Of a stretch of 64,000 bases of DNA, positions 1 to 64,000 are shown piece after piece. Both the position numbers and the translations under genes were made by a program. Origin of the DNA: Actinomycetota bacterium (lineage in GTDB: Bacteria > Actinomycetota > Acidimicrobiia > Acidimicrobiales > JAJPHE01); NCBI GenBank assembly GCA_027315345.1, contig DAHUYE010000067.1, forward strand, positions 62,001 through 126,000, written 5' to 3'. The notes under the pieces are model-generated. The model saw only the letters and a list, made by a program, of their open reading frames with translations. It was not told the origin of the DNA and ran no database searches. Each line of letters opens with the position of its first letter. Position 1 is the first letter of the stretch.

Positions 1-26
1 AGGACGCCGAGGAGGGTCCGGCATGA
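1..26 (+). CDS. C-terminal tail of the gene upstream of prs (partial)
   Basis: The reading frame from position 3 to the TGA at 24-26 encodes a short acidic tail (Asp-Ala-Glu-Glu-Gly-Pro-Ala). It would overlap the prs ATG as ATGA, the coupling style used throughout this window. In related Actinomycetota glmU often precedes prs, so this may be the end of glmU. Too little sequence is present to identify it. Confidence 0.35.
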
Positions 27-994
27 CCATGGAACTCATCACCAAGAAGCGGCTGGATCTCTACTCCGGCCGGTCCCACCCGGAGCTGGCCCAGGAGATA
101 GCCGACCGTCTGGGCGTCCAGCTGGGTGAGCCCAACCTGCGCGAGTTCGCCAACGGTGAGATCCACTGCCGGTTCAACGAGTCGATCCGGGGCGGGGACG
201 TCTTCATCATCCAGACTCACGGCCGAGCCGTCAACCAGTCGATCATGGAACAGGCCATCATGATCGACGCCGCCAAGCGGGCCTCGGCCAAGCGGATCAC
301 CGCCGTCTGCCCCTACTTCGGCTACTCCCGCCAGGATCGCAAGGCCCTGCCCCGGGAGCCCATCACGGCCAAGCTGGTGACCGACATCCTCCGCACGGCC
401 GGCGCCCAGCGCATCGTCTCGCTTGATCTGCACTCCGGCCAGCTGCAGGGCTTTTTCGACGGTCCGGTGGACCATCTGACCGCCCTGCCCGTGCTCCTGG
501 ACTACCTGCGCACCAACGGGCCCCCGGACCTGGTGGTGGTCGCCCCTGACGCCGGCCGGGTCAAGGTGGCCGAGCGCTTCGGCCAGCACCTCGGCACCGA
601 CATCGCCATCGTCCACAAGCGCCGGCCCCGAGGGGCGGCCAACACGGTCGAGGCTCTCGGGGTGGTCGGGCCGGTGAAGGGCCGGTGCTGCGTGCTCATC
701 GATGACATGATCGACACCGCCGGCACGGTCACCGCCGCCGCCGAGCTCCTGGTGTCGGAGGGGGCCACCGACGTGTGGACCATGGCCACCCACGGCATCC
801 TCTCCGACCCCGCCGTCGACCGGCTCAAGAACGCCCCGGTATCCCGGGTGGTGGTGACCAACACCCTGCCCATGCCCGACTACATGAACTTCGACAAGCT
901 GGAGGTGCTGTCGGTGGCCAGCGTGGTGGCCGACGCCATCGACGCCGTCTTCGAGGACACCTCCGTCTCGGAGATCTTCGGGGGGGAGAACTGA
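23..994 (+). CDS. prs: Ribose-phosphate pyrophosphokinase
   Basis: Makes PRPP from ribose 5-phosphate and ATP in the cytoplasm, feeding purine, pyrimidine, His and Trp synthesis. The 323-residue protein is full length for class I PRPP synthetases. It has the N-terminal phosphoribosyl domain (residues about 8-125), the ATP-binding stretch with CPYFGYSRQDRK near 98-109, and the PRPP-binding loop with VLIDDMIDTAGT near 225-236. The start at ATG 23 follows a GAGGAGGG ribosome-binding site at 9-16. The related gene pyrE, which consumes PRPP, lies far away at 46.9 kb on the other strand. Identification is secure. Confidence 0.97.
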   Translation: MTMELITKKRLDLYSGRSHPELAQEIADRLGVQLGEPNLREFANGEIHCRFNESIRGGDVFIIQTHGRAVNQSIMEQAIMIDAAKRASAKRITAVCPYFGYSRQDRKALPREPITAKLVTDILRTAGAQRIVSLDLHSGQLQGFFDGPVDHLTALPVLLDYLRTNGPPDLVVVAPDAGRVKVAERFGQHLGTDIAIVHKRRPRGAANTVEALGVVGPVKGRCCVLIDDMIDTAGTVTAAAELLVSEGATDVWTMATHGILSDPAVDRLKNAPVSRVVVTNTLPMPDYMNFDKLEVLSVASVVADAIDAVFEDTSVSEIFGGEN

Positions 995-1070
995 CCCGAC
1001 CGTCCTCGGCCTCTGGCCAACGGCGCCGTACCCGACATTGGCCAGCGGGACGTCGGCATCGACCGCCGGA

Positions 1071-1108
1071 ACGTCAACGTAGGTTGACGTCGGACACAGG
1101 TCTACAAT
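1071..1108 (+). promoter_or_regulatory. Inverted repeat and -10-like box before rplY
   Basis: The prs-rplY gap holds a perfect 8-bp inverted repeat, ACGTCAAC-N4-GTTGACGT (1071-1090), followed by TACAAT (1103-1108). The right arm contains TTGACG, but its distance to TACAAT is only 13 nt, too short for an ordinary sigma-70 promoter. It may be an operator or an alternative-sigma site. rplY/ctc is a general-stress gene in some bacteria, which makes regulation plausible but unproven. Confidence 0.4.
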
Positions 1109-1148
1109 CTGTCGGTCCCTTTCCCAGCTGTAGTTGGAGCGCGCCGTC

Positions 1149-1859
1149 ATGCCCGAGGTCAAGATCGTTGCCGAGACAGGTCGGCGTACCGGCACCCGTT
1201 CATCGGGGCGTCTGAGAGGCGACGGCCGCATCCCGGCGGTCATCTACGGGCACGGGATCGACCCCATCTCCATAGCCGTGGACGCCCGTGAGCTGCGCCA
1301 GGCCCTGTCCACCGATGCCGGCCTCAACGCCCTTCTGTCCCTGGACGTGGACGGCACCAGCCACCTGACCATGGCCCGGGTCCTCCAGCGCCATCCGGTC
1401 CGCCACACCGTCATGCACGTGGACTTCCAGATCGTGCGCCGGGACGAGGTCATGTCCGTCGAGGTCCAGATCAGCCTGGTGGGCGACGCCGACCTGGTCA
1501 GCCGGGAGAACGGCGTGGTCGACCAGCAGCTGCACTCCCTGACCGTCAAGGCCACCCCGGACCGCATCCCCCACGGCATCGAGGTCGATATCAGCGCCCT
1601 GGAGGTGGGATCCACCATCCGGGTGGCCGACATCATCCTCCCGGCCGGAGTGGAGACCGAGGTGGACCCCGAGGCCCCGGTGGTGGTCGGTCAGCCTCCG
1701 CAGGCCGCCGCCGAAGCCGAGGCCATGGACGCCGAGGTCGAAGCGGTTGCCGCCGAGCAGTCCGAGGCCGCTTCCGAGGGCGCCGAGGCCGCTGCGGCCG
1801 AGGAGGGCGGCGGTTCGGATTCCGGCGCCGCCGATTCCGGCGGCTCGGACGAGGCTTAG
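1149..1859 (+). CDS. rplY: 50S ribosomal protein L25 / general stress protein Ctc
   Basis: Binds 5S rRNA in the large ribosomal subunit. The 236-residue protein has the N-terminal L25 domain (about 1-95, including RIPAVIYGHG) and the C-terminal TL5-type beta domain (about 100-185), so it is the long Ctc form. An acidic Ala/Glu/Gly/Ser-rich tail of about 50 residues follows. ATG 1149 is preferred because GGAG at 1136-1139 lies 9 nt upstream; a TTG at 1134 would add five residues. The next gene, pth, follows after only 2 nt. Confidence 0.95.
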   Translation: MPEVKIVAETGRRTGTRSSGRLRGDGRIPAVIYGHGIDPISIAVDARELRQALSTDAGLNALLSLDVDGTSHLTMARVLQRHPVRHTVMHVDFQIVRRDEVMSVEVQISLVGDADLVSRENGVVDQQLHSLTVKATPDRIPHGIEVDISALEVGSTIRVADIILPAGVETEVDPEAPVVVGQPPQAAAEAEAMDAEVEAVAAEQSEAASEGAEAAAAEEGGGSDSGAADSGGSDEA

Positions 1860-1861
1860 GG

Positions 1862-2473
1862 CTGCTCCGGCACCGCCGCGGTACCCCGGCCGACCTGCTG
1901 GCGGTCGGCCTGGGCAACCCTGGGTCCGAATACGCCCGGAGCCGGCACAACCTGGGGGCCATGGTGGTCTCCCTCCTGGCCGAGCGCCACGGGGAGCGGC
2001 TCCGTCACTCCCGTAGCGACCATGCCCTGGTGGCCGAGGCCCAGGTGGACGGTCGCCGGCTGGCCCTGGCCTTCCCCCAGACCTATATGAACGACTCCGG
2101 GCTGGCCGTGCGCAGCCTGGTCCGCCGCTTCGGCATCGAGGACCTGGCCCGGCTGGTCATAGTCCAGGACGAGCTCGATCTGCCGGCCGGAGTGGTGCGG
2201 GTGAAGGCCGGCGGCGGCCTGGCCGGCCACAACGGGCTGCGTTCGATCGAGGCCCATCTGCACGACCGCGGGTTCACCCGGGTGAGGATCGGCATCGATA
2301 AGGCCCCGGGTCGCAACCGCCGCCCCGGTGACGGGATCGGTCACGTCCTGTCCGCCCCGTCCAAGCGGGAGCAGGAGGACCTCGACGCCGCCGTGGAGAC
2401 CGCCGCCGACGCCGTCGAGCACATCCTCGCCCACGGCGTGGATGCGGCCATGAACCTCTACAACTCCCGATGA
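1862..2473 (+). CDS. pth: Peptidyl-tRNA hydrolase, apparently starting at CTG
   Basis: Recycles peptidyl-tRNA released from stalled ribosomes. From CTG 1862 the product is 203 residues, the normal length. It carries the Pth motif GLGNPGSEYARSRHN with the catalytic Asn19 and His29 (Asn10 and His20 in E. coli Pth), the QDELDLP loop and GGLAGHNGLRS. There is no ATG, GTG or TTG in frame upstream of ATG 1961, and starting at 1961 would delete both catalytic residues. GAGG at 1851-1854 sits 7 nt before the CTG. The stop overlaps the mfd start as ATGA. The function is secure; the exact start is inferred. Confidence 0.92.
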   Translation: MLRHRRGTPADLLAVGLGNPGSEYARSRHNLGAMVVSLLAERHGERLRHSRSDHALVAEAQVDGRRLALAFPQTYMNDSGLAVRSLVRRFGIEDLARLVIVQDELDLPAGVVRVKAGGGLAGHNGLRSIEAHLHDRGFTRVRIGIDKAPGRNRRPGDGIGHVLSAPSKREQEDLDAAVETAADAVEHILAHGVDAAMNLYNSR

Positions 2474-5400
2474 CCGAGCTGCTCCACCGCCTCCCGCCCC
2501 TGCTGCGGGCCGAGCCGGCGTTGGTGTCCATGGCCGGCAGCTCCAACGGGGTGCTGGCCGTGTCGGAACCGGCCCGGGCTATCACCGTGGCCGGCCTGGC
2601 CCACCTGTCCTCCCGCCATCCCATCCTGGTGGTCCTGCCCGCCCAGGCCGACGCCGACCGGCTGGCCCACGACCTGGGGGCGTTCCTGGGCCCGGAGGAG
2701 GTCGAGTCCTTCCCGGCCTGGGAGACGCTGCCCTTCGAGCGGGTCAGCCCGGCGGTGGAGACCATGGGCCGCCGGCTGCGGACCATCTGGCGGCTCCGGG
2801 AGGGCAACCCGCCCCGGGTGGTGGTCTCCACCGTCAAGGCCTTGATCCAGCGCCTGGGCCCGGGCGCCTGTGACCAGCAGCCGGTGGTGATCCGCGCCGG
2901 GGACACCCTGGACGAGGAGACGCTGGTGGCGGGGCTGGTGGCCATGGGCTACCGGCGGGAGTACCAGGTCGAGCACCGGGGCGAGGTGGCCGTGCGGGGA
3001 GGGATAGTCGACGTCTTCCCCTCCACCGCCGATGCCCCGGTCCGCATCGACCTCTGGGGCGATGAGGTCGATCGGCTGACCGAGTTCGACGTGTTCGATC
3101 AGCGCTCCACCCAGGAGCGGACCGAGGTGGAGATCTTTGGCTGCCGGGAGGTGCTGCCCGATGAGGCAGTGCGCCGGCGGGCGGCCGAGCTGATCGGCGC
3201 CGAGCCCTGGGCCCGGGAGCAGTGGGACCGGCTGGCCGAGGGCCTGGTCTTCGACGGCATGGAGTCCTGGCTGCCGTGGCTGGCGGAGGAGGAGATCCTC
3301 CTGCCCGATCTTCTGGGGGAAGACGCCCAGGTCCTCCTGGTCGAGCCCAGGCGGATGCGGGACCGGGCCTCCGAGGTACTGGATGAGGAGGCCGCTCTGG
3401 CTGCGACCCTGGCCCAGACCTGGGCCGGGGCGACCGAGCGGGGTTTCCCCCCCCTGCATCTGGCCTTCGAGAGAATGCTGGCCCGCACCTCGGCTCCGGT
3501 GTGGTCGATCACCAACACCCCCGACCGCCCGGACACGCCGGCCGTCGACGCCACCGGATGGGATCCGGTCGTCGGGGACGCCTCCCGCCTGGTCAGCCGC
3601 CTGGCCGGCCTGGCCGCCAACGGCTTCCGGGTGGTGGTCTGCGCCGACGGCCCGGGCAGCGCCGAGCGGGTGGGGGCCTCCCTCCAGGAGGCCGGCCTGG
3701 TCCTGCGCCGCCGCCTGGATCCCGATGTCGAGCTGGCCGAGGCCGAACCGGAACCCGGTCTCACCCTGACCGTCTCCCCGGTGGAGCGGGGTTTCGTGCT
3801 CAACGCCGCCAAGGTGGCCGTGCTGGCCGAGTCCGACGTCACCGGCCGGCGCCGCGCCCATCGACGGCCCCGGGCCCGGTCCCGCTCCATCGACAGCGGC
3901 TTCTTCGACGACCTCAAAGCCGGTGATTACGTCGTTCACCACCAGCACGGGGTGGCCCACTACGGCGGGATGGTGACGCGCTCCATCGGGGGAGCCGAGC
4001 GCGACTACCTGCTGCTCGAGTACCGGGGCGGGGACAAGCTCTACGTCCCTTCCGACCAGATCGACGCCGTGACGCCCTACACGGGCGGGGAGACCCCGAC
4101 CCTGTCCCGCATGGGCGGCGCCGATTGGGAGCGGACCCGCAGCCGGGTCCGCTCGGCGGTGCGGGAGATCGCCCAGGAGCTGGTCGTCCTGTACCGGCGA
4201 AGGGTCACCACCCCGGGCCACGCCTTTCCTCCCGACACGCCGTGGCAGGTGGAGATGGAACAGGCCTTCCCCTTCACCGAGACCGCCGATCAGGCCAAGG
4301 CCATCGAGGCGGTCAAGGAGGACATGGAACAGGCCGTGCCCATGGACCGTCTGGTCTGCGGGGATGTCGGTTTCGGTAAGACGGAGGTGGCCATCCGGGC
4401 CGTGTTCAAGGCCGTCCAGGACGGACGCCAGACGGCCGTGCTGGTGCCGACCACTCTGCTGGCCCAGCAGCACTTTCAGACCTTCTCGGATCGCTTCGCC
4501 GGCTATCCGGTGCGGGTCGAGGTGCTCTCGCGCTTCTTGACCCCGGCCCAGGCCCGGGCCGTGGTGGAGGGGCTGGCCACCGGGGTGGTCGACGTCGTGA
4601 TCGGCACCCACCGCCTGCTGTCGGGCGACATCAAGTTCCACAACCTCGGCCTGCTGGTCGTGGACGAGGAGCAGCGCTTCGGCGTCACCCACAAGGAGGC
4701 CATCAAGGCCCTCCGGACCGACGTCGACGTCCTCACCCTCACCGCCACGCCGATCCCGCGCACGTTGGAGATGAGTCTCACCGGCATCCGGGACCTGACC
4801 CTGCTCAACACCCCGCCGGCCGAGCGCCAGCCCATCCTCACCTATGTCGGTGAATACGACGAGCGCGCCGTCTCCGAGGCCATCCGGCGCGAACTGTTGC
4901 GCGAGGGCCAGGTCTTCTTCGTGCACAACCGGGTGCGCGACATCGAACACACCGCCCGGCGCATCCGGGAGCTGGTGCCCGAGGCCAGGGTGGCCGTGGC
5001 CCACGGGCAGATGGACGAGGGCACCCTGGAACGGGTGGTGCTCGACTTCTGGGAAGGCGCCTTCGACGTGCTGGTCTGCACCACCATCATCGAGTCCGGC
5101 ATCGACATGCCCACCGTCAACACCCTGGTCGTGGACCGGGCCGATCGCCTGGGCCTGGGCCAGCTGCACCAGCTGCGGGGCCGGGTGGGCCGGGCCGGTC
5201 AACGGGCCTACGCCTATCTCTTCTTCCCTCCCGATATGTCCCTGTCGGAGGAGGCCTACGAGCGTCTGCGCACCATCGGGGAGCACACCGAACTGGGCTC
5301 GGGTTTCAAGATCGCCATGCGCGACCTGGAGATCCGCGGCGCCGGCAACCTGCTCGGGGCCGATCAGTCCGGCCATATCGCCGCCGTCGGTTACGACCTG

Positions 5401-5916
5401 TACGTGCGCATGGTCAGCGAGGCGGTGGCCGAGCTCAAGGGGGAGGAGGCCCGGCCCCCGGCCGAGATCAAGCTGGACCTGCCCCTCGACGCCCACCTGC
5501 CCGTGGACTACGTGGAGCGGGAGGACTTGCGCCTGGAGGCCTACCGGCGCCTGGCCGGGGTCACGACCCAGGCCGAGGTGGACGACATAGCCGCCGAGTG
5601 GGCCGACCGGTTCGGGCCCGTCCCCGAGGCCGCCCAGGCCCTGCTCCGCGTCGGCCGGCTCCGGGCCGAGTGCGCCCGGGTGGGGGTGACCGAGGTGAGC
5701 GTGGTCAAGCCCCGGGGCATGGCCAGCAGCCCGTCCACGGCCCGGATCAGCCCGCTGTTCCTGCGTACCAGCGCCGAGATGCGTCTGCGCCGCCTGGCCC
5801 CCAAGTCCGTGTACAAGGCCGACATCGGCCAGATCGTGGTCCCCATCCAGCCCAAGGCCGACCCGGCCGAGGCTGTCACCGTCCTCCTGGGCGAGTTGGT
5901 GCCCCCCGAGGAGTGA
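2470..5916 (+). CDS. mfd: Transcription-repair coupling factor
   Basis: ATP-dependent translocase that removes RNA polymerase stalled at DNA damage and recruits UvrA. At 1148 residues it is full length. Order: UvrB-like UvrA-binding region (about 1-330), RNA-polymerase-interacting domain (about 480-560, with [15 protein letters not shown]), RecG-like helicase lobes with Walker [10 protein letters not shown] near 632, motif II DEEQRFG near 735 and motif [13 protein letters not shown] near 905, then the C-terminal TRCF domain. The ATG start overlaps the pth stop by 4 bp. A 1210-codon open frame on the opposite strand is a GC-driven shadow. Confidence 0.98.
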
Positions 5917-5967
5917 GGCCGGCCCGGCGCCGGCCGGCGTGGGCGCAGAGGCCGGCCCGGCGCCGGC
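5915..5967. repeat. 20-bp direct repeat after mfd
   Basis: The 20-bp word starting GAGGCCGGCC and ending GGCGCCGGC occurs at 5915-5934 and again at 5948-5967, 33 bp apart. Each copy is nearly self-complementary and could form a GC-rich hairpin. The first copy overlaps the mfd stop codon. It may act in termination or RNA processing; there is no T-tract. Confidence 0.6.
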
Positions 5968-6016
5968 TGTGGCCGCTCCGGGGCGGGTGAGCAGGGTCGC
6001 TAACCTGCGCCCCACC

Positions 6017-7068
6017 GTGAGAAAACTCCTCCTGACAGTCGCGGCCGTGCTCGGGACCGGGCTGGCCGCCACCGCCTGCAACCCGGTCACCCCCTATGCC
6101 GCCGTGGTCAACGGCACGGTCATCACCCAGAGCGCCCTCAATTCCGAGCTGGCGGCCATAGCCGGCAACAAGTCCGACGTGGCCAGCATCGAGGCCGGGG
6201 CCACTTCCAATGGCGCCGCCAGCCTCACCATCACCGGGCCCGGCCCGGGGACCTACGGGGCCACTTTCGCCTCCGAGGTGCTGCGCCAGGAGATTCTCTA
6301 CGTCCTCATCCAGCAGGAACTGGTCAAGCATCACGTGACCGTGACCAGCTACGACATGACGGCGGCCCGCGCCGATGTGCCCGGCGCCCTCCAGGGCAGC
6401 GGCCAGACGGCGGTGGCCCTCAACGACTTTCCCCGCGCCTATCAGAACCTGCTGACCCAGCGGCAGGCCGACCTGGAGGCGCTGGAGGCCGACCTGGCCG
6501 GCCAGACCCTGACCCAAGCCTCGGTGGCCGGCTACTACGCCACCCACGCCGGCGAGTTCTATGAAGCCTGCGCCTCCCGGATCGAGGTGGCCAGCGCCCT
6601 GGCCGCCCTCGGGGTGGAAGCGGACCTGGCCAAGGGCACCAGCTTCGCCGCCGAGGCGGCCGCCAAGTCGACCGACACCCAGACCTCGTCCCAGGGCGGC
6701 CAGCTCGGCTGCGGTTCCGGCCTGCAGTTCACCTCCTCGTTCGGGAGCGCCTTCTCCCAGGCGGTGGCCACCACCCCGATCGGTAAGCCCAGCGCGGCGG
6801 TCCCCGGTCCCAACGGCTACGACATAGTCGAGGTCTCCCAGCGCCAGCCCCTGCCCCTGGACACTGCGTACTCCCAGATCCGCCAGCAGCTGACCAGTGC
6901 CGGCAGCACCGCTCTCGAGTCCCTGTTGAGTGCCGACGTGGCCAGGGCGGCCGTGACCGTGGATGCCCGCTACGGGACCTGGTCGGCCAAGAGTGTCAAC
7001 GGAAACAGCGGGGTCATACCGCCGTCCGTCCCGGCGGTCCGATCCGACCTGGCGCCGGCCCCGGCCGG

Positions 7069-7072
<4 letters not shown>
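6017..7072 (+). CDS. SurA-like lipoprotein / peptidyl-prolyl isomerase family protein
   Basis: Predicted exported folding factor. The N-terminus is a lipoprotein-type signal peptide: MRK, a hydrophobic run, then ATAC at residues 18-21 before NPV, a weak lipobox. A SurA N-terminal-like region follows (YAAVVNGTVITQSALNSEL near 25-43), then a C-terminal half resembling a parvulin domain (from about 160 to 300). A PPIase active site cannot be confirmed by eye. GTG 6017 gives the cleanest signal peptide; GTG 5987 or 5939 are alternatives. TAACCT at 6001-6006 may be a -10 box. The stop overlaps mazG as TTGA. It sits between mfd and mazG as in many actinobacteria. Confidence 0.8.
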
Positions 7073-10452
<3,380 letters not shown>

Positions 10453-10469
10453 GCCCCGGCGCACCGAAT

Positions 10470-10491
10470 CTCCGGGCCGAAGCGGCCGGAG
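10470..10491. terminator. Hairpin between convergent genes
   Basis: CTCCGG (10470-10475) and CCGGAG (10486-10491) pair, and CCG-AAG-CGG inside the loop extends the stem with one bulged G. It lies between the ends of the ftsB-like gene and the zinc dehydrogenase, so it could terminate both. There is no T-tract. Confidence 0.5.
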
Positions 10492-10498
10492 GCGGCGG

Positions 10499-11548
10499 CT
10501 AGGGGGTTACGACGATCTTGCAGTGCTGTTCCGGATCCCCCAGGGCGTCGAAGGCCCAGCCCACCTGGTCCAGGCCGACCTCGGCGGTGACCAACGGCGC
10601 CACGTCGATGTCCCCCTCGGCTATGGCCCGCAGCGACTCGGCAAACTCGGCCGGTTCATAGCCCAGCACGAACTGCATGTTGAGCTCCTTGCTGATGCCG
10701 AAGAAGGGAGTGAAGGTGTCCGCCTCCATGCACACACCGACCACCACCACCCGGCTTCCGCCCGGGGCGCTGCGCATGATGTCGTTGATGATCCCGGGCA
10801 CACCGATGGCCTCGAAGATCACCGCGCTCCCGCCCCGGCCGGAGCGGGCCCAGGCCGCCCAGGCCGTCTCCTCCCGCGGATCGACCGTCTGGTGGGCACC
10901 CAGGCGCTGGGCCAGATCCCGCCGGGCCGGTGAGAAGTCGGCGGCCAGGATGTGACCGACCCCCTTCATGCGCAGAGCGGCGATCACCGACAGACCCACC
11001 GGCCCGCACCCGAGTACCACGGCGGCTTCGCCCGGGCCGATGTTCGATTTGTTGACGGCGTGCAGGCCGACCGCCATCGGCTCGGTCAGAGCGGCGCGCG
11101 AGGCGTCGAGGCCGTTGGGCACCGCCAGCAGCATGAAGGAACTGAGCAGCATGCGCTCGGCGTAGCCGCCGATGGTGGTGTTGCTGTAGACGATGGGCTC
11201 GATACCACCGGGACCGAAGAGAATCGGGATGGACGTCACCAGCGAACCCGGTCCAAGTGGGCTCTCGGTGTCCGGTCCCACCTCCAGCACCTCGGCGGCG
11301 AACTCATGACCCATGAACACGTCGCGGTCCAGATCCAGACCGAGGGCGAGGCCGGCACTGGTTATCCCGCCCGAGGTCATCTCCGCCCCCAACTCGAGCA
11401 TGCGCCGTCCGTGCTTGGCGAAGTGGAGATCGGAGCCGCAGATGCCGCAGGCCTTGACCTGGACCAGCACCTGGTTCTGGGCCGGCACCGGCTCGGCCAC
11501 ATCGTCGCGGAGCACCATCCGTCCGTGATCGAGGACTGCGGCTTTCAT
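10499..11548 (-). CDS. Zinc-binding dehydrogenase (MDR family)
   Basis: NAD(P)-dependent alcohol dehydrogenase of the medium-chain family, 349 residues. The catalytic zinc region CGICGSDLH lies near 35-43, GHEFAAEV near 80-87, and the Rossmann motif VLGCGPVGLSVIA near 177-189. The four-cysteine structural zinc lobe of classical alcohol dehydrogenases is missing; that stretch is replaced by a Gly/Ile/Pro-rich loop. It is the last gene of a three-gene minus-strand operon after a monooxygenase and an epoxide-hydrolase-like protein, so oxidation of a hydroxylated or diol product is likely. The substrate is unknown. Confidence 0.9.
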   Translation of the reverse strand: MKAAVLDHGRMVLRDDVAEPVPAQNQVLVQVKACGICGSDLHFAKHGRRMLELGAEMTSGGITSAGLALGLDLDRDVFMGHEFAAEVLEVGPDTESPLGPGSLVTSIPILFGPGGIEPIVYSNTTIGGYAERMLLSSFMLLAVPNGLDASRAALTEPMAVGLHAVNKSNIGPGEAAVVLGCGPVGLSVIAALRMKGVGHILAADFSPARRDLAQRLGAHQTVDPREETAWAAWARSGRGGSAVIFEAIGVPGIINDIMRSAPGGSRVVVVGVCMEADTFTPFFGISKELNMQFVLGYEPAEFAESLRAIAEGDIDVAPLVTAEVGLDQVGWAFDALGDPEQHCKIVVTP

Positions 11549-11558
11549 ATCTGCCTCC

Positions 11559-12533
11559 CTATAGGTGGGCGAGGAACTCGAGCAGGGCGGCGTTGACTTC
11601 GGCCGGCTTTTCCTGTTGAACCCAGTGGCCGGCGCCTTCCACCAGGACGCTGCCGCGGTGGTCCTCCAGCCATCCGTCCATGACGGCCGGGGGCATCATG
11701 ACCAGCACCGGGTCGGCCGAGCCGCCGATGAACAGCGAGGGCACCGTGACCTTGGCCCCTTCCAGCTGCGGGGTGGTCTCCCAGTTGCGATCCAGGTTCC
11801 GGTACCAGTTGATTCCGCCGGTAAACCCGGTGCGGGCGAAAGTGGACGAGTAGTGGTCGAGCTCAGCCTCCGACAGCCAGTCCGGCAGCCGCTCGGGCTG
11901 GTACAGCCGCTCGACAAAGCCCCGGCGGTCCTCGGTCCCGCCCGGGCCCATGCCGGCGCCGACCCCGGCCGGATCGCCCAGGCCGGCCAGCATCCCCCTC
12001 ATGGTCCGGGCCGGGTCGGCCCCCAGGTCGGCGTCGGCCACGCCGGGTTCCTGGAAGTACAGCATGTAGAAGAAGTTGTCCCCGACCAGCGCCCGCATGG
12101 CCTGCACCGGCGGCATGGGGCCGCGGGGCACGAAGGGCACGCTCATGCCCACCACGCCCCGCACCCGCTCCGGCGCCAGCAGGGCCAGCTGCCATACGAC
12201 CATCGAGCCCCAGTCGTGACCGATGAAGACGGCCTCGTCCTCGCCCAGGACCTCGAGTAGGCCGAGTAGGTCCCCGGTCAGGTGGGTGATGTCGTAGTCG
12301 GTGATGGAATCCGGCCGGCTGGAGCCGCCGTAGCCGCGCTGGTCGGGGGCCACCACCCGGTACCCGGCCCCGGCCAGGGCGGGGATCTGGTGGCGCCAGG
12401 AGTAACCCAGCTCCGGGAACCCGTGGGCCAGGATGACCAGCGGGCCCTCACCGGCCTCGGTCAGGGACAGTTCGATGCCGTTGACGGCCACCGTCCGGTG
12501 AGTGGCTCCGGGGATGACGGCGGCGTCAGGCAT
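11559..12533 (-). CDS. Alpha/beta hydrolase, epoxide hydrolase-like
   Basis: The 324-residue protein matches the epoxide hydrolase type of alpha/beta hydrolases: oxyanion-hole motif HGFPE at 37-41, nucleophile Asp107 in GHDWGS, and a C-terminal His in the GAGHWVQQEKP stretch near 300. An Asp rather than Ser nucleophile favours an epoxide hydrolase or haloalkane dehalogenase; the HGFPE motif and cap region favour the former. The start overlaps the stop of the upstream FAD monooxygenase by 8 bp, and the zinc dehydrogenase follows 10 nt downstream. It may open an epoxide made by the monooxygenase; this is inference. Confidence 0.9.
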   Translation of the reverse strand: MPDAAVIPGATHRTVAVNGIELSLTEAGEGPLVILAHGFPELGYSWRHQIPALAGAGYRVVAPDQRGYGGSSRPDSITDYDITHLTGDLLGLLEVLGEDEAVFIGHDWGSMVVWQLALLAPERVRGVVGMSVPFVPRGPMPPVQAMRALVGDNFFYMLYFQEPGVADADLGADPARTMRGMLAGLGDPAGVGAGMGPGGTEDRRGFVERLYQPERLPDWLSEAELDHYSSTFARTGFTGGINWYRNLDRNWETTPQLEGAKVTVPSLFIGGSADPVLVMMPPAVMDGWLEDHRGSVLVEGAGHWVQQEKPAEVNAALLEFLAHL

Positions 12534-13938
12534 GGATGGCCTGGAGGGCGTCGAGGAACTCGGTGCGGGTGGGCCCGACCCGCACGGGAGGTGGGTAGCG
12601 ATCCGGCTCGGCCAGCACGGCCGCCACCCGGGCGGTGTAGACGGGGTCGGCGGCCAGCTCGGCCGGGGTGGCGATGAGGTTCCACAGCTTGGCGAAGCCC
12701 CGGCCGAGGACGGGATCGGCGGCGGCGGCGGACAGGATGGTGGTCATCGGGTTGTTGGGATCGGCCGGGCCGGCGCTGAGGCCGGCCGGATCGGCGCCCA
12801 GCTTGTCCATCTGCACCGACAACTCGTACCACGGCGCCACCTGGCGGGCACAGGCCGCCTCGTAGGCGGTGGCCCGCCCCGCCGGGTCGCCCGGATGGGC
12901 GGCCATGGCATCGGCCAGCTCCACCGCCTCCACCAGGGCCAGGGCGCAGCCCCGCCCGTAGAGGGGGTTGGTGCAGGTGTGGGCGTCGCCCACGGCGTGG
13001 AACCCCAGGACGGTCGGGCGGCCCTGGTCATCGAGGTAGCGCCGGGCCCGGTTGACCAGGCCCGCCATCGGCCTCACTTCGCCCACCGGGCGCAGCGGGT
13101 ACCGGAAAAACTGATCCGGCCCGGGCAGGCGCCGGCATCCCTCCTCGAATCCGTCCGGGTCGGACAGGACCTGGCGCAGCTCCCGGTCCTCGGGGCGGAT
13201 GGCCAGGGTGATGGACAGGGTCCCGGCGTCACCGGGCACGCCCAGGTACTTGACGAAGCCGAGATCACCGCCGAGCTTGGCGTCGAGCTGGGCGATGTCG
13301 AACCCCTCGGGTAGCCGGTACCACCGGGACAGGTACATGAGCCCGCTCTCGTGCACCTCTTCGGGCACCTCGACCCCGACGGCGGCCAGCCAGGCCGGCA
13401 CGGCGTCCCGTCGCCCGGAGGCGGCCACCACCACGTCGGCCTCCACCTCGGTTCCATCGCCCAGGCGCACTCCCCGGATCACCGGCGCGGGTGCCTGCCC
13501 GGCCCCGGCCACCAGGCCGGCCACGGCCGTATCGGTCCGGATTTCGACCGAGGCCTCCTCCAGCACCGCCGAGCGCAGAACCCAATCCAGGGTGGTCCGC
13601 CGGGTGATCACCACCTCCAGGTCCTCGTCCCCGGGCTGGGGCTCCCCCAGATCGGCGGTGGTCGGCAGGCGCATGGCCCCGCGGGAGAGCAGCTCGGCCA
13701 GCACGTCCGGGAACCGCTGGCCCAGGACCACCTGGAGCCGGGCCAGGAACCCGTGGGTCTGATGGACCTGGGGGGCGCCCCGGCGGGGGGCCAGAAAGGC
13801 CTCCTCGGCATCGGCCCGGGCCGCCAGTGGGTCGCGCTCCAGGACGGTCACCGGGTGGCCGGCCCGCCCGAGAGCCAGGGCGGCGGCCATCCCGCCCATG
13901 CCCCCGCCCACGATGACCACCGATTCCCTGCCGTCCAC
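12526..13938 (-). CDS. FAD-dependent monooxygenase / epoxidase-like oxidoreductase
   Basis: The 470-residue protein begins with the FAD-binding Rossmann motif VIVGGGMGGMAAALALGRAG (8-27) and an acidic residue ending beta2 (LERD). It has the second FAD motif GDAHTCTNPLYGRG near 314-327, typical of group A flavoprotein hydroxylases and epoxidases. GTG 13938 is preferred because GGGGAG precedes it closely; the open frame runs 336 codons further without conserved sequence. It heads an operon with the epoxide-hydrolase-like and dehydrogenase genes and is divergent from the cox-type operon. The substrate is unknown. Confidence 0.88.
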   Translation of the reverse strand: MDGRESVVIVGGGMGGMAAALALGRAGHPVTVLERDPLAARADAEEAFLAPRRGAPQVHQTHGFLARLQVVLGQRFPDVLAELLSRGAMRLPTTADLGEPQPGDEDLEVVITRRTTLDWVLRSAVLEEASVEIRTDTAVAGLVAGAGQAPAPVIRGVRLGDGTEVEADVVVAASGRRDAVPAWLAAVGVEVPEEVHESGLMYLSRWYRLPEGFDIAQLDAKLGGDLGFVKYLGVPGDAGTLSITLAIRPEDRELRQVLSDPDGFEEGCRRLPGPDQFFRYPLRPVGEVRPMAGLVNRARRYLDDQGRPTVLGFHAVGDAHTCTNPLYGRGCALALVEAVELADAMAAHPGDPAGRATAYEAACARQVAPWYELSVQMDKLGADPAGLSAGPADPNNPMTTILSAAAADPVLGRGFAKLWNLIATPAELAADPVYTARVAAVLAEPDRYPPPVRVGPTRTEFLDALQAIHA

Positions 13939-14112
13939 GCCCGCTCCCCACGTCGGCCCGTTCACCCGGATGGTAACTGTCCACAGGATCCTCCTCAGCC
14001 GGCGGCGCTGAGCGGCTCGGCCGGGCCGGCGGGGCGCCCGCGCTACCCTCGGCTCGGCGTGTGGTCGGGGTGAGTCCGGGCCCGCCGGTAGCGAACCGTA
14101 CAAAGGGGTCGG
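13939..14112. promoter_or_regulatory. Divergent intergenic region, monooxygenase operon / coxL
   Basis: This 174-bp gap separates two divergent operons. On the + strand TACCCT (14044-14049) is a possible -10 box about 64 nt before the coxL ATG, and AAAGGGG before 14113 is the ribosome-binding site. On the - strand TACCAT lies about 35 nt before GTG 13938. No clear operator palindrome was found. Confidence 0.3.
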
Positions 14113-16382
14113 ATGAGCATCCTCGGTAACAGGGTCCTTCGCAAGGAGGATCCGAAGTTCCTCACCGTGGGCGGTACCTACGTGGACGACATCGGCCTGG
14201 CCGGGGCCCTTCACGTGGCCTACGTGCGCTCGACCTTCGCCCACGCCCGCATCCTTTCCATCGACACCGAGGAAGCCCGTAAGGCCCCCGGGGTGGTGGC
14301 CGTCTACACCGCCGCCGACGTGGACCTGGGCCCCCGCCCCCCCGAAATGCCGATGTTCAACCAGGCCATGACCCGCTCCCTGCTGGCCGATGACACGGTG
14401 CGCTTCGTGGGCGAGTGCGTGGCGGCGGTGGTGGCCGACACCCGGGCCCGGGCCGTGGACGCGGCCGAACTGGTCCAGATCGACTACGACCCGCTGCCGG
14501 CGGTGGTGGATGTGGAGACGGCGCTGAGGGACGAGACGCTCCTTTTTCCGGCGGCCGGGACCAACCTGGCCATGGACATGACCTTCGGCACCGATGAGCA
14601 CTTCATGGACGGATGCGAGGTGGTCGTCCGCCACCAGTTCCTCAACCACCGGGTGGCCCCTTGCCCCCTGGAGGTCAGGGCCGCCTCGGCGGAGTGGAGC
14701 CCGGAGGGCCGCCTGACCCAGTACTCGAGCACCCAGGCCCCCCACGGGGTGAAGTCGGGGCTGGCCGGGGCCCTGGCTCTCGACGAAGCCCAGGTGCGGG
14801 TGCTGTCCCCCGACGTCGGCGGCGGGTTCGGGGCCAAGATGGGCACCTATCCCGAAGAGCTGCTGGTGGCCTGGATGGCCCGCCGGCTGGGGCGGCCGGT
14901 GCGGTGGGTGGAGACCCGTTCCGAGTCGATGGTGGGCCTGGGCCACGGCCGGGGCCAGCTCCAGGAGGTGGAGATCGGCGGCAGCCGGGACGGCCGCATC
15001 CTGGCCTACCGGCTCAACGTCATCCAGGACGGCGGCGCCTATCCGGCCATCGGAGCCGTGCTGCCCTTCATGACCCGCACGATGCTCTCGGGCGTCTATG
15101 ACATCCCCAAGGTGGAGTTCAACAGCCGCTCGGTGGTGACCAACACCACCCCCACGGTGGCCTATCGGGGCGCCGGCCGGCCCGAGGCGACGGCGGCCAT
15201 CGAGCGGGTGCTGGACATGTTCGCCGCCGAGATCGGCATGGACCCGGCCGAAGTCCGACGCCGGAACCTCATCCAGAAGGACGCCTTTCCCTTCACCACT
15301 CCGACCGGGACCGTCTATGACATCGGGGACTACGTGCGGGCCCTCGATCTGGCCCTGGAGGCGGCCGATTACCCGGCGCTGCGGGCGGCACAGAAGCAGC
15401 GGCGGGAGTCGGGGGCGACCAAGCAGCTCGGCATCGGGCTGTCGGTCTACGTCGAGATCACCAACGGCATGCCCTCCAGCGAGTTCGGCGCCGTCGAGGT
15501 CCGCCCGGACGGGACGGTGGTGGTGCGCACCGGCACCTCACCCCACGGGCAGGGCCACGTCACGGCCTGGGCCATGCTCGTGTCCGAGCAGCTGGGCATC
15601 CCCATCGAGAGCATCGAGGTCGTCCACGGGGACACCGACGTGGTGCCCCGGGGTGTGGGCACCTTCGGGTCCCGCTCACTGCAGGCGGGGGGAGTGGCCG
15701 TGAACCAGGCCGCCACCGCCGTGGTGGAGCGGGCCCGCCAGCTGGCCGCCGACCTGCTGGAGGCCAACCCCGACGACGTCATCCTGGACAAGGTGGGCCA
15801 GCGTTTCCACGTGCAGGGGACCCCCGCCGCCGGGCGGAGCTGGAAGGAGTTGGCCGCCGAAGCCGAATCCCAGGGCGGGCTGACGGCCGAGGTGGACTTC
15901 ACCGCCCCCGGACCCACCTTCCCCTTCGGCGCCCATCTGGTGGTGGCCGAGGTCGACACCGAGACCGGCCTGGTGGAGATCAAGCGGATCGTGGCCGTGG
16001 ACGACGCCGGCAAGATCCTCAACCCGATGCTGGCCGAGGGACAGGTCCACGGCGGCCTGGCCCAGGGCGTGGCCCAGGCCCTGCTGGAAGAGGTCCGCTA
16101 CGACGAGGACGGGAACCCGGTCACGGCCAACCTGGCCGACTACGCCTTCGTGACCGCAGCCGAACTGCCCAGCTTCGAGCGCATCGCCATGGAGACGCCC
16201 ACCCCGGTCAATGAGCTCGGGGCCAAGGGCATCGGTGAGTCGGGCACCATCGGTTCCACCCCCGCCGTCCACAACGCCGTTTGTGACGCCCTGGTGCACC
16301 TAGGAGTGCGCCACGTACCCATGCCCACCAGCCCGCAACGGGTGTGGCGGGCCATCAACGAAGCCACCGGAAAGGCGAGTGC

Positions 16383-16386
<4 letters not shown>
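14113..16386 (+). CDS. Molybdopterin-binding large subunit, form II CoxL type
   Basis: Catalytic subunit of a xanthine-oxidase-family molybdenum hydroxylase, 757 residues, full length. The active-site loop reads AYRGAGR at 350-356, which marks form II CoxL; true form I CO dehydrogenase has AYxCSFR. The molybdenum-cofactor glycine loop GGGFGAKMG lies near 236-244 and the catalytic Glu709 in KGIGESG. Form II enzymes have mostly undefined substrates, so CO should not be assumed. A strong AAAGGGG site precedes ATG 14113. The stop is joined to coxS as ATGA, starting a nine-gene coupled or close-spaced operon. Confidence 0.95.
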
Positions 16387-16852
<466 letters not shown>

Positions 16853-16856
<4 letters not shown>

Positions 16857-17674
16857 TCCCCGCTGCCTTCGACTACGTGCGGGTCGACTCGGTCGACGCC
16901 GCCGTGGCCGCCCTCACCGAGCACGGGGACGACGCCAAGCTGCTGGCCGGGGGGCACTCGCTGCTGCCGCTCATGAAGCTGCGCCTGGCTTTTCCCTCCG
17001 TGCTCATCGACATCGGGCGTATCGAGGGCCTGTCCTACGTCCGCCAGGAGGGCGATCAGGTGGCCATCGGCGCCCTGACCCGCCACTGCGACGTCAACGC
17101 CTCCCCCGAACTGGCCCGACACGCCCCCCTGCTGGCCTATGTGGCCGGCAAAGTCGGCGATCCCCAGGTCCGCCACCGTGGCACCATCGGCGGTTCCATC
17201 GCCCACGCCGACCCCGCCTCCGATCTGCCCGCCGCCGTGCTGGCCCTGGGAGGCGAGATGGTGGTCACGGGTCCCTCGGGCCAGCGCGTTATCCCGGCCA
17301 CCGAGTTCTTCACCGGTTTCCTGGAGACGGCCATGTCGCCCGAGGAGATGCTGACCGAAATCCGGGTGCCCACGGCCACGGCCGGGCACTCCTACCAGAA
17401 GTTCGTGCGCCGGGCCCAGGACTGGGCCATGGTGGGCGTGGCCGTGGCCCGCTACGACGGCACCACCGGCGTGTCCCTGGTCAACATGGGCCCCACCCCC
17501 CTGCGGGCGGCAGCGGTGGAGTCGGCCCTGGCCTCGGGGGCCTCGGCGGCGGACGCCGCCGAAGTGGCCGATCAGGACAGCGAGCCGACCGGGGACGCCA
17601 ACGCCAGCCCCGAGTTCCGCCGCCACCTGGCCAAGGTGCTGACCCGCCGCGCCCTCGAAGAGGCCGGCCTCTGA
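16853..17674 (+). CDS. FAD-binding medium subunit of the molybdenum hydroxylase (CoxM type)
   Basis: Passes electrons from the Fe-S clusters to FAD and onward. The 273-residue protein has the two FAD loops of the family, AGGHSLLP near 32-39 and [16 protein letters not shown] near 111-126, and a C-terminal CO-dehydrogenase flavoprotein domain. Start at GTG 16853 overlaps the coxS stop (GTGA). Its own stop overlaps a CTG that appears to start the next gene (CTGA). Together with the two preceding genes it makes a complete heterotrimer. Confidence 0.95.
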
Positions 17675-18573
17675 GCCCGGCCGATCCGGAGGAGGTCCGG
17701 GCGGCCCTGGAGGCCCACGACTACTTCTCCGACGAAGGCCTGGCCACGGCCGTCTTCCTGGCCCTGCGCCTGCGCCGGCCGCTGTTCCTGGAGGGCGAGG
17801 CCGGGGTGGGCAAGACCGAGGTGGCCAAGGTGCTGGCCCGCTGGACGGGTGGGGAGCTCCTCCGCCTGCAGTGCTACGAGGGCATCGACGTGGCCCAGGC
17901 CGTGTACGAGTGGGACTACTCCCGCCAGCTGCTGCACCTCCGAGCCGCCGAGCTGGCCGGGACCGGTGCCGACGTGGCCGCCCGGGCCGAGGACGAGTTG
18001 TTCTCGGAGCGATTCCTCATCCGCCGTCCCCTGCTCCAGGCCATCGCCGATGCTGTCGATGACCGCCCTCCGCCCGTCCTGCTCATCGACGAGGTGGACC
18101 GGGCCGACGATGAGTTCGAGGCCTTCCTCCTGGAGATCCTCTCCGACTACGCCGTCACCGTGCCCGAGTTGGGCACCTTCACGGCGGCCGTGCCCCCGGT
18201 GGTGGTACTCACCTCCAACCGGACCCGGGACGTCCATGACGCCCTCAAGCGGCGCTGTCTCTACCACTGGGTCGAGCACCCCGACTTCGAGCGCGAGGTC
18301 CGCATCGTGCTGCGCCGGGTCCCCGAAGTGGAGGAGGGCTTGGCCCGCCAGGTGGCGGCGGCGGTCAGGAAGATGCGCGGTCTTGGTCTGTACAAGCCGC
18401 CCGGGGTGGCCGAGACCATCGACTGGGCCCATGCCCTGGCCATCCTGGGCCGGACCCGTCTGGACGAGTCGGTGGTCGACCGGACCCTGGGCACCGTCCT
18501 TAAGTACCGGGAGGATGCCGAGCGGCTCCGGGCCGGGGGCCTGGAGGACCTCCTCGAGGCGGCCGGTGCCTGA
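17671..18573 (+). CDS. MoxR/CoxD-like AAA+ ATPase, apparently starting at CTG
   Basis: CoxD-like ATPases help mature the active site of CO-dehydrogenase-type enzymes. The 300-residue product has Walker A GEAGVGKT (42-49), Walker [12 protein letters not shown] near 130-140, a sensor Asn in LTSNRTRD, and the MoxR C-terminal lid. The first in-frame ATG, GTG or TTG after the coxM stop lies inside Walker A, and none is available near the proper N-terminus. CTG 17671 forms a CTGA overlap with the coxM stop, and AGAGG at 17659-17663 lies 7 nt upstream. The start is therefore inferred as CTG. A VWA partner follows. Confidence 0.88.
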
Positions 18574-19795
18574 CGCCACTGACGCCGGGGGCGGGACCAG
18601 GGCCACTGGTCCGGCCGGTGAGGGCGCAGGCGCCGGCGCCGATGATCCGGCCCAGGCCCCGGCCCGGATGGCCGTCGGCTTCGCCCGGCTGCTGCGCCGT
18701 TCCGGGATGACGGTTCCCCTGGGCAGTGTGCTGGTCTTCGCCCGGGCCCTGGCCAGCGTGGGGTTGGAGTCCCGGCCCGGGGTCTACTGGGCCGGGCGGG
18801 CCACCCTGGTGCGCCGGCCCGAGGACGTGGCCGGTTACAACCAGGCCTTTGCCGTGTTCTGGCTGGGCCGGGACACCGTCCGGGTGTCGGTGCCGGCCCC
18901 GGAGACCATCGTCCAGTTCGACGATGAGGACGCCGAAGAGCCTCCCGACGACGCCGGCCAGGCAGTTGGGTCCCGTCCTGTGGTGACGGTGCGCTACAGC
19001 GCCACCGAGACCCTGCGCCACAAGGACTTTGCCGCCTCCAGCCCGGCCGAGCTGGACGAGACCCGCCGGCTGATGGCCGGTATGCGCCTGGAGACGGCGC
19101 CCCGGCGGACCCGCCGGCACCGGCGCTCCTCCCGGCGCTGGGGCCGGCCCGATTCCCGCCGCACCCTCCGCCTGGCCCTGCGCAGCGGCGGTGAACCCCT
19201 GCGGCGGGCCTTCATGGAGCCGGCCTGGCGGCCCCGGCGCATCGTGCTGCTCTGTGACATCAGCGGTTCGATGGACGCCTACGCCCGCAGCCTGCTGCGT
19301 TTCGTCCATGTGGCCGTGATGGGCCGCACCCCGGTGGAGGCCTTCGCCCTCGGCACCCGCCTGACCCGGATCACCCGGGAACTGTCCCGCCATGACCCCG
19401 ACGCCGCCATGGCCGCCGCCGCCGGGGCGGTGGAGGATTGGTCCGGGGGCACCCGGCTGGGCGAGGGCCTGTCGGCCTTCAACGACCGCTACGGCATCCG
19501 GGGCATGGCCCGGGGGGCGGTGGTGGTCATCCTCTCCGACGGCTGGGACCGGGGGGATCCGGCCCTGCTGGGCCGGGAGATGGAACGCCTGGCCCGGGTG
19601 GCGCACCGGATCGTGTGGGTGAACCCGCTCAAGGCCTCGCCCGGCTATGCACCCCTGGCCCGGGGAATGGCCGCCGCCCTCCCGTTTGTTGACCAACTGG
19701 TGGAAGGACATTCGCTGGCTTCGCTGGAGGCACTGGCCGAGGTGTTGGCCGAGGTTCCCGCCGGAGCCGGGGCCGGAAGGGCGGTGCCGAGGTGA
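18566..19795 (+). CDS. VWA domain-containing protein (CoxE-like)
   Basis: Partner of the MoxR/CoxD-type ATPase in maturation of molybdenum hydroxylases. The 409-residue protein has a variable Ala/Gly-rich N-terminus, a charged middle with an Arg-rich stretch near 180-200, and a CoxE-type VWA domain with the MIDAS motif DISGSM (D-x-S-x-S) near 231-236 and SDGWDRGD near 325. GTG 18566 is chosen because GAGG at 18556-18559 precedes it by 6 nt; it overlaps the ATPase gene by 8 bp. It is coupled to the next gene by GTGA. Confidence 0.88.
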   Translation: MPDATDAGGGTRATGPAGEGAGAGADDPAQAPARMAVGFARLLRRSGMTVPLGSVLVFARALASVGLESRPGVYWAGRATLVRRPEDVAGYNQAFAVFWLGRDTVRVSVPAPETIVQFDDEDAEEPPDDAGQAVGSRPVVTVRYSATETLRHKDFAASSPAELDETRRLMAGMRLETAPRRTRRHRRSSRRWGRPDSRRTLRLALRSGGEPLRRAFMEPAWRPRRIVLLCDISGSMDAYARSLLRFVHVAVMGRTPVEAFALGTRLTRITRELSRHDPDAAMAAAAGAVEDWSGGTRLGEGLSAFNDRYGIRGMARGAVVVILSDGWDRGDPALLGREMERLARVAHRIVWVNPLKASPGYAPLARGMAAALPFVDQLVEGHSLASLEALAEVLAEVPAGAGAGRAVPR

Positions 19796-20106
19796 AAGAG
19801 GTTCTGGGCGACATCGAGCGCTGGCGCCGGGCCGGCCGGCGGGTGGCCCTGGCCCGGGTGGTGGACGTGATCGGATCGGGTCCCCGCGACCCCGGGGCCA
19901 CCATGGCCGTGAACGAGGACGGCGAAGTAGCCGGTTCCGTCTCGGGCGGTTGCGTCGAAGGAGCGGTGCTGACCGAGGCCCTGGGCGTCCTGGAGGCAGG
20001 TGAGCCGCGGCTGTGCACGTTCGGATACTCGGACGAGGAGGCCTTCTCGGTCGGGCTCACCTGCGGGGGGACCATCCGGGTCTTCGTCGAGCCCCTCGAC
20101 TGGTGA
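19792..20106 (+). CDS. XdhC/CoxI domain protein, N-terminal part of a split XdhC
   Basis: XdhC-family proteins bind molybdenum cofactor and assist its sulfuration before insertion into the enzyme. This 104-residue protein is the stand-alone XdhC_CoxI domain, with ATMAVNEDGEVAGSVSGGCVEG near 36-57 and the conserved Cys-Gly-Gly in GLTCGGTIRVFVEP near the end. The Rossmann half is encoded by the next gene, whose GTG start overlaps this stop (GTGA). Split XdhC genes are known; the two products probably form one complex. Confidence 0.86.
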   Translation: MKEVLGDIERWRRAGRRVALARVVDVIGSGPRDPGATMAVNEDGEVAGSVSGGCVEGAVLTEALGVLEAGEPRLCTFGYSDEEAFSVGLTCGGTIRVFVEPLDW

Positions 20107-20972
20107 GCCTGTACGAGGCCGTCCGGGACGCCATCCGGGCCGAGGAAGAGGTGGTCATGGCCACCCTGGTGGAACTGACCGACCCGGCCGAGTGGGAGAT
20201 TCCCCCGGCCGGGGGAGAGGTGCTGCCCCGGGTGGGGGCCAAGATCGTGGTCCGTCCCGGCCAGCTCCCTCTGGGGACCACCGGGGATGCCGACCTGGAC
20301 CGGGTCATCGCCCGGGACGCCTGGGCCGCCCTGGAGTCCGGGCTGACCGGCACCCGCCACTACGGCCGGCACGGGCAGGCCAACCAGCGGGAGGTGGTCG
20401 TCTTCGTGGAGGCCTTCGCCCCGCCGCCCCTGATGGTGATCTTCGGGGCGGTGGATTTCACCGCCGCCCTGGCCCGGGTGGCCAAGATCCTGGGCTACCG
20501 GGTGGTGGTCTGTGACGCCCGGCCCGTCTTCGCCACCCCGGCTCGCTTCCCCGAGGCCGATGAGGTGGTGGTGTCCTGGCCCGACCGCTACCTCGACACC
20601 ATCGCCGGCCAGCTCGGGCCCCGGGACGCCGTCTGCGTGCTGACCCACGATCCCAAATTCGACATCCCTGCCATCGTGGCCGCTCTGCGGACCCGGGTCG
20701 GCTACCTCGGAGCCATGGGGTCGCGCCGGACCCACGCCGAGCGCACCGCCCGCCTGCTGGAGGCGGGAGTGGTCGAGTCCGACCTGGTCCGGGTCATGGG
20801 TCCCATCGGCCTCGATATCGGGGCCAGGACCCCGGAGGAGACGGCCATCTCCATCTGCGCCGAGATAATCGCCTTGCGGGTCGGCGGGCCGGGACCGGCC
20901 GGGGTCACCTCCCTGCGGGACTCCCGGGGCCCGATCCACCAGGACGCGGTCGCGCTCTCTGGGCCAGACTGA
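20103..20972 (+). CDS. XdhC Rossmann-domain protein, C-terminal part of a split XdhC
   Basis: The 289-residue product carries the XdhC C-terminal Rossmann domain: LMVIFGAVDFTAAL near 111-124, VCVLTHDPKFDIPAI near 178-192 and YLGAMGSRRTHAERTARL near 203-220. Its N-terminal 90 residues resemble another XdhC_CoxI-like segment without the Cys-Gly-Gly motif. GTG 20103 overlaps the previous stop. It ends 6 nt before the cyclase fusion gene. Role in cofactor maturation follows from the family and the operon. Confidence 0.88.
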   Translation: MSLYEAVRDAIRAEEEVVMATLVELTDPAEWEIPPAGGEVLPRVGAKIVVRPGQLPLGTTGDADLDRVIARDAWAALESGLTGTRHYGRHGQANQREVVVFVEAFAPPPLMVIFGAVDFTAALARVAKILGYRVVVCDARPVFATPARFPEADEVVVSWPDRYLDTIAGQLGPRDAVCVLTHDPKFDIPAIVAALRTRVGYLGAMGSRRTHAERTARLLEAGVVESDLVRVMGPIGLDIGARTPEETAISICAEIIALRVGGPGPAGVTSLRDSRGPIHQDAVALSGPD

Positions 20973-20978
20973 GGGCCC

Positions 20979-22520
20979 ATGGACACCGATCCCGGCGCCG
21001 GAGCTCCCGAGGAGCGCGTCTCTGACGACCAGCGGGCCCAGGTGGTGGAACTGCTTCGCACCCACACCGCCGACGGACACCTGACCCTGGACGAGTTCTC
21101 CGAGCGGGTCGGTGTGGCTTTGGCCGCCCAGAATCGGGCCGACCTCGACCAGGTCATGGTGGGCCTGCCCGCCATCGAGACCGGGGGCCCGCCGGCCCCT
21201 TCCACCCGACGGGCCCGCATGACCCGGTGGGTGGTGGCGGTGATGGGCGGGAACGGCCGCAAGGGGCGCTGGCGCACCGGGTCCCACGTGACGGCGGTGG
21301 CGGTCATGGGTGGCTGTGAGATCGACTTCCGCCAGGCCGAGTTCGAAAGCGACGAGATCGTGGTCACGGCCGTGTCGATCATGGGCGGCATCAGCATCAT
21401 CGTGCCCGAGGGGATCGCGGTGGAGATGACCGGCTTTCCCATCATGGGGGGCAAGAACCTCAAGGTGGCCGACGTCCCGGTCATACCCGGCTCGCCTCGC
21501 ATCGTGGTGCGGGCCTTTCCGGTCATGGGCGGCGTCGATGTGCGTTCCAAGCCGGTGCGCACGCCCAAGGAGACCCGGGCCGTGCTCAAGCGGACGGCCA
21601 CCAATCTGCTCCGGGAGATGGCCGCCGGTGAGGCGCCGGCCGCCGCCCTGCCGGTGGCCGGGGCCGAGTTGCGCGACGCCGTCCTGCGCCAGGTCAACGA
21701 CCGTGTGGCCCGGGAGCTGGAGAAGGTCGAGCGCCGCAGCCAGCGCCGCGGCGGTGGTCCGGTTCGCCATCGTGGACACCTCCATGACCAGACGGCGCCG
21801 GACCGGCTACCCCGACCCGGGCCCCGCTTCGGGCCCGGACCGGATCTGCGCACAGGACCGCACGCCAAGGGCGAGAACTTTGCCGGGGTGTGGGTGCCCG
21901 GCATCGGGACCTACGGGCTGCGCTGGGGCATGGAGCTTGAACAGGGCGAGGACAGGACCCTGCCGGACGAGACGGAACTGTCCTCGGTCCCGGCTGCTCC
22001 GGACGGGACCGTGACCATCCTGTTCTCGGATGTGTGCGGCTATACCGAGATGACCGAGCGGCTGGGCGACCGGGCCACCCACGAGCTGCTCAAGTCCTAT
22101 CAGCAGATCGTCCGGGGTCAGCTGGCCGCCTACGAGGGCTACGAGGTGAAGGTGCAGGGCGACGGGTTCATGGTCGCCTTTGCCGGAGCATCCCGGGCCC
22201 TGCGCTGCGCCATAGCCATCCAGCGGGCCACCGATGACTGGTGCAAGGAGCACGCTGAGCCCATCAAGATCCACCAGGGCCTCCACACGGGCGAGACGGT
22301 GCGCGAGAGCGGGGACTTCCTGGGCCGGACAGTCATTCTGGCCAGCCGGATCACCGGGGAGGCCACCGAATCGGAGATCCTGGTCTCCTCTCTGCTCAAG
22401 GAGCTGGCCGGGGCGACCGGTGAGTTCCGCTTCGGGGAGGCCCGGGACGTGACCCTCAAGGGCGTGACCATCCCCCAGACCGTCTATCCGGTCGAGTGGC
22501 GCGCCCACAGCCCGGCGTGA
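20979..22520 (+). CDS. DUF1707 / repeat / class III nucleotide cyclase fusion
   Basis: Unusual 513-residue fusion. Residues about 14-63 form a DUF1707 domain. Residues 84-190 contain five [V/I]MGG motifs (88, 109, 134, 155, 182), resembling the LiaF-like C-terminal cell-wall-stress fold. After a basic linker (about 195-340), residues 345-508 form a class III adenylate/guanylate cyclase domain. It keeps metal ligands Asp351 and Asp395 and the adenine-selecting Lys391. The usual transition-state Asn (VNLAAR) is Ile453 in VILASR; Arg457 is kept. Activity may be weak or lost. No membrane helix is apparent. It is embedded in the cox-type operon. ATG 20979 has GAGGG just upstream. Confidence 0.88.
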   Translation: MDTDPGAGAPEERVSDDQRAQVVELLRTHTADGHLTLDEFSERVGVALAAQNRADLDQVMVGLPAIETGGPPAPSTRRARMTRWVVAVMGGNGRKGRWRTGSHVTAVAVMGGCEIDFRQAEFESDEIVVTAVSIMGGISIIVPEGIAVEMTGFPIMGGKNLKVADVPVIPGSPRIVVRAFPVMGGVDVRSKPVRTPKETRAVLKRTATNLLREMAAGEAPAAALPVAGAELRDAVLRQVNDRVARELEKVERRSQRRGGGPVRHRGHLHDQTAPDRLPRPGPRFGPGPDLRTGPHAKGENFAGVWVPGIGTYGLRWGMELEQGEDRTLPDETELSSVPAAPDGTVTILFSDVCGYTEMTERLGDRATHELLKSYQQIVRGQLAAYEGYEVKVQGDGFMVAFAGASRALRCAIAIQRATDDWCKEHAEPIKIHQGLHTGETVRESGDFLGRTVILASRITGEATESEILVSSLLKELAGATGEFRFGEARDVTLKGVTIPQTVYPVEWRAHSPA

Positions 22521-22571
22521 GTTCCGGCTCCCCAGGGTGAGTCCCCTCTCTTCCCTGACCGACCGGCAGCC

Positions 22572-23132
22572 TTGACCCGCGCCGCCGTCATCCTGGCCGC
22601 CGGAGGAGCCAGCCGCTTCAATGGTCCCGGTCACAAGCTGCTGGCCGAGTGGAGGGGCCGGCCCCTGGTGACCTGGGCGGTGGACAACGCCCTGGCTGCC
22701 GGACTGGACGAGACGGTGGTCATCTCCGGGGCCGTGGATCTGAGCGAGGTGCTGCCCGAGGAGGTGACGTTGATCGAGAATCACGCCTGGTCCTCGGGTC
22801 AGGCCTCCTCGCTCCAGGTGGCGGTGGGCTGGGCCCGCCACCAGGGTCACGTCGCCATCGTGGTCGGCCTGGCCGACCAGCCCCTGGTCCCGCCCGAGGC
22901 CTGGTCAACGGTGGCGGCGGAAACGTCCAAGCCGATCGTGTCGGCCACTTTCGAGGGCCGGCGCCGCCCGCCGGTCCGCCTGGACCAGTCCATCTGGGGC
23001 CTGCTGCCGGTGGACGGGGACGAGGGCGCCCGGGTGCTGATGTCGGCGCGGCCGGAACTGGTGGCGGAGGTAGCGTGCCCGGGCCAGCCGGCCGACGTAG
23101 ACACGGTGGAGGATCTGTCCCGATGGAGTTGA
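22572..23132 (+). CDS. MobA-like NTP transferase (MocA-type candidate)
   Basis: The 186-residue protein has the nucleotidyltransferase signature LAAGGASRFNGPGHKLLAEWRG (split as LAAGGASRF at 8-16 and KLL near 21-23) and the metal-binding GLADQP near 97-102. These features place it with MobA/MocA enzymes that attach CMP or GMP to molybdopterin. Xanthine-oxidase-family enzymes use the cytosine dinucleotide form, so a MocA-like role for the CoxLSM enzyme is likely. The start is TTG 22572. It overlaps the coxG start by 10 bp. Confidence 0.88.
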   Translation: MTRAAVILAAGGASRFNGPGHKLLAEWRGRPLVTWAVDNALAAGLDETVVISGAVDLSEVLPEEVTLIENHAWSSGQASSLQVAVGWARHQGHVAIVVGLADQPLVPPEAWSTVAAETSKPIVSATFEGRRRPPVRLDQSIWGLLPVDGDEGARVLMSARPELVAEVACPGQPADVDTVEDLSRWS

Positions 23133-23857
23133 CCAATGAGTTCCGAGTGTCGGTCCCGGTGGAGCAGGCCTGGGCGGTGCTGACCGACCTGGAGCGGATC
23201 GCCCCCTGTATGCCGGGGGCCGAGCTCCAGGAGGTCGAGGGCGATGAGTACCGGGGCATCGTCAAGATCAAGGTCGGGCCCATCACCGCTCAGTACAAGG
23301 GCAAGGCCAGCTTCGAGGAGCTTGACGCCTCCTCCCACCGGGCCGTGCTGCGGGCCGAGGGGCGCGATACCCGGGGTCAGGGCAACGCCTCGGCCACGGT
23401 CAAGGCCGAGCTGACCCAGGAGGCCGGCGGGACGGCCGTGCGGATCACCACCGATCTGGCCGTGACTGGGAAGGTGGCCCAGTTCGGCCGGGGCGTCCTG
23501 GCTGACGTGAGCGCCAAGCTGCTGGCCCAGTTCGTGGCCCGGCTGGAGGCCGACGTGCTGACCGGGGTCTCCCCGGCCGGAGCGCCGCCGGCCACGGAAG
23601 CCGCCGCCACCCCCGCTGCCACCGACGCGCCCCCTGTCGCCAACGTGGCGCCCGGGGCCGGGACGCCCGCCGCCACCCCCGCCACCCCCGCCGCCGAGGC
23701 GCCCGCCGCTGCCGGGCCTCGGATCATCCACTCCGCTCCGGCTGAGCCGGTCAATCTGCTCGAGGCGGCCGGCGGGTCGGTGACCAAGCGTCTGGTGCCC
23801 GTCGGTCTCGGCCTCATGGTCCTGCTCATCCTGTGGCGGGTGCTGCGGCGGGGATGA
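23123..23857 (+). CDS. CoxG-like SRPBCC protein with C-terminal membrane anchor
   Basis: CoxG proteins help attach CO-dehydrogenase-type enzymes to the membrane and its quinone pool. The 244-residue product has an SRPBCC domain (about 1-145, with NEFRVSVPVEQAWAVLTDLERIA split around residues 5-27), an Ala/Pro/Thr-rich linker (about 150-215) and one C-terminal membrane helix (about 222-238) ending in RRG. ATG 23123 follows GGAGG at 23108-23112. It is the last clear gene of the operon. Role is by family and context. Confidence 0.88.
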   Translation: MELTNEFRVSVPVEQAWAVLTDLERIAPCMPGAELQEVEGDEYRGIVKIKVGPITAQYKGKASFEELDASSHRAVLRAEGRDTRGQGNASATVKAELTQEAGGTAVRITTDLAVTGKVAQFGRGVLADVSAKLLAQFVARLEADVLTGVSPAGAPPATEAAATPAATDAPPVANVAPGAGTPAATPATPAAEAPAAAGPRIIHSAPAEPVNLLEAAGGSVTKRLVPVGLGLMVLLILWRVLRRG

Positions 23858-23902
23858 AGCGCTCCTACCGATGAGCGCCTCGTCCCTTTGGGTCCCGACC
23901 GG

Positions 23903-24373
23903 ATGACGGACCCGCCTGAGGCGGCCGACACGCGGGTCACCGACTTGCTGGGCCGTCGCCCGACGGTGAACTACCAGGTGGTCCTCACCGATGCCGACGG
24001 CTCCCCCGTCGTCATCCGCAACGACCCGCTCACCCACGACGGCCGGCCCATGCCCACCCGCTACTGGCTGGTCGGGACGGCCCAGCGGTCCGCCGTCAGC
24101 CGGATCGAGTCCGAAGGCGGGGTCAAGCGGGTCGAGTCAGAGGTGGATCCCTCCGAGTTGGAGGACGCGCACCGCCGCTACGCCGCCGAGAGGGACGCCG
24201 CCATCCCGCCGGATTGGGAGGGGCCGCGGCCATCCGGTGGAGTGGGTGGCACCCGCCGGGGTGTGAAGTGCCTGCACGCCCATTACGCCTGGTTTCTGGC
24301 CGGCGGGGATGACCCGGTGGGCCGCTGGGTAGCCGAGCGCCTGGCCGGGGCGGGCGAGGTGAGCCGACCGTGA
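23903..24373 (+). CDS. DUF501 family protein
   Basis: The 156-residue protein shows the DUF501 pattern: early VTDLLGRRPTVNYQVV, PMPTRYWLVG near 50-59, and RGVKCLHAHYAWFLAGGDDPVG near 124-145 with conserved Cys and His residues. Its function is unknown. It normally lies between an FtsB/DivIC-like gene and ppx in Actinomycetota; here only the ppx side is kept. ATG 23903 is chosen over TTG 23888. It is joined to ppx by GTGA. Confidence 0.86.
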   Translation: MTDPPEAADTRVTDLLGRRPTVNYQVVLTDADGSPVVIRNDPLTHDGRPMPTRYWLVGTAQRSAVSRIESEGGVKRVESEVDPSELEDAHRRYAAERDAAIPPDWEGPRPSGGVGGTRRGVKCLHAHYAWFLAGGDDPVGRWVAERLAGAGEVSRP

Positions 24374-25272
24374 CCGGACCGGTGGCCGCTATCGACTGCG
24401 GAACCAACTCCACCCGCCTGCTGATCGTGGACGGGTCCGGAGCGACCCTGGACCGCCGGATGCTCATCACCCGCATGGGTGACGGCGTCGACCGGAACCA
24501 TCGCCTGGCCCCGGAGGCCATCGACCGCACCCTGACCGCGCTCGGGGAGTACGGGGCGGCCATGGATGTGCTGGGGGTCGGACGCCGCCGGGCGGTGGCC
24601 ACCTCGGCGGCCCGGGATGCGGACAACCGGGAGGACTTCCTGGCCGCGGCCGAGGCGGTCATCGGTGTTCGCCCGGAATTGATCTCCGGACAGGAGGAGG
24701 GCGCCCTCTCCTACGCCGGGGCCACTGCCGAGTTGGATCCCTCGGCGGGCCCGTACCTGGTCCTCGACATCGGGGGCGGTTCCACCGAACTGGTCCTGGG
24801 GGACCGGGCCGTGTCCCTCGATATCGGCTGCGTGCGCCTGTCGGAGCGGTTCTTCCATGACGACCCCCCGCTCACGGATCAGCTTCGGGCGGCCCGGGAT
24901 CTGACGGCTGAGATGCTGAGCACGGCCCGGGAAGTCCTCGGTGATCCACACCAGACCGGCCGGCTGATCGGACTGGCCGGCACCGTCAGTACCGCCGCCA
25001 TGATCGACGCTGGTTTCACCACCTACCGACGCCAAGACCTGCACCACCGGGTGCTGGGCCGGGAAGGGGTGCGGCGCATCCTGGGGTCCCTGGCCGGGAT
25101 GGATCACGACCACCGGGCCGCCGTCCCGGGCCTGGAGCCGGGCCGTGTGGACGTGATCCTGGGCGGCCTGCTCATCCTGCTCACCGTGATGGAGGATTTC
25201 GACTTCGGGGAGTGCCTGGTCTCGGAGTCGGACATCCTCGATGGCATGGCCGCCCGCCTGCTGGCTGACTGA
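24370..25272 (+). CDS. ppx: Ppx/GppA-type exopolyphosphatase
   Basis: Hydrolyses terminal phosphates of polyphosphate or (p)ppGpp-type nucleotides. The 300-residue length fits the short actinobacterial form lacking the extra C-terminal domain. The ASKHA phosphate loops DCGTNSTRLLIVDG (9-22) and LDIGGGSTELVLGD near 133-146 are intact, and QEEGALSYAG carries the catalytic Glu near 113. GTG start overlaps the DUF501 stop. Substrate preference cannot be read from sequence. Confidence 0.93.
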   Translation: MTGPVAAIDCGTNSTRLLIVDGSGATLDRRMLITRMGDGVDRNHRLAPEAIDRTLTALGEYGAAMDVLGVGRRRAVATSAARDADNREDFLAAAEAVIGVRPELISGQEEGALSYAGATAELDPSAGPYLVLDIGGGSTELVLGDRAVSLDIGCVRLSERFFHDDPPLTDQLRAARDLTAEMLSTAREVLGDPHQTGRLIGLAGTVSTAAMIDAGFTTYRRQDLHHRVLGREGVRRILGSLAGMDHDHRAAVPGLEPGRVDVILGGLLILLTVMEDFDFGECLVSESDILDGMAARLLAD

Positions 25273-25287
25273 CTGGCCGTCCGCTTC

Positions 25288-25343
25288 GGTACGCGCCGTA
25301 CCTATCCCGGGGCCGGGCCCCCGCCCGGGTCGGCCGTTAGGCT
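25288..25343 (+). promoter_or_regulatory. Inverted repeat and leaderless-type -10 box before the aminotransferase
   Basis: GGTACG-CGC-CGTACC (25288-25302) is a perfect 6-bp inverted repeat. TAGGCT (25338-25343) lies exactly 6 nt before GTG 25350, the spacing expected for a leaderless transcript in actinobacteria. A GC-rich hairpin (GGGGCC-G-GGCCCC region, about 25309-25321) between them may terminate ppx. No ribosome-binding site precedes the GTG. Confidence 0.5.
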
Positions 25344-25349
25344 CGACCG

Positions 25350-26456
25350 GTGGTCGTAAGCGACAGGATTCTGATGGGCCCGGGGCCCTCGAACATCTAC
25401 CCGGAGGTGGCCATGGCCCTGCAGCGACCGCTGCTCGGCCACCTGGATCCGGACTTCCTGGAGATCCTGGATCAGACCTGTGAGCGGCTGCGGACCGTGT
25501 TCGGGACCGACAGCGCCGCCACCTTGCCTCTGTCGGGCACCGGGTCGGCCGGGATGGAGGCTGCCTTCGTCAACTTCGTCGGTCCGGGCGACGCGGTGGT
25601 CGTGGGAGTGAACGGGCTCTTCGGTGAGCGCATGTGCGACGTGGCCGGCCGCTGCGGAGCCGAGGTGGTCCGGGTCGAGGCGGAGTGGGGTCAGCCCCTC
25701 GATATCGACCGGGTGCTGTCGGCCCATCCTGCCCCGAAGCTGGTGGCCGCCGTGCACGCCGAGACCTCCACCGGGGTGCGCAACGACATAGCCGGTCTGG
25801 CCGCCGGTAAAGGTGAGGCTCTGCTGCTGGCCGACTGTGTCACCTCCTTGGGCGGCATCGAAGTCCGCCTGGATGAGTGGGGCGTGGACATCGCCTATGC
25901 CGGAACCCAGAAGTGCCTTGGCGTACCGCCGGGGCTGGCCCCCTTCACCGCTTCCCCGCGGGCTATGGAGCGAAGAGTCGAGCATCCCCAGTCCTGGTAC
26001 CTGGATCTCGGCATGCTGGCGGCCTACACCGGTCCTACCTCCGGCCCCGCCGCCCGCCGCTATCACCACACCGCCCCGGTCACGATGATCATGGCCCTCC
26101 ACGCCGGCCTCGGCGCCGTGCTGGACGAGGGGCTGGAGGTCGCCATTGACCGGCATCGCAAATGCGGTGCAGCTCTCCAGGAGGGCCTCACCAAGCTGGG
26201 CTTCGAGTTGTTTGCCGCCGACGGTCATCGGCTGCCGGAGTTGACCACCGTCACCTGGCCGGAACACCTCCTGCCGGCCGGCCTGGACGAGGCGGGCGTG
26301 CGCCGCCGCCTCCTCCATGAGTACGGCATCGAGATCGGCGGCGGGGTGGGGGAGTGGGCCGGCCGGATGTGGCGGATCGGCTGCATGGGCCATACGGCCC
26401 GGCCTCGCAACGTGACCATGCTGCTCGGCGCCCTGGCCGACATCCTCGGCCGTTGA
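25350..26456 (+). CDS. Class V aminotransferase, alanine-glyoxylate/serine type
   Basis: PLP-dependent aminotransferase of 368 residues. It starts like serine-glyoxylate and alanine-glyoxylate aminotransferases (MGPGPSNIYPEV near 9-20). The PLP lysine is Lys188 in AGTQKCLGVPPGL, with the cofactor Asp in LLADCVTSLGG near 160. A C-terminal Arg in MWRIGCMGH should bind the substrate carboxylate. Likely amino donors are Ala or Ser, with glyoxylate as acceptor; the exact pair is uncertain. GTG 25350 is supported by a leaderless-type TAGGCT box. The stop overlaps the GNAT gene as TTGA. Confidence 0.9.
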   Translation: MVVSDRILMGPGPSNIYPEVAMALQRPLLGHLDPDFLEILDQTCERLRTVFGTDSAATLPLSGTGSAGMEAAFVNFVGPGDAVVVGVNGLFGERMCDVAGRCGAEVVRVEAEWGQPLDIDRVLSAHPAPKLVAAVHAETSTGVRNDIAGLAAGKGEALLLADCVTSLGGIEVRLDEWGVDIAYAGTQKCLGVPPGLAPFTASPRAMERRVEHPQSWYLDLGMLAAYTGPTSGPAARRYHHTAPVTMIMALHAGLGAVLDEGLEVAIDRHRKCGAALQEGLTKLGFELFAADGHRLPELTTVTWPEHLLPAGLDEAGVRRRLLHEYGIEIGGGVGEWAGRMWRIGCMGHTARPRNVTMLLGALADILGR

Positions 26457-27049
26457 ACACCAGTCCGAGACTTCAGGGCCGGCGGGTCGGGCTGCGGCCC
26501 CTGGTGGCCGAGGACTTTCCAGCCTGGGCGGCGGTCCGCCAGCACAACGAGGACTGGCTCACGCCCTGGGAGCCGAGGCCGGTGGTGGGCCGGCCGGACG
26601 TCACCAATGACCAGCGGGCCTTCGCGGCCCGCTGCGGGGCTCGGGCCCGGGAGGCCCAGCTCGGGTCGGGATACGGCTTCGGCATCTTCCTCGATGACCA
26701 TCTCATCGGCGAAGTGAACCTCTCCTCCATCCGGCGGGGCGCCCTGCAGTCCGGGGACATCGGCTACTGGATCGACCGGGACCAAGCCGGCCAGGGCTAC
26801 ATGCCCGAATCGGTGGTCACTGTCCTGGCTTTCGCTTTCGAGGATCTCGCCCTGCACCGGGTCGAGATCGACATCATCCCCCGCAATCAGCGCAGCCGGC
26901 GGGTGGTGGAGAAGCTCGACCTGAGGATGGAGGGACTGGCCGAGCGACTGGTGGAGATCAACGGAGTGTGGGAGGACCACCTCCGCTACGCCATCACCCT
27001 GGAGGAGTGGGCCCGGCGGGGACCCCAGCTGCGCAAGGAATGGCTGTGA
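26453..27049 (+). CDS. GNAT N-acetyltransferase, RimJ/RimL-like
   Basis: The 198-residue protein resembles RimJ/RimL-type acetyltransferases: GRRVGLRPLVAEDFPAWAAV near the start, IGEVNLSSI near 85-93, IGYWIDRDQAGQGYMPES near 105-122 with the acetyl-CoA loop DQAGQGYM, and a C-terminal HRVEIDIIPRNQRSRRVVEKL. The target (protein N-terminus, ribosomal protein or small molecule) is not known. TTG 26453 overlaps the aminotransferase stop. The kinase gene starts within its last codons. Confidence 0.9.
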   Translation: MNTSPRLQGRRVGLRPLVAEDFPAWAAVRQHNEDWLTPWEPRPVVGRPDVTNDQRAFAARCGARAREAQLGSGYGFGIFLDDHLIGEVNLSSIRRGALQSGDIGYWIDRDQAGQGYMPESVVTVLAFAFEDLALHRVEIDIIPRNQRSRRVVEKLDLRMEGLAERLVEINGVWEDHLRYAITLEEWARRGPQLRKEWL

Positions 27050-28398
27050 GCGTCCCGGATCAGGTCATCGCCGGCCGCTACCGGTTGGGGGAACTGCTGG
27101 GCCGCGGTGGCATGGCCGAGGTCCGCGCCGCCCGGGACGAGCGCCTGGACCGGGACGTGGCCGTCAAGATCCTCCGGCCCGAGTTGGCCGCCGACCCGCT
27201 GGTCCGCCAGCGCTTCGAGTCCGAGGCCAGGACCTCGGCCCGGCTGTCCCATCCCAATGTGGTCAACGTGTTCGACGCCGGTTCGGACGATGAGTCTGTC
27301 TACATGGTCATGGAGCGCCTGCCCGGGGAGACCCTGGACGATGAACTGACGGCCGGACCGATGGCCGTGGACCGGGTGGTCTCGGTGGGGGCCCAGGTCC
27401 TCGATGCCCTGGCCGCCGCCCACGCCGCCGGGGTGATCCATCGGGACATCAAGCCGGGGAACGTGCTGACATGCCCCGACGGGGTGGTGAAGGTGGCCGA
27501 CTTCGGCATCGCCACGGTCCTCGGGGCGGCCTCGGTCACCGCCACCGGGCTCATCATCGGCACCCCGGCCTTCTTGGCTCCGGAGCGGGCCGAAGGCCAA
27601 CCCGCCAGCGACCGCAGCGACATCTACTCGGTCGGGGCCGTTCTCTACTCCTGTCTTACCGGCCGGCGGCCCTTCGAAGCCGACAGCGCCGTGGCGCTTA
27701 TGACGGTCATGCAGACCCGCCATCCGACGCCCATCCACGACCTTCGCCCTGAGGTGCCCGCCGGGCTGGTCGAAGTGGTGGCCCGGGCCATGGCCAAGGA
27801 TCCGGCCCGGCGCTTCGCCTCGGCGGCCGAGATGCGGGCCGCCCTCCTGGCCGGGGGCGTGGCTCCCCTGGACCCGCTGACCACCGGGGTGATGGCCCCG
27901 GCCGATGTCACTTCGGTCATGGCCGCGGCCGGTATGGCCGGGGCAGCGGGTGTCGGCGCCGCCGGGGCGGCCGGTTTGGGCGCGGCCGGAGCCGCCGGGG
28001 GGGTGGGAACCGGACCGGCCCGGGTCGGCGTCCAGGAGGAACCAGGCTGGCGCCGGGCGAGTGCCCTGCTGCTGACTGCCGCCCTCATCGTCCTGTTGGT
28101 GGCGGTGGGTTGGGGCCTGCTCCACGGGGGCGGTTCCTCCTCACCGGGAGCCACCACCACCACCACCGGTGGGAGGGCCAAGAAGGCGGCCACTACCACG
28201 TCATCGACGTCATCGACGTCATCGACGGCGCCGACCACGACTTCCAGTTCGACCTCGACCACCTCGGTCCCGTCGACCACTACCTCCACCACCAACGGGT
28301 CTACCTCGGTGACGGTCGTCCTCCCCACCAGCACGTCCTCCCCGCCCACCACCCAGGCGCAGGGCCCCACCACCACCGCCGCTTCGAACTCCGGCTGA
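27046..28398 (+). CDS. Membrane Ser/Thr protein kinase (PknB-like)
   Basis: Eukaryote-like kinase, 450 residues. The kinase domain (about 11-270) has glycine loop GRGGMAEV (19-26), catalytic Lys41, HRDIKPGNVL with Asp134, and DFG at 152-154. An Ala/Gly-rich segment follows, then a membrane helix (about 339-359). The extracytoplasmic part is a Ser/Thr/Pro-rich tail of about 90 residues with no PASTA or other sensor domain. GTG 27046 is preferred over ATG 27040 because AAGGA at 27035-27039 leaves 6 nt for the GTG and none for the ATG; it also makes a GTGA overlap with the GNAT gene. Confidence 0.93.
   Translation: MSVPDQVIAGRYRLGELLGRGGMAEVRAARDERLDRDVAVKILRPELAADPLVRQRFESEARTSARLSHPNVVNVFDAGSDDESVYMVMERLPGETLDDELTAGPMAVDRVVSVGAQVLDALAAAHAAGVIHRDIKPGNVLTCPDGVVKVADFGIATVLGAASVTATGLIIGTPAFLAPERAEGQPASDRSDIYSVGAVLYSCLTGRRPFEADSAVALMTVMQTRHPTPIHDLRPEVPAGLVEVVARAMAKDPARRFASAAEMRAALLAGGVAPLDPLTTGVMAPADVTSVMAAAGMAGAAGVGAAGAAGLGAAGAAGGVGTGPARVGVQEEPGWRRASALLLTAALIVLLVAVGWGLLHGGGSSSPGATTTTTGGRAKKAATTTSSTSSTSSTAPTTTSSSTSTTSVPSTTTSTTNGSTSVTVVLPTSTSSPPTTQAQGPTTTAASNSG
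28201..28227. repeat. Three 9-bp tandem repeats in the kinase tail
   Basis: TCATCGACG occurs three times in a row and encodes the repeated Ser/Thr units of the extracytoplasmic tail. The unit is a multiple of three, so copy-number changes would keep the frame. Confidence 0.65.
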
Positions 28399-28406
28399 GG
28401 ACCGCT

Positions 28407-28427
28407 CCCGGCATCACCGGGGCCGGG
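28407..28427. terminator. Weak hairpin between convergent genes
   Basis: CCCGGC (28407-28412) and GCCGGG (28422-28427) pair around a 9-nt loop in the 35-bp gap between the kinase and the crotonase on the other strand. Only TTG follows the stem, so intrinsic termination is uncertain. Confidence 0.3.
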
Positions 28428-28433
28428 TTGGGG

Positions 28434-29267
28434 TCAGTCGGAGCGGTTGGAACCCCCGCTGACCCGCTGGCGGACCGCGGCCAGCCGCTCGGCGAAGAAG
28501 GGCTGGCCGAGGGACCAGAGCTGCGCATCCAACTCGGCGTCCACGGCGGCGTCATGATCGTCCATGCCGCTGACCACTCCCATGGTGGCCTTGACCCGCT
28601 GGGCCAGGTCCCGGGGACCAGAGGCGGCTCTGGCCGCCATGGCGACGGCTTCGGTGACCAGGTCCTGATCATCGACACAGGACCACACCAGGCCACGCTC
28701 GGCGGCGGCGGTGGCGTCCAGCACCTGTCCGAACAGGACCATGGCGGCGGCGGTCTGGGGTCCGACCAGGCGTTGCAGCATCCAGGTGTGGCCGCCCCCG
28801 GGATGCAGGCCCAGTTCCAGGAATCGGGTGTCGAACCGGGCCGAGCGCCCGGCCAGGCGGACGTCACAGGCCAGCGCCAGGTTCATGCCGGCGCCCACCG
28901 CCGCGCCGTTCACGGCCGCCAGGGTCGGCAAGGGCGAGCGGCTGAAGCGGAGGAAGGCCTCGTAGATGGATCGCATGCCCGTGCCGCGTTCGGCCGCGGG
29001 CTGGTCCCCCCGGGCCGCCTCACCGGCCCGGCTCAGGTTGCCCAGGTTGGCCCCGGCGCAGAAGGCGCGGCCCGCCCCGGTGACCACGATGGCCCCCACC
29101 GAGTCATCGGCTTCGACCCGGTCGAGGATGGCGACCAGAGCGTCGACCATCTCCTCGGAGAGCATGTTCCGCTTGTCCGGGTCGTTGAGGGTGATCAGTG
29201 CCACCCCGGTGGCCCGGGGGGGAGCGTCGGCGGCCGGGGCCGTGATGTCGAGGGTGACGATGTCCAT
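28434..29267 (-). CDS. Enoyl-CoA hydratase/isomerase family protein
   Basis: Crotonase-fold enzyme of 277 residues. The oxyanion-hole motif is AFCAGANLGNLS near 67-78, followed by AAVNGAAVGAGMNLALACDVRLA near 118-140. At the second catalytic position, FLELGLHPGGGHTWML shows Glu and Gly, as expected for a hydratase-like site. The acyl-CoA substrate is unknown. It follows the SDR gene by 17 nt and has GGAGG before ATG 29267, so it may be the third gene of the PlsC-SDR unit. Confidence 0.92.
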   Translation of the reverse strand: MDIVTLDITAPAADAPPRATGVALITLNDPDKRNMLSEEMVDALVAILDRVEADDSVGAIVVTGAGRAFCAGANLGNLSRAGEAARGDQPAAERGTGMRSIYEAFLRFSRSPLPTLAAVNGAAVGAGMNLALACDVRLAGRSARFDTRFLELGLHPGGGHTWMLQRLVGPQTAAAMVLFGQVLDATAAAERGLVWSCVDDQDLVTEAVAMAARAASGPRDLAQRVKATMGVVSGMDDHDAAVDAELDAQLWSLGQPFFAERLAAVRQRVSGGSNRSD

Positions 29268-29284
29268 GTTCGAGCCTCCGCGGT

Positions 29285-30337
29285 TCAGGTTTCGGCGGGA
29301 CGGCGAACCACCGCCGCCGACCGGCGGAAGAAGTTCTCGACGTCGCGCTCATAGGTGTAGGCCGGCCGGCTGGCCCCGACCGATCGGCGCAGACGGCGGG
29401 CCTGGGCGAAGGATTCGATGGCGCCGGCCGAAGTCCAGCGGTAACGGAAGCCGGCCGCCTTCAGCTTGCGGTTGTCTATGCCCCGCCCATAGCGGAGCAG
29501 ATCGAGCAGCTCCGGGGGGAGGTCGGTGAGGCCCAGCGAACTGAGCACACCGGCGGTCAGGCCGGTGAGGACCGGGGGCAGCATGGGCACCAGGCGCACG
29601 CCGCAGATGTGGGCCACCTCACTCCAGGGGATGCGACCGTCCCCGGCCACGTTGTAGACGCCCTGGAGCTGGCGGTCGAAGGCGAAGTGAAGGCTGCGGA
29701 TGACGTCGTCCTCCTCCACGAACTGCATGAGGGGATCGAAGCCCAGGATGGCTGGGGCGACGCCCGTCTCGAGGGCTTTTGAGATGGGGGTGACTATGTC
29801 GGTGCCCAGCACGTTGGCAAAGCGCAGCAGGGTGACGGTCACGTGCGGATTGTCCACGGCAAAGTCCCGCAGGTAGCTCTCCACCTCCACCAGCGACCTC
29901 TCCACCCGGCTGACCGGCGGCGCGGTGCGCTGCATGGTCTCCCGAAACCAGGCCGGGTCCTGCATGGAAGAGCCGTAGACGAGGGAGGAGGACTTGACGA
30001 TGATGTGGCGAACCGAGCTTTCGGCTGCCCCCGCCGCCGCCAACAGGTTCATGGTGCCGATGACGTTGGTCTCGTGGAGCTGCCGGCCGCTCATGTGGGT
30101 CGAATCCACCACCAGGAAGGTGTGCACGATGGTGTCGATCTGGGTGGCTTTCACGATGCGGGCCAGGATGGAATAGCTCTGGTCGGCCCGCACGTACTCG
30201 GTCCGCTCCAAGGGAACCTTGGGCCCTTCGACATCCAGGCCGATGATGTGGTCGACGTCCCGGTCCGCCTCCAGGGTCTGGGCCATCCGGCCACCCCAGA
30301 AGCTGCCCAGCCCGGTGATGAGGACCCGCTTACCCAA
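29285..30337 (-). CDS. Extended SDR / NAD-dependent epimerase-like protein without YxxxK
   Basis: The 350-residue protein has the Rossmann motif VLITGLGSFWGGRMA near 5-19 and the family strand VKSSSLVYGS. The catalytic Tyr-x-x-x-Lys of active SDRs is not visible; the expected place reads VERSLVEVE, with Val and Leu instead. It may bind NAD and a ligand without redox catalysis, or use another residue. TTG 30337 is used here; CTG 30346, which overlaps the acyltransferase stop as CTGA, is an alternative. A similar epimerase-like/acyltransferase pair is known from mycobacteria (recalled, not searched). Confidence 0.85.
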   Translation of the reverse strand: MGKRVLITGLGSFWGGRMAQTLEADRDVDHIIGLDVEGPKVPLERTEYVRADQSYSILARIVKATQIDTIVHTFLVVDSTHMSGRQLHETNVIGTMNLLAAAGAAESSVRHIIVKSSSLVYGSSMQDPAWFRETMQRTAPPVSRVERSLVEVESYLRDFAVDNPHVTVTLLRFANVLGTDIVTPISKALETGVAPAILGFDPLMQFVEEDDVIRSLHFAFDRQLQGVYNVAGDGRIPWSEVAHICGVRLVPMLPPVLTGLTAGVLSSLGLTDLPPELLDLLRYGRGIDNRKLKAAGFRYRWTSAGAIESFAQARRLRRSVGASRPAYTYERDVENFFRRSAAVVRRPAET

Positions 30338-30342
30338 CGAAC

Positions 30343-31224
30343 TCAGAACCAGACACTGCGGCGCTGGCGCAGCATGTCGTAGAGCGTCTCCTGCAGATCG
30401 ACCCGGATGTCCTCGGCCGCGTCCATGATCCGGCTCTTCGAATAGCGCTCCTGGTCCGGGGGGACATCGAAACGGACCGGGTCGAGCACCCGGAAGCGGA
30501 ACTTGGCCGGGAAGTAGGCCAGCAACCCCAGGGGCCCGAACATCAACATGTTGGCCGTGATCGGCACATAGGGAACACCGAGCATCCGGGCCAGGCCCGG
30601 CACCTTGAACAGAGTGGGCATCGATTCCTCGGCCCCGACCACCGCTATCGGGACGATCGGCACCCCGGCCCGCATGGCGATCTCGACGAAACCGCCCCGC
30701 CCGAAGCGCCGCAGCTGGTAGCGCTCGGAGTAGGTCTTGCCCGGGCCCTTGGTACCTTCCGGGAAGACGAGGGCCAGCTGGCCCTGCTCCCGCAGGAGGC
30801 GGTAGGCGTTCTCGGGGTGGGCGGCCACTCCGCCGGCTCGGGACCACAGCGTCCCCACCACCGGCATCCCCTTGAACATGTGGTCGGCCATCCCGTAGAC
30901 GGGGCGGCTCAACTCGGTCTCAATTCCGTGCATGATGGCCGGAGCATCCGACGGGATGGCGCCGGCGTGGTTGGCCACCAGCAGGGCGCCCCCCTCGGTG
31001 GGGATCTTCTCCAGGTCCTCCCATTCAGCCCGGAACCAGTGGCGGTAGATGGGGTCGTAGAGCCGACGGGCCAGCTCCCGGATGTGCTCGGATCGTCCCC
31101 ACTCGTCCACGTCGGACAGGCGGGGGTCGCTCAGGGGAGCGGACGGCTCCTCAGGGCGCCGGAGCGGTACCAGGGCCCCTTGGCGCCTGATCGGCTCCAC
31201 GATGTCACGTCCTGCCCCCGGCAT
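30343..31224 (-). CDS. PlsC-type lysophospholipid acyltransferase family protein
   Basis: The 293-residue protein contains the acyltransferase motifs NHAGAIPSDAP (NHx4D-like) near 100-110 and FPEGTKG near 180-186, plus a third block PIVPIAVVGAEE near 215-226. It probably acylates a glycerolipid or related acceptor at the inner membrane face. ATG 31224 is used because longer frames would run across the tRNA gene. TAGCAT lies 8 nt upstream on this strand. The SDR gene follows within a few bases. Confidence 0.9.
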   Translation of the reverse strand: MPGAGRDIVEPIRRQGALVPLRRPEEPSAPLSDPRLSDVDEWGRSEHIRELARRLYDPIYRHWFRAEWEDLEKIPTEGGALLVANHAGAIPSDAPAIMHGIETELSRPVYGMADHMFKGMPVVGTLWSRAGGVAAHPENAYRLLREQGQLALVFPEGTKGPGKTYSERYQLRRFGRGGFVEIAMRAGVPIVPIAVVGAEESMPTLFKVPGLARMLGVPYVPITANMLMFGPLGLLAYFPAKFRFRVLDPVRFDVPPDQERYSKSRIMDAAEDIRVDLQETLYDMLRQRRSVWF

Positions 31225-31232
31225 GGAGGGCC

Positions 31233-31238
31233 ATGCTA
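31233..31238 (-). promoter_or_regulatory. -10-like box before the acyltransferase
   Basis: On the minus strand TAGCAT is followed by 8 nt and ATG 31224. This fits the TANNNT pattern seen before other genes here, so the transcript may have little or no leader. Confidence 0.4.
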
Positions 31239-31286
31239 GTGGCCAAGGCGGGGGCGCCCTCCGGGCCGGTGGGGGCGCCGGTGCCC

Positions 31287-31292
31287 TAGCGT
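31287..31292 (+). promoter_or_regulatory. -10-like box before tRNA-Leu
   Basis: TAGCGT lies 8 nt before the mature tRNA 5' end. No clear -35 box is seen upstream. Confidence 0.4.
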
Positions 31293-31300
31293 CAGCCCCG

Positions 31301-31386
31301 GCCCGGGTGGCGTAACTGGCAGCCGCGGGGGGCTTAAACCCCCCTGATCCGAGAGGGTCGTGCGGGTTCGATCCCCGCCCCGGGCA
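31301..31386 (+). tRNA. tRNA-Leu (anticodon TAA)
   Basis: Class II tRNA of 86 nt. The acceptor stem GCCCGGG (31301-31307) pairs with CCCGGGC (31379-31385). D stem is GCG/CGC, the anticodon stem is five G-C pairs around CTTAAAC with anticodon TAA at 31335-31337. The long variable arm has a stem GATCC/GGGTC with loop GAGA, and the T arm is GCGGG-TTCGATC-CCCGC. The discriminator is A31386 and CCA is not encoded (ACCT follows). Confidence 0.96.
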
Positions 31387-31792
31387 CCTGAAAGACCAGG
31401 TCAAGCACTCAGGCCGGGTCCGCGCCGAGCTGCTGATCTCGGCCGGAGGGACTCCGCCGCCGCTCGGCCACTGTGGCCGAGCTCGGACGGTGTTCGATTA
31501 TCGGCATGGCCTCCCCCCGGAACCAGCTGTCAGAGCCGTGGCCATGGACACCGCCAGGACATGGCCGAGCGTCGTCGCGCATCTTGCGCCGCTCCTCGCC
31601 GGCGTCAAGGCCAAGCCCCCTGGGGTGACCTTCGGTCAGCCTTGACCCCGGCCGCCTAAGGTTCACGACCAGTGGCGCCTGGTGAGGCAGATTCCTACGG
31701 TGATGTTGTCGTAGTCGCGCACGCTCCCGGCGTGATGGCGACTCCCGCGACAGGTAGTCGGCCTCCCACGATCGAACCGTCATTAGCAAAGC
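31387..31792. other. Gene-poor stretch downstream of tRNA-Leu
   Basis: No conserved protein was recognised here on either strand; open frames are short and lack family motifs. A perfect 9-bp hairpin, GCTCGGCCA-CTG-TGGCCGAGC (31462-31482), has no T-tract but could end the tRNA transcript. No copy of the tRNA 3' end was found nearby. Confidence 0.5.
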
Positions 31793-31798
31793 TAAGCT
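31793..31798 (+). promoter_or_regulatory. Leaderless-type -10 box
   Basis: TAAGCT is followed by exactly 6 nt (CGCTTC) and ATG 31805. There is no ribosome-binding site, so the message is probably leaderless. Confidence 0.5.
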
Positions 31799-31804
31799 CG
31801 CTTC

Positions 31805-31981
31805 ATGGGCGCTCGAGCCGCCGTCGTGGTCTACGTGTTGGCGATGGTGGCGGTCGTTGTCGGAGTGGACATTCTGTTCTTCCGGCAGCACGCCTGGGCT
31901 CGGCTGATCGCCAACATCGGGATTGTCCTGGTGTTCGGCGCCTTCTACTGGCGGTTCCAGTCCGCCTTCGGCAGGAAGTAG
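31805..31981 (+). CDS. Small two-helix membrane protein (58 aa)
   Basis: Short gene of 58 codons plus TAG. The product has a hydrophobic helix (about 5-26), a short basic loop (RQHAWAR near 27-33), a second helix (about 34-48) and a basic end (FGRK). Codon use resembles neighbouring genes and the start follows a well-placed TAAGCT box. I have a faint recollection of similar small actinobacterial proteins but no function. It lies alone between tRNA-Leu and a decayed oxidoreductase fragment. Confidence 0.7.
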   Translation: MGARAAVVVYVLAMVAVVVGVDILFFRQHAWARLIANIGIVLVFGAFYWRFQSAFGRK

Positions 31982-32050
31982 GTCTGTCGGGCGCCCCGGC
32001 GCCGGCCGACGATTGAACCCTCCGGCTGCATCTGAGGACGGCCAGAGGAG

Positions 32051-32122
32051 AAGGGCTCGTCCCGCCGCCAAACCCAGCAGGCCGCCGCCGATGACCACCA
32101 CCTCCCGATGCTCCGGGCTCAG
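32051..32122 (-). pseudogene. Remnant of an FAD-dependent oxidoreductase N-terminus
   Basis: On the minus strand the frame from 32122 reads SPEHREVVVIGGGLLGLAAGRA, in which VVIGGGLLGLAAG is a clear FAD/NAD-binding beta-alpha-beta start. After about 24 codons the similarity stops and the frame turns into low-complexity sequence that runs antisense to the small membrane protein gene. It begins 14 nt after the VOC gene stop, so it was probably the next gene of that unit before deletion. Confidence 0.5.
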
Positions 32123-32136
32123 CCGGCGCCGAGCAT

Positions 32137-32553
32137 TTAGAGAAACCCGTCCTCCAACCGGCGGCTGGAATCTGCCGGGCTCATGATGCCGACCGGATTC
32201 CCATCCGGGTCCTCGACCACCGCGTAACGGGCGCCCCAGAACGCATCGTAGGGCTCCTGCTGACTCCGGTACCCGGCGCCCGTCAGCTCGGCGTGGATCT
32301 CGTCCACCCGCCCTCGACTCTCCACCTTGAAGCCGATGACGGCTCGGCCGCCGGCCCATCCCTTGTTCCAGTGGCGGGCGAATTCTTCGCTGTCGAGGTC
32401 AAGGTCCACCCCCGCGGCCTCGGCGGAACGGTGATGACCCTGCCAGGCGGACTCGGTGTCAGGGATGGACAGCCCGAGGCGCCGGTAGAAGGCCACCGAT
32501 GCCTCCATGTCGGCCACAACCAGGTTGACCTGGTCGATCTGTGGATCAGCCAT
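32137..32553 (-). CDS. VOC (glyoxalase/bleomycin-resistance) family protein
   Basis: The 138-residue protein has the two beta-alpha-beta-beta-beta halves of the vicinal-oxygen-chelate fold: VNLVVADMEASVAFYRRLG near 9-27 and the closing AVVEDPDGNPVGIMSP near 110-125, which contains a metal-ligand Glu/Asp. The substrate is unknown. GGAGG lies 9 nt before ATG 32553, and TAGCGT on the minus strand (32591-32596) is a possible -10 box. Confidence 0.9.
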   Translation of the reverse strand: MADPQIDQVNLVVADMEASVAFYRRLGLSIPDTESAWQGHHRSAEAAGVDLDLDSEEFARHWNKGWAGGRAVIGFKVESRGRVDEIHAELTGAGYRSQQEPYDAFWGARYAVVEDPDGNPVGIMSPADSSRRLEDGFL

Positions 32554-32779
32554 CTGTGGACCTCCGGTTCCATGGGCGGCCGCCGCCTGGACACGCTAAA
32601 TCAATGCCGGGCGACCGGGCAGAAATCAGAAGAGGCCGAGGCGAGGGCAGGAGGCGATGCCGAGGGCCAGGCAATGGATGTCATGGTGATCAGCCAGGCC
32701 AGCCGCTGGTCATCGGTCTCGACCCGGCGCCGGACCAGCGACTGGAAGCCGGGTCCGACCCGCCCCGGGGAGCCGGCCT
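32554..32779. other. Intergenic stretch upstream of the VOC gene
   Basis: These 226 bp contain the ribosome-binding site and the probable -10 box of the VOC gene close to position 32590. No coding region or clear terminator was recognised in the remainder. Confidence 0.4.
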
Positions 32780-34540
32780 CTAGTCCTCCGTTTCCCTGCC
32801 CCGGTGCCAGTCCCGCCACACCAGGCGGTGGATGGGGACCCACTGGGGGATATCCCGTAACCCAGGCAGGAACGGGATCCCCAGCAGCAGGAGGGTGGCG
32901 GCCCCGGTGAGGTAGACGGCTATGAGGTCGACATTGGCCGAGGTCTTGAAGCCGGGGAGCTGATACCACAGCTGATAGAGCCATAGCCAGGGTTGGCCCG
33001 GATACGAGCCGGTCTCGTTCATCACGCCCCACTGGGAACCGAGCAGATGGTCAGCCTGAGCCTGCGCGGCAAAGTAACTGCCATCTTCGATGAATAGGAG
33101 TGGCTTGGTGAAGTCGGTGCCATAGAAAGGCCGCTGGGAGACCAGGTCGGCGTCGAGGGCGCCGGAGCGGGCCAGGGATAACTCGGCCGCTACCATCACC
33201 GGGACCGGTCCGTCGTTGGCAGCGGGTACAGAGGGGTTTCCGCCCGTGAAGCGCACCGATCCCAACGCTTTGATGTAGGCGGCATCCCAAGCGACCTGGA
33301 CGGAGGCTGCGGCTGCCTGATAGCGGGTCAGAGCCAGGGCCAGCGTCGGGGTGGTGGCCGAAAGAGCGGACAGGGGACCGATGACGAAGGTGACCGGGGC
33401 ATCGATCTGACGGCGGATGCCGGCCAGGGTCTGCCAGGAGACCACCAGCCGCTGAACGTTCTTCGACCCGTTGCTGTACGGCGGACCGTATTGGGCGGTC
33501 TCGGTGGTACCGGCCAGTTCATTGGCGGCGGTGACCATGAAGTCCGCCGGTGCGGCCGTCGCCCAGGTCTGGACGGTCACGGATGGGTCGTTCGGGGAGG
33601 AGAGCAGGGAGGCCAGCCCCACCACCAGCACCAGCACCACCAGGCCGGCCGCCGCCCCTTCCTTGATGATGTCGTAGCGCCGGGTCGGGCCCCGCCAGCT
33701 GCCGGCGGCGCCGGCTTCGAGCGCCCGGTGGCGCTGGCGCCGCTCGGGCAGCGGGGGTACCACGCCGCGGATCCGGACCAGGAGGATGTGGATGGCGACC
33801 ACCATCACCAGGGCCAAGGGCACCAGGACGATGTGCCACATGAGCATCTGGCCGAAGTTCAGGAGGTTGAACCAGGCCCCGGCCCCGGTGGCGTTGATGG
33901 CGTCCTTGCCATTGGTGGCTATCCACTGGGAATCGAAGTTCTCCTGAGAGAGATAGCCGGTGAAGCACTCCACCACGGAGACAAGGAAGGCGATGACCCC
34001 GGTCATCCAGGTGGCGACCCGGTGCCCGCGCCAGGCCGCCATCCAGAACTTGCCCCAGAGGTGGATGACCAGCAGGGCCATGAACAACTCCACGCTCCAC
34101 AGGTGCAGGCTGTTGAAGAAGTGCCCGACCGGATCGGTGTGCCACCAGTCGGGCCCGCCCAGGGCCAGAGCGAAACCCGAGGCTATGGCAATGACCAGCG
34201 CCGTCAGGCTGGCCACGCCGAAGACGTAGATCCATGACCTCACATAGGCGGGCTGGCGGTCGGGCAAGAGACGGTCGGGGGGGAGGGCAGCGACCAGGCG
34301 GCGCCGGAGGCGACCGGTCCAGGCCCGGTCCGCCGCCTCAGGGGGCTCCGGCGCTGCCGGCGGCGTCTCGACCGGCGGCAGGCCCGGGGAAGTCTCGTCC
34401 CGCCCGCCCGGAAACGGGAGGAAGAGGGCCAAGCCGAAGATGACGATCATGACCGCCACCAGAATCAGGTTGGCCAGAGAGATGGTCAGGACCGACCAGT
34501 GCAGGTAGGTCCCGGGGTGATTGAGATCGATGGCTGCCAT
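32780..34540 (-). CDS. Cytochrome b6-like membrane protein with long C-terminal domain
   Basis: The 586-residue protein has an N-terminal membrane helix (about 17-42), then a cytochrome b/b6 N-terminal domain (about 95-262). Haem ligands are His146 and His160 on one helix and His236 and His251 on another; the 14- and 15-residue spacings match cytochrome b6. A further membrane helix near 300 is followed by a domain of about 220 residues of unknown type, and a last helix near 545. No Rieske protein, cytochrome c1 or subunit IV gene is adjacent. ATG 34540 has GGAG 5 nt upstream. It may be the b-subunit of a small quinone oxidoreductase; the partner is unknown. Confidence 0.85.
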   Translation of the reverse strand: MAAIDLNHPGTYLHWSVLTISLANLILVAVMIVIFGLALFLPFPGGRDETSPGLPPVETPPAAPEPPEAADRAWTGRLRRRLVAALPPDRLLPDRQPAYVRSWIYVFGVASLTALVIAIASGFALALGGPDWWHTDPVGHFFNSLHLWSVELFMALLVIHLWGKFWMAAWRGHRVATWMTGVIAFLVSVVECFTGYLSQENFDSQWIATNGKDAINATGAGAWFNLLNFGQMLMWHIVLVPLALVMVVAIHILLVRIRGVVPPLPERRQRHRALEAGAAGSWRGPTRRYDIIKEGAAAGLVVLVLVVGLASLLSSPNDPSVTVQTWATAAPADFMVTAANELAGTTETAQYGPPYSNGSKNVQRLVVSWQTLAGIRRQIDAPVTFVIGPLSALSATTPTLALALTRYQAAAASVQVAWDAAYIKALGSVRFTGGNPSVPAANDGPVPVMVAAELSLARSGALDADLVSQRPFYGTDFTKPLLFIEDGSYFAAQAQADHLLGSQWGVMNETGSYPGQPWLWLYQLWYQLPGFKTSANVDLIAVYLTGAATLLLLGIPFLPGLRDIPQWVPIHRLVWRDWHRGRETED

Positions 34541-34642
34541 TGGACTCCAATGTGCGGTCCGAAGGTAGGTCACCACTAGGGCCGAAGGTCCCAAATCCCA
34601 TCCGGGACCCGGCTTGAGAGCCCCGGAGAGCCCAACCAGGGA

Positions 34643-35428
34643 CTAGACGACCCACCGGCGCCGGCCGGTGGCGGGCAGCAGCCGCCCGAACTCGAGACCG
34701 GGAAAGTGGGCGGCGGCCACCGGGATATCGCTGCCCTCCAGCTCACGGTTGAGGGCCACCCGGGTCCGTCGGGCCAGTTCGGGGTCCACGTCGAACATGG
34801 CCTGCCACTCGTCATCGACCAACTCGATCGGGCAGTGGACGACGTCCCCGAGAAGCATGGCCCGCTCGGCCCCATCCGACACCACCATCACGGTGCTGCC
34901 CGGGGTGTGCCCGGGCGCCTCCAGCGTGTCCAGACCGGCCAGTAGGGGACCGGACCCGCTCCACTGCTCGAACCGGTCGGCGATGGGAGCCAGTAGTTCG
35001 GCCTCCTGCTCCGGGTGATCGACCATGAAGTGCGACCAGTCGGCCGCTGCGCACCGGTATGTAGCCCGGGGGAATACAGCCGCTCCGTCCGGATGACGGG
35101 CCCACCCGATGTGATCGAAGTGGAGATGGGTGAAGACGACGTCGGTGACCTGTTCGGGCTCTACCTCCAGCCGGCGCAGCTGGTCCAGGAAAGCTCCTCC
35201 GTCGATGCCCAGGAAGGAGCGGGGTCCCAGGCCGAGGTCGACCAGCGTCACGTGATCGGCGCCCCGCACGAGGAAGCCCCCCATGGAAAATCCCAGAAGG
35301 CCATCAGCGTCCAGGAGGTCCTGGTGGGGTTCCCACTGTTCGGGCGTGGTGCCCCGGAACGCCCGGGTGGGCTGGAAGCGGCCCGCCCCGTCGATGACCG
35401 GGTCGATCCGGAGGCGGCCCACTTGCAC
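34643..35428 (-). CDS. MBL-fold metallohydrolase
   Basis: Metallo-beta-lactamase-fold hydrolase, 261 residues. The zinc motif HLHFDH (HxHxDH) lies near 101-106, with later ligands His in APGHTPGS near 171 and Asp in LLGDVVH near 192. It resembles lactonase-type or N-acyl-homoserine-lactonase-like members, but the substrate cannot be assigned. GTG 35428 is supported by TAGGCT exactly 6 nt upstream. It is divergent from the secreted-protein gene. Confidence 0.92.
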   Translation of the reverse strand: MQVGRLRIDPVIDGAGRFQPTRAFRGTTPEQWEPHQDLLDADGLLGFSMGGFLVRGADHVTLVDLGLGPRSFLGIDGGAFLDQLRRLEVEPEQVTDVVFTHLHFDHIGWARHPDGAAVFPRATYRCAAADWSHFMVDHPEQEAELLAPIADRFEQWSGSGPLLAGLDTLEAPGHTPGSTVMVVSDGAERAMLLGDVVHCPIELVDDEWQAMFDVDPELARRTRVALNRELEGSDIPVAAAHFPGLEFGRLLPATGRRRWVV

Positions 35429-35434
35429 GCCCGG

Positions 35435-35440
35435 AGCCTA
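35435..35440 (-). promoter_or_regulatory. Leaderless-type -10 box of the MBL gene
   Basis: On the minus strand TAGGCT is followed by CCGGGC (6 nt) and GTG 35428, with no ribosome-binding site. The same hexamer TAGGCT precedes the aminotransferase gene at 25338. Confidence 0.5.
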
Positions 35441-35563
35441 TCCAGGTGCCCCGAATCAGGGCTGGAGGGCCCCTCCGCAGGAACCGGCGGCCGTCACGGC
35501 GAATCTCAGTTATCGAGCAGCCAGGGGGCCCGAGGTGGTCCCGCGCCCACCGTGGAGGACAGA

Positions 35564-37099
35564 GTGCACCGAAATATCCGCCGGAAGACAGCCGTGGTGG
35601 CACTGGGGGTGGCTATCGCCCTCGGCACCAGCCTGTCCCTGGCCAAGGTGGCTCTGGCCGTCAGTGCCGGGCCCTACTCGCCCCCCCAGCAGGACTGCCC
35701 CTGGTACGCCAGCGGCTGGAACAGCCCTCAGAATCAGACCTACCCGGGCTGCCACAACACCCAGGTAAGCGTGGAGAGCGGTGGGACTACCAACGGTAAT
35801 CCCAACAACGGCTGGAACAACTCGCCCAATGGGAACGGCGGCAATGGCAAAGCCAACACCACCTGGGTGCAGTGGGGCAACGATCAGGCCGCCAACGACA
35901 ACAACTCCCAGGGCACGCCCACCTTCTACAGCCTGGGTGAGCCGGGTCAGAGCGCTTCGCCCCATGCCGGCTGTTTGGCTTTCAACACCGACGGCACCAA
36001 GGGTGGCTCCGTTCCGGAGCCGGCTCAGACCAATCCCAACGGGTCGGCCCCGGGCGGGAAGAACACCCAGCCCCAGAGCGCCAAGTCGTCCCACACCAAT
36101 CAGACCTATGGCTGTGGGAACAATCCCAACGGCACCGGATTCGACCTGAACTACAACTACTACCCGCTGGTGTGCCCCTTGCTCACCGACGCCGGGATTT
36201 CCTCCCTCGAGTGTGAGACCTACAAGGGTGACGACACCGACTCCAAGGCCGGAACCCCCCAGGTCAAGGACGCGGTGCAACTCCAGCTCGATCACGGCGG
36301 CCAGCAGAACCTGACCCAGATCACCACCCAGGGTGCACTCGTGTACTTCGGGATGGACGACAACTCCGATAACGGTGAGCACGACGGACAAGGTCCCGGC
36401 ACGTCCAAGCAGACGGCCGGGAGTGTCAATGGCTCCTCCGACGGCGGCGCCATCATGGTGGCGTTCACTCCTCAGAGCGCCGGATCGACCCCCAGCCTGA
36501 CCCACCCGGAAGGCCTGCTCAACGCATCCACCGGATTCTGCGCCGACGGTAACTGTGGCGATCTCACCACCCAGCAGGAGACCGTCTACTACGGCTGTGG
36601 CGCCAACACCGGTGAGAACAAGGCCGCCGATCGGTGCCCGAAGTCCAAGAAGGGCTCCCAGCGCGACGCCGCCAACTACGCGGGCAAGCAGTGGGACCCG
36701 TACAACTGCAGCAGCGGCGGGTCCCAGACCCAGCCCAAGAACCAGCCCCAGCCGGACAGTCCCTCCCAGTGCGACACCTCCTCGTCCAATACCTCTCCCA
36801 GTGGCAGCAAGAACCCCAAGGGGGGAGAGGACTACTGGCGCCAGCAGGAGGCCAGCCAGGTCAACGCCGAGCCCGGCTTCCAGTTCTACGAGGATCCCGA
36901 CGCCGAGGGCTCCCCGGCCGCTCCCCTCTACCCGAACCCGGCTGTCTATGTCGGCACCTGCGGCGTCATCCTCGGCGGGGGCGGACTGAGCAGCGCCGGG
37001 GATCCCACCGGGACCCTTCCCAACCGGAGCTTCGGGCTTCCACCGGGGACGCCCTTCGTCAACAGCGCCGGCCAGATCGTCATCAGCACCGGTTGTTAA
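35564..37099 (+). CDS. Secreted Asn/Gly/Ser/Thr-rich protein of unknown function
   Basis: The 511-residue product starts with a signal peptide: basic MHRNIRRK, a hydrophobic core and an AxA-type end (ALAVSA, about 30-35). The mature part is rich in Asn, Gly, Gln, Ser and Thr and has roughly 14 scattered cysteines, suggesting a disulfide-bonded exported protein. There is no membrane anchor, LPxTG or known catalytic motif. Its codon and amino-acid use differ from the Ala/Gly/Arg/Val-rich neighbours. GTG 35564 follows GGAGGA at 35554-35559. It is a single-gene unit divergent from the MBL hydrolase and convergent with guaB. I do not recognise the family. Confidence 0.85.
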   Translation: MHRNIRRKTAVVALGVAIALGTSLSLAKVALAVSAGPYSPPQQDCPWYASGWNSPQNQTYPGCHNTQVSVESGGTTNGNPNNGWNNSPNGNGGNGKANTTWVQWGNDQAANDNNSQGTPTFYSLGEPGQSASPHAGCLAFNTDGTKGGSVPEPAQTNPNGSAPGGKNTQPQSAKSSHTNQTYGCGNNPNGTGFDLNYNYYPLVCPLLTDAGISSLECETYKGDDTDSKAGTPQVKDAVQLQLDHGGQQNLTQITTQGALVYFGMDDNSDNGEHDGQGPGTSKQTAGSVNGSSDGGAIMVAFTPQSAGSTPSLTHPEGLLNASTGFCADGNCGDLTTQQETVYYGCGANTGENKAADRCPKSKKGSQRDAANYAGKQWDPYNCSSGGSQTQPKNQPQPDSPSQCDTSSSNTSPSGSKNPKGGEDYWRQQEASQVNAEPGFQFYEDPDAEGSPAAPLYPNPAVYVGTCGVILGGGGLSSAGDPTGTLPNRSFGLPPGTPFVNSAGQIVISTGC

Positions 37100-37142
37100 G
37101 CGCCGGCCGGGCAGCCGGGCGTGCCACTCGGTGCGGGACCGG

Positions 37143-38648
<1,506 letters not shown>

Positions 38649-39509
38649 TCATTCTACGGCCGGCGGGGGGCCCGGCCGCGCACCCCCGGGGCCGGCCGGC
38701 ATCCGCGCCGCCGCCAGCTGGCTGGCCTGGGCCACCAGCCGGCCCGAGTTGTCCCAGACCTCGCACAACTCGTCCAGGAGGCCATCCTGGACCAGGCGGG
38801 AGCGGACCCGGATCCGCAGCGGCCCAGGAGAGGGGATGGCCCGGATGTACACGGTCAGCTGCAGGGTGGGGATCCAACCGGCCAGTCCCAGTCCCCAGGC
38901 GGCCGGGGGCAAGCCGTCGGCGGCCAGCAGCAGGCTGAATACGTCCGGCCCGGAGCCGTCGCGCAGGGACCACTCGGCCCTGATCTCGGCCGGCAACTCC
39001 GGTGCGGTCTCGGGCCCGCCCAGGCTCCTCGGGTCATAGGCGTGTTCCATGGTGAGATGCATCGACGCCGGCCGATCGGGGTCCCGTTCGAGGGGCACCG
39101 GCGCCTCCATGTGGAACTGGGACTCCCGGGTCCAGTACGGCTCCGCCCCGGCTCGGAGCAGGCCGATGACGAAAAGGCACTGAACCCGTACGGCCCCCTC
39201 CTGGATCAGCCGGGCCTGGACCTGGGTCGCAGTGCGGCCGCCCCGGAGGATCTCGACCTCGAGTTCAGCCGGGCCCAGGGCGGGCGCCGACAGGTACTGG
39301 GCGGTGGCCGCCACCGGGTGGCGGTGCTCGGACCCGGACTGCTCCACCGCCGCCACCGCCGCCCGGCCCAGCAGGGCGAGGAGGTAGCCGCCATTGGGCC
39401 GGCTGCCGTCGATGGTCATCTCGGGCACCAGTTGGGCCAGGTAGCCGCCTCCCGAGCGGGGCTCGATGGCGGTCAGTCGATCGAAGCTGGTCACGGCCAT
39501 GATGGACAT
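38649..39509 (-). CDS. Thioesterase family protein (double hot-dog acyl-CoA thioesterase type)
   Basis: The 286-residue protein has the length and layout of TesB-like double hot-dog thioesterases: first half with RPNGGYLLALLGRAA near 37-51 and HPVAATAQYLSAPALGPAELEVEILRGGR around 63-91, second half with WIPTLQLTVYIRA near 217-229. Expected activity is hydrolysis of acyl-CoA; chain length is unknown. ATG 39509 or 39500 could be the start. It sits directly upstream of guaB, a pairing with no obvious metabolic reason. Confidence 0.85.
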   Translation of the reverse strand: MSIMAVTSFDRLTAIEPRSGGGYLAQLVPEMTIDGSRPNGGYLLALLGRAAVAAVEQSGSEHRHPVAATAQYLSAPALGPAELEVEILRGGRTATQVQARLIQEGAVRVQCLFVIGLLRAGAEPYWTRESQFHMEAPVPLERDPDRPASMHLTMEHAYDPRSLGGPETAPELPAEIRAEWSLRDGSGPDVFSLLLAADGLPPAAWGLGLAGWIPTLQLTVYIRAIPSPGPLRIRVRSRLVQDGLLDELCEVWDNSGRLVAQASQLAAARMPAGPGGARPGPPPAVE

Positions 39510-39669
39510 CCTGGCCGATCGGTGGAACCGGTCGATCCGGTCCAGGCCATTGAACGTCTAGTCATTCGGACCTACCCTGCGATGCCTAGCTCCGGGGGGC
39601 CATTGACCGCGTGCCAACTGGGGCGTATCAAGTCAACTGCCCGACTTATCCGCCTGACCGGTGCGAGGG

Positions 39670-40962
39670 ATGACCCGAACCGAAAGCCTGACGGAGCCAT
39701 TGGATACCAGCCCCGACGCTGAAAGCCGTTGGTCCGGACCTGATCCGGCTATCGACGGCATCGACGGACATGACCCGGACCGGGCCGGAACCGGTGGGCA
39801 TGACCCGGACCGGGCCGCGCCGCCTGCCAATGCGGGACCCATCGCCCGGCGGGTGGCCGCCGCCCGGCGGACCATTGTTGAGCCCACAGCCGGCCCGGAT
39901 GCCCGCCAGGAGGCCGCCCTGGTCCTGGTTGAGCATGTGGACCGGCTGGAGGCCATGCTCAGACACACCAAGGACATGATCACCGTCCTGGACGAGAACG
40001 GGCTGGTGATGTTCTCCAACGCCGCGGCCGGGAGACTCACCGGACACGGGGAGGAGGCCAATACCAGGAATGCCCTGGACTTCATCCACCCCGATGACGC
40101 CCAGGCCGCCGCCGAGACCTTCGACCGCTGCGTGGATAAGCCCGGCTCCTTCGCCAGTTCCGAGATCCGCATCCGCCACGCCGATGACAGCTGGCACTAC
40201 GTGGACGCCTACGCCGAGAACTGTCTGGACGGGCCCGTGACCGGAGTGGTGGTCTCCATGCGGGATGTGTGTGACCGCCGGGCCGGACAGGAGACTTTGC
40301 AGAAGGCCAATGACGCCATGCTGTCCTTCGTGGCCGTCGCCTCGCATGACCTGCGCTCCCCGGTGGCGGTCATCCGGGGGCTGGCCGGCACCCTGGCGTC
40401 GGACTGGTCGGCGCTGCCCGACAGCGAGAGGCTCGACATCGCCCAGATGGTGGCCCGGGCCTCGGAGCGCATGGGCCGGCTGGTGGAGAACCTCCTCATG
40501 ATCTCCCGTCTCGACTCCGGGGTCTCGGCCGGGCGGCCCCGGCCGGTTCCACTCCGGGACGCCATCGACCTGGCCGTCCGGCACATGGAGGACCGGGACT
40601 CGGTCCGGGTCAGGGTGCCGGACGAGGTAGTGGTCATGGTCGACCCTGAGCATCTGGAGCGGATGCTCACCAACTACCTCCACAACGCCGTCAACCACGG
40701 GCGGGCTCCGGTCAGGGTCGAGGCGACCCGGGCCGGGGCCCTGGTGGAACTCCGCGTGATCGACAGTGGCGCCGGTGTACCCGAGGAGTTCGTGCCCCGG
40801 CTGTTCGAACGCTTCTTCCGGGCCGATGCCCAGGAGGTCCGGGGCACCGGCCTGGGCCTGTCGATCGTGAGGGATCTGGCCCGGGCCGCCGGAGGGGATG
40901 CGTGGTACGAACCCGGCCAGGGTGGCGGCTGCTTCGCCCTGTCTCTGCCTGACGCCCAGTAG
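39670..40962 (+). CDS. PAS-domain sensor histidine kinase (orphan)
   Basis: Cytoplasmic two-component sensor, 430 residues from ATG 39670 (GTG 39661 is possible). The N-terminus is low-complexity with a duplicated GHDPDRA at 33 and 43. A PAS domain (about 95-205) is followed by the DHp helix with His226 in ASHDLRSP and the ATPase domain with NYLHNAVNHG, DSGAGVPEE and GTGLGLSIV. No membrane helix is seen. No response regulator gene is nearby, so its partner is encoded elsewhere. Confidence 0.9.
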   Translation: MTRTESLTEPLDTSPDAESRWSGPDPAIDGIDGHDPDRAGTGGHDPDRAAPPANAGPIARRVAAARRTIVEPTAGPDARQEAALVLVEHVDRLEAMLRHTKDMITVLDENGLVMFSNAAAGRLTGHGEEANTRNALDFIHPDDAQAAAETFDRCVDKPGSFASSEIRIRHADDSWHYVDAYAENCLDGPVTGVVVSMRDVCDRRAGQETLQKANDAMLSFVAVASHDLRSPVAVIRGLAGTLASDWSALPDSERLDIAQMVARASERMGRLVENLLMISRLDSGVSAGRPRPVPLRDAIDLAVRHMEDRDSVRVRVPDEVVVMVDPEHLERMLTNYLHNAVNHGRAPVRVEATRAGALVELRVIDSGAGVPEEFVPRLFERFFRADAQEVRGTGLGLSIVRDLARAAGGDAWYEPGQGGGCFALSLPDAQ

Positions 40963-40998
40963 GCCCCCAGGCTCTTAGGGGGTAACGGCGGGACCGGT

Positions 40999-41035
40999 GT
41001 GGGAGGCGGACGCGTCGGGCGCGCCCGCCTCCCAC
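40999..41035. terminator. Strong bidirectional hairpin terminator
   Basis: GTGGGAGGCGG (40999-41009) pairs perfectly with CCGCCTCCCAC (41025-41035), and CGCG/CGCG inside the loop extends the stem. It lies between the convergent histidine-kinase and SCP2 genes, 5 nt from the SCP2 stop. There is no T-tract on either side, as is common in GC-rich actinobacteria. Confidence 0.75.
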
Positions 41036-41039
41036 CGGA

Positions 41040-41438
41040 TCAGGCGGTGATTTCCTTGAGGCGGGCCTGGAGGGCCTCGGCCGAGGCGGCGGCCGGACCG
41101 GCCCCGCCGGCCTGCATGGCCATGAGCTTGGACATGTCGCCTTCGACCTTGATCTGGCCGGACATGAAGGCCTGCATGGCGGCGGACTGGTTACCGTCGA
41201 TGAAGATGGCCTTGGCCACGTCGAAGGGCACGGTCAGCTTGGTGGGGGCCCCATCGGCCAGGCCCCGCTCGAAGGACCCTGCCTCCATGCGGATCTCCCG
41301 GTCACCATCGGGCCCGCCGGTGACCACGATGTTGATGGTCAGGTCCTTCATGGCCGCCGGTACCTCGGGATCGCCCAGCTCGGCACGGACCTTCTCCACC
41401 TCATCGAACCATGCGTCGGACAGGAACGTCTCAGGCAT
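41040..41438 (-). CDS. SCP2 sterol-binding domain protein
   Basis: Single SCP2-fold protein of 132 residues. Typical features are INIVVTGGPDGDREIRME near 35-52, a hydrophobic cavity region, and GDMSKLMAMQ near 102-111 (the family GDMSKLM motif). It probably binds lipid or acyl-CoA ligands. GAGGAG lies just upstream of ATG 41438. The nearby ABC exporter is transcribed toward it, 69 nt away. Confidence 0.9.
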   Translation of the reverse strand: MPETFLSDAWFDEVEKVRAELGDPEVPAAMKDLTINIVVTGGPDGDREIRMEAGSFERGLADGAPTKLTVPFDVAKAIFIDGNQSAAMQAFMSGQIKVEGDMSKLMAMQAGGAGPAAASAEALQARLKEITA

Positions 41439-41506
41439 TTCTTCTCCTCAAAAGCTCGGATTTGCCCGAAGTCTGACCGGTCGCCCCGCGGGCCCGCAAG
41501 ACCGCT

Positions 41507-44500
41507 TCAGACCGCTTCCCGGGTGACGTCATAGGACCTCCACAGGGAGGCGTAGGTCCCCCCGGCCCGGATGAGATCCTCGTGGTTTCCCTCCTCGATG
41601 ATGCGGCCCTGGTCCACCACCGCGATCCGGTCGGCCAGGCGGGCCGTCTGCAGGCGATGGGCGATCAGGACGGTGGTCCGCCCCGAGGACATCTGGCGCA
41701 TGGCCCTGGTCACCCTGGCCTCGGTGGACAGGTCGAGGTTGGCGGTTGCCTCATCCAGCAGGAGGATGGCTGGGTCGACCAGGTAGGCCCGGGACAGGGC
41801 GATGAGCTGGCGCTGGCCTATGGACAGCGAGCGGCCGCGCTCGGTGACCACGTGGTGGTAGCCGCCGGGCAGCCGGGCGATGAAGTCGTGGGCGTCCATG
41901 GACCGGGCCGCCCACTCCACCTCGGCGTCGGTGGCATCGGGCCGCCCGTAGGCGATGTTGTCCCGGATCGAGCCCCCGAAGAGGAAAGCCTCCTGGGGCA
42001 CCACCCCCAGCTGGCTCCGGTAGGCGGCCATGCCCATGTCGGTGAGGGGGATCCCGTCGACGAGTACCCGGCCTTGGTTCGGGTCATAGAACCGGGCGAT
42101 GAGCTTGACGATGGTGGACTTCCCTGACCCGGTCTCGCCCACCAGAGCGAGGCTCGTCCCGGCTTCCACGTGCAGGTCGGCGCCGCACAGGGCGTCGGTG
42201 ACGCCCTGGGGATAGCGGAAGCGGACCCCCTCCAGCCGGATCTCGCCCCGCAGCCGGGCCGGCGGGAGCACCGGCCGGTCCGCCTCCGGGGTGGAGACCG
42301 GGGTGGCCATCAGCTCCCGGATCTTGGTCATGGCCGCTTTGGCCTGTTGGTAGGAGTCGAAGATCTGGGACATCTGCTGGACAGGGTCGAAGACTTCATC
42401 GATGTAAAGGATGAAGGCCAGTAGCGACCCGGCGCTGACCAGGCGGTGCTCGAGGAGATAGGCGCCGTAGGCCAGCACCAGGGCCTGGGCGCCGACTTCC
42501 AGGAAGTTGACGAAGGGGAAGAACATGGACTGCAGACGGATGGTCTCCTGCCGCGAGCTGCGGTAGGCATCGGCCAGGCCGTGGAACTGGGTCATGTTCC
42601 GGCCCTCCCGCACATAGGCCTGAGAAACCCGGACCCCGGAGATGTTCTCCTGCAGGTTGGCGTTGACGGCCGCGATCCGCTCCCTCACGGTGAGATAGGC
42701 CCGCTCCGATCGGTGCCGGAACCATTGGGTGGCCGCCCCCAGCGGGACCATGATGATCATGACCAGCAGGGCCAGACGGACACTCATGACGAAGAAGATG
42801 AGACAGCCTCCGGCCAGCTGCATGAGGCTGACCACGCCGTTGACGACGCCGTTCTGGAAGAGGGACTGGAAGGCTTCCACGTCCGAGCCCATCCGGGTCA
42901 GCACCCGTCCCGCCATCTCCCGCTCGTAGTAGTCCATCCCCAGCCGCTGGAGGTGGGCGAAGATGCGGATGCGCAGGGTGTACAGAAGCTCCTGCGTGGT
43001 GCGCCCGGTGTAGAGGTTCTCCACCCGGTTGATCCACAGGTCGGCCAAGGTGAAGACCAGGTAGGCCACTGCGGCGGCCCAGACGATGGACAGGGCGTGG
43101 TCGGTGGCGCCCCGGTCGACGCCGGACTTGATCAGATAGGGACCTACCAGGGTGCCGGCCACGGTGTCGGCCATGGCCAGGAACAGCGCCCCCAACAGCC
43201 GGCGGCGGTAGGGCCCGAAGATGGTGCGCAGGCTGAAGTCGGGCTGGGGGGCGGCGGCGGCGCCGGCGTCGCTGAAGGGTGAATCCACGATGGGAGGCAG
43301 CTTGGCCAGGGCGGCCCGCACCCGGGGGCCGGCCGGCACCCCGCCGGCCATGAGCCGTCCTCCGCCTCCGCCGCCCCCGCCCATGCCGTGCCCTCCGCCA
43401 CGGCGCGTGCCCATCCAGCCGGGAAGGCCCAAGGCGGGCCCGGCGGTGCCGTCTTCGGGGGCGGCCCAGGCCGACGGGGTCACCACCCCGGTGAAGCGGT
43501 GGGGGACACCCTCGTTGTCGGAGGGATCGCCCTCGACCGCGGTGGCAAAGGGGCCCAAACGGGCACCGGGCGAGGACGCCCCCACCAGCGCCTCGGTCAG
43601 CTCGGAGGCGTCATCCTCATCCGGGGCATCGATAGGGCCGTCCTCGGGCCCGGCCAGCAGCCGCCGGTAGAGGGGACAGCGCCCGATCAGTTCGTCATGG
43701 GTGCCGGCGTCGACCACCCGACCCCCGTCGATGACGACTATCCGGCTGGCCAGGTCGAGGGTCGAGCGGCGATGGGCGATGAGGACGGTGGTCCGGCCCG
43801 GCAGCAGTTCCCGCAGGGTCCGGTGAATCTCCTCCTCGGTCCGCACGTCGATGGAGGAGGTGGCATCGTCCAGGATCAGGACGGAGGGCCGGGTTATGAG
43901 AGCCCGGGCCAGGGCGATCCGCTGGCGCTGCCCTCCGGAGAGGGTGTAGCCGCGCTCACCGACCACCGTGTCGTATCCGTCGGGCAACTCGGTGATGAAC
44001 CCGTTGGCGCCGGCCGCCCGGGCCGCCTCTTCCACCTCGGCGTCGCTGGCATCGGGCCGAGCGAAGGCGATGTTGGCTCTGACCGTGTCGGAGAAGAGGA
44101 AGGACTCCTCGAAGACGACCCCGATCTGGCTGCGCAGGGACGCGGTGGTCAGGTCGCGGACATCCCGCCCGTCGACCAGGACGGCTCCGTCCTGCACGTC
44201 GTAGAAGCGGGGCAGGAGCAGGGAGATGGTCGACTTACCCGACCCGGAGCCGCCCACCAGAGCCACCGTCTCCCCGGCCTGGACGGTTAGGTCCAGAGTC
44301 CGGAGGATGGGGCTGGACCTCATGTAGCCGAAGGTCACCTGCCTGAGCTCGATCTGGTGGTCGACGCTCTCGAGCACGCCGGCCCCGGGCCGGTCGCTGA
44401 CGAAGGGCGTGGAGTCCAGCAGCTCGAAAATCCGCTCGGCCCCGGCCCGGGCGTTCTGGGCCTGCACGCTGAAGTTGGCCAGGGAGCGGGCCGGGCCCAC

Positions 44501-45439
44501 CAGCTGGGCCAGGTAGATGTTGAAGGCCAGGAAGGTGCCCAGGGACAGGTGACCCCGGTAGACCATGTAGCCGCCCACGGCCAGGATGGCCACCTCGCCC
44601 AGAGTGGGGATGGTCGACAGCGTCGGCTGGTAGCGGTTGACGATTCGGATGTTGCGCATCCGGGTCCCGAACAGGACGGCGGCCCGTTGCTTGAGCTGGG
44701 ACAGTTCCCGATCCTCCTGGCCGAAGGCCTTGACGACCCTGACCCCGTAGACGGCCTCCTCCACCACGCCGGCCAGCTCGGCGGTGCGCTGCTGGGCGTC
44801 CCAGCTGGAGGCGAAGGTCCACTGGCGCATACGCCAGGACACGAAGGCGATGGCCGGCACACACAGCAGGACCACCACGGTCAGGAGGGGGGACAGGAAC
44901 AGGGCGATGGTGAGGGAGATGACGAACTGCAGGACGTTGCTGGTCGTGATGGGCAGCAGCATCATGAGGTTCTGGACCAGGTTGACGTCCGAGCTGGCCC
45001 GGCTCACCAGCTGGCCGGTCTGCATGTCGTCGTGGCGGGCGAAATCCAGCCGTTGGAGGTGGTCGAACAGCGCCGTGCGCAGGTCGTAGTCCACCCCCAG
45101 GCTGATCTGGCCGGCGCTGTAGCGGCGCAGGTAGGCGAAGGCGAACTGGAACACGGCCAGGCCCAACAGGATGAGGATCAGGCCGGTCACGCCGTGATCG
45201 CTGGTGATCACCAGGTGGCTGGAACCCGAACCCGCTCCCTTGACGGCCACCACGTCATTGACGATGGCCCGGGGCAGCAGAGGCAGGACGCTGGTGGCCC
45301 CCATACTCATCAGGGCGGCGAAGACGGCCAGGGCGAAGCGGCCCCTCCTCCTCACCATGAGTTGGATGAGGCGCCGGGCCCAGGCCCGGCCCGGGTCCTC
45401 GGCATCGTTCTCGGGGCCTGGCGGCCGGCTGATAACCAG
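41507..45439 (-). CDS. Fused heterodimer-type ABC exporter, apparently starting at CTG
   Basis: One 1310-residue chain with two membrane-ATPase halves. NBD1 has GGSGSGKST, LSGGQ and a Walker B ending LILDD, so the catalytic Glu is Asp. NBD2 has GETGSGKST, a variant signature LSIGQ, and Walker B LLLDE. This predicts one degenerate and one active ATP site, as in TM287/288-type exporters. A linker of about 120 residues contains a Gly-rich run. ATG 45358 would remove the conserved elbow helix (ARRLIQLMVRRRGRF). The only codon that keeps it is CTG 45439, right after an in-frame TAA and with GGAGGG 4 nt upstream. The substrate is likely a lipid or drug. Confidence 0.9.
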   Translation of the reverse strand: MVISRPPGPENDAEDPGRAWARRLIQLMVRRRGRFALAVFAALMSMGATSVLPLLPRAIVNDVVAVKGAGSGSSHLVITSDHGVTGLILILLGLAVFQFAFAYLRRYSAGQISLGVDYDLRTALFDHLQRLDFARHDDMQTGQLVSRASSDVNLVQNLMMLLPITTSNVLQFVISLTIALFLSPLLTVVVLLCVPAIAFVSWRMRQWTFASSWDAQQRTAELAGVVEEAVYGVRVVKAFGQEDRELSQLKQRAAVLFGTRMRNIRIVNRYQPTLSTIPTLGEVAILAVGGYMVYRGHLSLGTFLAFNIYLAQLVGPARSLANFSVQAQNARAGAERIFELLDSTPFVSDRPGAGVLESVDHQIELRQVTFGYMRSSPILRTLDLTVQAGETVALVGGSGSGKSTISLLLPRFYDVQDGAVLVDGRDVRDLTTASLRSQIGVVFEESFLFSDTVRANIAFARPDASDAEVEEAARAAGANGFITELPDGYDTVVGERGYTLSGGQRQRIALARALITRPSVLILDDATSSIDVRTEEEIHRTLRELLPGRTTVLIAHRRSTLDLASRIVVIDGGRVVDAGTHDELIGRCPLYRRLLAGPEDGPIDAPDEDDASELTEALVGASSPGARLGPFATAVEGDPSDNEGVPHRFTGVVTPSAWAAPEDGTAGPALGLPGWMGTRRGGGHGMGGGGGGGGRLMAGGVPAGPRVRAALAKLPPIVDSPFSDAGAAAAPQPDFSLRTIFGPYRRRLLGALFLAMADTVAGTLVGPYLIKSGVDRGATDHALSIVWAAAVAYLVFTLADLWINRVENLYTGRTTQELLYTLRIRIFAHLQRLGMDYYEREMAGRVLTRMGSDVEAFQSLFQNGVVNGVVSLMQLAGGCLIFFVMSVRLALLVMIIMVPLGAATQWFRHRSERAYLTVRERIAAVNANLQENISGVRVSQAYVREGRNMTQFHGLADAYRSSRQETIRLQSMFFPFVNFLEVGAQALVLAYGAYLLEHRLVSAGSLLAFILYIDEVFDPVQQMSQIFDSYQQAKAAMTKIRELMATPVSTPEADRPVLPPARLRGEIRLEGVRFRYPQGVTDALCGADLHVEAGTSLALVGETGSGKSTIVKLIARFYDPNQGRVLVDGIPLTDMGMAAYRSQLGVVPQEAFLFGGSIRDNIAYGRPDATDAEVEWAARSMDAHDFIARLPGGYHHVVTERGRSLSIGQRQLIALSRAYLVDPAILLLDEATANLDLSTEARVTRAMRQMSSGRTTVLIAHRLQTARLADRIAVVDQGRIIEEGNHEDLIRAGGTYASLWRSYDVTREAV

Positions 45440-45490
45440 TTATCCCTCCGGGAGCGGCCCTTGGCGCCGGTGGGCCGCTAAAGAAGTTCC

Positions 45491-45520
45491 ATATCCTAAC
45501 TATTAATATACCTAATCAAG
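45491..45520. promoter_or_regulatory. AT-rich divergent promoter region
   Basis: The gap between the ABC exporter and the aldo/keto reductase contains a 30-bp AT-rich block in otherwise GC-rich DNA. It includes the 8-bp palindrome TATTAATA (45501-45508) flanked by two CCTAA words (45495-45499, 45511-45515). On the minus strand TTGATT and TAGGAT are spaced 15 nt apart, a plausible promoter. It probably serves both genes. Confidence 0.5.
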
Positions 45521-45544
45521 CAGCCAGAGAGAGAAGGCGGTCGG

Positions 45545-46489
45545 ATGCGTTACGTCGAGGTGCAGGGAGCGAAGGTCTCGGTCATCGGACTCGGGGCCTG
45601 GCAGTTCGGGGCCCAGGGATGGGACTACGGGGACGATTACATAGACCGGGAGAGCCGGCTCATCGTGGAGAAGGCCCTGGACCTCGGGGTCAATCTGATC
45701 GACACGGCCGAGGCCTACGGCCGGGGCCGGTCCGAGGAGGTTCTGGCCGGGGCCATCGCCGCCCGGCGGGGTGAGGTATTCCTGGCCACCAAGGTCTTCC
45801 CCAACGAGCCTCTCGACGCCGAGGAGGTGGTGCGGCGGGCCCGGGCCAGCGCCGAGCGAATGGGTGTGGACCGCATCGACCTCTACCAGCAGCACTGGCC
45901 CAGCGATCAGGCCCCGCTGGAGCAGGTCATGTCAGGCATGGCCCGCCTGCAGGCCGAGGGTCTGGTCACCCACGTCGGGGTGAGCAACTTCAGCACCGAG
46001 TTGTGGCGAGAGGCGGAAGAGGCGTTAGGCGGTCCGGTGCTGTCCAACCAGGTCCGTTTCAGCCTGGTCTCCCGCCACCCCGAGCAGCGCCTGATACCCC
46101 GGGCGGAGGCGGACGGCCGGATCGTGATCGCCTACAGCCCCCTGGGGCAGGGCTTCCTGTCCGGGCGCTACGACGGGTCCAACACTCCCTCCGATCTGCG
46201 CCAGAACAACCCGCTGTTTCGGCCCGAGGTCGTGGCCAAGGCCGGCGCCATGACCTCGGCTCTGGCCGAGGTGGCCGCCACCCACGGAGCCACGCCGGCC
46301 CAGATCGCCCTGGCCTGGGTGATCGCCCGGCCGAATGTCGTAGCCATTCCCGGCGCCAGCAGCGTGGGGCAGATGGCCAGCAACGCCGCCGCCGCCGACA
46401 TCGAACTCACCGAGGACGAGGACGTCCGCCTGTCCGAGGCGGCCGATGCCTTCGTGGCCGAGGCCGGGGACGACCTGGTCCGGCGCTGA
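45545..46489 (+). CDS. Aldo/keto reductase
   Basis: NADPH-dependent oxidoreductase of 314 residues with a TIM-barrel fold. The catalytic tetrad is visible: Asp in LIDTAEAYG near 55, Tyr at its end, Lys in LATKVFPN near 84, and His in YQQHWPSD near 118. The C-terminal cofactor segment reads IPGASSVGQMASN near 278-290. It resembles the YajO/Tas-like general reductases. ATG 45545 follows AGAAGG by 7 nt. It is divergent from the ABC exporter and may share its regulatory region. Confidence 0.93.
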   Translation: MRYVEVQGAKVSVIGLGAWQFGAQGWDYGDDYIDRESRLIVEKALDLGVNLIDTAEAYGRGRSEEVLAGAIAARRGEVFLATKVFPNEPLDAEEVVRRARASAERMGVDRIDLYQQHWPSDQAPLEQVMSGMARLQAEGLVTHVGVSNFSTELWREAEEALGGPVLSNQVRFSLVSRHPEQRLIPRAEADGRIVIAYSPLGQGFLSGRYDGSNTPSDLRQNNPLFRPEVVAKAGAMTSALAEVAATHGATPAQIALAWVIARPNVVAIPGASSVGQMASNAAAADIELTEDEDVRLSEAADAFVAEAGDDLVRR

Positions 46490-46550
46490 GGGCCCTCCGC
46501 CCTTCGAGACCGGGGAATTATTCGGACCTGCCTGGCGATTTCGCCCCCGC

Positions 46551-46586
46551 CGGCCCGGCTTGGGCCGGGTTTGCTCAAGCCGGGTC
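46551..46586 (+). terminator. Alternative hairpins after the aldo/keto reductase
   Basis: CCCGGCTTG (46554-46562) pairs with CAAGCCGGG (46576-46584). Its left part can instead pair locally as CCCGG-CTTGGG-CCGGG (46554-46569), followed by TTTG. The two stems are mutually exclusive. The short one followed by TTTG is the better terminator. Confidence 0.5.
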
Positions 46587-46858
46587 CGGCGCCGGTCGAT
46601 GAGGCTGGGTGAGTCCGACCGAGACCGATACCGATACCTGGCTGCCTTCCCTACGCGCTCTGCCAGAGCCGGGTGCCGTTCACCCGGTGGTGCATGGGGA
46701 GCACCGGCCGGCTGACGATCCCCAGGCCGTCGGGGTGATCGGTTCCCGCCGTGCCGCCAGCCTGCCCACCACCGTGACCAGCCGTTATCCGTTGGTGATC
46801 GGAGCCGACTTGCGCGGCTCTCGGCTGCGCCGGCGCGCCGGGCCCGCCTTGACGCTGC
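46587..46858. other. Region between aldo/keto reductase and pyrE with one weak open frame
   Basis: After the hairpin no recognised gene is present. An open frame from GTG 46609 runs through this stretch into the pyrE 3' end; it is listed separately with low confidence. Confidence 0.4.
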
Positions 46859-46911
46859 CTAAGCGCCTACCGCGTCTAGGAAGGCGAGGTCCAAAACCGA
46901 CCGCACCGTGA
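46609..46911 (+). CDS. Possible short hypothetical protein (100 aa)
   Basis: The frame has a GAGG 5 nt before GTG 46609 and fairly typical codon use over its first two thirds. The product is Arg/Pro/Leu-rich and matches no family I know; AVGVIGSRRAAS recalls part of a DprA/Rossmann motif but is too short to judge. It overlaps pyrE by 53 bp in convergent orientation. It may be a fragment or non-coding. Confidence 0.2.
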   Translation: MSPTETDTDTWLPSLRALPEPGAVHPVVHGEHRPADDPQAVGVIGSRRAASLPTTVTSRYPLVIGADLRGSRLRRRAGPALTLPKRLPRLGRRGPKPTAP

Positions 46912-47401
46912 GGCCGGCTTCGTCCAGGGGGGGATGATGTCCGCCGCTGCGGTCGATGACGCAGAGCACGGTGTCGACCAGAGCGCCGCGCCGGCGCAAC
47001 TCATCGGTGGACATGGCCACCTGGCCGCCGGTGGTGATGACATCCTCCACCACCAGGACCCGCCGGCCGGAGAAGTCCGGTCCCTCAGCCAGCTTGGCCG
47101 TGCCGTAGGTCTTGGCTTCCTTGCGGACCAGCAGCTGGGGCAGCCCGGTCAGCAGGGAGAGGGCCGTGGCCACGGGAACCCCGCCCAGTTCGAGGCCGGC
47201 CAGCAACTCGGTGCCCGGTGGGATCAGGGGAGCGGCCAGAGTGGCCACCGACTGCAGGAGGACCGGATCCGATTCGAAGAGATACTTGTCGAAGTAGAAG
47301 TCGGCCTGCTGGCCCGAGCGCAGGGTGAAACTCCCGGTCAGGCGGCAGCGTTGATTCACGCTGCGGCCCAGCGCCTCCCGATCAGCCAGGCTCTCGCTCA
47401 C
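46859..47401 (-). CDS. pyrE: Orotate phosphoribosyltransferase
   Basis: Converts orotate and PRPP to OMP in pyrimidine synthesis. The 180-residue product has an early TLRSGQQADFYFDKY near 24-38, the flexible loop VRKEAKTYG near 85-93 and the PRPP-binding motif VLVVEDVITTGGQ near 110-122. GTG 47401 is preferred over longer frames because conserved sequence begins here. TACGGT lies 8 nt upstream on this strand and no ribosome-binding site is seen, so the transcript may be nearly leaderless. Confidence 0.95.
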   Translation of the reverse strand: MSESLADREALGRSVNQRCRLTGSFTLRSGQQADFYFDKYLFESDPVLLQSVATLAAPLIPPGTELLAGLELGGVPVATALSLLTGLPQLLVRKEAKTYGTAKLAEGPDFSGRRVLVVEDVITTGGQVAMSTDELRRRGALVDTVLCVIDRSGGHHPPLDEAGLTVRSVLDLAFLDAVGA

Positions 47402-47409
47402 GGTCCGAC

Positions 47410-47415
47410 ACCGTA
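47410..47415 (-). promoter_or_regulatory. -10-like box before pyrE
   Basis: On the minus strand TACGGT is followed by 8 nt (GTCGGACC) and GTG 47401, close to the leaderless pattern found at other genes here. Confidence 0.4.
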
Positions 47416-47451
47416 GCCAGACGGCGCCGGCGGCCCGGCCGGGACGGCCGT

Positions 47452-49752
47452 TCAGGCCTCGGGGGCGGCCACCGCCGCCCCCGACCCGATCAGCGAGGTT
47501 ATGTCGGCCTCGCTCAGCCCCGCCTCGGCCAGCACCGACCGGGTGTGCTGGCCCAGGCCGGGGGCCACCAGGGTGGCTTCGGTCTCGGTCCGGCTGAAGC
47601 GGGCCAGGCGATGGGTCGTCCACCAGCCGGCCCGGTCGGGACGGGGATCGGCCCGGAGGAATCCGAAGGCGGCCAACTCGTCATCCTCAGTGAGGTCCCG
47701 GGGGTTGGGCACGGCCACGGCCGGGATGGCAGCCGCCCCCAGCCCGTCGGGGGCTGTCCTTGTGGCCTGAGCCGCCAGCACCTGGCCGAGCGGGGTGCCG
47801 GCGCCGCCGAGGGCCTCGGCCACCTCGGCCGGCGGGAAGTCGCTCTGGATGCGGATCCAGCCGTCGGCGGTGGGGAAGAAGCCGTCAGTGCCGGCGCCGG
47901 AGGGTCCCCGGTGGTCGCGGCCGCCCCGGCGGGGTTCGGGCCGGCCCCGGTACCGGACCAGATCAGGACTCTGGAGCAGCGCCGACATGGCCGCCAGCGA
48001 GGTCCAGACGTGCTGGCCGCCTCCGCCCCGGCTGCGGTGGAACAGGGCCAGGCAGGCGCCCAGGGCCGACACGGCCGCGGCGGTGACGTCGTTGACGGGG
48101 ACGGTCAGGAATACCGGCTCGCTGTCCCCGCCCTGAGCGATCATCATCCCGCTCATGGCCTGCAGGACGGGATCAAAACCGGCCTCGGCGCCCAGCGGCC
48201 CGGTGGTGCCGAAGCCGGTGATGGTCAGGGTGATGATGGCGGGGTTGACGGCGGTCAGGTCGGCGTGGGTGAGGCGCAGCCGGCCCAGGACCCCGGGGCG
48301 GTAGTTGTCGATGACGACGTCGGCGCCCTCCACCAGTCGGAGCAGGGCATCGCGCCCGGCCGGCTGCTGGAGGTCGAGCGAGATGCCCCGCTGGCCCTTG
48401 TTGTAGGCGGCGAAGCCCGGTCCCCGGAAGCTGTCCCCGCCGGGCGGCTCCACCTTGATCACCTCGGCGCCCAGTTCGGCCAGCAGGGAGCCGGCGAAGG
48501 GGCCGGCGATGATGGCCCCGAGATCGATCACTCTCACCCCCTTCAGGGGTCCCGCCCGTCCCGGCCGCCGGTCGGTGGCGCCGTTGGCGGCAACGCCGGC
48601 CCCGGAGTCGGGGTCCCCGGAGGCGGCCCGCTCCGGCCCGTCGGTCCAGATGCGCGGGGGGGAGGAGCCGATGGCGGGTGCCGGGCCGCCCACCCGGGCC
48701 GGACTGCCGGTGAGGTTGAGGGCGACTCCCGGCATCACCACCCGGCCCCGCGGCGGGTCCTCGACCTCCGCCCGCATGCCGATGGCAGCCAGCTGGGGGT
48801 GGTCGAGCCAATCCTGGCGGGAGAGCAGCGGTCCGGCCGGGCAGCCGGCGGCGGCCAGGGCGTCCAGCCAGTCCTGGCGGGGCCGGCCGGCAAAGACGGC
48901 GGCCATCTCCTCGATGACCCAGGCGGCATTCTCGGGGCGGAGGATGGCGGCCCGGCCCCCGCCGCCGAGGCGGGGGTCCTCGGTGAGGCCGGCCATGCCC
49001 AACACGGCGAAGGCCCGCTGGCTGAAGTGTGGGGTGAGGGCGGCCAGGAAGAGCCACTCCCCGTCGGCGCAGCGGTAGGGGCGGTAGAACGGCACCGGTC
49101 CGCCCGGGCCACCCAGGCGGGGCCCGTCCCGGGCCGGTTCCGGGGCGGAGGCATCGAAGGTGAAGGCGGCCGAGCCGGCCACCCCGGCGGCGTGGACGCC
49201 GCCGACCTGCACCACCTGGCCCTGCCCGCTGGTCAGCCGTTCCCGCAGGGCGGCCACGGCGGCGGCGGCGGCCCAAGCCCCCTGGATGACGCTCAGGCAG
49301 GGCACGATCATCTCCACCGGGCCGCCGTCGTAGGAGGCCTGCCGCAGGCCCAGCCCGGAGGCGGCCCAGGCCAAGGCGTCGGAGTTGGCGCCCCCCGCCC
49401 AGGGGGCGTCACCCGTGAAAGGCCCGAGGTGGATGAGGAAGGCCGAGGCGGGGTCGGCCCGGTGGGTGTCGAGGTCGAAGGGGGTGCCGGCCAGGGACCG
49501 GGCCGGTCCGTCCAGGAGGACAGCGTCGGCGTGGCGGGCCAGGCCCGCCGCCTCCGGGCTGGCGGGGCCGGAGGCGGCCACGCTGCGCTTGCCCCGGTCC
49601 CAGACGGCCCGGCCCGGGTCGGACTCCCGGGGCGTACCCGGGGCCTCGATCCGGACCACGTCGGCTCCGAAGTCGGCCAGGAACATCCCGGCCACCGCCC
49701 CGGCCGTGCCGGTGGTGCAGTCGAGGATCCGCAGACCCTCCAGGGCGCTCAG
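47452..49752 (-). CDS. Two-domain class III CoA-transferase (CaiB/BaiF type), apparently starting at CTG
   Basis: A 766-residue protein made of two CaiB/BaiF domains. The first begins LEGLRILDCTTGTAGAVAG and continues MFLADFGADVVRIEAPG. The second begins near 390 with LKGVRVIDLGAIIAGPFAG and LLAELGAEVIKVEPPGGD. Family members move CoA between acyl groups; the substrate is unknown. The only in-frame ordinary start, GTG 49695 (codon 20), would cut off the first conserved strand. CTG 49752 overlaps the upstream diiron-protein stop as CTGA. The operon is tetR, diiron protein, this gene. Confidence 0.88.
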   Translation of the reverse strand: MSALEGLRILDCTTGTAGAVAGMFLADFGADVVRIEAPGTPRESDPGRAVWDRGKRSVAASGPASPEAAGLARHADAVLLDGPARSLAGTPFDLDTHRADPASAFLIHLGPFTGDAPWAGGANSDALAWAASGLGLRQASYDGGPVEMIVPCLSVIQGAWAAAAAVAALRERLTSGQGQVVQVGGVHAAGVAGSAAFTFDASAPEPARDGPRLGGPGGPVPFYRPYRCADGEWLFLAALTPHFSQRAFAVLGMAGLTEDPRLGGGGRAAILRPENAAWVIEEMAAVFAGRPRQDWLDALAAAGCPAGPLLSRQDWLDHPQLAAIGMRAEVEDPPRGRVVMPGVALNLTGSPARVGGPAPAIGSSPPRIWTDGPERAASGDPDSGAGVAANGATDRRPGRAGPLKGVRVIDLGAIIAGPFAGSLLAELGAEVIKVEPPGGDSFRGPGFAAYNKGQRGISLDLQQPAGRDALLRLVEGADVVIDNYRPGVLGRLRLTHADLTAVNPAIITLTITGFGTTGPLGAEAGFDPVLQAMSGMMIAQGGDSEPVFLTVPVNDVTAAAVSALGACLALFHRSRGGGGQHVWTSLAAMSALLQSPDLVRYRGRPEPRRGGRDHRGPSGAGTDGFFPTADGWIRIQSDFPPAEVAEALGGAGTPLGQVLAAQATRTAPDGLGAAAIPAVAVPNPRDLTEDDELAAFGFLRADPRPDRAGWWTTHRLARFSRTETEATLVAPGLGQHTRSVLAEAGLSEADITSLIGSGAAVAAPEA

Positions 49753-50876
49753 GAGGCGGCCCGGTCCTTGGCCACCTCGTCCAGGCTCTCGTACTCCTCG
49801 CCGGTGTCGACCCAGTCCTCGAACTGGATGACCCCGATCTCGGTGAACCGCTCCCGCAGCCAGCCGTCACCGGCGTCGAGCAGACCCAGCTTCTTGCAGT
49901 TGGGGACGATCTTGGAGAAGAGCATGTACTGGAACGGATCGGCGCCCTGGGGGCCGTTCTCCCGCATGAACTTGATGACCTCGAGCGGGTTCACTCCCTG
50001 ACGCTCCCATACCTCCTGCTGGAGGAACCGGTCCCGCATGCGCAGGGCGGCTTCGAAGGCGAACTCCTGCCGCTCTTTGATCTCGTCCTGGTTCAGGCCC
50101 TGATAATACTCCTGCAGGGAGAGCACGCCGAAGGCCACGTGGCGGGCCTCATCCGACATGACATAGCGCAGCAGCTTCTTTAGCAGGGGCTCCTGAGTGA
50201 GCATGTGCATGAACCCGAAGGCGGCCAGAGCCAGGCCCTCGACCATGATCTGCATGCCCAGGTAGGTGATGTCCCAGCGGGAGTCGGACACGATGTCATC
50301 CAGCAGCATCCGCAGGTGGGCATTGATCGGGTACTGGCTGGACATCTTCTCGTAGAGGTAGCGGCCGAAGACCTCGACGTGGCGGGCCTCGTCCATGACC
50401 TGGGTGGCGGCGTAGTACTTGGCGTCGATCCAGGGCACCGTCTCGACTATGCGGGCCGTGCAGAGCAGGGCGCCCTGTTCTCCATGCAGGAACTGGCTCA
50501 GCGACCAATTGGAGGACTCGATCTCGAAGTTGGTCCATTCCTTCTTGCCCCAGTGGGCGACCGGGGTCTGGGAGAGGTCGATGAGACCGGCTTCGACCGC
50601 CATCCCGATGCCCGGGGTGTTGGAGACCTCCTTCTCCTGGTCCACGTCTATCGACCAGTCCAGATCGGTGGTCACGTTCCACTGGGACGTCTTGGCCTTT
50701 TCGTAGAGCTTGGAGAGAGCCGGCCGGCTGCGCTCGTAGTTCCAGGTGAACAAGGTGTCCACTGAGGCGTTGACGTCGTGGATGATCTCGTCCACGTCGG
50801 TGTTGGTGATGCCGAGGATGGCATCCAGGTCGTTGGGGTCTTCGCGGCCGATGATGTCGGCGGTGCTGCTGCTCAA
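49749..50876 (-). CDS. Ferritin-like diiron oxygenase family protein
   Basis: The 375-residue helical protein has two DEARHV motifs (about 160 and 245), each supplying Glu and His ligands, with partner Glu residues in FLHGEQGALL and IMVEGLALAAF. This is the E..ExxH..E..ExxH pattern of ferritin-like diiron carboxylate proteins such as oxygenases or ribonucleotide-reductase-like enzymes. The substrate is unknown. TTG 50876 is chosen since AGGAGG lies 4 nt upstream and it overlaps the tetR stop as TTGA. Confidence 0.88.
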   Translation of the reverse strand: MSSSTADIIGREDPNDLDAILGITNTDVDEIIHDVNASVDTLFTWNYERSRPALSKLYEKAKTSQWNVTTDLDWSIDVDQEKEVSNTPGIGMAVEAGLIDLSQTPVAHWGKKEWTNFEIESSNWSLSQFLHGEQGALLCTARIVETVPWIDAKYYAATQVMDEARHVEVFGRYLYEKMSSQYPINAHLRMLLDDIVSDSRWDITYLGMQIMVEGLALAAFGFMHMLTQEPLLKKLLRYVMSDEARHVAFGVLSLQEYYQGLNQDEIKERQEFAFEAALRMRDRFLQQEVWERQGVNPLEVIKFMRENGPQGADPFQYMLFSKIVPNCKKLGLLDAGDGWLRERFTEIGVIQFEDWVDTGEEYESLDEVAKDRAAS

Positions 50877-51466
50877 TGTTCCTCCTGTTTTGCCAATGCT
50901 CCGACCAATCGGCCTATGAGCTCTTCCCATGCCGTCCCCCGGGGCGGTTCGAGTCCGACCGAACCCAGCAGCAGCATTCCCAGCGACAGGGCGGTGCAGA
51001 ACTGCACGGCTGCATTCGTGTCCAAAGAGACATCGAAGACGCCCTGCCGCTTACCTTCCTCGAACAGGCCGGCCAGATCCCGACCCTGTCCTTTGAGACC
51101 TTCCCGCAGCCGGGCCGCCACCAGCGGGTCCCGTCGGGCGGCCACCATGGCCTCGACCAGCAGGCCGCCGACCCAGTCCGGCAGCGAGGAGTCGACCAGG
51201 CCGGCGCCCAGGAGGCGGAGTTGGGCCGCCGGGTCGGCCCCCTCGGCGCCGGCCGGCATGAGCCGGTCCAGGCTCTGGGCGCTGGAGCGCTCGATGGCTT
51301 CCCTCAACAGGTCGGCCTTGTTGACGAACTGGGCGTAGATGGCCCCGGTGGTCAGCCCGGCCCGGCGGGCGATATCACCGACCCGGGCCCCCTCGAAGCC
51401 CTTTTCGGAGAAGACCTCGACGGCCGCCTTCAGGAGGCGGTCCCGCGTTGCCAGGTCCTGAGCCAC
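50873..51466 (-). CDS. TetR family transcriptional regulator
   Basis: The 197-residue protein has a TetR helix-turn-helix (about 10-55: LLKAAVEVFSEKGFEGARV, then DIARRAGLTTGAIYAQFVNKADLL) and a helical ligand-binding domain. GTG 51466 is preferred: TATCAT lies exactly 6 nt upstream, giving a leaderless transcript, and the TetR domain starts properly. It heads the operon with the diiron protein and CoA-transferase and is divergent from an alcohol dehydrogenase. It probably represses both through the palindrome at 51474-51491. Confidence 0.93.
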   Translation of the reverse strand: MAQDLATRDRLLKAAVEVFSEKGFEGARVGDIARRAGLTTGAIYAQFVNKADLLREAIERSSAQSLDRLMPAGAEGADPAAQLRLLGAGLVDSSLPDWVGGLLVEAMVAARRDPLVAARLREGLKGQGRDLAGLFEEGKRQGVFDVSLDTNAAVQFCTALSLGMLLLGSVGLEPPRGTAWEELIGRLVGALAKQEEH

Positions 51467-51472
51467 GTTTTG

Positions 51473-51491
51473 ATGATAACCGGTATTATCA
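51473..51491. promoter_or_regulatory. TetR operator overlapping divergent -10 boxes
   Basis: TGATAA-CCGGTA-TTATCA (51474-51491) is a perfect 6-bp inverted repeat. On the minus strand TATCAT (51478-51473), the -10 box of tetR, overlaps its left arm. On the plus strand TATTAT (51484-51489), a good -10 box for the alcohol dehydrogenase, overlaps its right arm. Binding here would block both promoters. Confidence 0.65.
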
Positions 51492-51559
51492 GAGCTGGGC
51501 AATAGTCTCGCTTCGACCACGCTGACCGCCAGCACGCTTGATCACCGAGGGGGAGCTAC

Positions 51560-52672
51560 ATGAAGACCGAGGCCGCCATCCTCTGGCCGGATGCCGATGA
51601 GTGGAGCGTGGAGGAAGTCGAGCTCGATCCGCCCCGCCACGCCGACGAGGTCCTGGTCCGCATGGCCGCCTCGGGCATGTGCCACTCCGATGAGCACTGC
51701 CTGACCGGGGACCTCCCGGTGGCCCGCCCTCTCATCGGCGGCCACGAGGGCGCCGGCGTGATCGAGGAGGTCGGCCCGGGCTGCACCGCCTTCGCCCCCG
51801 GTGACCATGTCGTCTTCGGGTTCGTCCCGGCCTGTGGGAGCTGCCCCTCCTGCGCCAGCGGTCATTCCAATCTCTGTGACAGCGGCGCCCGCATCACCGG
51901 CGGGCTGCAGGCCGACGGCACCACCCGCCATCACGCCCGGGGCCAGGACCTGCGCACCATGCTGCTGCTGGGTACCTTCAGCCGCCACACCGTGGTCAAC
52001 GTGATGTCCTGTGTGAAGATCCCCGATGACATCCCCATGGACAAGGCCTGCCTGGTCGGGTGCGGGGTGACCACCGGATGGGGTTCGGCCGTGTATGCCG
52101 CCGAGGTGCGCCCCGGTGACAGCGTCGTGGTCATCGGGATCGGCGGCATCGGCGCCGCCGCCGTTCAGGGGGCCAGGCTGGCCGGGGCGGAGCGGATATT
52201 CGCCATCGACCCCTCCGAGTTCAAGCGCGAGCAGGCCCAGCGCTTCGGCGCCACCCACGTGGCCGCCAGCATCGAGGAGGCCTTCGGGCTGGTCCAAGAG
52301 GTCACCTGGGGCCGTATGGCGGACAAGATCATCTGCGCCATGGGGGTCGGCCATGGGAACCTGATGCCCGGCATCATGGCCCTGTGCGCCAAGTTGGGAA
52401 CGGTGGTGGTGACCAACATCCACCCGGCCCTCGAGAGCGAGGTCAACATCAGCTTCCTCGATCTCACCTTGATGGAGAAGAAGGTGGTCGGCTCCATCTT
52501 CGGCTCGGCCAACATCCGTTACGACATCCCCAAGCTGCTCGAGCTGTACCGAAACGGCCAGCTTGACCTGGACGGGATGGTGACCCGCACCTACCCCCTG
52601 GCCGACATCAACCAGGGCTATCAGGACATGCGCGACGCCAAGAACATCCGGGGCGTCCTGGTCTACGACTGA
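51560..52672 (+). CDS. NDMA-dependent-type zinc alcohol dehydrogenase
   Basis: The 370-residue protein belongs to the mycobacterial-type MDR alcohol dehydrogenases. Catalytic zinc motifs are CHSDEH near 40-45 and GGHEGAGV near 59-66. The structural zinc Cys cluster CGSCPSCASGHSNLC lies near 93-107. The Rossmann motif is GIGGIGAAAVQGA near 194-206. It closely resembles the enzymes called NDMA-dependent, in which the cofactor is tightly held. GGGGGAG precedes ATG 51560. It is probably regulated with the divergent TetR operon. Confidence 0.92.
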   Translation: MKTEAAILWPDADEWSVEEVELDPPRHADEVLVRMAASGMCHSDEHCLTGDLPVARPLIGGHEGAGVIEEVGPGCTAFAPGDHVVFGFVPACGSCPSCASGHSNLCDSGARITGGLQADGTTRHHARGQDLRTMLLLGTFSRHTVVNVMSCVKIPDDIPMDKACLVGCGVTTGWGSAVYAAEVRPGDSVVVIGIGGIGAAAVQGARLAGAERIFAIDPSEFKREQAQRFGATHVAASIEEAFGLVQEVTWGRMADKIICAMGVGHGNLMPGIMALCAKLGTVVVTNIHPALESEVNISFLDLTLMEKKVVGSIFGSANIRYDIPKLLELYRNGQLDLDGMVTRTYPLADINQGYQDMRDAKNIRGVLVYD

Positions 52673-52685
52673 GCCACGGCGGGAC

Positions 52686-52699
52686 GCGCCGGCCGGCGC
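52686..52699. terminator. Perfect 14-bp GC palindrome between convergent genes
   Basis: GCGCCGGCCGGCGC is self-complementary and lies in the 42-bp gap between the alcohol dehydrogenase and the MFS exporter. A terminator role is possible, but the palindrome has no loop spacer and no T-tract. Confidence 0.35.
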
Positions 52700-52714
52700 C
52701 GCCCGAGTGGGAGG

Positions 52715-54900
<2,186 letters not shown>

Positions 54901-54906
54901 CGGAGG

Positions 54907-54940
54907 AGGGTAGCATCTGGTTGCTTGTAGTCAGCAACCA
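54907..54940 (-). promoter_or_regulatory. marR promoter and operator
   Basis: On the minus strand TACCCT (54912-54907) is followed by 6 nt and the marR GTG. Upstream lies a perfect 8-bp inverted repeat, TGGTTGCT-N7-AGCAACCA (54918-54940), whose minus-strand sequence TTGCTG could be the -35 box with a 19-nt spacer. A repressor bound there would block RNA polymerase. Confidence 0.65.
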
Positions 54941-54994
54941 AGTTGGCGCCAGCCCCGGAACGCGCCCGGCTCCGCCGGCGGACAAGCTGGACCC

Positions 54995-55321
54995 ATGTCC
55001 ATCGTCAAGATCAATGCCATCACCGTGCCGGCCGGGTCCGGAGACGAGCTGGCCCGGCGCTTCGCGGCCCGGGCCGGCGCCGTGGACGGCGCCGCCGGCT
55101 TCGAGGGTTTCCAGCTCCTGCGTCCCACCGATGACCGCTCCACCTGGCTGGTGGTCACCCACTGGCAGGACCAGGCGTCCTTCGATGCCTGGGTGGCCTC
55201 ACCGGCCTTCGCCCATGGCCACCGGGGTGCTGGCGCCGCCGGGGCCGAGGGCCACGCCGTGGCCAGTGGCAGCGAGCTGTGGTCCTACGAGGTGGTGGAT
55301 CTACCCCGCCCGGGCGGCTGA
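54995..55321 (+). CDS. MhuD-like haem-degrading monooxygenase (ABM fold)
   Basis: The 108-residue protein closely resembles mycobacterial MhuD, which opens haem to release iron. It shares the start KINAITVPAG, with Asn7, and FQLLRP and VVTHW, with Trp66. The haem-ligand His75 of MhuD corresponds to His74 or His76 here, because one residue is missing in PAFAHGH. Haem degradation is therefore likely but not certain. It is divergent from the marR operon. Its last 21 bp overlap a crotonase gene on the other strand. Confidence 0.8.
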   Translation: MSIVKINAITVPAGSGDELARRFAARAGAVDGAAGFEGFQLLRPTDDRSTWLVVTHWQDQASFDAWVASPAFAHGHRGAGAAGAEGHAVASGSELWSYEVVDLPRPGG

Positions 55322-55960
55322 GGACGACCGGCGTAGCTGGCGCCGGGCCTCGGCCATGACGGCCGGATCGACCTCCGCCAGCCGCCGGGCCAGGGCCAGG
55401 GCGGCGGCGTCCACGTCCTCCACCACCTGGTGGACCAGGCCGGCGGCCAGGGCCTCGGCCGCCGGGACGTTCTCGGCCATCATCACCAGCCCGGCCGCCC
55501 GCGCCGGCCCGACCGCCCGGGTGAGGGTCTGGGATCCTCCGGCGGAGGGGAGCATCCCGAGCTTGGTCTCGGGCAGGCCCACCACGGTGTCGGGGCCGGC
55601 CAGCCTGAAGTCGCACATGAGGGCCATCTCGAAGCCCGCCCCCAGGGCGTAACCGTGGAGGGCGGCCACCGACGGCTTGTCCGAACCGAGCAGCTCCGAC
55701 CACGGATCGCGCCGCCAGCGGATGCGCCGGGCCTCGAAGATCGAACCGGCCGAGCCGAACTCCCCCAGGTCGGCGCCGGCCGAGAAGTGCCGGCCCGCGG
55801 CGGCCAGCACCATGGCCCGCACCTCGGGTAGCTGCCTGACGGCCCTGAAGGCTTCGATCAGCTCGTCTCTCATTTCCAGGTTGTAGATGTTGAGGGCTTC
55901 GGGCCGGTCCAGCACTACTCGGGCCACGGCTCCGTCCACCTCCAGGCGGACGGCGCTCAT
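55301..55960 (-). CDS. Enoyl-CoA hydratase/isomerase family protein
   Basis: Crotonase-fold enzyme of 219 residues, shorter than usual (about 260). It has RHFSAGADLGEFG near 61-73 and ALHGYALGAGFEMALMCDFRLA near 102-123, and a catalytic Glu in GLPETKLGML. The C-terminal trimerisation helix region is brief. ATG 55960 overlaps the CoA-transferase stop as ATGA, so it is the last gene of a three-gene operon of acyl-CoA enzymes. Confidence 0.9.
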   Translation of the reverse strand: MSAVRLEVDGAVARVVLDRPEALNIYNLEMRDELIEAFRAVRQLPEVRAMVLAAAGRHFSAGADLGEFGSAGSIFEARRIRWRRDPWSELLGSDKPSVAALHGYALGAGFEMALMCDFRLAGPDTVVGLPETKLGMLPSAGGSQTLTRAVGPARAAGLVMMAENVPAAEALAAGLVHQVVEDVDAAALALARRLAEVDPAVMAEARRQLRRSSSAARAG

Positions 55961-57516
55961 GGTTCCCCCGGTGCCGCTGCCGCCACCGGCACTGCCCGGA
56001 ACGGGCTTGCCGGGTAGAGATGGAACCCGGCCCCGTCCCGCCGGGCCTCCACCGCCCCGCCGACCCTGGCGGCGGCCAGGAGCCGAGCCCCGAGATCTTC
56101 CGGCGCCGGGGGCCAGGCCCCGGCCGGTTCGGTCAGCAGAGGTTCGACCGTGGCGGCCAGGCTTACCTCCAGATGCCCGGGACACCATCCGGCCTCCCGT
56201 CCGGCCAGGGCGGCCATGACCGTGGCCGCCGCCTCCAGGCCGGCCAGCGGGTCCGGGTAGCTGGTGGCGGGAAGGGCCGGTCCGATGCCGCCCGGAGCGG
56301 CGCCGTCCCCACCGAGGCCGCTGAGGGCGTGGATACCGTTTCCGTAGGCGACCCAGTCCCGGGCCGGGCCCGGAGGGAAGGCCGGCATCGACACCGTCAC
56401 GGAGGGGGGCCGGCCGGAGCCGGGGCCTCCGGGGCCGAGGCCGGCGCGGTCCAGGCCCAGCTGGGGCATGACCCGGGGGGAGAACGAATCGATGACGACG
56501 TCGGCGGAGCGGGCCAGTTCCCGCAGCCGGGCGGCATCCTCGGTGGCGTCAAGATGTACCAGCTCTTTACCGGCGTTGAGGGCGTTGAAGATGGCGGAGT
56601 CGTCCCCGCCTGAACCCCGGGTCCGCCCGCCCGGCCGGATCCCCCGGCCCGACCGGGCCCGGGTCCCGTCCGGACGCGAGGGCGGTTCCACCTTGATCAC
56701 GGTGGCGCCCAGCCGGGTCAGCAGACAGGTGGCGAGGGGCCCGGCCCACATGGCGGTCAGGTCACAAACGGTGACTCCCTGGAGGCCCGCCCGTCCGCCC
56801 GGCAGCGCCGGTAGGTCCCTCCCGGCCTGGCGCCGGCCCGGGCCGGGCCGGCGCTCATCGGGAGCCGGGCGCCAGGGCGGATTACCCCCCGGAGCCGGGG
56901 CCCGGTAGTCGCAGACCGGGAGCCGCCAGGCCTGGGCGGCGGCGGCCACGGCGGGGGCGTCGGCGTCCGGGCCCAGGGTTTCCAGCAGGCGGGCGAAGGC
57001 GTCGGCGTCGCCCGGCGCCCCCAGGTCGGCGTTGACCCATCCCCCTCCCGGGGCCGGCCGCGGGGCCGGCGGCCGGGGCCACCAGGACGAGCCGTAGGAG
57101 GCGCCCATGACCGCCGGTAGGTGCAACTGGATGAGTACGGACAGAGGATCAACGTCGATGGCCCGTCCCTCCAGCCATCCGGCCAGGGCGGCGGCGGCCA
57201 GGGCCCGGCCCAGTGCCAGGTCGGTCACCCCGGGGGGCAGGCCGGTGGCAGCCAGGATGGCCAGGCGGGGGTCCAGCCGGCCGAGTCTGGCTTCGGAGTG
57301 CCGCCCGGCCCCGGTGAGGGTGACGCCCGCCGGGCCGGCCTCCCGACCGTGCGCTCCCGGCGCTCTCGACGCCGGGGCGCCCGCCCCCACCGAGGGCGCC
57401 TCTCCTTCCGCCCCCAACCCGAGCAGGAGGCTGAGGGCAAAGGCCCCCGCCTTCGACGGCGGGGTGTTCGACGGCGGGGTGGGGCCGGCCCGGAAGCCGG
57501 TCAGGGGCGGGATCAC
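55957..57516 (-). CDS. CoA-transferase family III protein with atypical domain order
   Basis: A 519-residue protein in which the canonical CaiB/BaiF opening (LQGVTVCDLTAMWAGPLA, then LLTRLGATVIKVEPPSRPDG) appears only near residue 290. It is followed by an incomplete domain of about 230 residues. The first 280 residues are Ala/Pro/Gly-rich and lack this motif; they may be a degenerate or permuted CoA-transferase half. The GTG start overlaps the upstream crotonase stop (GTGA). Activity is uncertain. Confidence 0.8.
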   Translation of the reverse strand: MIPPLTGFRAGPTPPSNTPPSKAGAFALSLLLGLGAEGEAPSVGAGAPASRAPGAHGREAGPAGVTLTGAGRHSEARLGRLDPRLAILAATGLPPGVTDLALGRALAAAALAGWLEGRAIDVDPLSVLIQLHLPAVMGASYGSSWWPRPPAPRPAPGGGWVNADLGAPGDADAFARLLETLGPDADAPAVAAAAQAWRLPVCDYRAPAPGGNPPWRPAPDERRPGPGRRQAGRDLPALPGGRAGLQGVTVCDLTAMWAGPLATCLLTRLGATVIKVEPPSRPDGTRARSGRGIRPGGRTRGSGGDDSAIFNALNAGKELVHLDATEDAARLRELARSADVVIDSFSPRVMPQLGLDRAGLGPGGPGSGRPPSVTVSMPAFPPGPARDWVAYGNGIHALSGLGGDGAAPGGIGPALPATSYPDPLAGLEAAATVMAALAGREAGWCPGHLEVSLAATVEPLLTEPAGAWPPAPEDLGARLLAAARVGGAVEARRDGAGFHLYPASPFRAVPVAAAAPGEP

Positions 57517-58250
57517 CGACCGGTGAAGCGTGGTTCCCGCTTCTCGAAGAAGGCGGCCAGGCCCTCGGCCCGGTCGGAGGAGGCCTGAAGGAGATGGTTG
57601 AAGTCGGCCTCCAGCCGCAGGGCCTCCGTCAGGGGCAGCCCGGCTCCCCGCCACACCGCCTCCTTGGTGTACTCGAGGGCGAGTGGGCCCCGGCCGGCCA
57701 GGAGGAGGGCGACTTCGGCCGCCCGGGCGGCCGGATCAGGCGCGGACTGATGGGCCAGGCCGATGGCCACCGCCTCCTCACCCCCCACCTCGGCACCGAG
57801 CAGCACCATCGGCGTGGCCCGGGCCGGACCCACCACCCGAGCGGTCAGCCAGGCGGCGTTCCATCCCGGCAGGGCTCCCTCCACCACCTCGGGCAGGGCG
57901 AACCGGGTGGTGGGAGCCACGATGCGAATATCCGCAGCCAGGGCGATGGCCATCCCGAGGGACCGGCAGGCCCCCGGGACACAAGCCACCACCACCCGCC
58001 GTGACGCCAGCAGACGGGCAGGGGGGTCCAGTCCCGAGGTATCGGTCCGGAGGTCCTCGGCCACCCCGGTGCAGAAGTCCCCGCCGGCGGGGGTGAGGAC
58101 GATGACCCTGGTCTGGTCGGAGTCGTCCTCGGCCAGCTCCCCCAGCGCATCCTCCAACTCCAGGGCGGAGCGCCGGTCGAGGGTTCCACCCGGCAGGGTG
58201 AGGGTCGCCACCCGGCCGGACCGGGTCAGCTCCACCTGGCTGCGCTGCAC
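57513..58250 (-). CDS. Crotonase-fold protein
   Basis: First gene of the minus-strand acyl-CoA operon, 245 residues. Crotonase features include TLTLPGGTLDRRSALELEDAL near 15-35, DFCTGVAEDLR near 62-72 and VPGACRSLGMAIALAADIRIV near 96-116. The usual oxyanion pattern (A/S-G-A-D-L) reads TGVAEDL and is weaker. It lies divergent to the PH-domain genes with a 48-bp gap. GTG 58250 is used; GTG 58235 is possible. Confidence 0.85.
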   Translation of the reverse strand: MQRSQVELTRSGRVATLTLPGGTLDRRSALELEDALGELAEDDSDQTRVIVLTPAGGDFCTGVAEDLRTDTSGLDPPARLLASRRVVVACVPGACRSLGMAIALAADIRIVAPTTRFALPEVVEGALPGWNAAWLTARVVGPARATPMVLLGAEVGGEEAVAIGLAHQSAPDPAARAAEVALLLAGRGPLALEYTKEAVWRGAGLPLTEALRLEADFNHLLQASSDRAEGLAAFFEKREPRFTGR

Positions 58251-58286
58251 CCGGGGATCATCGCGCCTGGGGCCGGGAGGCCGATC

Positions 58287-58292
58287 TACCGT
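58287..58292 (+). promoter_or_regulatory. Leaderless-type -10 box of the PH-domain pair
   Basis: TACCGT is followed by GCGGGG (6 nt) and ATG 58299, matching the leaderless pattern; the GCGGGG is a poor ribosome-binding site. Confidence 0.5.
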
Positions 58293-58298
58293 GCGGGG

Positions 58299-58787
58299 AT
58301 GGGTGACCTCGGGCCGTTCGGCTCCGATCCCGGTTGGCGGACACCGTCGGGCCGGCTCTGGCGGATGCGGGTTTGGGAGGCGCTGGGGACCGGCGTGATT
58401 CTGGCTCTGCTGATCGGAGGCGCCGTGATGACCACCAGCGTTGGGGCCGGTCTGGCCGTGCTGGTGGGGATCCTGTTGGTGTCGGTCGCGTCCCTGTGGT
58501 TCCTGCACCGGCGGTTCCGGGCCTGGCGCTACCTGGAGCGGGCCGAGGATCTGGTCGTGGTCCGCGGGGTCATGCTCCGGCGCCTCTCGGTGGTGCCCTA
58601 CGGCCGCATGCAGTACGTGGATGTCACCGCCGGGCCGGTGGAGCGGCTCTTCGGCCTGGCCACCGTCAAGCTGCACACCGCCGCCGCCGCCAGCGACGCC
58701 CGCGTTCCGGGTCTGGAGCCGGCCGAGGCGGCCCGGCTGAGGGACCAGCTGGCCCGTCTGGGCGAAGCCAAGGCGGCCGGGCTCTGA
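58299..58787 (+). CDS. PH-domain membrane protein, YdbS-like
   Basis: The 162-residue protein has a basic N-terminus, two hydrophobic helices (about 30-48 and 50-67) and a bacterial PH domain of the YdbS type (about 78-145, with VVRGVMLRRLSVVPYGRMQYVDV). Such proteins sit in the membrane next to YdbT-like partners; in Bacillus the pair gives resistance to some antimicrobial peptides. Its stop overlaps the CTG of the next gene (CTGA). Confidence 0.86.
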   Translation: MGDLGPFGSDPGWRTPSGRLWRMRVWEALGTGVILALLIGGAVMTTSVGAGLAVLVGILLVSVASLWFLHRRFRAWRYLERAEDLVVVRGVMLRRLSVVPYGRMQYVDVTAGPVERLFGLATVKLHTAAAASDARVPGLEPAEAARLRDQLARLGEAKAAGL

Positions 58788-60151
58788 CCGCTCCGGTCCC
58801 GCAGTGGCCGGTGGCGCCGGCGGGAGCCCCGCCGGCCTGGTGCCGGCTGCACCCCCTCTCACCACTGATCCGGTCGTCCCGCACCCTGGCCGCCATAGCC
58901 GTGCTGGCCGTGGTCGATGCCGCTCAGGCCCGGCACGGAAACCGGATGAGTCTGGTCGTCTACGGGGCGGTGATCCTCTTCGGCCTGGTGGCCGGGGTCA
59001 TCGCCTGGCTGGTCACCCGGTGGCGGCTGGAGCCGGATGCGCTGCGTATCGAGACCGGACTGTTCCGCCGGGACTCCCGGCGGCTGCCGATCGACCGGAT
59101 TCAGGCCGTGGACCTGGTCCAACCCTTCCTGGGCCGCATCCTGGGCCTGGCCGAGCTGCGCATCCGCCTGGCCGGGGCCGACGGCTCCCGGGGGCGGCTG
59201 TCCTATCTGAGCGAGACCGACGCCCATCAGCTCCGGGCCCGGCTGCTGGCCGCCCATCACGGCCTGGACCCGGCCACCCCGCCCCCGCCCGAACGCCTGT
59301 TGCTGTCGGTTCCCTCCGGGCGGCTGCTGATGTCGGTGGCGACCAGCTTCCTCGGCAGCGCCGCCGGGGTCCTGGCCGTGGTGGCGGTGATTCTTTCCAT
59401 CACCGTGCCGTCCGCCCTGGCCGTGGTCTTCGGGTCCTCCTTCTCCCTGCTCTTCGCCCTCGGCAGCGGGATCTGGCGCCGGGTGACGTCCGAATACCGC
59501 TTCACTGCCGCCGCCGCCCCCGACGGGCTGCGCCTGCGGGCCGGCCTGTTCCAGACGGTGGCCGAGACCATCCCGGCCGGGCGCATCCAGGCGGTGCGGA
59601 TGGTCGAGCCGCTGCTGTGGAGGCCGTTCGGCTGGTGCCGGGTCGTGGTCGACGTGGCCGGCGGGGCGGCCAACCGCCGGGGCCGGACCGGGGGCGGGGG
59701 CCAGGTGTCGCGAGCTCTACTGCCGGTGGGGCTGGCCGCCGACGCCGAGCTGGTCCTGGACCGGGTGCTGGGCGACCACCGGGTGCCGGTGACCCGTCCA
59801 CCCCGCCGGGCCCGGCTCAAGGCGCCGCTCGGATACCACTTCCTGGCCGCCGGCTATGACCGACGCCATGCCGTGACCGTCAACGGCCGGCTGCAGCGCA
59901 CCACCTGCTGGGTCCCGTTGGAGAAGGTGCAGAGCGTCCGGCGCCTGCAGGGGCCGGTCCAACGCCGGCTGCGGGTCTCGAGCGTGCATCTGGACACCGC
60001 CGGGCGGAGTGTGCGGGCCGTGCTTCGGGACCGGGATCAGAACGAGGCCGATGCCGAAGTGGAGGAACTGACCGAGCTGTGCAGGACGGCCCGGGCCGTC
60101 CACCCCCCACGGCCCGCCACCGTCCCGGTCCGGGCGCCCTCAGTCCAGTAG
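58784..60151 (+). CDS. PH-domain membrane protein, YdbT-like, probable CTG start
   Basis: The 455-residue protein has several hydrophobic helices (near 38-50, 60-75, 185-210 and 215-235) and at least two, probably three, PH domains of the YdbT type: RDSRRLPIDRIQAVDLVQPFLGR around 95-117, ETIPAGRIQAVRMVEPLLWRP around 262-282 and WVPLEKVQSVRRLQGPVQRR around 376-395. CTG 58784 forms CTGA with the previous stop and keeps the whole protein; GTG 58811 is an alternative nine codons in. It overlaps cysC by 12 bp in convergent orientation. Confidence 0.85.
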   Translation: MTAPVPQWPVAPAGAPPAWCRLHPLSPLIRSSRTLAAIAVLAVVDAAQARHGNRMSLVVYGAVILFGLVAGVIAWLVTRWRLEPDALRIETGLFRRDSRRLPIDRIQAVDLVQPFLGRILGLAELRIRLAGADGSRGRLSYLSETDAHQLRARLLAAHHGLDPATPPPPERLLLSVPSGRLLMSVATSFLGSAAGVLAVVAVILSITVPSALAVVFGSSFSLLFALGSGIWRRVTSEYRFTAAAAPDGLRLRAGLFQTVAETIPAGRIQAVRMVEPLLWRPFGWCRVVVDVAGGAANRRGRTGGGGQVSRALLPVGLAADAELVLDRVLGDHRVPVTRPPRRARLKAPLGYHFLAAGYDRRHAVTVNGRLQRTTCWVPLEKVQSVRRLQGPVQRRLRVSSVHLDTAGRSVRAVLRDRDQNEADAEVEELTELCRTARAVHPPRPATVPVRAPSVQ

Positions 60152-60721
60152 CCCGACCACCCGGGCGACGGCCTCGGCCAGGTCGACCTCATCGGTGCGG
60201 ATCTCCAGTTCCGGCCGCACCGGTTCCTCATAGGGACTGTCGATGCCGGTGAAGGACTGGATGGCCCCGGCTTCGGCCCGGGCGTAGAGGCCCTTCGGAT
60301 CGCGCCGGCGGCACACCTCGATGGGGGTGTTCACCCACACCTCGAAAAAGTCCAGGCCGGCGGCGGCGTGAGCCGCTCGGGCCCGGTCCCGGCCGGCCCG
60401 GAACGGGCTGATGAGGCAGACCAGAGCCACCGTCCCGGCCTCGGCCATGAGCAGAGCCACCTCACCCACCCGCCGGACGTTCTCGTCCCGGTCCTCGGCG
60501 CTGAATCCCAGCCCGGCGTTGAGTCCGTGGCGCAGGTTGTCCCCGTCGAGCATGTAGGCCGGCCGGCCCGCCTCCAGCAGCCGGGCCTCGACGGCGGCGG
60601 CGATGGTGGACTTACCGGAACCGGACAGGCCGGTCAGCCAGATGGTGGCCCCGGCGTGGCCCAGGGCAGCCCAGCGCTGAGGACGGGAGAAGTGGCCGCC
60701 GTGCCAGGTGATGTCGCTCAA
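60140..60721 (-). CDS. cysC: Adenylylsulfate kinase
   Basis: Phosphorylates adenylylsulfate to PAPS. The 193-residue product has Walker A GLSGSGKST (31-39), LDGDNLRHGLN near 58-68 and the family loop LISPFRAGRDRAR near 101-113, plus DPKGLYARA near 140. TTG 60721 overlaps the cysN stop as TTGA. It is the third gene of cysD-cysN-cysC; no PAPS reductase gene is in this window. Confidence 0.95.
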   Translation of the reverse strand: MSDITWHGGHFSRPQRWAALGHAGATIWLTGLSGSGKSTIAAAVEARLLEAGRPAYMLDGDNLRHGLNAGLGFSAEDRDENVRRVGEVALLMAEAGTVALVCLISPFRAGRDRARAAHAAAGLDFFEVWVNTPIEVCRRRDPKGLYARAEAGAIQSFTGIDSPYEEPVRPELEIRTDEVDLAEAVARVVGLLD

Positions 60722-61974
60722 GGAGCGCCGAGGATCATCCCGCCGGCCACGGTGGCGTTGGTGTGCTCATCGATCAGGATGAAGCTGCCCGTCGACCGGT
60801 TGCGGCGGTAGTCATCGAAGAACAGCGGCGTGGTGGTCCTCAGCGTCACCCGGCCGATCTCGTTGAGGGCCAGATCGGCGGCGTCCTCGTGGCGGTGCAG
60901 GGTGTTGATGTCGAGGCGGTAGTGCAACTCTCTGACCAGAGCCCGAGCCGTGCGGGTGGTCTGCTTGATCACGTACTTGGCGCCGGCGTTGAGCCGGGAC
61001 CGGTCGTCCAACCAGCAGATCATGGCCGTCACGTCCTGGGACACGGTGGGGTGGTTGTGGGGCCGGCAGATCATGTCGCCCCGGGAGATGTCGATCTCAT
61101 CGGCCAGCCGGATGGTGACGGCCATGGGGGAGTGGGCCTGGGCCACCGGGCCGTCCATGGTGTCGATGGCGGTGATGGTGGAACTGAAGCCGGAGGGGAG
61201 GACCATGACCTCGTCCCCGGGGCGGAAGGACCCCCCCGCCACCGTCCCGGCGTAGCCGCGGTAGTCGGACCCGTCGGCCATCTGGGGCCGGATGACGTAC
61301 TGAACGGGGAAGCGGGGGTCGATCAGGTTCCGGTCCGAGGCGATGTGGACCTCTTCCAGATGGTGCAGCAGCGAAGTGCCCTCGTACCAGGCCATGTTGG
61401 GGGAGCGGTTGACCACGTTGTCCCCGTTGAGAGCCGACATGGGGATGAAGGTGAGATCGTGGATGTCGAGCTTGGCCGCGAAAGCCCCGAACTCCCGGCG
61501 GATCGACTCATAGGTCTCCTGGTCGTAGTCGACCAGGTCCATCTTGTTGACGCAGAGGACGAGGTGGGGGACCCGCAACAGGGAGGAGAGGAAGGCGTGC
61601 CGGCGGGACTGCTCGACTATCCCCTTGCGGGCGTCGATCAGGATCAGAGCCAGGTCGGCGGTGGACGCGCCCGTCACCATGTTGCGGGTGTACTGGATGT
61701 GTCCGGGGGTGTCGGCGATGATGAACTTGCGCCGGGGCGTGGCGAAGTAGCGGTAGGCGACATCGATGGTGATGCCCTGCTCCCGCTCGGCCCGCAGCCC
61801 GTCGGTCAGCAGGGCCAGGTTGGTGTACTGGTCGCCCCGCTGCCGGCTGGTCCGCTCCACCGCTTCGAGCTGGTCCTCGAAGATCGACTTGGAGTCGTAC
61901 AGCAGACGGCCGATGAGGGTGGACTTACCGTCGTCCACCGAGCCGGCGGTGGCGAAGCGGAGGAGCTCGCTCAT
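60718..61974 (-). CDS. cysN: Sulfate adenylyltransferase subunit 1 (GTPase)
   Basis: GTPase subunit that drives sulfate activation by CysD. The 418-residue protein has the EF-Tu-like GTPase domain: GSVDDGKST (11-19), the G2 region EQGITIDVAYRYF, DTPGH near 88-92 and NKMD near 144-147. Two beta-barrel domains follow. It is not fused to CysC; CysC is encoded separately. ATG 61974 directly abuts the cysD stop codon. Confidence 0.95.
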   Translation of the reverse strand: MSELLRFATAGSVDDGKSTLIGRLLYDSKSIFEDQLEAVERTSRQRGDQYTNLALLTDGLRAEREQGITIDVAYRYFATPRRKFIIADTPGHIQYTRNMVTGASTADLALILIDARKGIVEQSRRHAFLSSLLRVPHLVLCVNKMDLVDYDQETYESIRREFGAFAAKLDIHDLTFIPMSALNGDNVVNRSPNMAWYEGTSLLHHLEEVHIASDRNLIDPRFPVQYVIRPQMADGSDYRGYAGTVAGGSFRPGDEVMVLPSGFSSTITAIDTMDGPVAQAHSPMAVTIRLADEIDISRGDMICRPHNHPTVSQDVTAMICWLDDRSRLNAGAKYVIKQTTRTARALVRELHYRLDINTLHRHEDAADLALNEIGRVTLRTTTPLFFDDYRRNRSTGSFILIDEHTNATVAGGMILGAP

Positions 61975-62886
61975 CTAGAAGTATCCCTCCTTCTTGCGAT
62001 CCTCCATGGCCGCCTCGGAGAACTTGTCATCGGCCCGGGTCGCCCCCCGCTCGGTGATCCGGGACACCGACACCTCTTCGATGACCTGGGCATAGTCGGC
62101 GGCGGTGGATTCCACCGCCGCCGTGCAGGTCATGTCCCCGACGGTGCGGTAGCGCACCGACATCTCCAGGATCTCCTCCCCGTCCTGGGCCGGCAGGAAC
62201 TCACCCAGGCCCATCAGCATCCCCTCCCGGCGCACCACCTGGCGGCGGTGGGCGAAGTAGATGGAAGGCAGGGGCACCTGCTCCCGGGCCAGGTAGGACC
62301 AGATATCCAGCTCGGTCCAGTTGGATAGAGGAAAGACCCGGATGTGCTCACCCCTGGCGATGCGCCCGTTGTAGATCCGCCACAGCTCGGGCCGCTGGTT
62401 CTTGGGGTCCCACTGACCGAACTCGTCCCGGAAGGAGAAGACCCGTTCCTTGGCTCTGGCCTTCTCCTCGTCCCGGCGGGCCCCGCCGAATACGGCGTCG
62501 AAGCCGTTGGCCTCGATGGCGTCGAGGAGGGCCACGGTCTGGAGGCGGTTGCGGCTGGCCAGCGGGTGCTCCTCCCGCACCCGGCCCCGGTCGATGGCTT
62601 CCTGGACGGAGGCCACCACCAGCTCCACCCCCAACTCGGCCACCCGGGCGTCGCGGTACTCGAGCACCTCCGGGAAGTTGTGGCCGGTGTCCACGTGCAT
62701 GACCGGAAAGGGGATGGGCGCCGGCCAGAAGGCTTTCTGGGCCACCCGCACCATGACCACCGAATCCTTGCCGCCGGAGAAGAGCAGGACGGGGTGTTCG
62801 AACTCGGCGGCCACCTCCCGGAAGATCTCGATGGACTCGGCTTCGAGGGCCTCCAGGTAGGAAAGGCTGTAGTCGGTGCTGGTCAT
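61975..62886 (-). CDS. cysD: Sulfate adenylyltransferase subunit 2
   Basis: Catalytic ATP sulfurylase subunit, 303 residues. The PP-loop SGGKDS lies at 37-42, with HVDTGHNFPEVLEYRD near 64-79, GGARRDEEKARAKERVFSFRD spread over about 133-153 and a C-terminal RITERG motif. It is the first gene of the cysDNC operon and is divergent from the acyl-CoA mutase gene, 98 bp away. Confidence 0.95.
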   Translation of the reverse strand: MTSTDYSLSYLEALEAESIEIFREVAAEFEHPVLLFSGGKDSVVMVRVAQKAFWPAPIPFPVMHVDTGHNFPEVLEYRDARVAELGVELVVASVQEAIDRGRVREEHPLASRNRLQTVALLDAIEANGFDAVFGGARRDEEKARAKERVFSFRDEFGQWDPKNQRPELWRIYNGRIARGEHIRVFPLSNWTELDIWSYLAREQVPLPSIYFAHRRQVVRREGMLMGLGEFLPAQDGEEILEMSVRYRTVGDMTCTAAVESTAADYAQVIEEVSVSRITERGATRADDKFSEAAMEDRKKEGYF

Positions 62887-62971
62887 GAAAGGGCGTCACC
62901 CGGGTCGGGGCTGGGAGGTGGAGCCGGCCATTGTCTCATCCGGGGGGCGCCAGGTGGAAACCGCCGGTCCC

Positions 62972-62977
62972 TAGACT
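62972..62977 (+). promoter_or_regulatory. -10-like box before the acyl-CoA mutase
   Basis: TAGACT is followed by 7 nt and ATG 62985. This is close to the leaderless spacing found elsewhere; CGGAG within those 7 nt is too close to act as a ribosome-binding site. Confidence 0.45.
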
Positions 62978-62984
62978 CGGAGCC

Positions 62985-64000
62985 ATGGGTGAGCGCTCGG
63001 TATGGGAGAAGGCAGCCGGGGCCGCCCCGGACCGGGGCCGGCCGGCGGAGACCATGTCCGGGCTCCCTTTGGACGGCGTGTACGGGCCCGACGGGGGAGA
63101 GTTCCCCGGACAGTGGCCCTACACCCGGGGCCCCTACGCCAGCATGTACCGGTCCCGGCTCTGGACCATGCGCCAGTTTGCCGGGTTCGGGACGGCCGCT
63201 GACACCAACCAGCGCTTCCGGGAGTTGCTGCGCTCGGGCGGGGACGGCCTGTCCACCGCCTTCGACATGCCCACCCTGATGGGCCGGGACTCGGATGATC
63301 CCCTGGCCCTGGGCGAGGTGGGCCGGGCCGGCGTGGCGGTGGACACCCTGGCCGACATGCAGACCCTCTTCGATGGGATCGACCTCGGCACCGTTTCCAC
63401 TTCCATGACCATCAACTCCCCGGCCCCGATCCTTTTGGCCATGTACATCGGCGTGGCTGACGGCACCGGGGTGGACCGCAGCCGGCTGGGGGGGACGCTC
63501 CAGAACGACATCCTCAAGGAGTACCAGGCTCAGAAGGAGTTCATCTTCCCGCCCCGGCCCTCCATGCGCCTGGTCACCGACGTCATCCGCTTCGCCACCG
63601 CCGAGCTTCCCCGCTGGCATCCGGTGTCCATCTCCGGCTACCACATCCGCGAGGCCGGCTCCACCGCGGCCCAGGAGCTGGCCTTCACCCTGGCCAACGG
63701 TTTCGCCTACGTGGAGGCGGCCCGGACCGCCGGTTTGGACGTGGACGCCTTCGGGCCCCGGCTGTCGTTCTTCTTCAACGCCCACATCGACTTCTTCGAG
63801 GAGATCGCCAAGTACCGGGCCGCGCGGCGCATCTGGGCCCGCTGGATGCGCGACCGCTACGCCGCCTCCGACCCCAGGTCCCTGCAGCTGCGCTTCCACA
63901 CCCAGACGGCGGGCGTCTCGCTCACCGCCCAGCAGCCCGAGGTGAACCTGGCCCGGGTGGCCATCGAGGCCCTGGCCGCCGTGTTGGGCGGCACCCAGAG
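62985..64000 (+). CDS. Acyl-CoA mutase large subunit (methylmalonyl-CoA mutase family), cut by window end
   Basis: B12-dependent carbon-skeleton mutase; about 338 codons are present and the gene runs off the window. Visible family features are [20 protein letters not shown] near 46-65, [13 protein letters not shown] just after, [11 protein letters not shown] near 167-177, [16 protein letters not shown] near 185-200 and [17 protein letters not shown] near 212-228. Whether it is a methylmalonyl-, isobutyryl- or other acyl-CoA mutase cannot be decided here; [21 protein letters not shown] near 260 is usual for the separate-large-subunit kind. Confidence 0.93.

Follow-up and report, generated by a model that had tools for sequence, protein, structure and literature searches.

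CTG as a probable, regularly used initiation codon in a lineage of Acidimicrobiales

Introduction

Do the CTG codons that apparently begin several genes of a member of the Acidimicrobiales, housekeeping genes included, serve as regular translation starts, given that CTG is rare in this role in bacteria? The original prediction, made for the 64,000-nucleotide stretch of DNA analysed here (the window), placed the starts of six genes at CTG codons, four of which form a CTGA overlap with the preceding stop (17671, 49752, 58784 and 30346). All six codons and all four overlaps were confirmed in the sequence. Isolated CTG starts are already known, the cases given in an excerpt of PMC5960689 being, for E. 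coli, plasmid repA, an overlapping gene (ano) and three alternative starts from Ribo-seq, as well as rpsL of Deinococcus deserti. Actinobacteria use GTG and TTG as near-cognate starts and couple translation through NTGA overlaps, as described in an excerpt of the StartLink study (PMC9581028). Start-finding tools of this type consider only ATG, GTG and TTG, and thus pth and miaA genes of this order would be truncated past conserved N-terminal motifs or missed. The comparison of orthologues presented here makes it very probable that this Acidimicrobiales lineage genuinely and regularly initiates translation at CTG.

Results

The first case is pth, with the following features:

1862..2473, + strand: pth (peptidyl-tRNA hydrolase), CTG start; Pfam/NCBIfam pth match from residue 13
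1851..1854, + strand: Shine-Dalgarno-like GAGG, 7 nt upstream of CTG 1862, within the 3' end of the preceding ribosomal L25 gene
1857..1859, + strand: stop codon (TAG) of the preceding gene, of the ribosomal L25 family (1134-1859); 2 nt ahead of CTG 1862

The earliest ATG, GTG or TTG in the entire open frame of the window pth lies at 1961, beyond the VGLGNPG and RHN motifs, which we take to be catalytic. Among 68 loci of the order or class (two exact duplicates removed beforehand; some records titled just 'Actinomycetes' or 'bacterium' were assigned by similarity), CTG is the sole candidate start ahead of the conserved core in 25. No such locus was found among 51 outside the class or among 24 of other Actinomycetota; seven loci belong to both sets, leaving 68 distinct controls (Fisher 4e-9). 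At least nine of the 51 are Actinomycetota, including those seven. Low-GC controls are richer in canonical codons by chance, so that the 24 Actinomycetota represent the fairer comparison (25/68 vs 0/24, Fisher 1.4e-4).

Of the 19 stop-bounded pth loci lacking ATG, GTG and TTG, 16 have a CTG no more than three codons from the upstream stop (binomial 6e-11). Away from the stop, CTG accounts for 13 of 258 leader codons; other stop-bounded loci carry GTG (8), ATG (5) or TTG (1) in the same slot. In the relatives the distance from the upstream stop to the CTG is 3, 5, 6, 9 or 11 nt, and the two may or may not share a frame. Within the 25 CTG-only loci a GAGG-like motif precedes the CTG by 5-8 nt in 14, by 10-11 nt in three and by 12-14 nt in four, and is absent from four; eight of the 25 thus have no such motif or have one only at 12-14 nt. 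Acidiferrimicrobium sp. IK (L037), whose record is not titled as a metagenome-assembled genome (MAG), holds one CTG-only pth.

A similar situation is met at a second gene of the window:

17671..18573, + strand: CoxD-like/MoxR AAA ATPase, CTG start; preceded by a CO-dehydrogenase flavoprotein-like gene that it overlaps by CTGA
17660..17663, + strand: GAGG motif, 7 nt before CTG 17671

Here, the next canonical codon follows 45 codons in, within the GEAGVGKTE loop, and the nearest one upstream is 277 codons back, within the preceding gene. CTG is the only candidate in four of 30 loci (G000, the genome of the window, and G001, G002 and G020). The junction overlap in the 30 loci reads CTGA in six, GTGA in two, TTGA in one and ATGA in one, with no overlap in 20; its first base interchanges among C, T, G and A.

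The same pattern recurs outside the window at miaA. Where miaA overlaps the MiaB-like gene before it, the shared four nucleotides read CTGA in seven genomes from five families (G000, G001, G002, G007, G012, G056 and G058) and GTGA, TTGA or ATGA in nine others. This is the four-nucleotide layout with variable first base of the actinobacterial coupling described in the StartLink excerpt (PMC9581028), whose start set comprises ATG, GTG and TTG, whereas here C occurs as well, in seven loci against seven with G. The overlap CTG stands before the ATP-binding loop, and MiaA initiated there aligns with bacterial MiaA structures starting from residue 2 to 5. Only CTG is available ahead of residue 7 in eight of 30 loci, one of which (L420) is a poor case, its CTG lying 33 codons before the core. 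As judged from the sequences, CTG use is thus extended beyond the window, to pth in relatives of the order and class and to miaA elsewhere in the genome.

For the remaining genes of the window the features are:

47452..49752, - strand: two-domain CaiB-type CoA-transferase, CTG start; CTGA overlap at CTG 49752
41507..45439, - strand: two-halved ABC exporter, CTG start 45439; no coupling to a same-strand upstream gene
45445..45449, - strand: GGAGG Shine-Dalgarno motif of the ABC exporter, 5 nt before CTG 45439
58784..60151, + strand: YdbT-like bPH protein, probable CTG start, CTGA overlap; alternative GTG 58811
29285..30337, - strand: atypical SDR, start TTG 30337; ATG, GTG or TTG at the same codon in 27 of 29 relatives

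The CoA-transferase has no ATG, GTG or TTG between the upstream stop and 49695, 19 codons in, and its Pfam CoA_transf_3 match begins at residue 4. In the ABC exporter an in-frame TAA immediately precedes CTG 45439 and the next called gene upstream is divergent. An alternative ATG at 45358 also precedes the Pfam domain; all 14 relatives with an N-terminal alignment (29 loci in all) align upstream of it. Orthologue comparison is not clean for these two genes because the starts of the relatives lie two to three codons off or the N-terminus cannot be aligned: the CoA-transferase relatives, near matches only, have GTG (G002) and TTG (G001) two to three codons upstream of the CTG place. The four nearest relatives of the YdbT-like gene overlap the preceding frame by TTGA, TTGA, GTGA and GTGA, the first base thus interchanging among C, T and G.

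The claim that no ATG, GTG or TTG gives an intact N-terminus in four genes therefore holds for pth, the CoxD-like ATPase and the CoA-transferase and is overstated for the ABC exporter with its ATG 45358. Of the two further starts regarded as probable, that of YdbT is borne out by the NTGA overlaps of its relatives, while CTG 30346 of the SDR was rejected, as 27 of 29 relatives start three codons downstream, at the codon of TTG 30337. Following the same codon through orthologues, where CTG is either kept or exchanged for ATG, GTG or TTG, likewise agrees with initiation at CTG for pth, CoxD, YdbT and miaA and contradicts it for the SDR; the orthologues of these four genes also bear out the proposed regular use in the lineage. 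Taken gene by gene, the sequence data strongly support the putative CTG starts of pth, the CoxD-like ATPase and the CoA-transferase and moderately support those of the ABC exporter and YdbT.

On the scale of the genome, 12 of 31 CTGA-frame pairs in G000 are clean, defined here as having no ATG, GTG or TTG within six codons on either side. Many of the remainder read CTGATG, in which the ATG is the likelier start, and the raw count of all CTGA junctions is therefore misleading. According to a purpose-built gene finder applied to 741 kb of the window's genome, the clean CTGA sits at a coding boundary in 10 of 12 cases, compared to 2 of 11 in the controls G080 and G008, the latter without any CTG start among the genes considered here (p 0.003); the 10/12 figure includes doubtful cases, since the gene at C57:91288 (window 29288) probably starts at an ATG seven codons on, near GGAGG. 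Clean CTGA junctions followed by a canonical codon after 7-29 codons are candidates only (C57:33764, C30:32253, C30:62904, C4:1400 and C8:4236); for the MurT-like C30:32253 a GTG at residue 30 may be the start. In G040, a CTG user at pth, only two of five clean CTGA lie at a coding boundary.

With all 64 codons left free, an EM start model, noisy and with much weight taken by rare codons, placed CTG outside the 14 leading codons in G000, G040 and G080 and among them in G008, at 0.049. Shine-Dalgarno motifs combined with CTG in G000 genes without canonical starts barely exceeded background (2 v 1), with no clear enrichment outside overlaps, and G000 and the control G080 could not be told apart by a deficit of canonical starts (17/431 v 18/241 above 6 nats). 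An automatic ortholog-based scan for forced starts was dropped after flagging 173 of 276 genes, an excess that may stem from genes overlapping in other frames, whose conservation is shadowed in the frame scored.

Discussion

Position, conservation, interchange with ATG, GTG and TTG, and context of the CTG starts are direct observations. One objection is that the true starts are ordinary ATG, GTG or TTG codons elsewhere, either downstream or upstream in the preceding gene, and that the CTGs are leucine codons present by chance, the genome being GC-rich. This is true for the SDR (TTG 30337) and likely for the CTGATG junctions; alternative canonical codons are present in the ABC exporter and in YdbT (GTG 58811), and CTG does occur in pth leaders away from the stop. 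As a general account we nevertheless regard it as very unlikely: in G000 no canonical codon stands near enough upstream of the conserved core of pth, miaA, CoxD or the CoA-transferase, and the stop-bounded pth loci, in which the full extent of any leader is delimited, have CTG next to the stop in 16 of 19 cases. Ordinary starts are hard to defend at miaA and at stop-bounded pth unless the N-terminal motifs are dispensable. Slightly less probable still is a fusion with the upstream product, formed through frameshifting or readthrough of the stop without any initiation, to which the abutting or overlapping same-strand neighbours of all window cases except the ABC exporter would lend themselves. 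Against it speak the stop-to-CTG spacing and frame, which vary among pth relatives, the ATGA, GTGA and TTGA junctions of miaA relatives, and the ABC exporter with its divergent neighbour and Shine-Dalgarno motif. That canonical starts were lost to errors of sequencing or assembly in metagenome bins can practically be dismissed: the named loci are mostly MAGs, but the same codon is found at the same place in many separate assemblies, L037 included.

Genuine initiation at CTG, the reading we prefer, would most probably involve the ordinary initiator fMet-tRNA, pairing with CUG at codon positions 2 and 3, so that the proteins would begin with formyl-Met. Such pairing in the normal frame is described for CUG initiation complexes with tRNA-fMet M1 in the excerpted PMC11497404; that system differs in being E. 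coli with a variant tRNA, where CUG initiates inefficiently. Context may secure initiation here, either by a Shine-Dalgarno motif (GAGG or GGAGG) about 5-8 nt upstream or by termination-reinitiation where genes overlap by four nucleotides (NTGA) or the previous stop is only a few nucleotides away. In vivo, CTG is probably used in this way.

Two studies on mycobacteria count against regular CTG initiation: no enrichment of CTG at initiation sites is reported in the portion of PMC9094748 considered, and CTG made up 0.03% in a reporter selection according to an excerpt of PMC4633059. A survey of start-codon evolution, again in excerpt, treats CUG as a possible start and counts two AUG-to-CUG switches among 61,358 ancestral AUG starts (PMC5622118), whereas in this order CTG exchanges with GTG, TTG and ATG at pth, miaA and CoxD. 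The isolated cases of PMC5960689, as far as excerpted, resemble ours in that CTG initiates bacterial genes; those are single genes, while here the same genes are CTG-started in several families of one order. Lineage-wide routine CTG initiation looks like a new variant, and the search results, which cover the literature in part, contained no report of such use in Acidimicrobiia.

More speculatively, and with less than even probability, discrimination against CUG may be mostly lost in the clade, perhaps via IF3, initiator tRNA modification or 16S rRNA, making CTG a fourth standard start codon genome-wide and leaving many public N-termini misannotated. A lineage with routine CTG use, next to relatives without it, would allow start-codon discrimination to be tested through a comparison of the two in ribosomes, IF3 and initiator tRNA. 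The narrower proposal that an altered initiator tRNA, IF3 or rRNA makes CTG efficient refines the preferred reading without contradicting it, and we consider it rather unlikely. G000 and G001 yielded no exact match to the initiator anticodon-arm pattern, which is missing in 6 of 18 labelled CTG users vs 6 of 41 other genomes (Fisher 0.16), but its absence in these two genomes is indistinguishable from a bin gap. The three G-C pairs of the initiator anticodon stem are not generally lost in CTG users, the arm being canonical in 12 of the 18, including G002, G007, G020, G030, G040, G050, G056 and G058.

CTG use centres on the G000 clade (8 of 9 tree rows), in line with a change of the apparatus there. 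On the tree it requires 9 changes vs 12.1 in shuffles (36/500 as low), a clustering that is suggestive only, with 5 of 32 inner branches starred in a weakly resolved tree, user labels assigned by hand from the pth, miaA and CoxD locus results, and one of the 18 labelled users absent from the tree. As for IF3, G000 and G002 each contain one with an ordinary score, which may count against an altered factor; IF3_C was found in 57 of 59 genomes, G000 scoring 120 bits.

Predicted CTG start codons in the window

According to the original prediction, at least four genes of the window start with CTG and two more probably do, four of the six in a CTGA overlap with the preceding stop codon, which would suggest regular use of CTG in this lineage. 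The window has a G+C content of 70.5% and overlaps 57 genes called by a purpose-written gene finder; the source assembly (G000), in which the window is C57:62001-126000, comprises 3.84 Mb in 106 contigs. Sequence inspection places all six codons and all four overlaps at the positions claimed:

1862, plus strand: pth
17671, plus strand: CoxD-like ATPase
30346, minus strand: atypical SDR
45439, minus strand: ABC exporter
49752, minus strand: CoA-transferase
58784, plus strand: YdbT-like gene

The starts of pth, CoxD-like ATPase, CoA-transferase, ABC exporter and YdbT-like gene are supported, while that of the SDR is refuted. For the SDR, 27 of 29 relatives carry ATG, GTG or TTG (canonical codons) exactly at TTG 30337, some directly after an in-frame stop; the CTG is not the start.

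The open frame of pth, whose upstream neighbour is a ribosomal L25 family gene, extends back to 1292, and its first canonical codon occurs only at 1961, past the VGLGNPG and RHN motifs read in translation. Pfam and NCBIfam matches begin at residue 13, counted from the CTG, and alignments with the two top-ranking solved Pth chains start at residues 4 and 11. For the CoxD-like ATPase, preceded by a gene resembling a CO-dehydrogenase flavoprotein subunit, the next canonical codon lies 45 codons in, with residue 46 included in the GEAGVGKTE loop, and the preceding one 277 codons back. Its junction is CTGA in six of 30 loci, GTGA in two, TTGA and ATGA in one each and none of these in 20; four of the 30 are CTG-only, i.e. 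have a CTG but no canonical codon before the conserved core. The CoA-transferase has its first canonical codon at 49695 and a Pfam CoA_transf_3 match from residue 4.

In the ABC exporter gene, a TAA stands directly 5' of the CTG and a GGAGG 5 nt before it. An alternative ATG (45358), 27 codons downstream, is still ahead of the Pfam domain, whose numbering omits the first three residues; of 29 relative loci, 14 could be aligned at the N-terminus, and every one of these aligns upstream of this ATG. The gene (41507-45439) encodes a single chain of 1,310 residues with two membrane-plus-ATPase halves and a glycine-rich stretch between them. For the YdbT-like gene, GTG 58811 is a possible alternative start. 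Its four nearest relatives show TTGA, TTGA, GTGA and GTGA overlaps; in one of these, L274, the overlap is shifted 26 codons upstream and other canonical codons intervene, and in two more distant relatives (L277, L278) there is no overlap.

Conservation of the pth and miaA starts

A pth match was present in 57 of the 59 genomes searched (G000 counted), and the records nearest to the window gene belong to Acidimicrobiales/Acidimicrobiia. Leaders were scanned for canonical codons and CTG from the conserved core back to the nearest in-frame stop, or for 40 codons. Within the order and class, 70 of 71 supplied loci matched, leaving 68 after removal of two duplicates: 25 are CTG-only, 42 have a canonical codon and one has neither. 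CTG-only leaders are absent from both sets of controls, 51 loci from beyond the class and 24 from other Actinomycetota, all of which have a canonical codon. The two control sets share seven loci; compared with the 68 distinct controls the difference is significant (Fisher, 4e-9), as it is against the 24 other Actinomycetota alone (Fisher, 1.4e-4).

A stop bounds 53 leaders within 40 codons, and 19 of these lack a canonical codon. In 16 of the 19, CTG lies at most three codons from the stop, against a background of 13 CTG among 258 codons in the remainder of these leaders (binomial, 6e-11). Where a canonical codon is present, the first one occupies this near-stop slot at 14 of 34 loci (GTG 8, ATG 5, TTG 1); three of the remaining 20 have CTG there despite a later canonical codon. 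Common leaders read GAGGGC-TAG-CTG and GAGGGC-TAG-CCG-CTG. Among the 25 CTG-only loci, a GAGG-like motif precedes the CTG by 5-8 nt in 14, by 10-11 nt in three and by 12-14 nt in four, and was not found in four. L037 (Acidiferrimicrobium sp. IK, NZ_JAIMCB010000019.1), whose record title does not call it a MAG, has a CTG-only pth with the CTG directly after TAG. L340, the pth of genome G034, has, by the scan's definition of the core, neither a canonical codon nor CTG upstream of it, and possibly uses another start codon or starts at the core itself.

A further gene picked up by the gene finder lies outside the window: miaA at C50:5786 of G000 (L250:5786-6703). Its CTG lies in a CTGA overlap, in which the stop codon belongs to a MiaB-like gene of radical SAM type that weakly matches TRAM and UPF0004. 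The P-loop GPTASGKS for ATP binding begins at residue 11, and the next canonical codon, 34 codons in, lies past this loop; alignments with bacterial MiaA structures begin between residues 2 and 5. Counting in-frame NTGA overlaps with upstream frames of 60 or more codons at 30 loci, the junction is CTGA in G000, G001, G002, G007, G012, G056 and G058, GTGA in seven loci, TTGA in G040 and ATGA in G030, with no such overlap in 12. Two loci, L421 (CTGATG) and L422 (ATG available), were removed from a raw CTGA count of nine. Before residue 7, eight of the 30 loci are CTG-only, one has no NTG and 21 have a canonical codon. The miaA of G020 (L413) has neither a canonical codon nor CTG before the core and a GTGA overlap at the core; another start codon, or a start at the core, is possible.

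Genome-wide frequency and distribution

The codon-usage gene finder was run on parts of G000, G040, G008 (same order as G000) and G080 (same phylum, genome size 9.2 Mb). Clean junctions are neighbouring genes in NTGA frame relation without a canonical codon within six codons.

Coding boundaries and start codons in the genome samples
Genome; sequence; clean CTGA at most six codons from a boundary; genes without acceptable canonical start; of these, CTG with Shine-Dalgarno sequence or overlap at boundary
G000; 741 kb; 10/12; 17/431; 7
G040; 250 kb; 2/5; 8/155; 2
G008; 200 kb; 1/5; 5/113; 1
G080; 400 kb; 1/6; 18/241; 3

Clean CTGA coincides with boundaries more often in G000 than in G008 and G080 combined (Fisher, 0.003). 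Agreement at the canonical overlaps of G000 is 20/24 for ATGA, 17/24 for GTGA and 7/11 for TTGA. In G008 (L370-L379), CTG received a weight of 0.049 in a start model free to use all 64 codons, yet the clean CTGA count provides no support for CTG starts. The seven G000 genes include pth, CoxD, CoA-transferase and miaA. We estimate that, as a lower bound, about 1-2% of G000 genes start with CTG, and that CTG accounts for roughly one in ten starts in 4-nt overlaps. An Acyltransferase-3 family gene of G000 (C30:97638; L319:17638-18870), outside the window, is probably a further case, with a CTGA overlap, a Pfam match from residue 23 and the next canonical codon 33 codons in.

In a four-gene tree of 35 genomes, with CTG users labelled by hand from leader scans and overlap counts, 17 of 35 rows show CTG as the start of one or more of the genes pth, miaA and CoxD, including eight of nine rows in the G000 clade (SH-aLRT 100). 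CTG use requires 9 changes on the tree, compared with 12.1 in shuffles. Judged from sequence, several genes and genomes support the predicted regular use of CTG in the lineage.

Relation to known CTG starts and possible mechanism

In the literature, CTG starts are recorded as single cases, i.e. E. coli repA, ano and three Ribo-seq alternative starts, and D. deserti rpsL (PMC5960689). Other studies give AUG-to-CUG switches as 2 of 61,358 (PMC5622118), CTG without enrichment at M. tuberculosis initiation sites (PMC9094748), 0.03% CTG in a mycobacterial reporter selection (PMC4633059) and ATG, GTG and TTG as the StartLink start set (PMC9581028). No report of lineage-wide use was found among the listed results of searches in the open-access literature.

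The CTG starts are supported by position, conservation, exchange with ATG, GTG or TTG, and Shine-Dalgarno and coupling context. The initiator tRNA would presumably decode CUG and insert fMet. In a published structure, an fMet-tRNA variant (M1) on CUG pairs normally at positions 2 and 3, in the normal frame, although CUG initiation in E. coli is inefficient (PMC11497404). IF3 is present in 57 of 59 genomes. The canonical initiator anticodon arm was found in 47 of 59; among labelled CTG users it was not found in six of 18 (including G000 and G001), versus six of 41 others (Fisher, 0.16). Since the other 12 users have it, CTG use does not seem to depend on an altered initiator anticodon stem. Moreover, the gene adjoining the ABC exporter upstream is divergent, so that coupling is not required either, if the CTG start of this gene is accepted.

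Follow-up and report, generated by a model that had tools for sequence, protein, structure and literature searches.

The 64,000-nucleotide stretch of DNA that was analysed (the window) contains a gene in which a DUF1707 domain and a Toastrack-like β-solenoid are joined to a class III nucleotide cyclase, and this gene lies inside a form-II cox operon. The parts of this fusion are known but their combination is new, and the tie of the gene to the cox enzyme is real yet non-exclusive. With a little more confidence than doubt, it is read here as a Toastrack-gated adenylyl cyclase without membrane spans that is co-expressed with the form-II cox enzyme in one clade. The gene and its parts are as follows.

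20979..22520, + strand: fusion gene of 513 aa, DUF1707, MGG β-solenoid (Toastrack-like), linker and class III cyclase (ORF, Pfam and relatives)
21015..21170, + strand: DUF1707 (SHOCT-like) domain, aa 13-64 (PF08044, E 7e-17)
21222..21551, + strand: MGG-repeat β-solenoid, aa 82-191, of LiaF-like_C/Toastrack type (PF09922, AlphaFold, 4QRK match)
21567..21749, + strand: helical segment, aa 197-257, a possible coiled coil joining sensor and cyclase (AlphaFold helices H197-216 and H225-257)
21750..21983, + strand: disordered linker, aa 258-335 (pLDDT mostly <50)
21993..22499, + strand: class III cyclase catalytic domain, aa 339-507 (PF00211; Ma1120 match)

The open reading frame at 20979-22520 on the + strand is a single frame with an ATG start, a TGA stop and zero internal stops, and the same fused architecture was recovered in 27 further aligned sequences (28 with the window gene), so that the fusion is no chance read-through. 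The AlphaFold model, for which the 28 natural sequences served as input, contains confident folds at about aa 13-60, 82-192 and 340-507. For three closely related pairs, dN/dS amounts to about 0.07-0.19 in the front end and the cyclase folds alike, which shows that both folded domains are under purifying selection, and is much higher in the linker; aa 258-335 are the fastest-evolving part of the protein and differ in length among relatives. An artefactual fusion is ruled out by the 28 aligned fused sequences together with the purifying selection on both domains, and the architecture proposed in the sequence-only reading, a DUF1707-MGG-repeat-class III cyclase fusion, is thus borne out by Pfam, AlphaFold and the 27 additional sequences. 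No membrane span is evident in the fusion protein, the best 19-residue hydropathy mean being 1.8, inside the β region. The fusion is the sole DUF1707 gene of this genome, and literature searches found no paper joining DUF1707 or Toastrack with a cyclase.

The DUF1707 domain (PF08044, aa 13-64) scores 61.6 bits against a curated cut-off of 27.6, with an E value of 7e-17, and is predicted by AlphaFold to form three helices (H16-31, H37-49 and H53-59). It is followed by the β-solenoid at aa 82-191, which is all-β with pLDDT mostly >90 and in which the motif MGG recurs at about aa 90, 111, 136, 157 and 184; LiaF-like_C (PF09922) matches aa 103-158 with 28.3 bits, just below its cut-off of 29 (E 2e-6). 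Since cyclases dominated the fold search with the full-length model, the front end was modelled and searched by itself, and its top PDB match was 4QRK, which has a right-handed β-helix fold, the match being weak (E 0.036, probability 0.97, TM score only 0.33); a sequence search of the PDB with the front end gave nothing useful. 4QRK is one of the two structures given for the 'Toastrack' domain in a study of the PSP stress network (PMC11237479), in which Toastrack unifies DUF2154, DUF4097 and DUF2807, the DUF1707-like part is named the SHOCT-like domain and the two are proposed to form a sub-membrane signalling platform; the word cyclase is absent from the main text of that study. The present protein resembles the DUF1707-Toastrack proteins of the PSP/Lia network (PMC11237479) in that a Toastrack-type β domain comes after a bi-helical SHOCT-like domain, but differs from them in being fused to a class III cyclase. 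Stand-alone DUF1707-Toastrack forms occur in Streptomyces, in Frankia and in the same cox slot in relatives. The similarity to the C-terminal domain of LiaF, just under the PF09922 cut-off, does not extend to the rest of that system: the fusion has no N-terminal membrane spans like those of LiaF, no sufficiently strong hydrophobic stretch being present outside the β region, and there are no LiaRS neighbours. At one locus (L036/L056, 2459-4391) a stand-alone DUF1707 gene and, after it, a fused one form a tandem pair.

The operon around the gene comprises the following features.

14113..16386, + strand: coxL, form-II type, with AYRGAGR at 15160 (domain search, motif)
16386..16856, + strand: coxS, 2Fe-2S subunit (Pfam)
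16856..17674, + strand: coxM, FAD subunit, start approximate (Pfam)
17674..18573, + strand: CoxD-like AAA ATPase, start approximate (Pfam)
18572..19795, + strand: CoxE-like VWA protein, start approximate (Pfam)
19792..20106, + strand: short XdhC_CoxI protein, 104 aa (Pfam; the two-gene XdhC arrangement is also found in relatives)
20103..20972, + strand: XdhC Rossmann protein (XdhC_C), start approximate (Pfam)
22572..23132, + strand: MocA-like molybdenum cofactor cytidylyltransferase, NTP_transf_3 (Pfam)
23129..23857, + strand: CoxG-like protein (Pfam)
23888..24373, + strand: DUF501 protein, first gene of the conserved right flank DUF501-ppx (synteny in relatives)

All genes from coxL to CoxG, the fusion included, lie on the + strand, the XdhC stop ends 6 nt upstream of the fusion ATG, and no promoter- or terminator-like site was found within 20400-23200, although this is a weak test. 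The proposed location among the maturation genes of a molybdenum hydroxylase in a cox-type operon was confirmed, with XdhC upstream and the MocA-like gene downstream. CoxL carries AYRGAGR, the motif of form II, and lacks the form I motif AYXCSFR (PMC4053681). For form-II cox enzymes CO has been doubted as the substrate or the function found unproven (PMC6794299, PMC4053681); as the present enzyme belongs to form II, 'cox' need not mean CO oxidation here. The locus resembles other form-II cox operons in its AYRGAGR motif and in the homologues of coxLSM, CoxD, CoxE, XdhC, MocA and CoxG present in order, and differs from them by the inserted cyclase gene. An order-wide gene order was observed, enolase-FtsB-[form-II cox cluster]-DUF501-ppx-aminotransferase (8480-26456 in the window; also L032, L033, L035, L163, L187, L189 and L205), so that the form-II cox molybdenum hydroxylase operon is lodged within a housekeeping interval. 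Five loci (L181, L183, L188, L196 and L204) contain two form-II coxL genes each, with AYRGAGR found twice.

The fusion occupies the slot between XdhC and MocA of a form-II cox operon in 12 genomes from six families, and the labels of the matching contigs point to Acidimicrobiales. The distance between the fusion and XdhC was measured at ten loci. At seven of them the two genes are separated by 4-6 nt or overlap by 4 nt, at two the gap is longer, and at the remaining locus, whose start codon is uncertain, there is an overlap of 20; at most of these loci the genes are close enough for translational coupling. In the protein tree of the cox locus, for which 11 of these 12 were used, all 11 fused loci fall on one side of a branch with 100/100 support, and the three front-end-only loci fall on the opposite side. 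Over 11 loci, pairwise distances of the front end correlate equally well (r 0.77) with those of XdhC-CoxE-CoxD and with those of MocA-CoxG, and less with those of DUF501-ppx (r 0.41). The simplest reading of these comparisons is long vertical retention at the slot with some losses; depending on the root of the tree, the cyclase may have been gained or lost. A purely accidental position in one genome is ruled out by the slot in 12 genomes, the tree and the kept gaps.

At other loci the front end alone (DUF1707-MGG without a cyclase) is found directly before mocA or near DUF501-ppx (L045, L046/L207, L171 and L047). In addition, the XdhC-MocA gap of other relatives holds unrelated genes (L179, 8832-10838; L190, 1147-4767; L193, 3985-5283; L194, 10389-11612), which were named by eye from their translations as dihydroxy-acid dehydratase-like, acyl-CoA dehydrogenase-like and PAS histidine kinase-like. 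The presence of front-end-only or unrelated genes in this gap indicates that the slot tolerates insertions.

The principal alternative is that the fusion is a general-purpose adenylyl cyclase, responding to energy or envelope status, which by chance is carried in a housekeeping interval that is both busy and conserved and owes its expression to read-through, its cAMP not being specific to cox; we consider this a serious possibility, at about one chance in three. It draws on the unrelated inserts in the slot and on the distribution of the gene in 397 sampled genomes, in which coxE was counted at E 1e-60 and counts were taken by hand. The DUF1707-MGG module is present in 46 of these genomes and a coxE match in 247, a minority of which carry the gene; within the order, the gene is missing from most of the cox loci that were sampled. 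Fused genomes have a coxE match no more often than the background (16/23 against 231/374, p 0.5), and seven of the 23 have no coxE match at E 1e-60, several of these being incomplete; for the DUF1707-MGG module in general the association with coxE is weak (36/46 against 211/351, p 0.02, uncorrected for kinship). Fused genes elsewhere adjoin unrelated housekeeping genes (threonine dehydratase, RNase E/G with L21, and Glu-tRNA synthetase), and no shared theme was found among the nine neighbours of non-cox fusions that were scanned. In one genome (G005) the fusion lies between enolase-FtsB and DUF501-ppx with zero cox genes there, and in another (G063) it adjoins DUF501-ppx on a short contig. A strict partnership with cox is ruled out by the fusions away from cox and by the fused genomes without detectable coxE. 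Against a mere hitch-hiker stand the same orientation, the direct adjacency to xdhC and mocA and the 4-6 nt gaps or short overlaps, all kept across families, as well as the distances of the fusion, which follow the cox genes better than ppx. In the front-end tree, in which support is mixed, fusions away from cox branch from within the cox-linked ones, a pattern that would suit later moves out of cox.

The sequence-only reading had stated that the position would be accidental if related genomes carried the cyclase gene away from cox clusters, and the outcome is divided: the slot is kept in 12 genomes, but many fusions lie off cox. Likewise, the search for the architecture and the inspection of neighbours that it recommended revealed a cox slot recurring in six families, but also that most cox loci are without the gene. 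No clear fusion was found outside the order in a phylum-wide sample of 396 genomes. Two loci with Frankiaceae/Frankiales labels (L063 and L069) carry fused genes that nest among Acidimicrobiales-type sequences, and these represent either transfer or mislabelled MAGs.

The catalytic domain is matched by Guanylate_cyc (PF00211) at aa 339-496 with an E value of 1e-15, above the curated cut-off, and among solved structures it comes closest to Ma1120 from Mycobacterium avium (4wp3, E 1e-32). A Foldseek comparison of the AlphaFold cyclase with Ma1120 (4wpa) gave a TM score of 0.96 by target length and an rmsd of 1.4. The catalytic residues were assigned by alignment as follows.

22029..22349, + strand: active-site codons D351 and D395 (metal), K391 and D446 (ATP-type), I453 (Asn position) and R457 (alignment of 28)

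By alignment, K391, D446, I453 and R457 correspond to K101, D157, A164 and R168 of Ma1120, respectively. The two enzymes are alike in the catalytic fold, the metal Asp pair, the ATP-type Lys/Asp, the catalytic Arg and a transition-state position that is not Asn; their catalytic domains are about 36-39% identical, and they differ in that the cyclase in the Ma1120 structures lacks a DUF1707-Toastrack front end. D351, D395, K391, D446 and R457 are invariant among the 28 fused sequences wherever the letters are readable. At the transition-state Asn position the gene in the window has Ile, and 26 of the 28 sequences carry Ile, Val or Thr there; Asn is kept only in L040 and L165, both of which adjoin DUF501-ppx without cox. 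Ma1120, where Ala naturally takes the place of this Asn, is nevertheless an active adenylyl cyclase, and replacement of this Ala by Asn causes a drastic drop in its activity (PMC4215837). The transition-state Asn is thus not strictly defining for class III cyclases, and the case for a dead cyclase on the grounds of the missing Asn is weakened. By its residues the cyclase domain looks catalytically competent, and because the catalytic residues are conserved and Ma1120 is active with Ala, activity on ATP, i.e. that of an adenylyl cyclase, is our best guess.

It is improbable, in our estimate, that the domain instead binds a nucleotide as a non-cyclising regulator and that the protein serves, via its Toastrack part, as a scaffold for molybdenum enzyme assembly. 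The replacement of the transition-state Asn would fit such a role, as would the front-end-only loci directly before mocA, where the cyclase is dispensable to the front end, but the five invariant residues, the low dN/dS of the cyclase and the activity of Ma1120 argue against it. A Pycsar-like anti-phage cyclase is very improbable and was rejected, as PycC profile matches are weak (best E 1.7e-7) and far exceeded by the Ma1120 match, the neighbours are molybdenum enzyme maturation genes (XdhC, MocA-like) with no Pycsar effector gene beside the cyclase, and the locus is part of a vertically inherited synteny.

Other cyclases related to this domain were also observed. A protein 56% identical in the catalytic domain (L038, about 8757-9866) lies away from the cox operon of its genome (G027) and has hydrophobic stretches at its N-terminus in place of DUF1707-Toastrack. 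Near relatives of the cyclase domain in mycobacteria, Chloroflexi and others (L083-L116) are preceded by a kinase-like stretch, which lies about 3 kb upstream with a spacing that hardly varies, and the two may belong to one long multidomain protein.

In the favoured reading, that of a Toastrack-gated adenylyl cyclase, a class III catalytic domain would be under the control of an N-terminal SHOCT-like and Toastrack module, and the fusion would be expressed as part of the form-II cox operon. The DUF1707-Toastrack part may anchor the protein in a complex beneath the membrane or sense the state of that complex, and the helical linker may relay the state of the front end and so set the cyclase homodimer on or off. 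cAMP would then be produced in step with cox expression and may act via a CRP-type regulator. This genome has five class III cyclases, the fusion and four others, and three cNMP-binding proteins, one of which has a CRP-like C-terminal region with a helix-turn-helix by eye and is the one candidate for such a regulator. Expression of the cox enzyme would in this clade be tied to a cAMP signal, and the module presumably also works without cox in other relatives, cox being one home of the module and not its definition. A stronger version, a dedicated cAMP circuit for molybdenum-hydroxylase production in which Toastrack reads the XdhC/MocA machinery or the membrane-docked enzyme and cAMP sets cox expression, seems unlikely to us.

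In conclusion, this analysis describes a predicted second-messenger enzyme whose input module is defined and testable and belongs to a poorly understood class, DUF1707/Toastrack. Relatives provide a natural experiment, in which one and the same cox slot holds the fusion, holds only the front end or is empty. If the cyclase answers to the cox machinery, this would be, as far as we have found, the first cAMP link described for a form-II cox operon; if it is not linked to cox, it would still be a span-free protein in which Toastrack input could be read out as cAMP.
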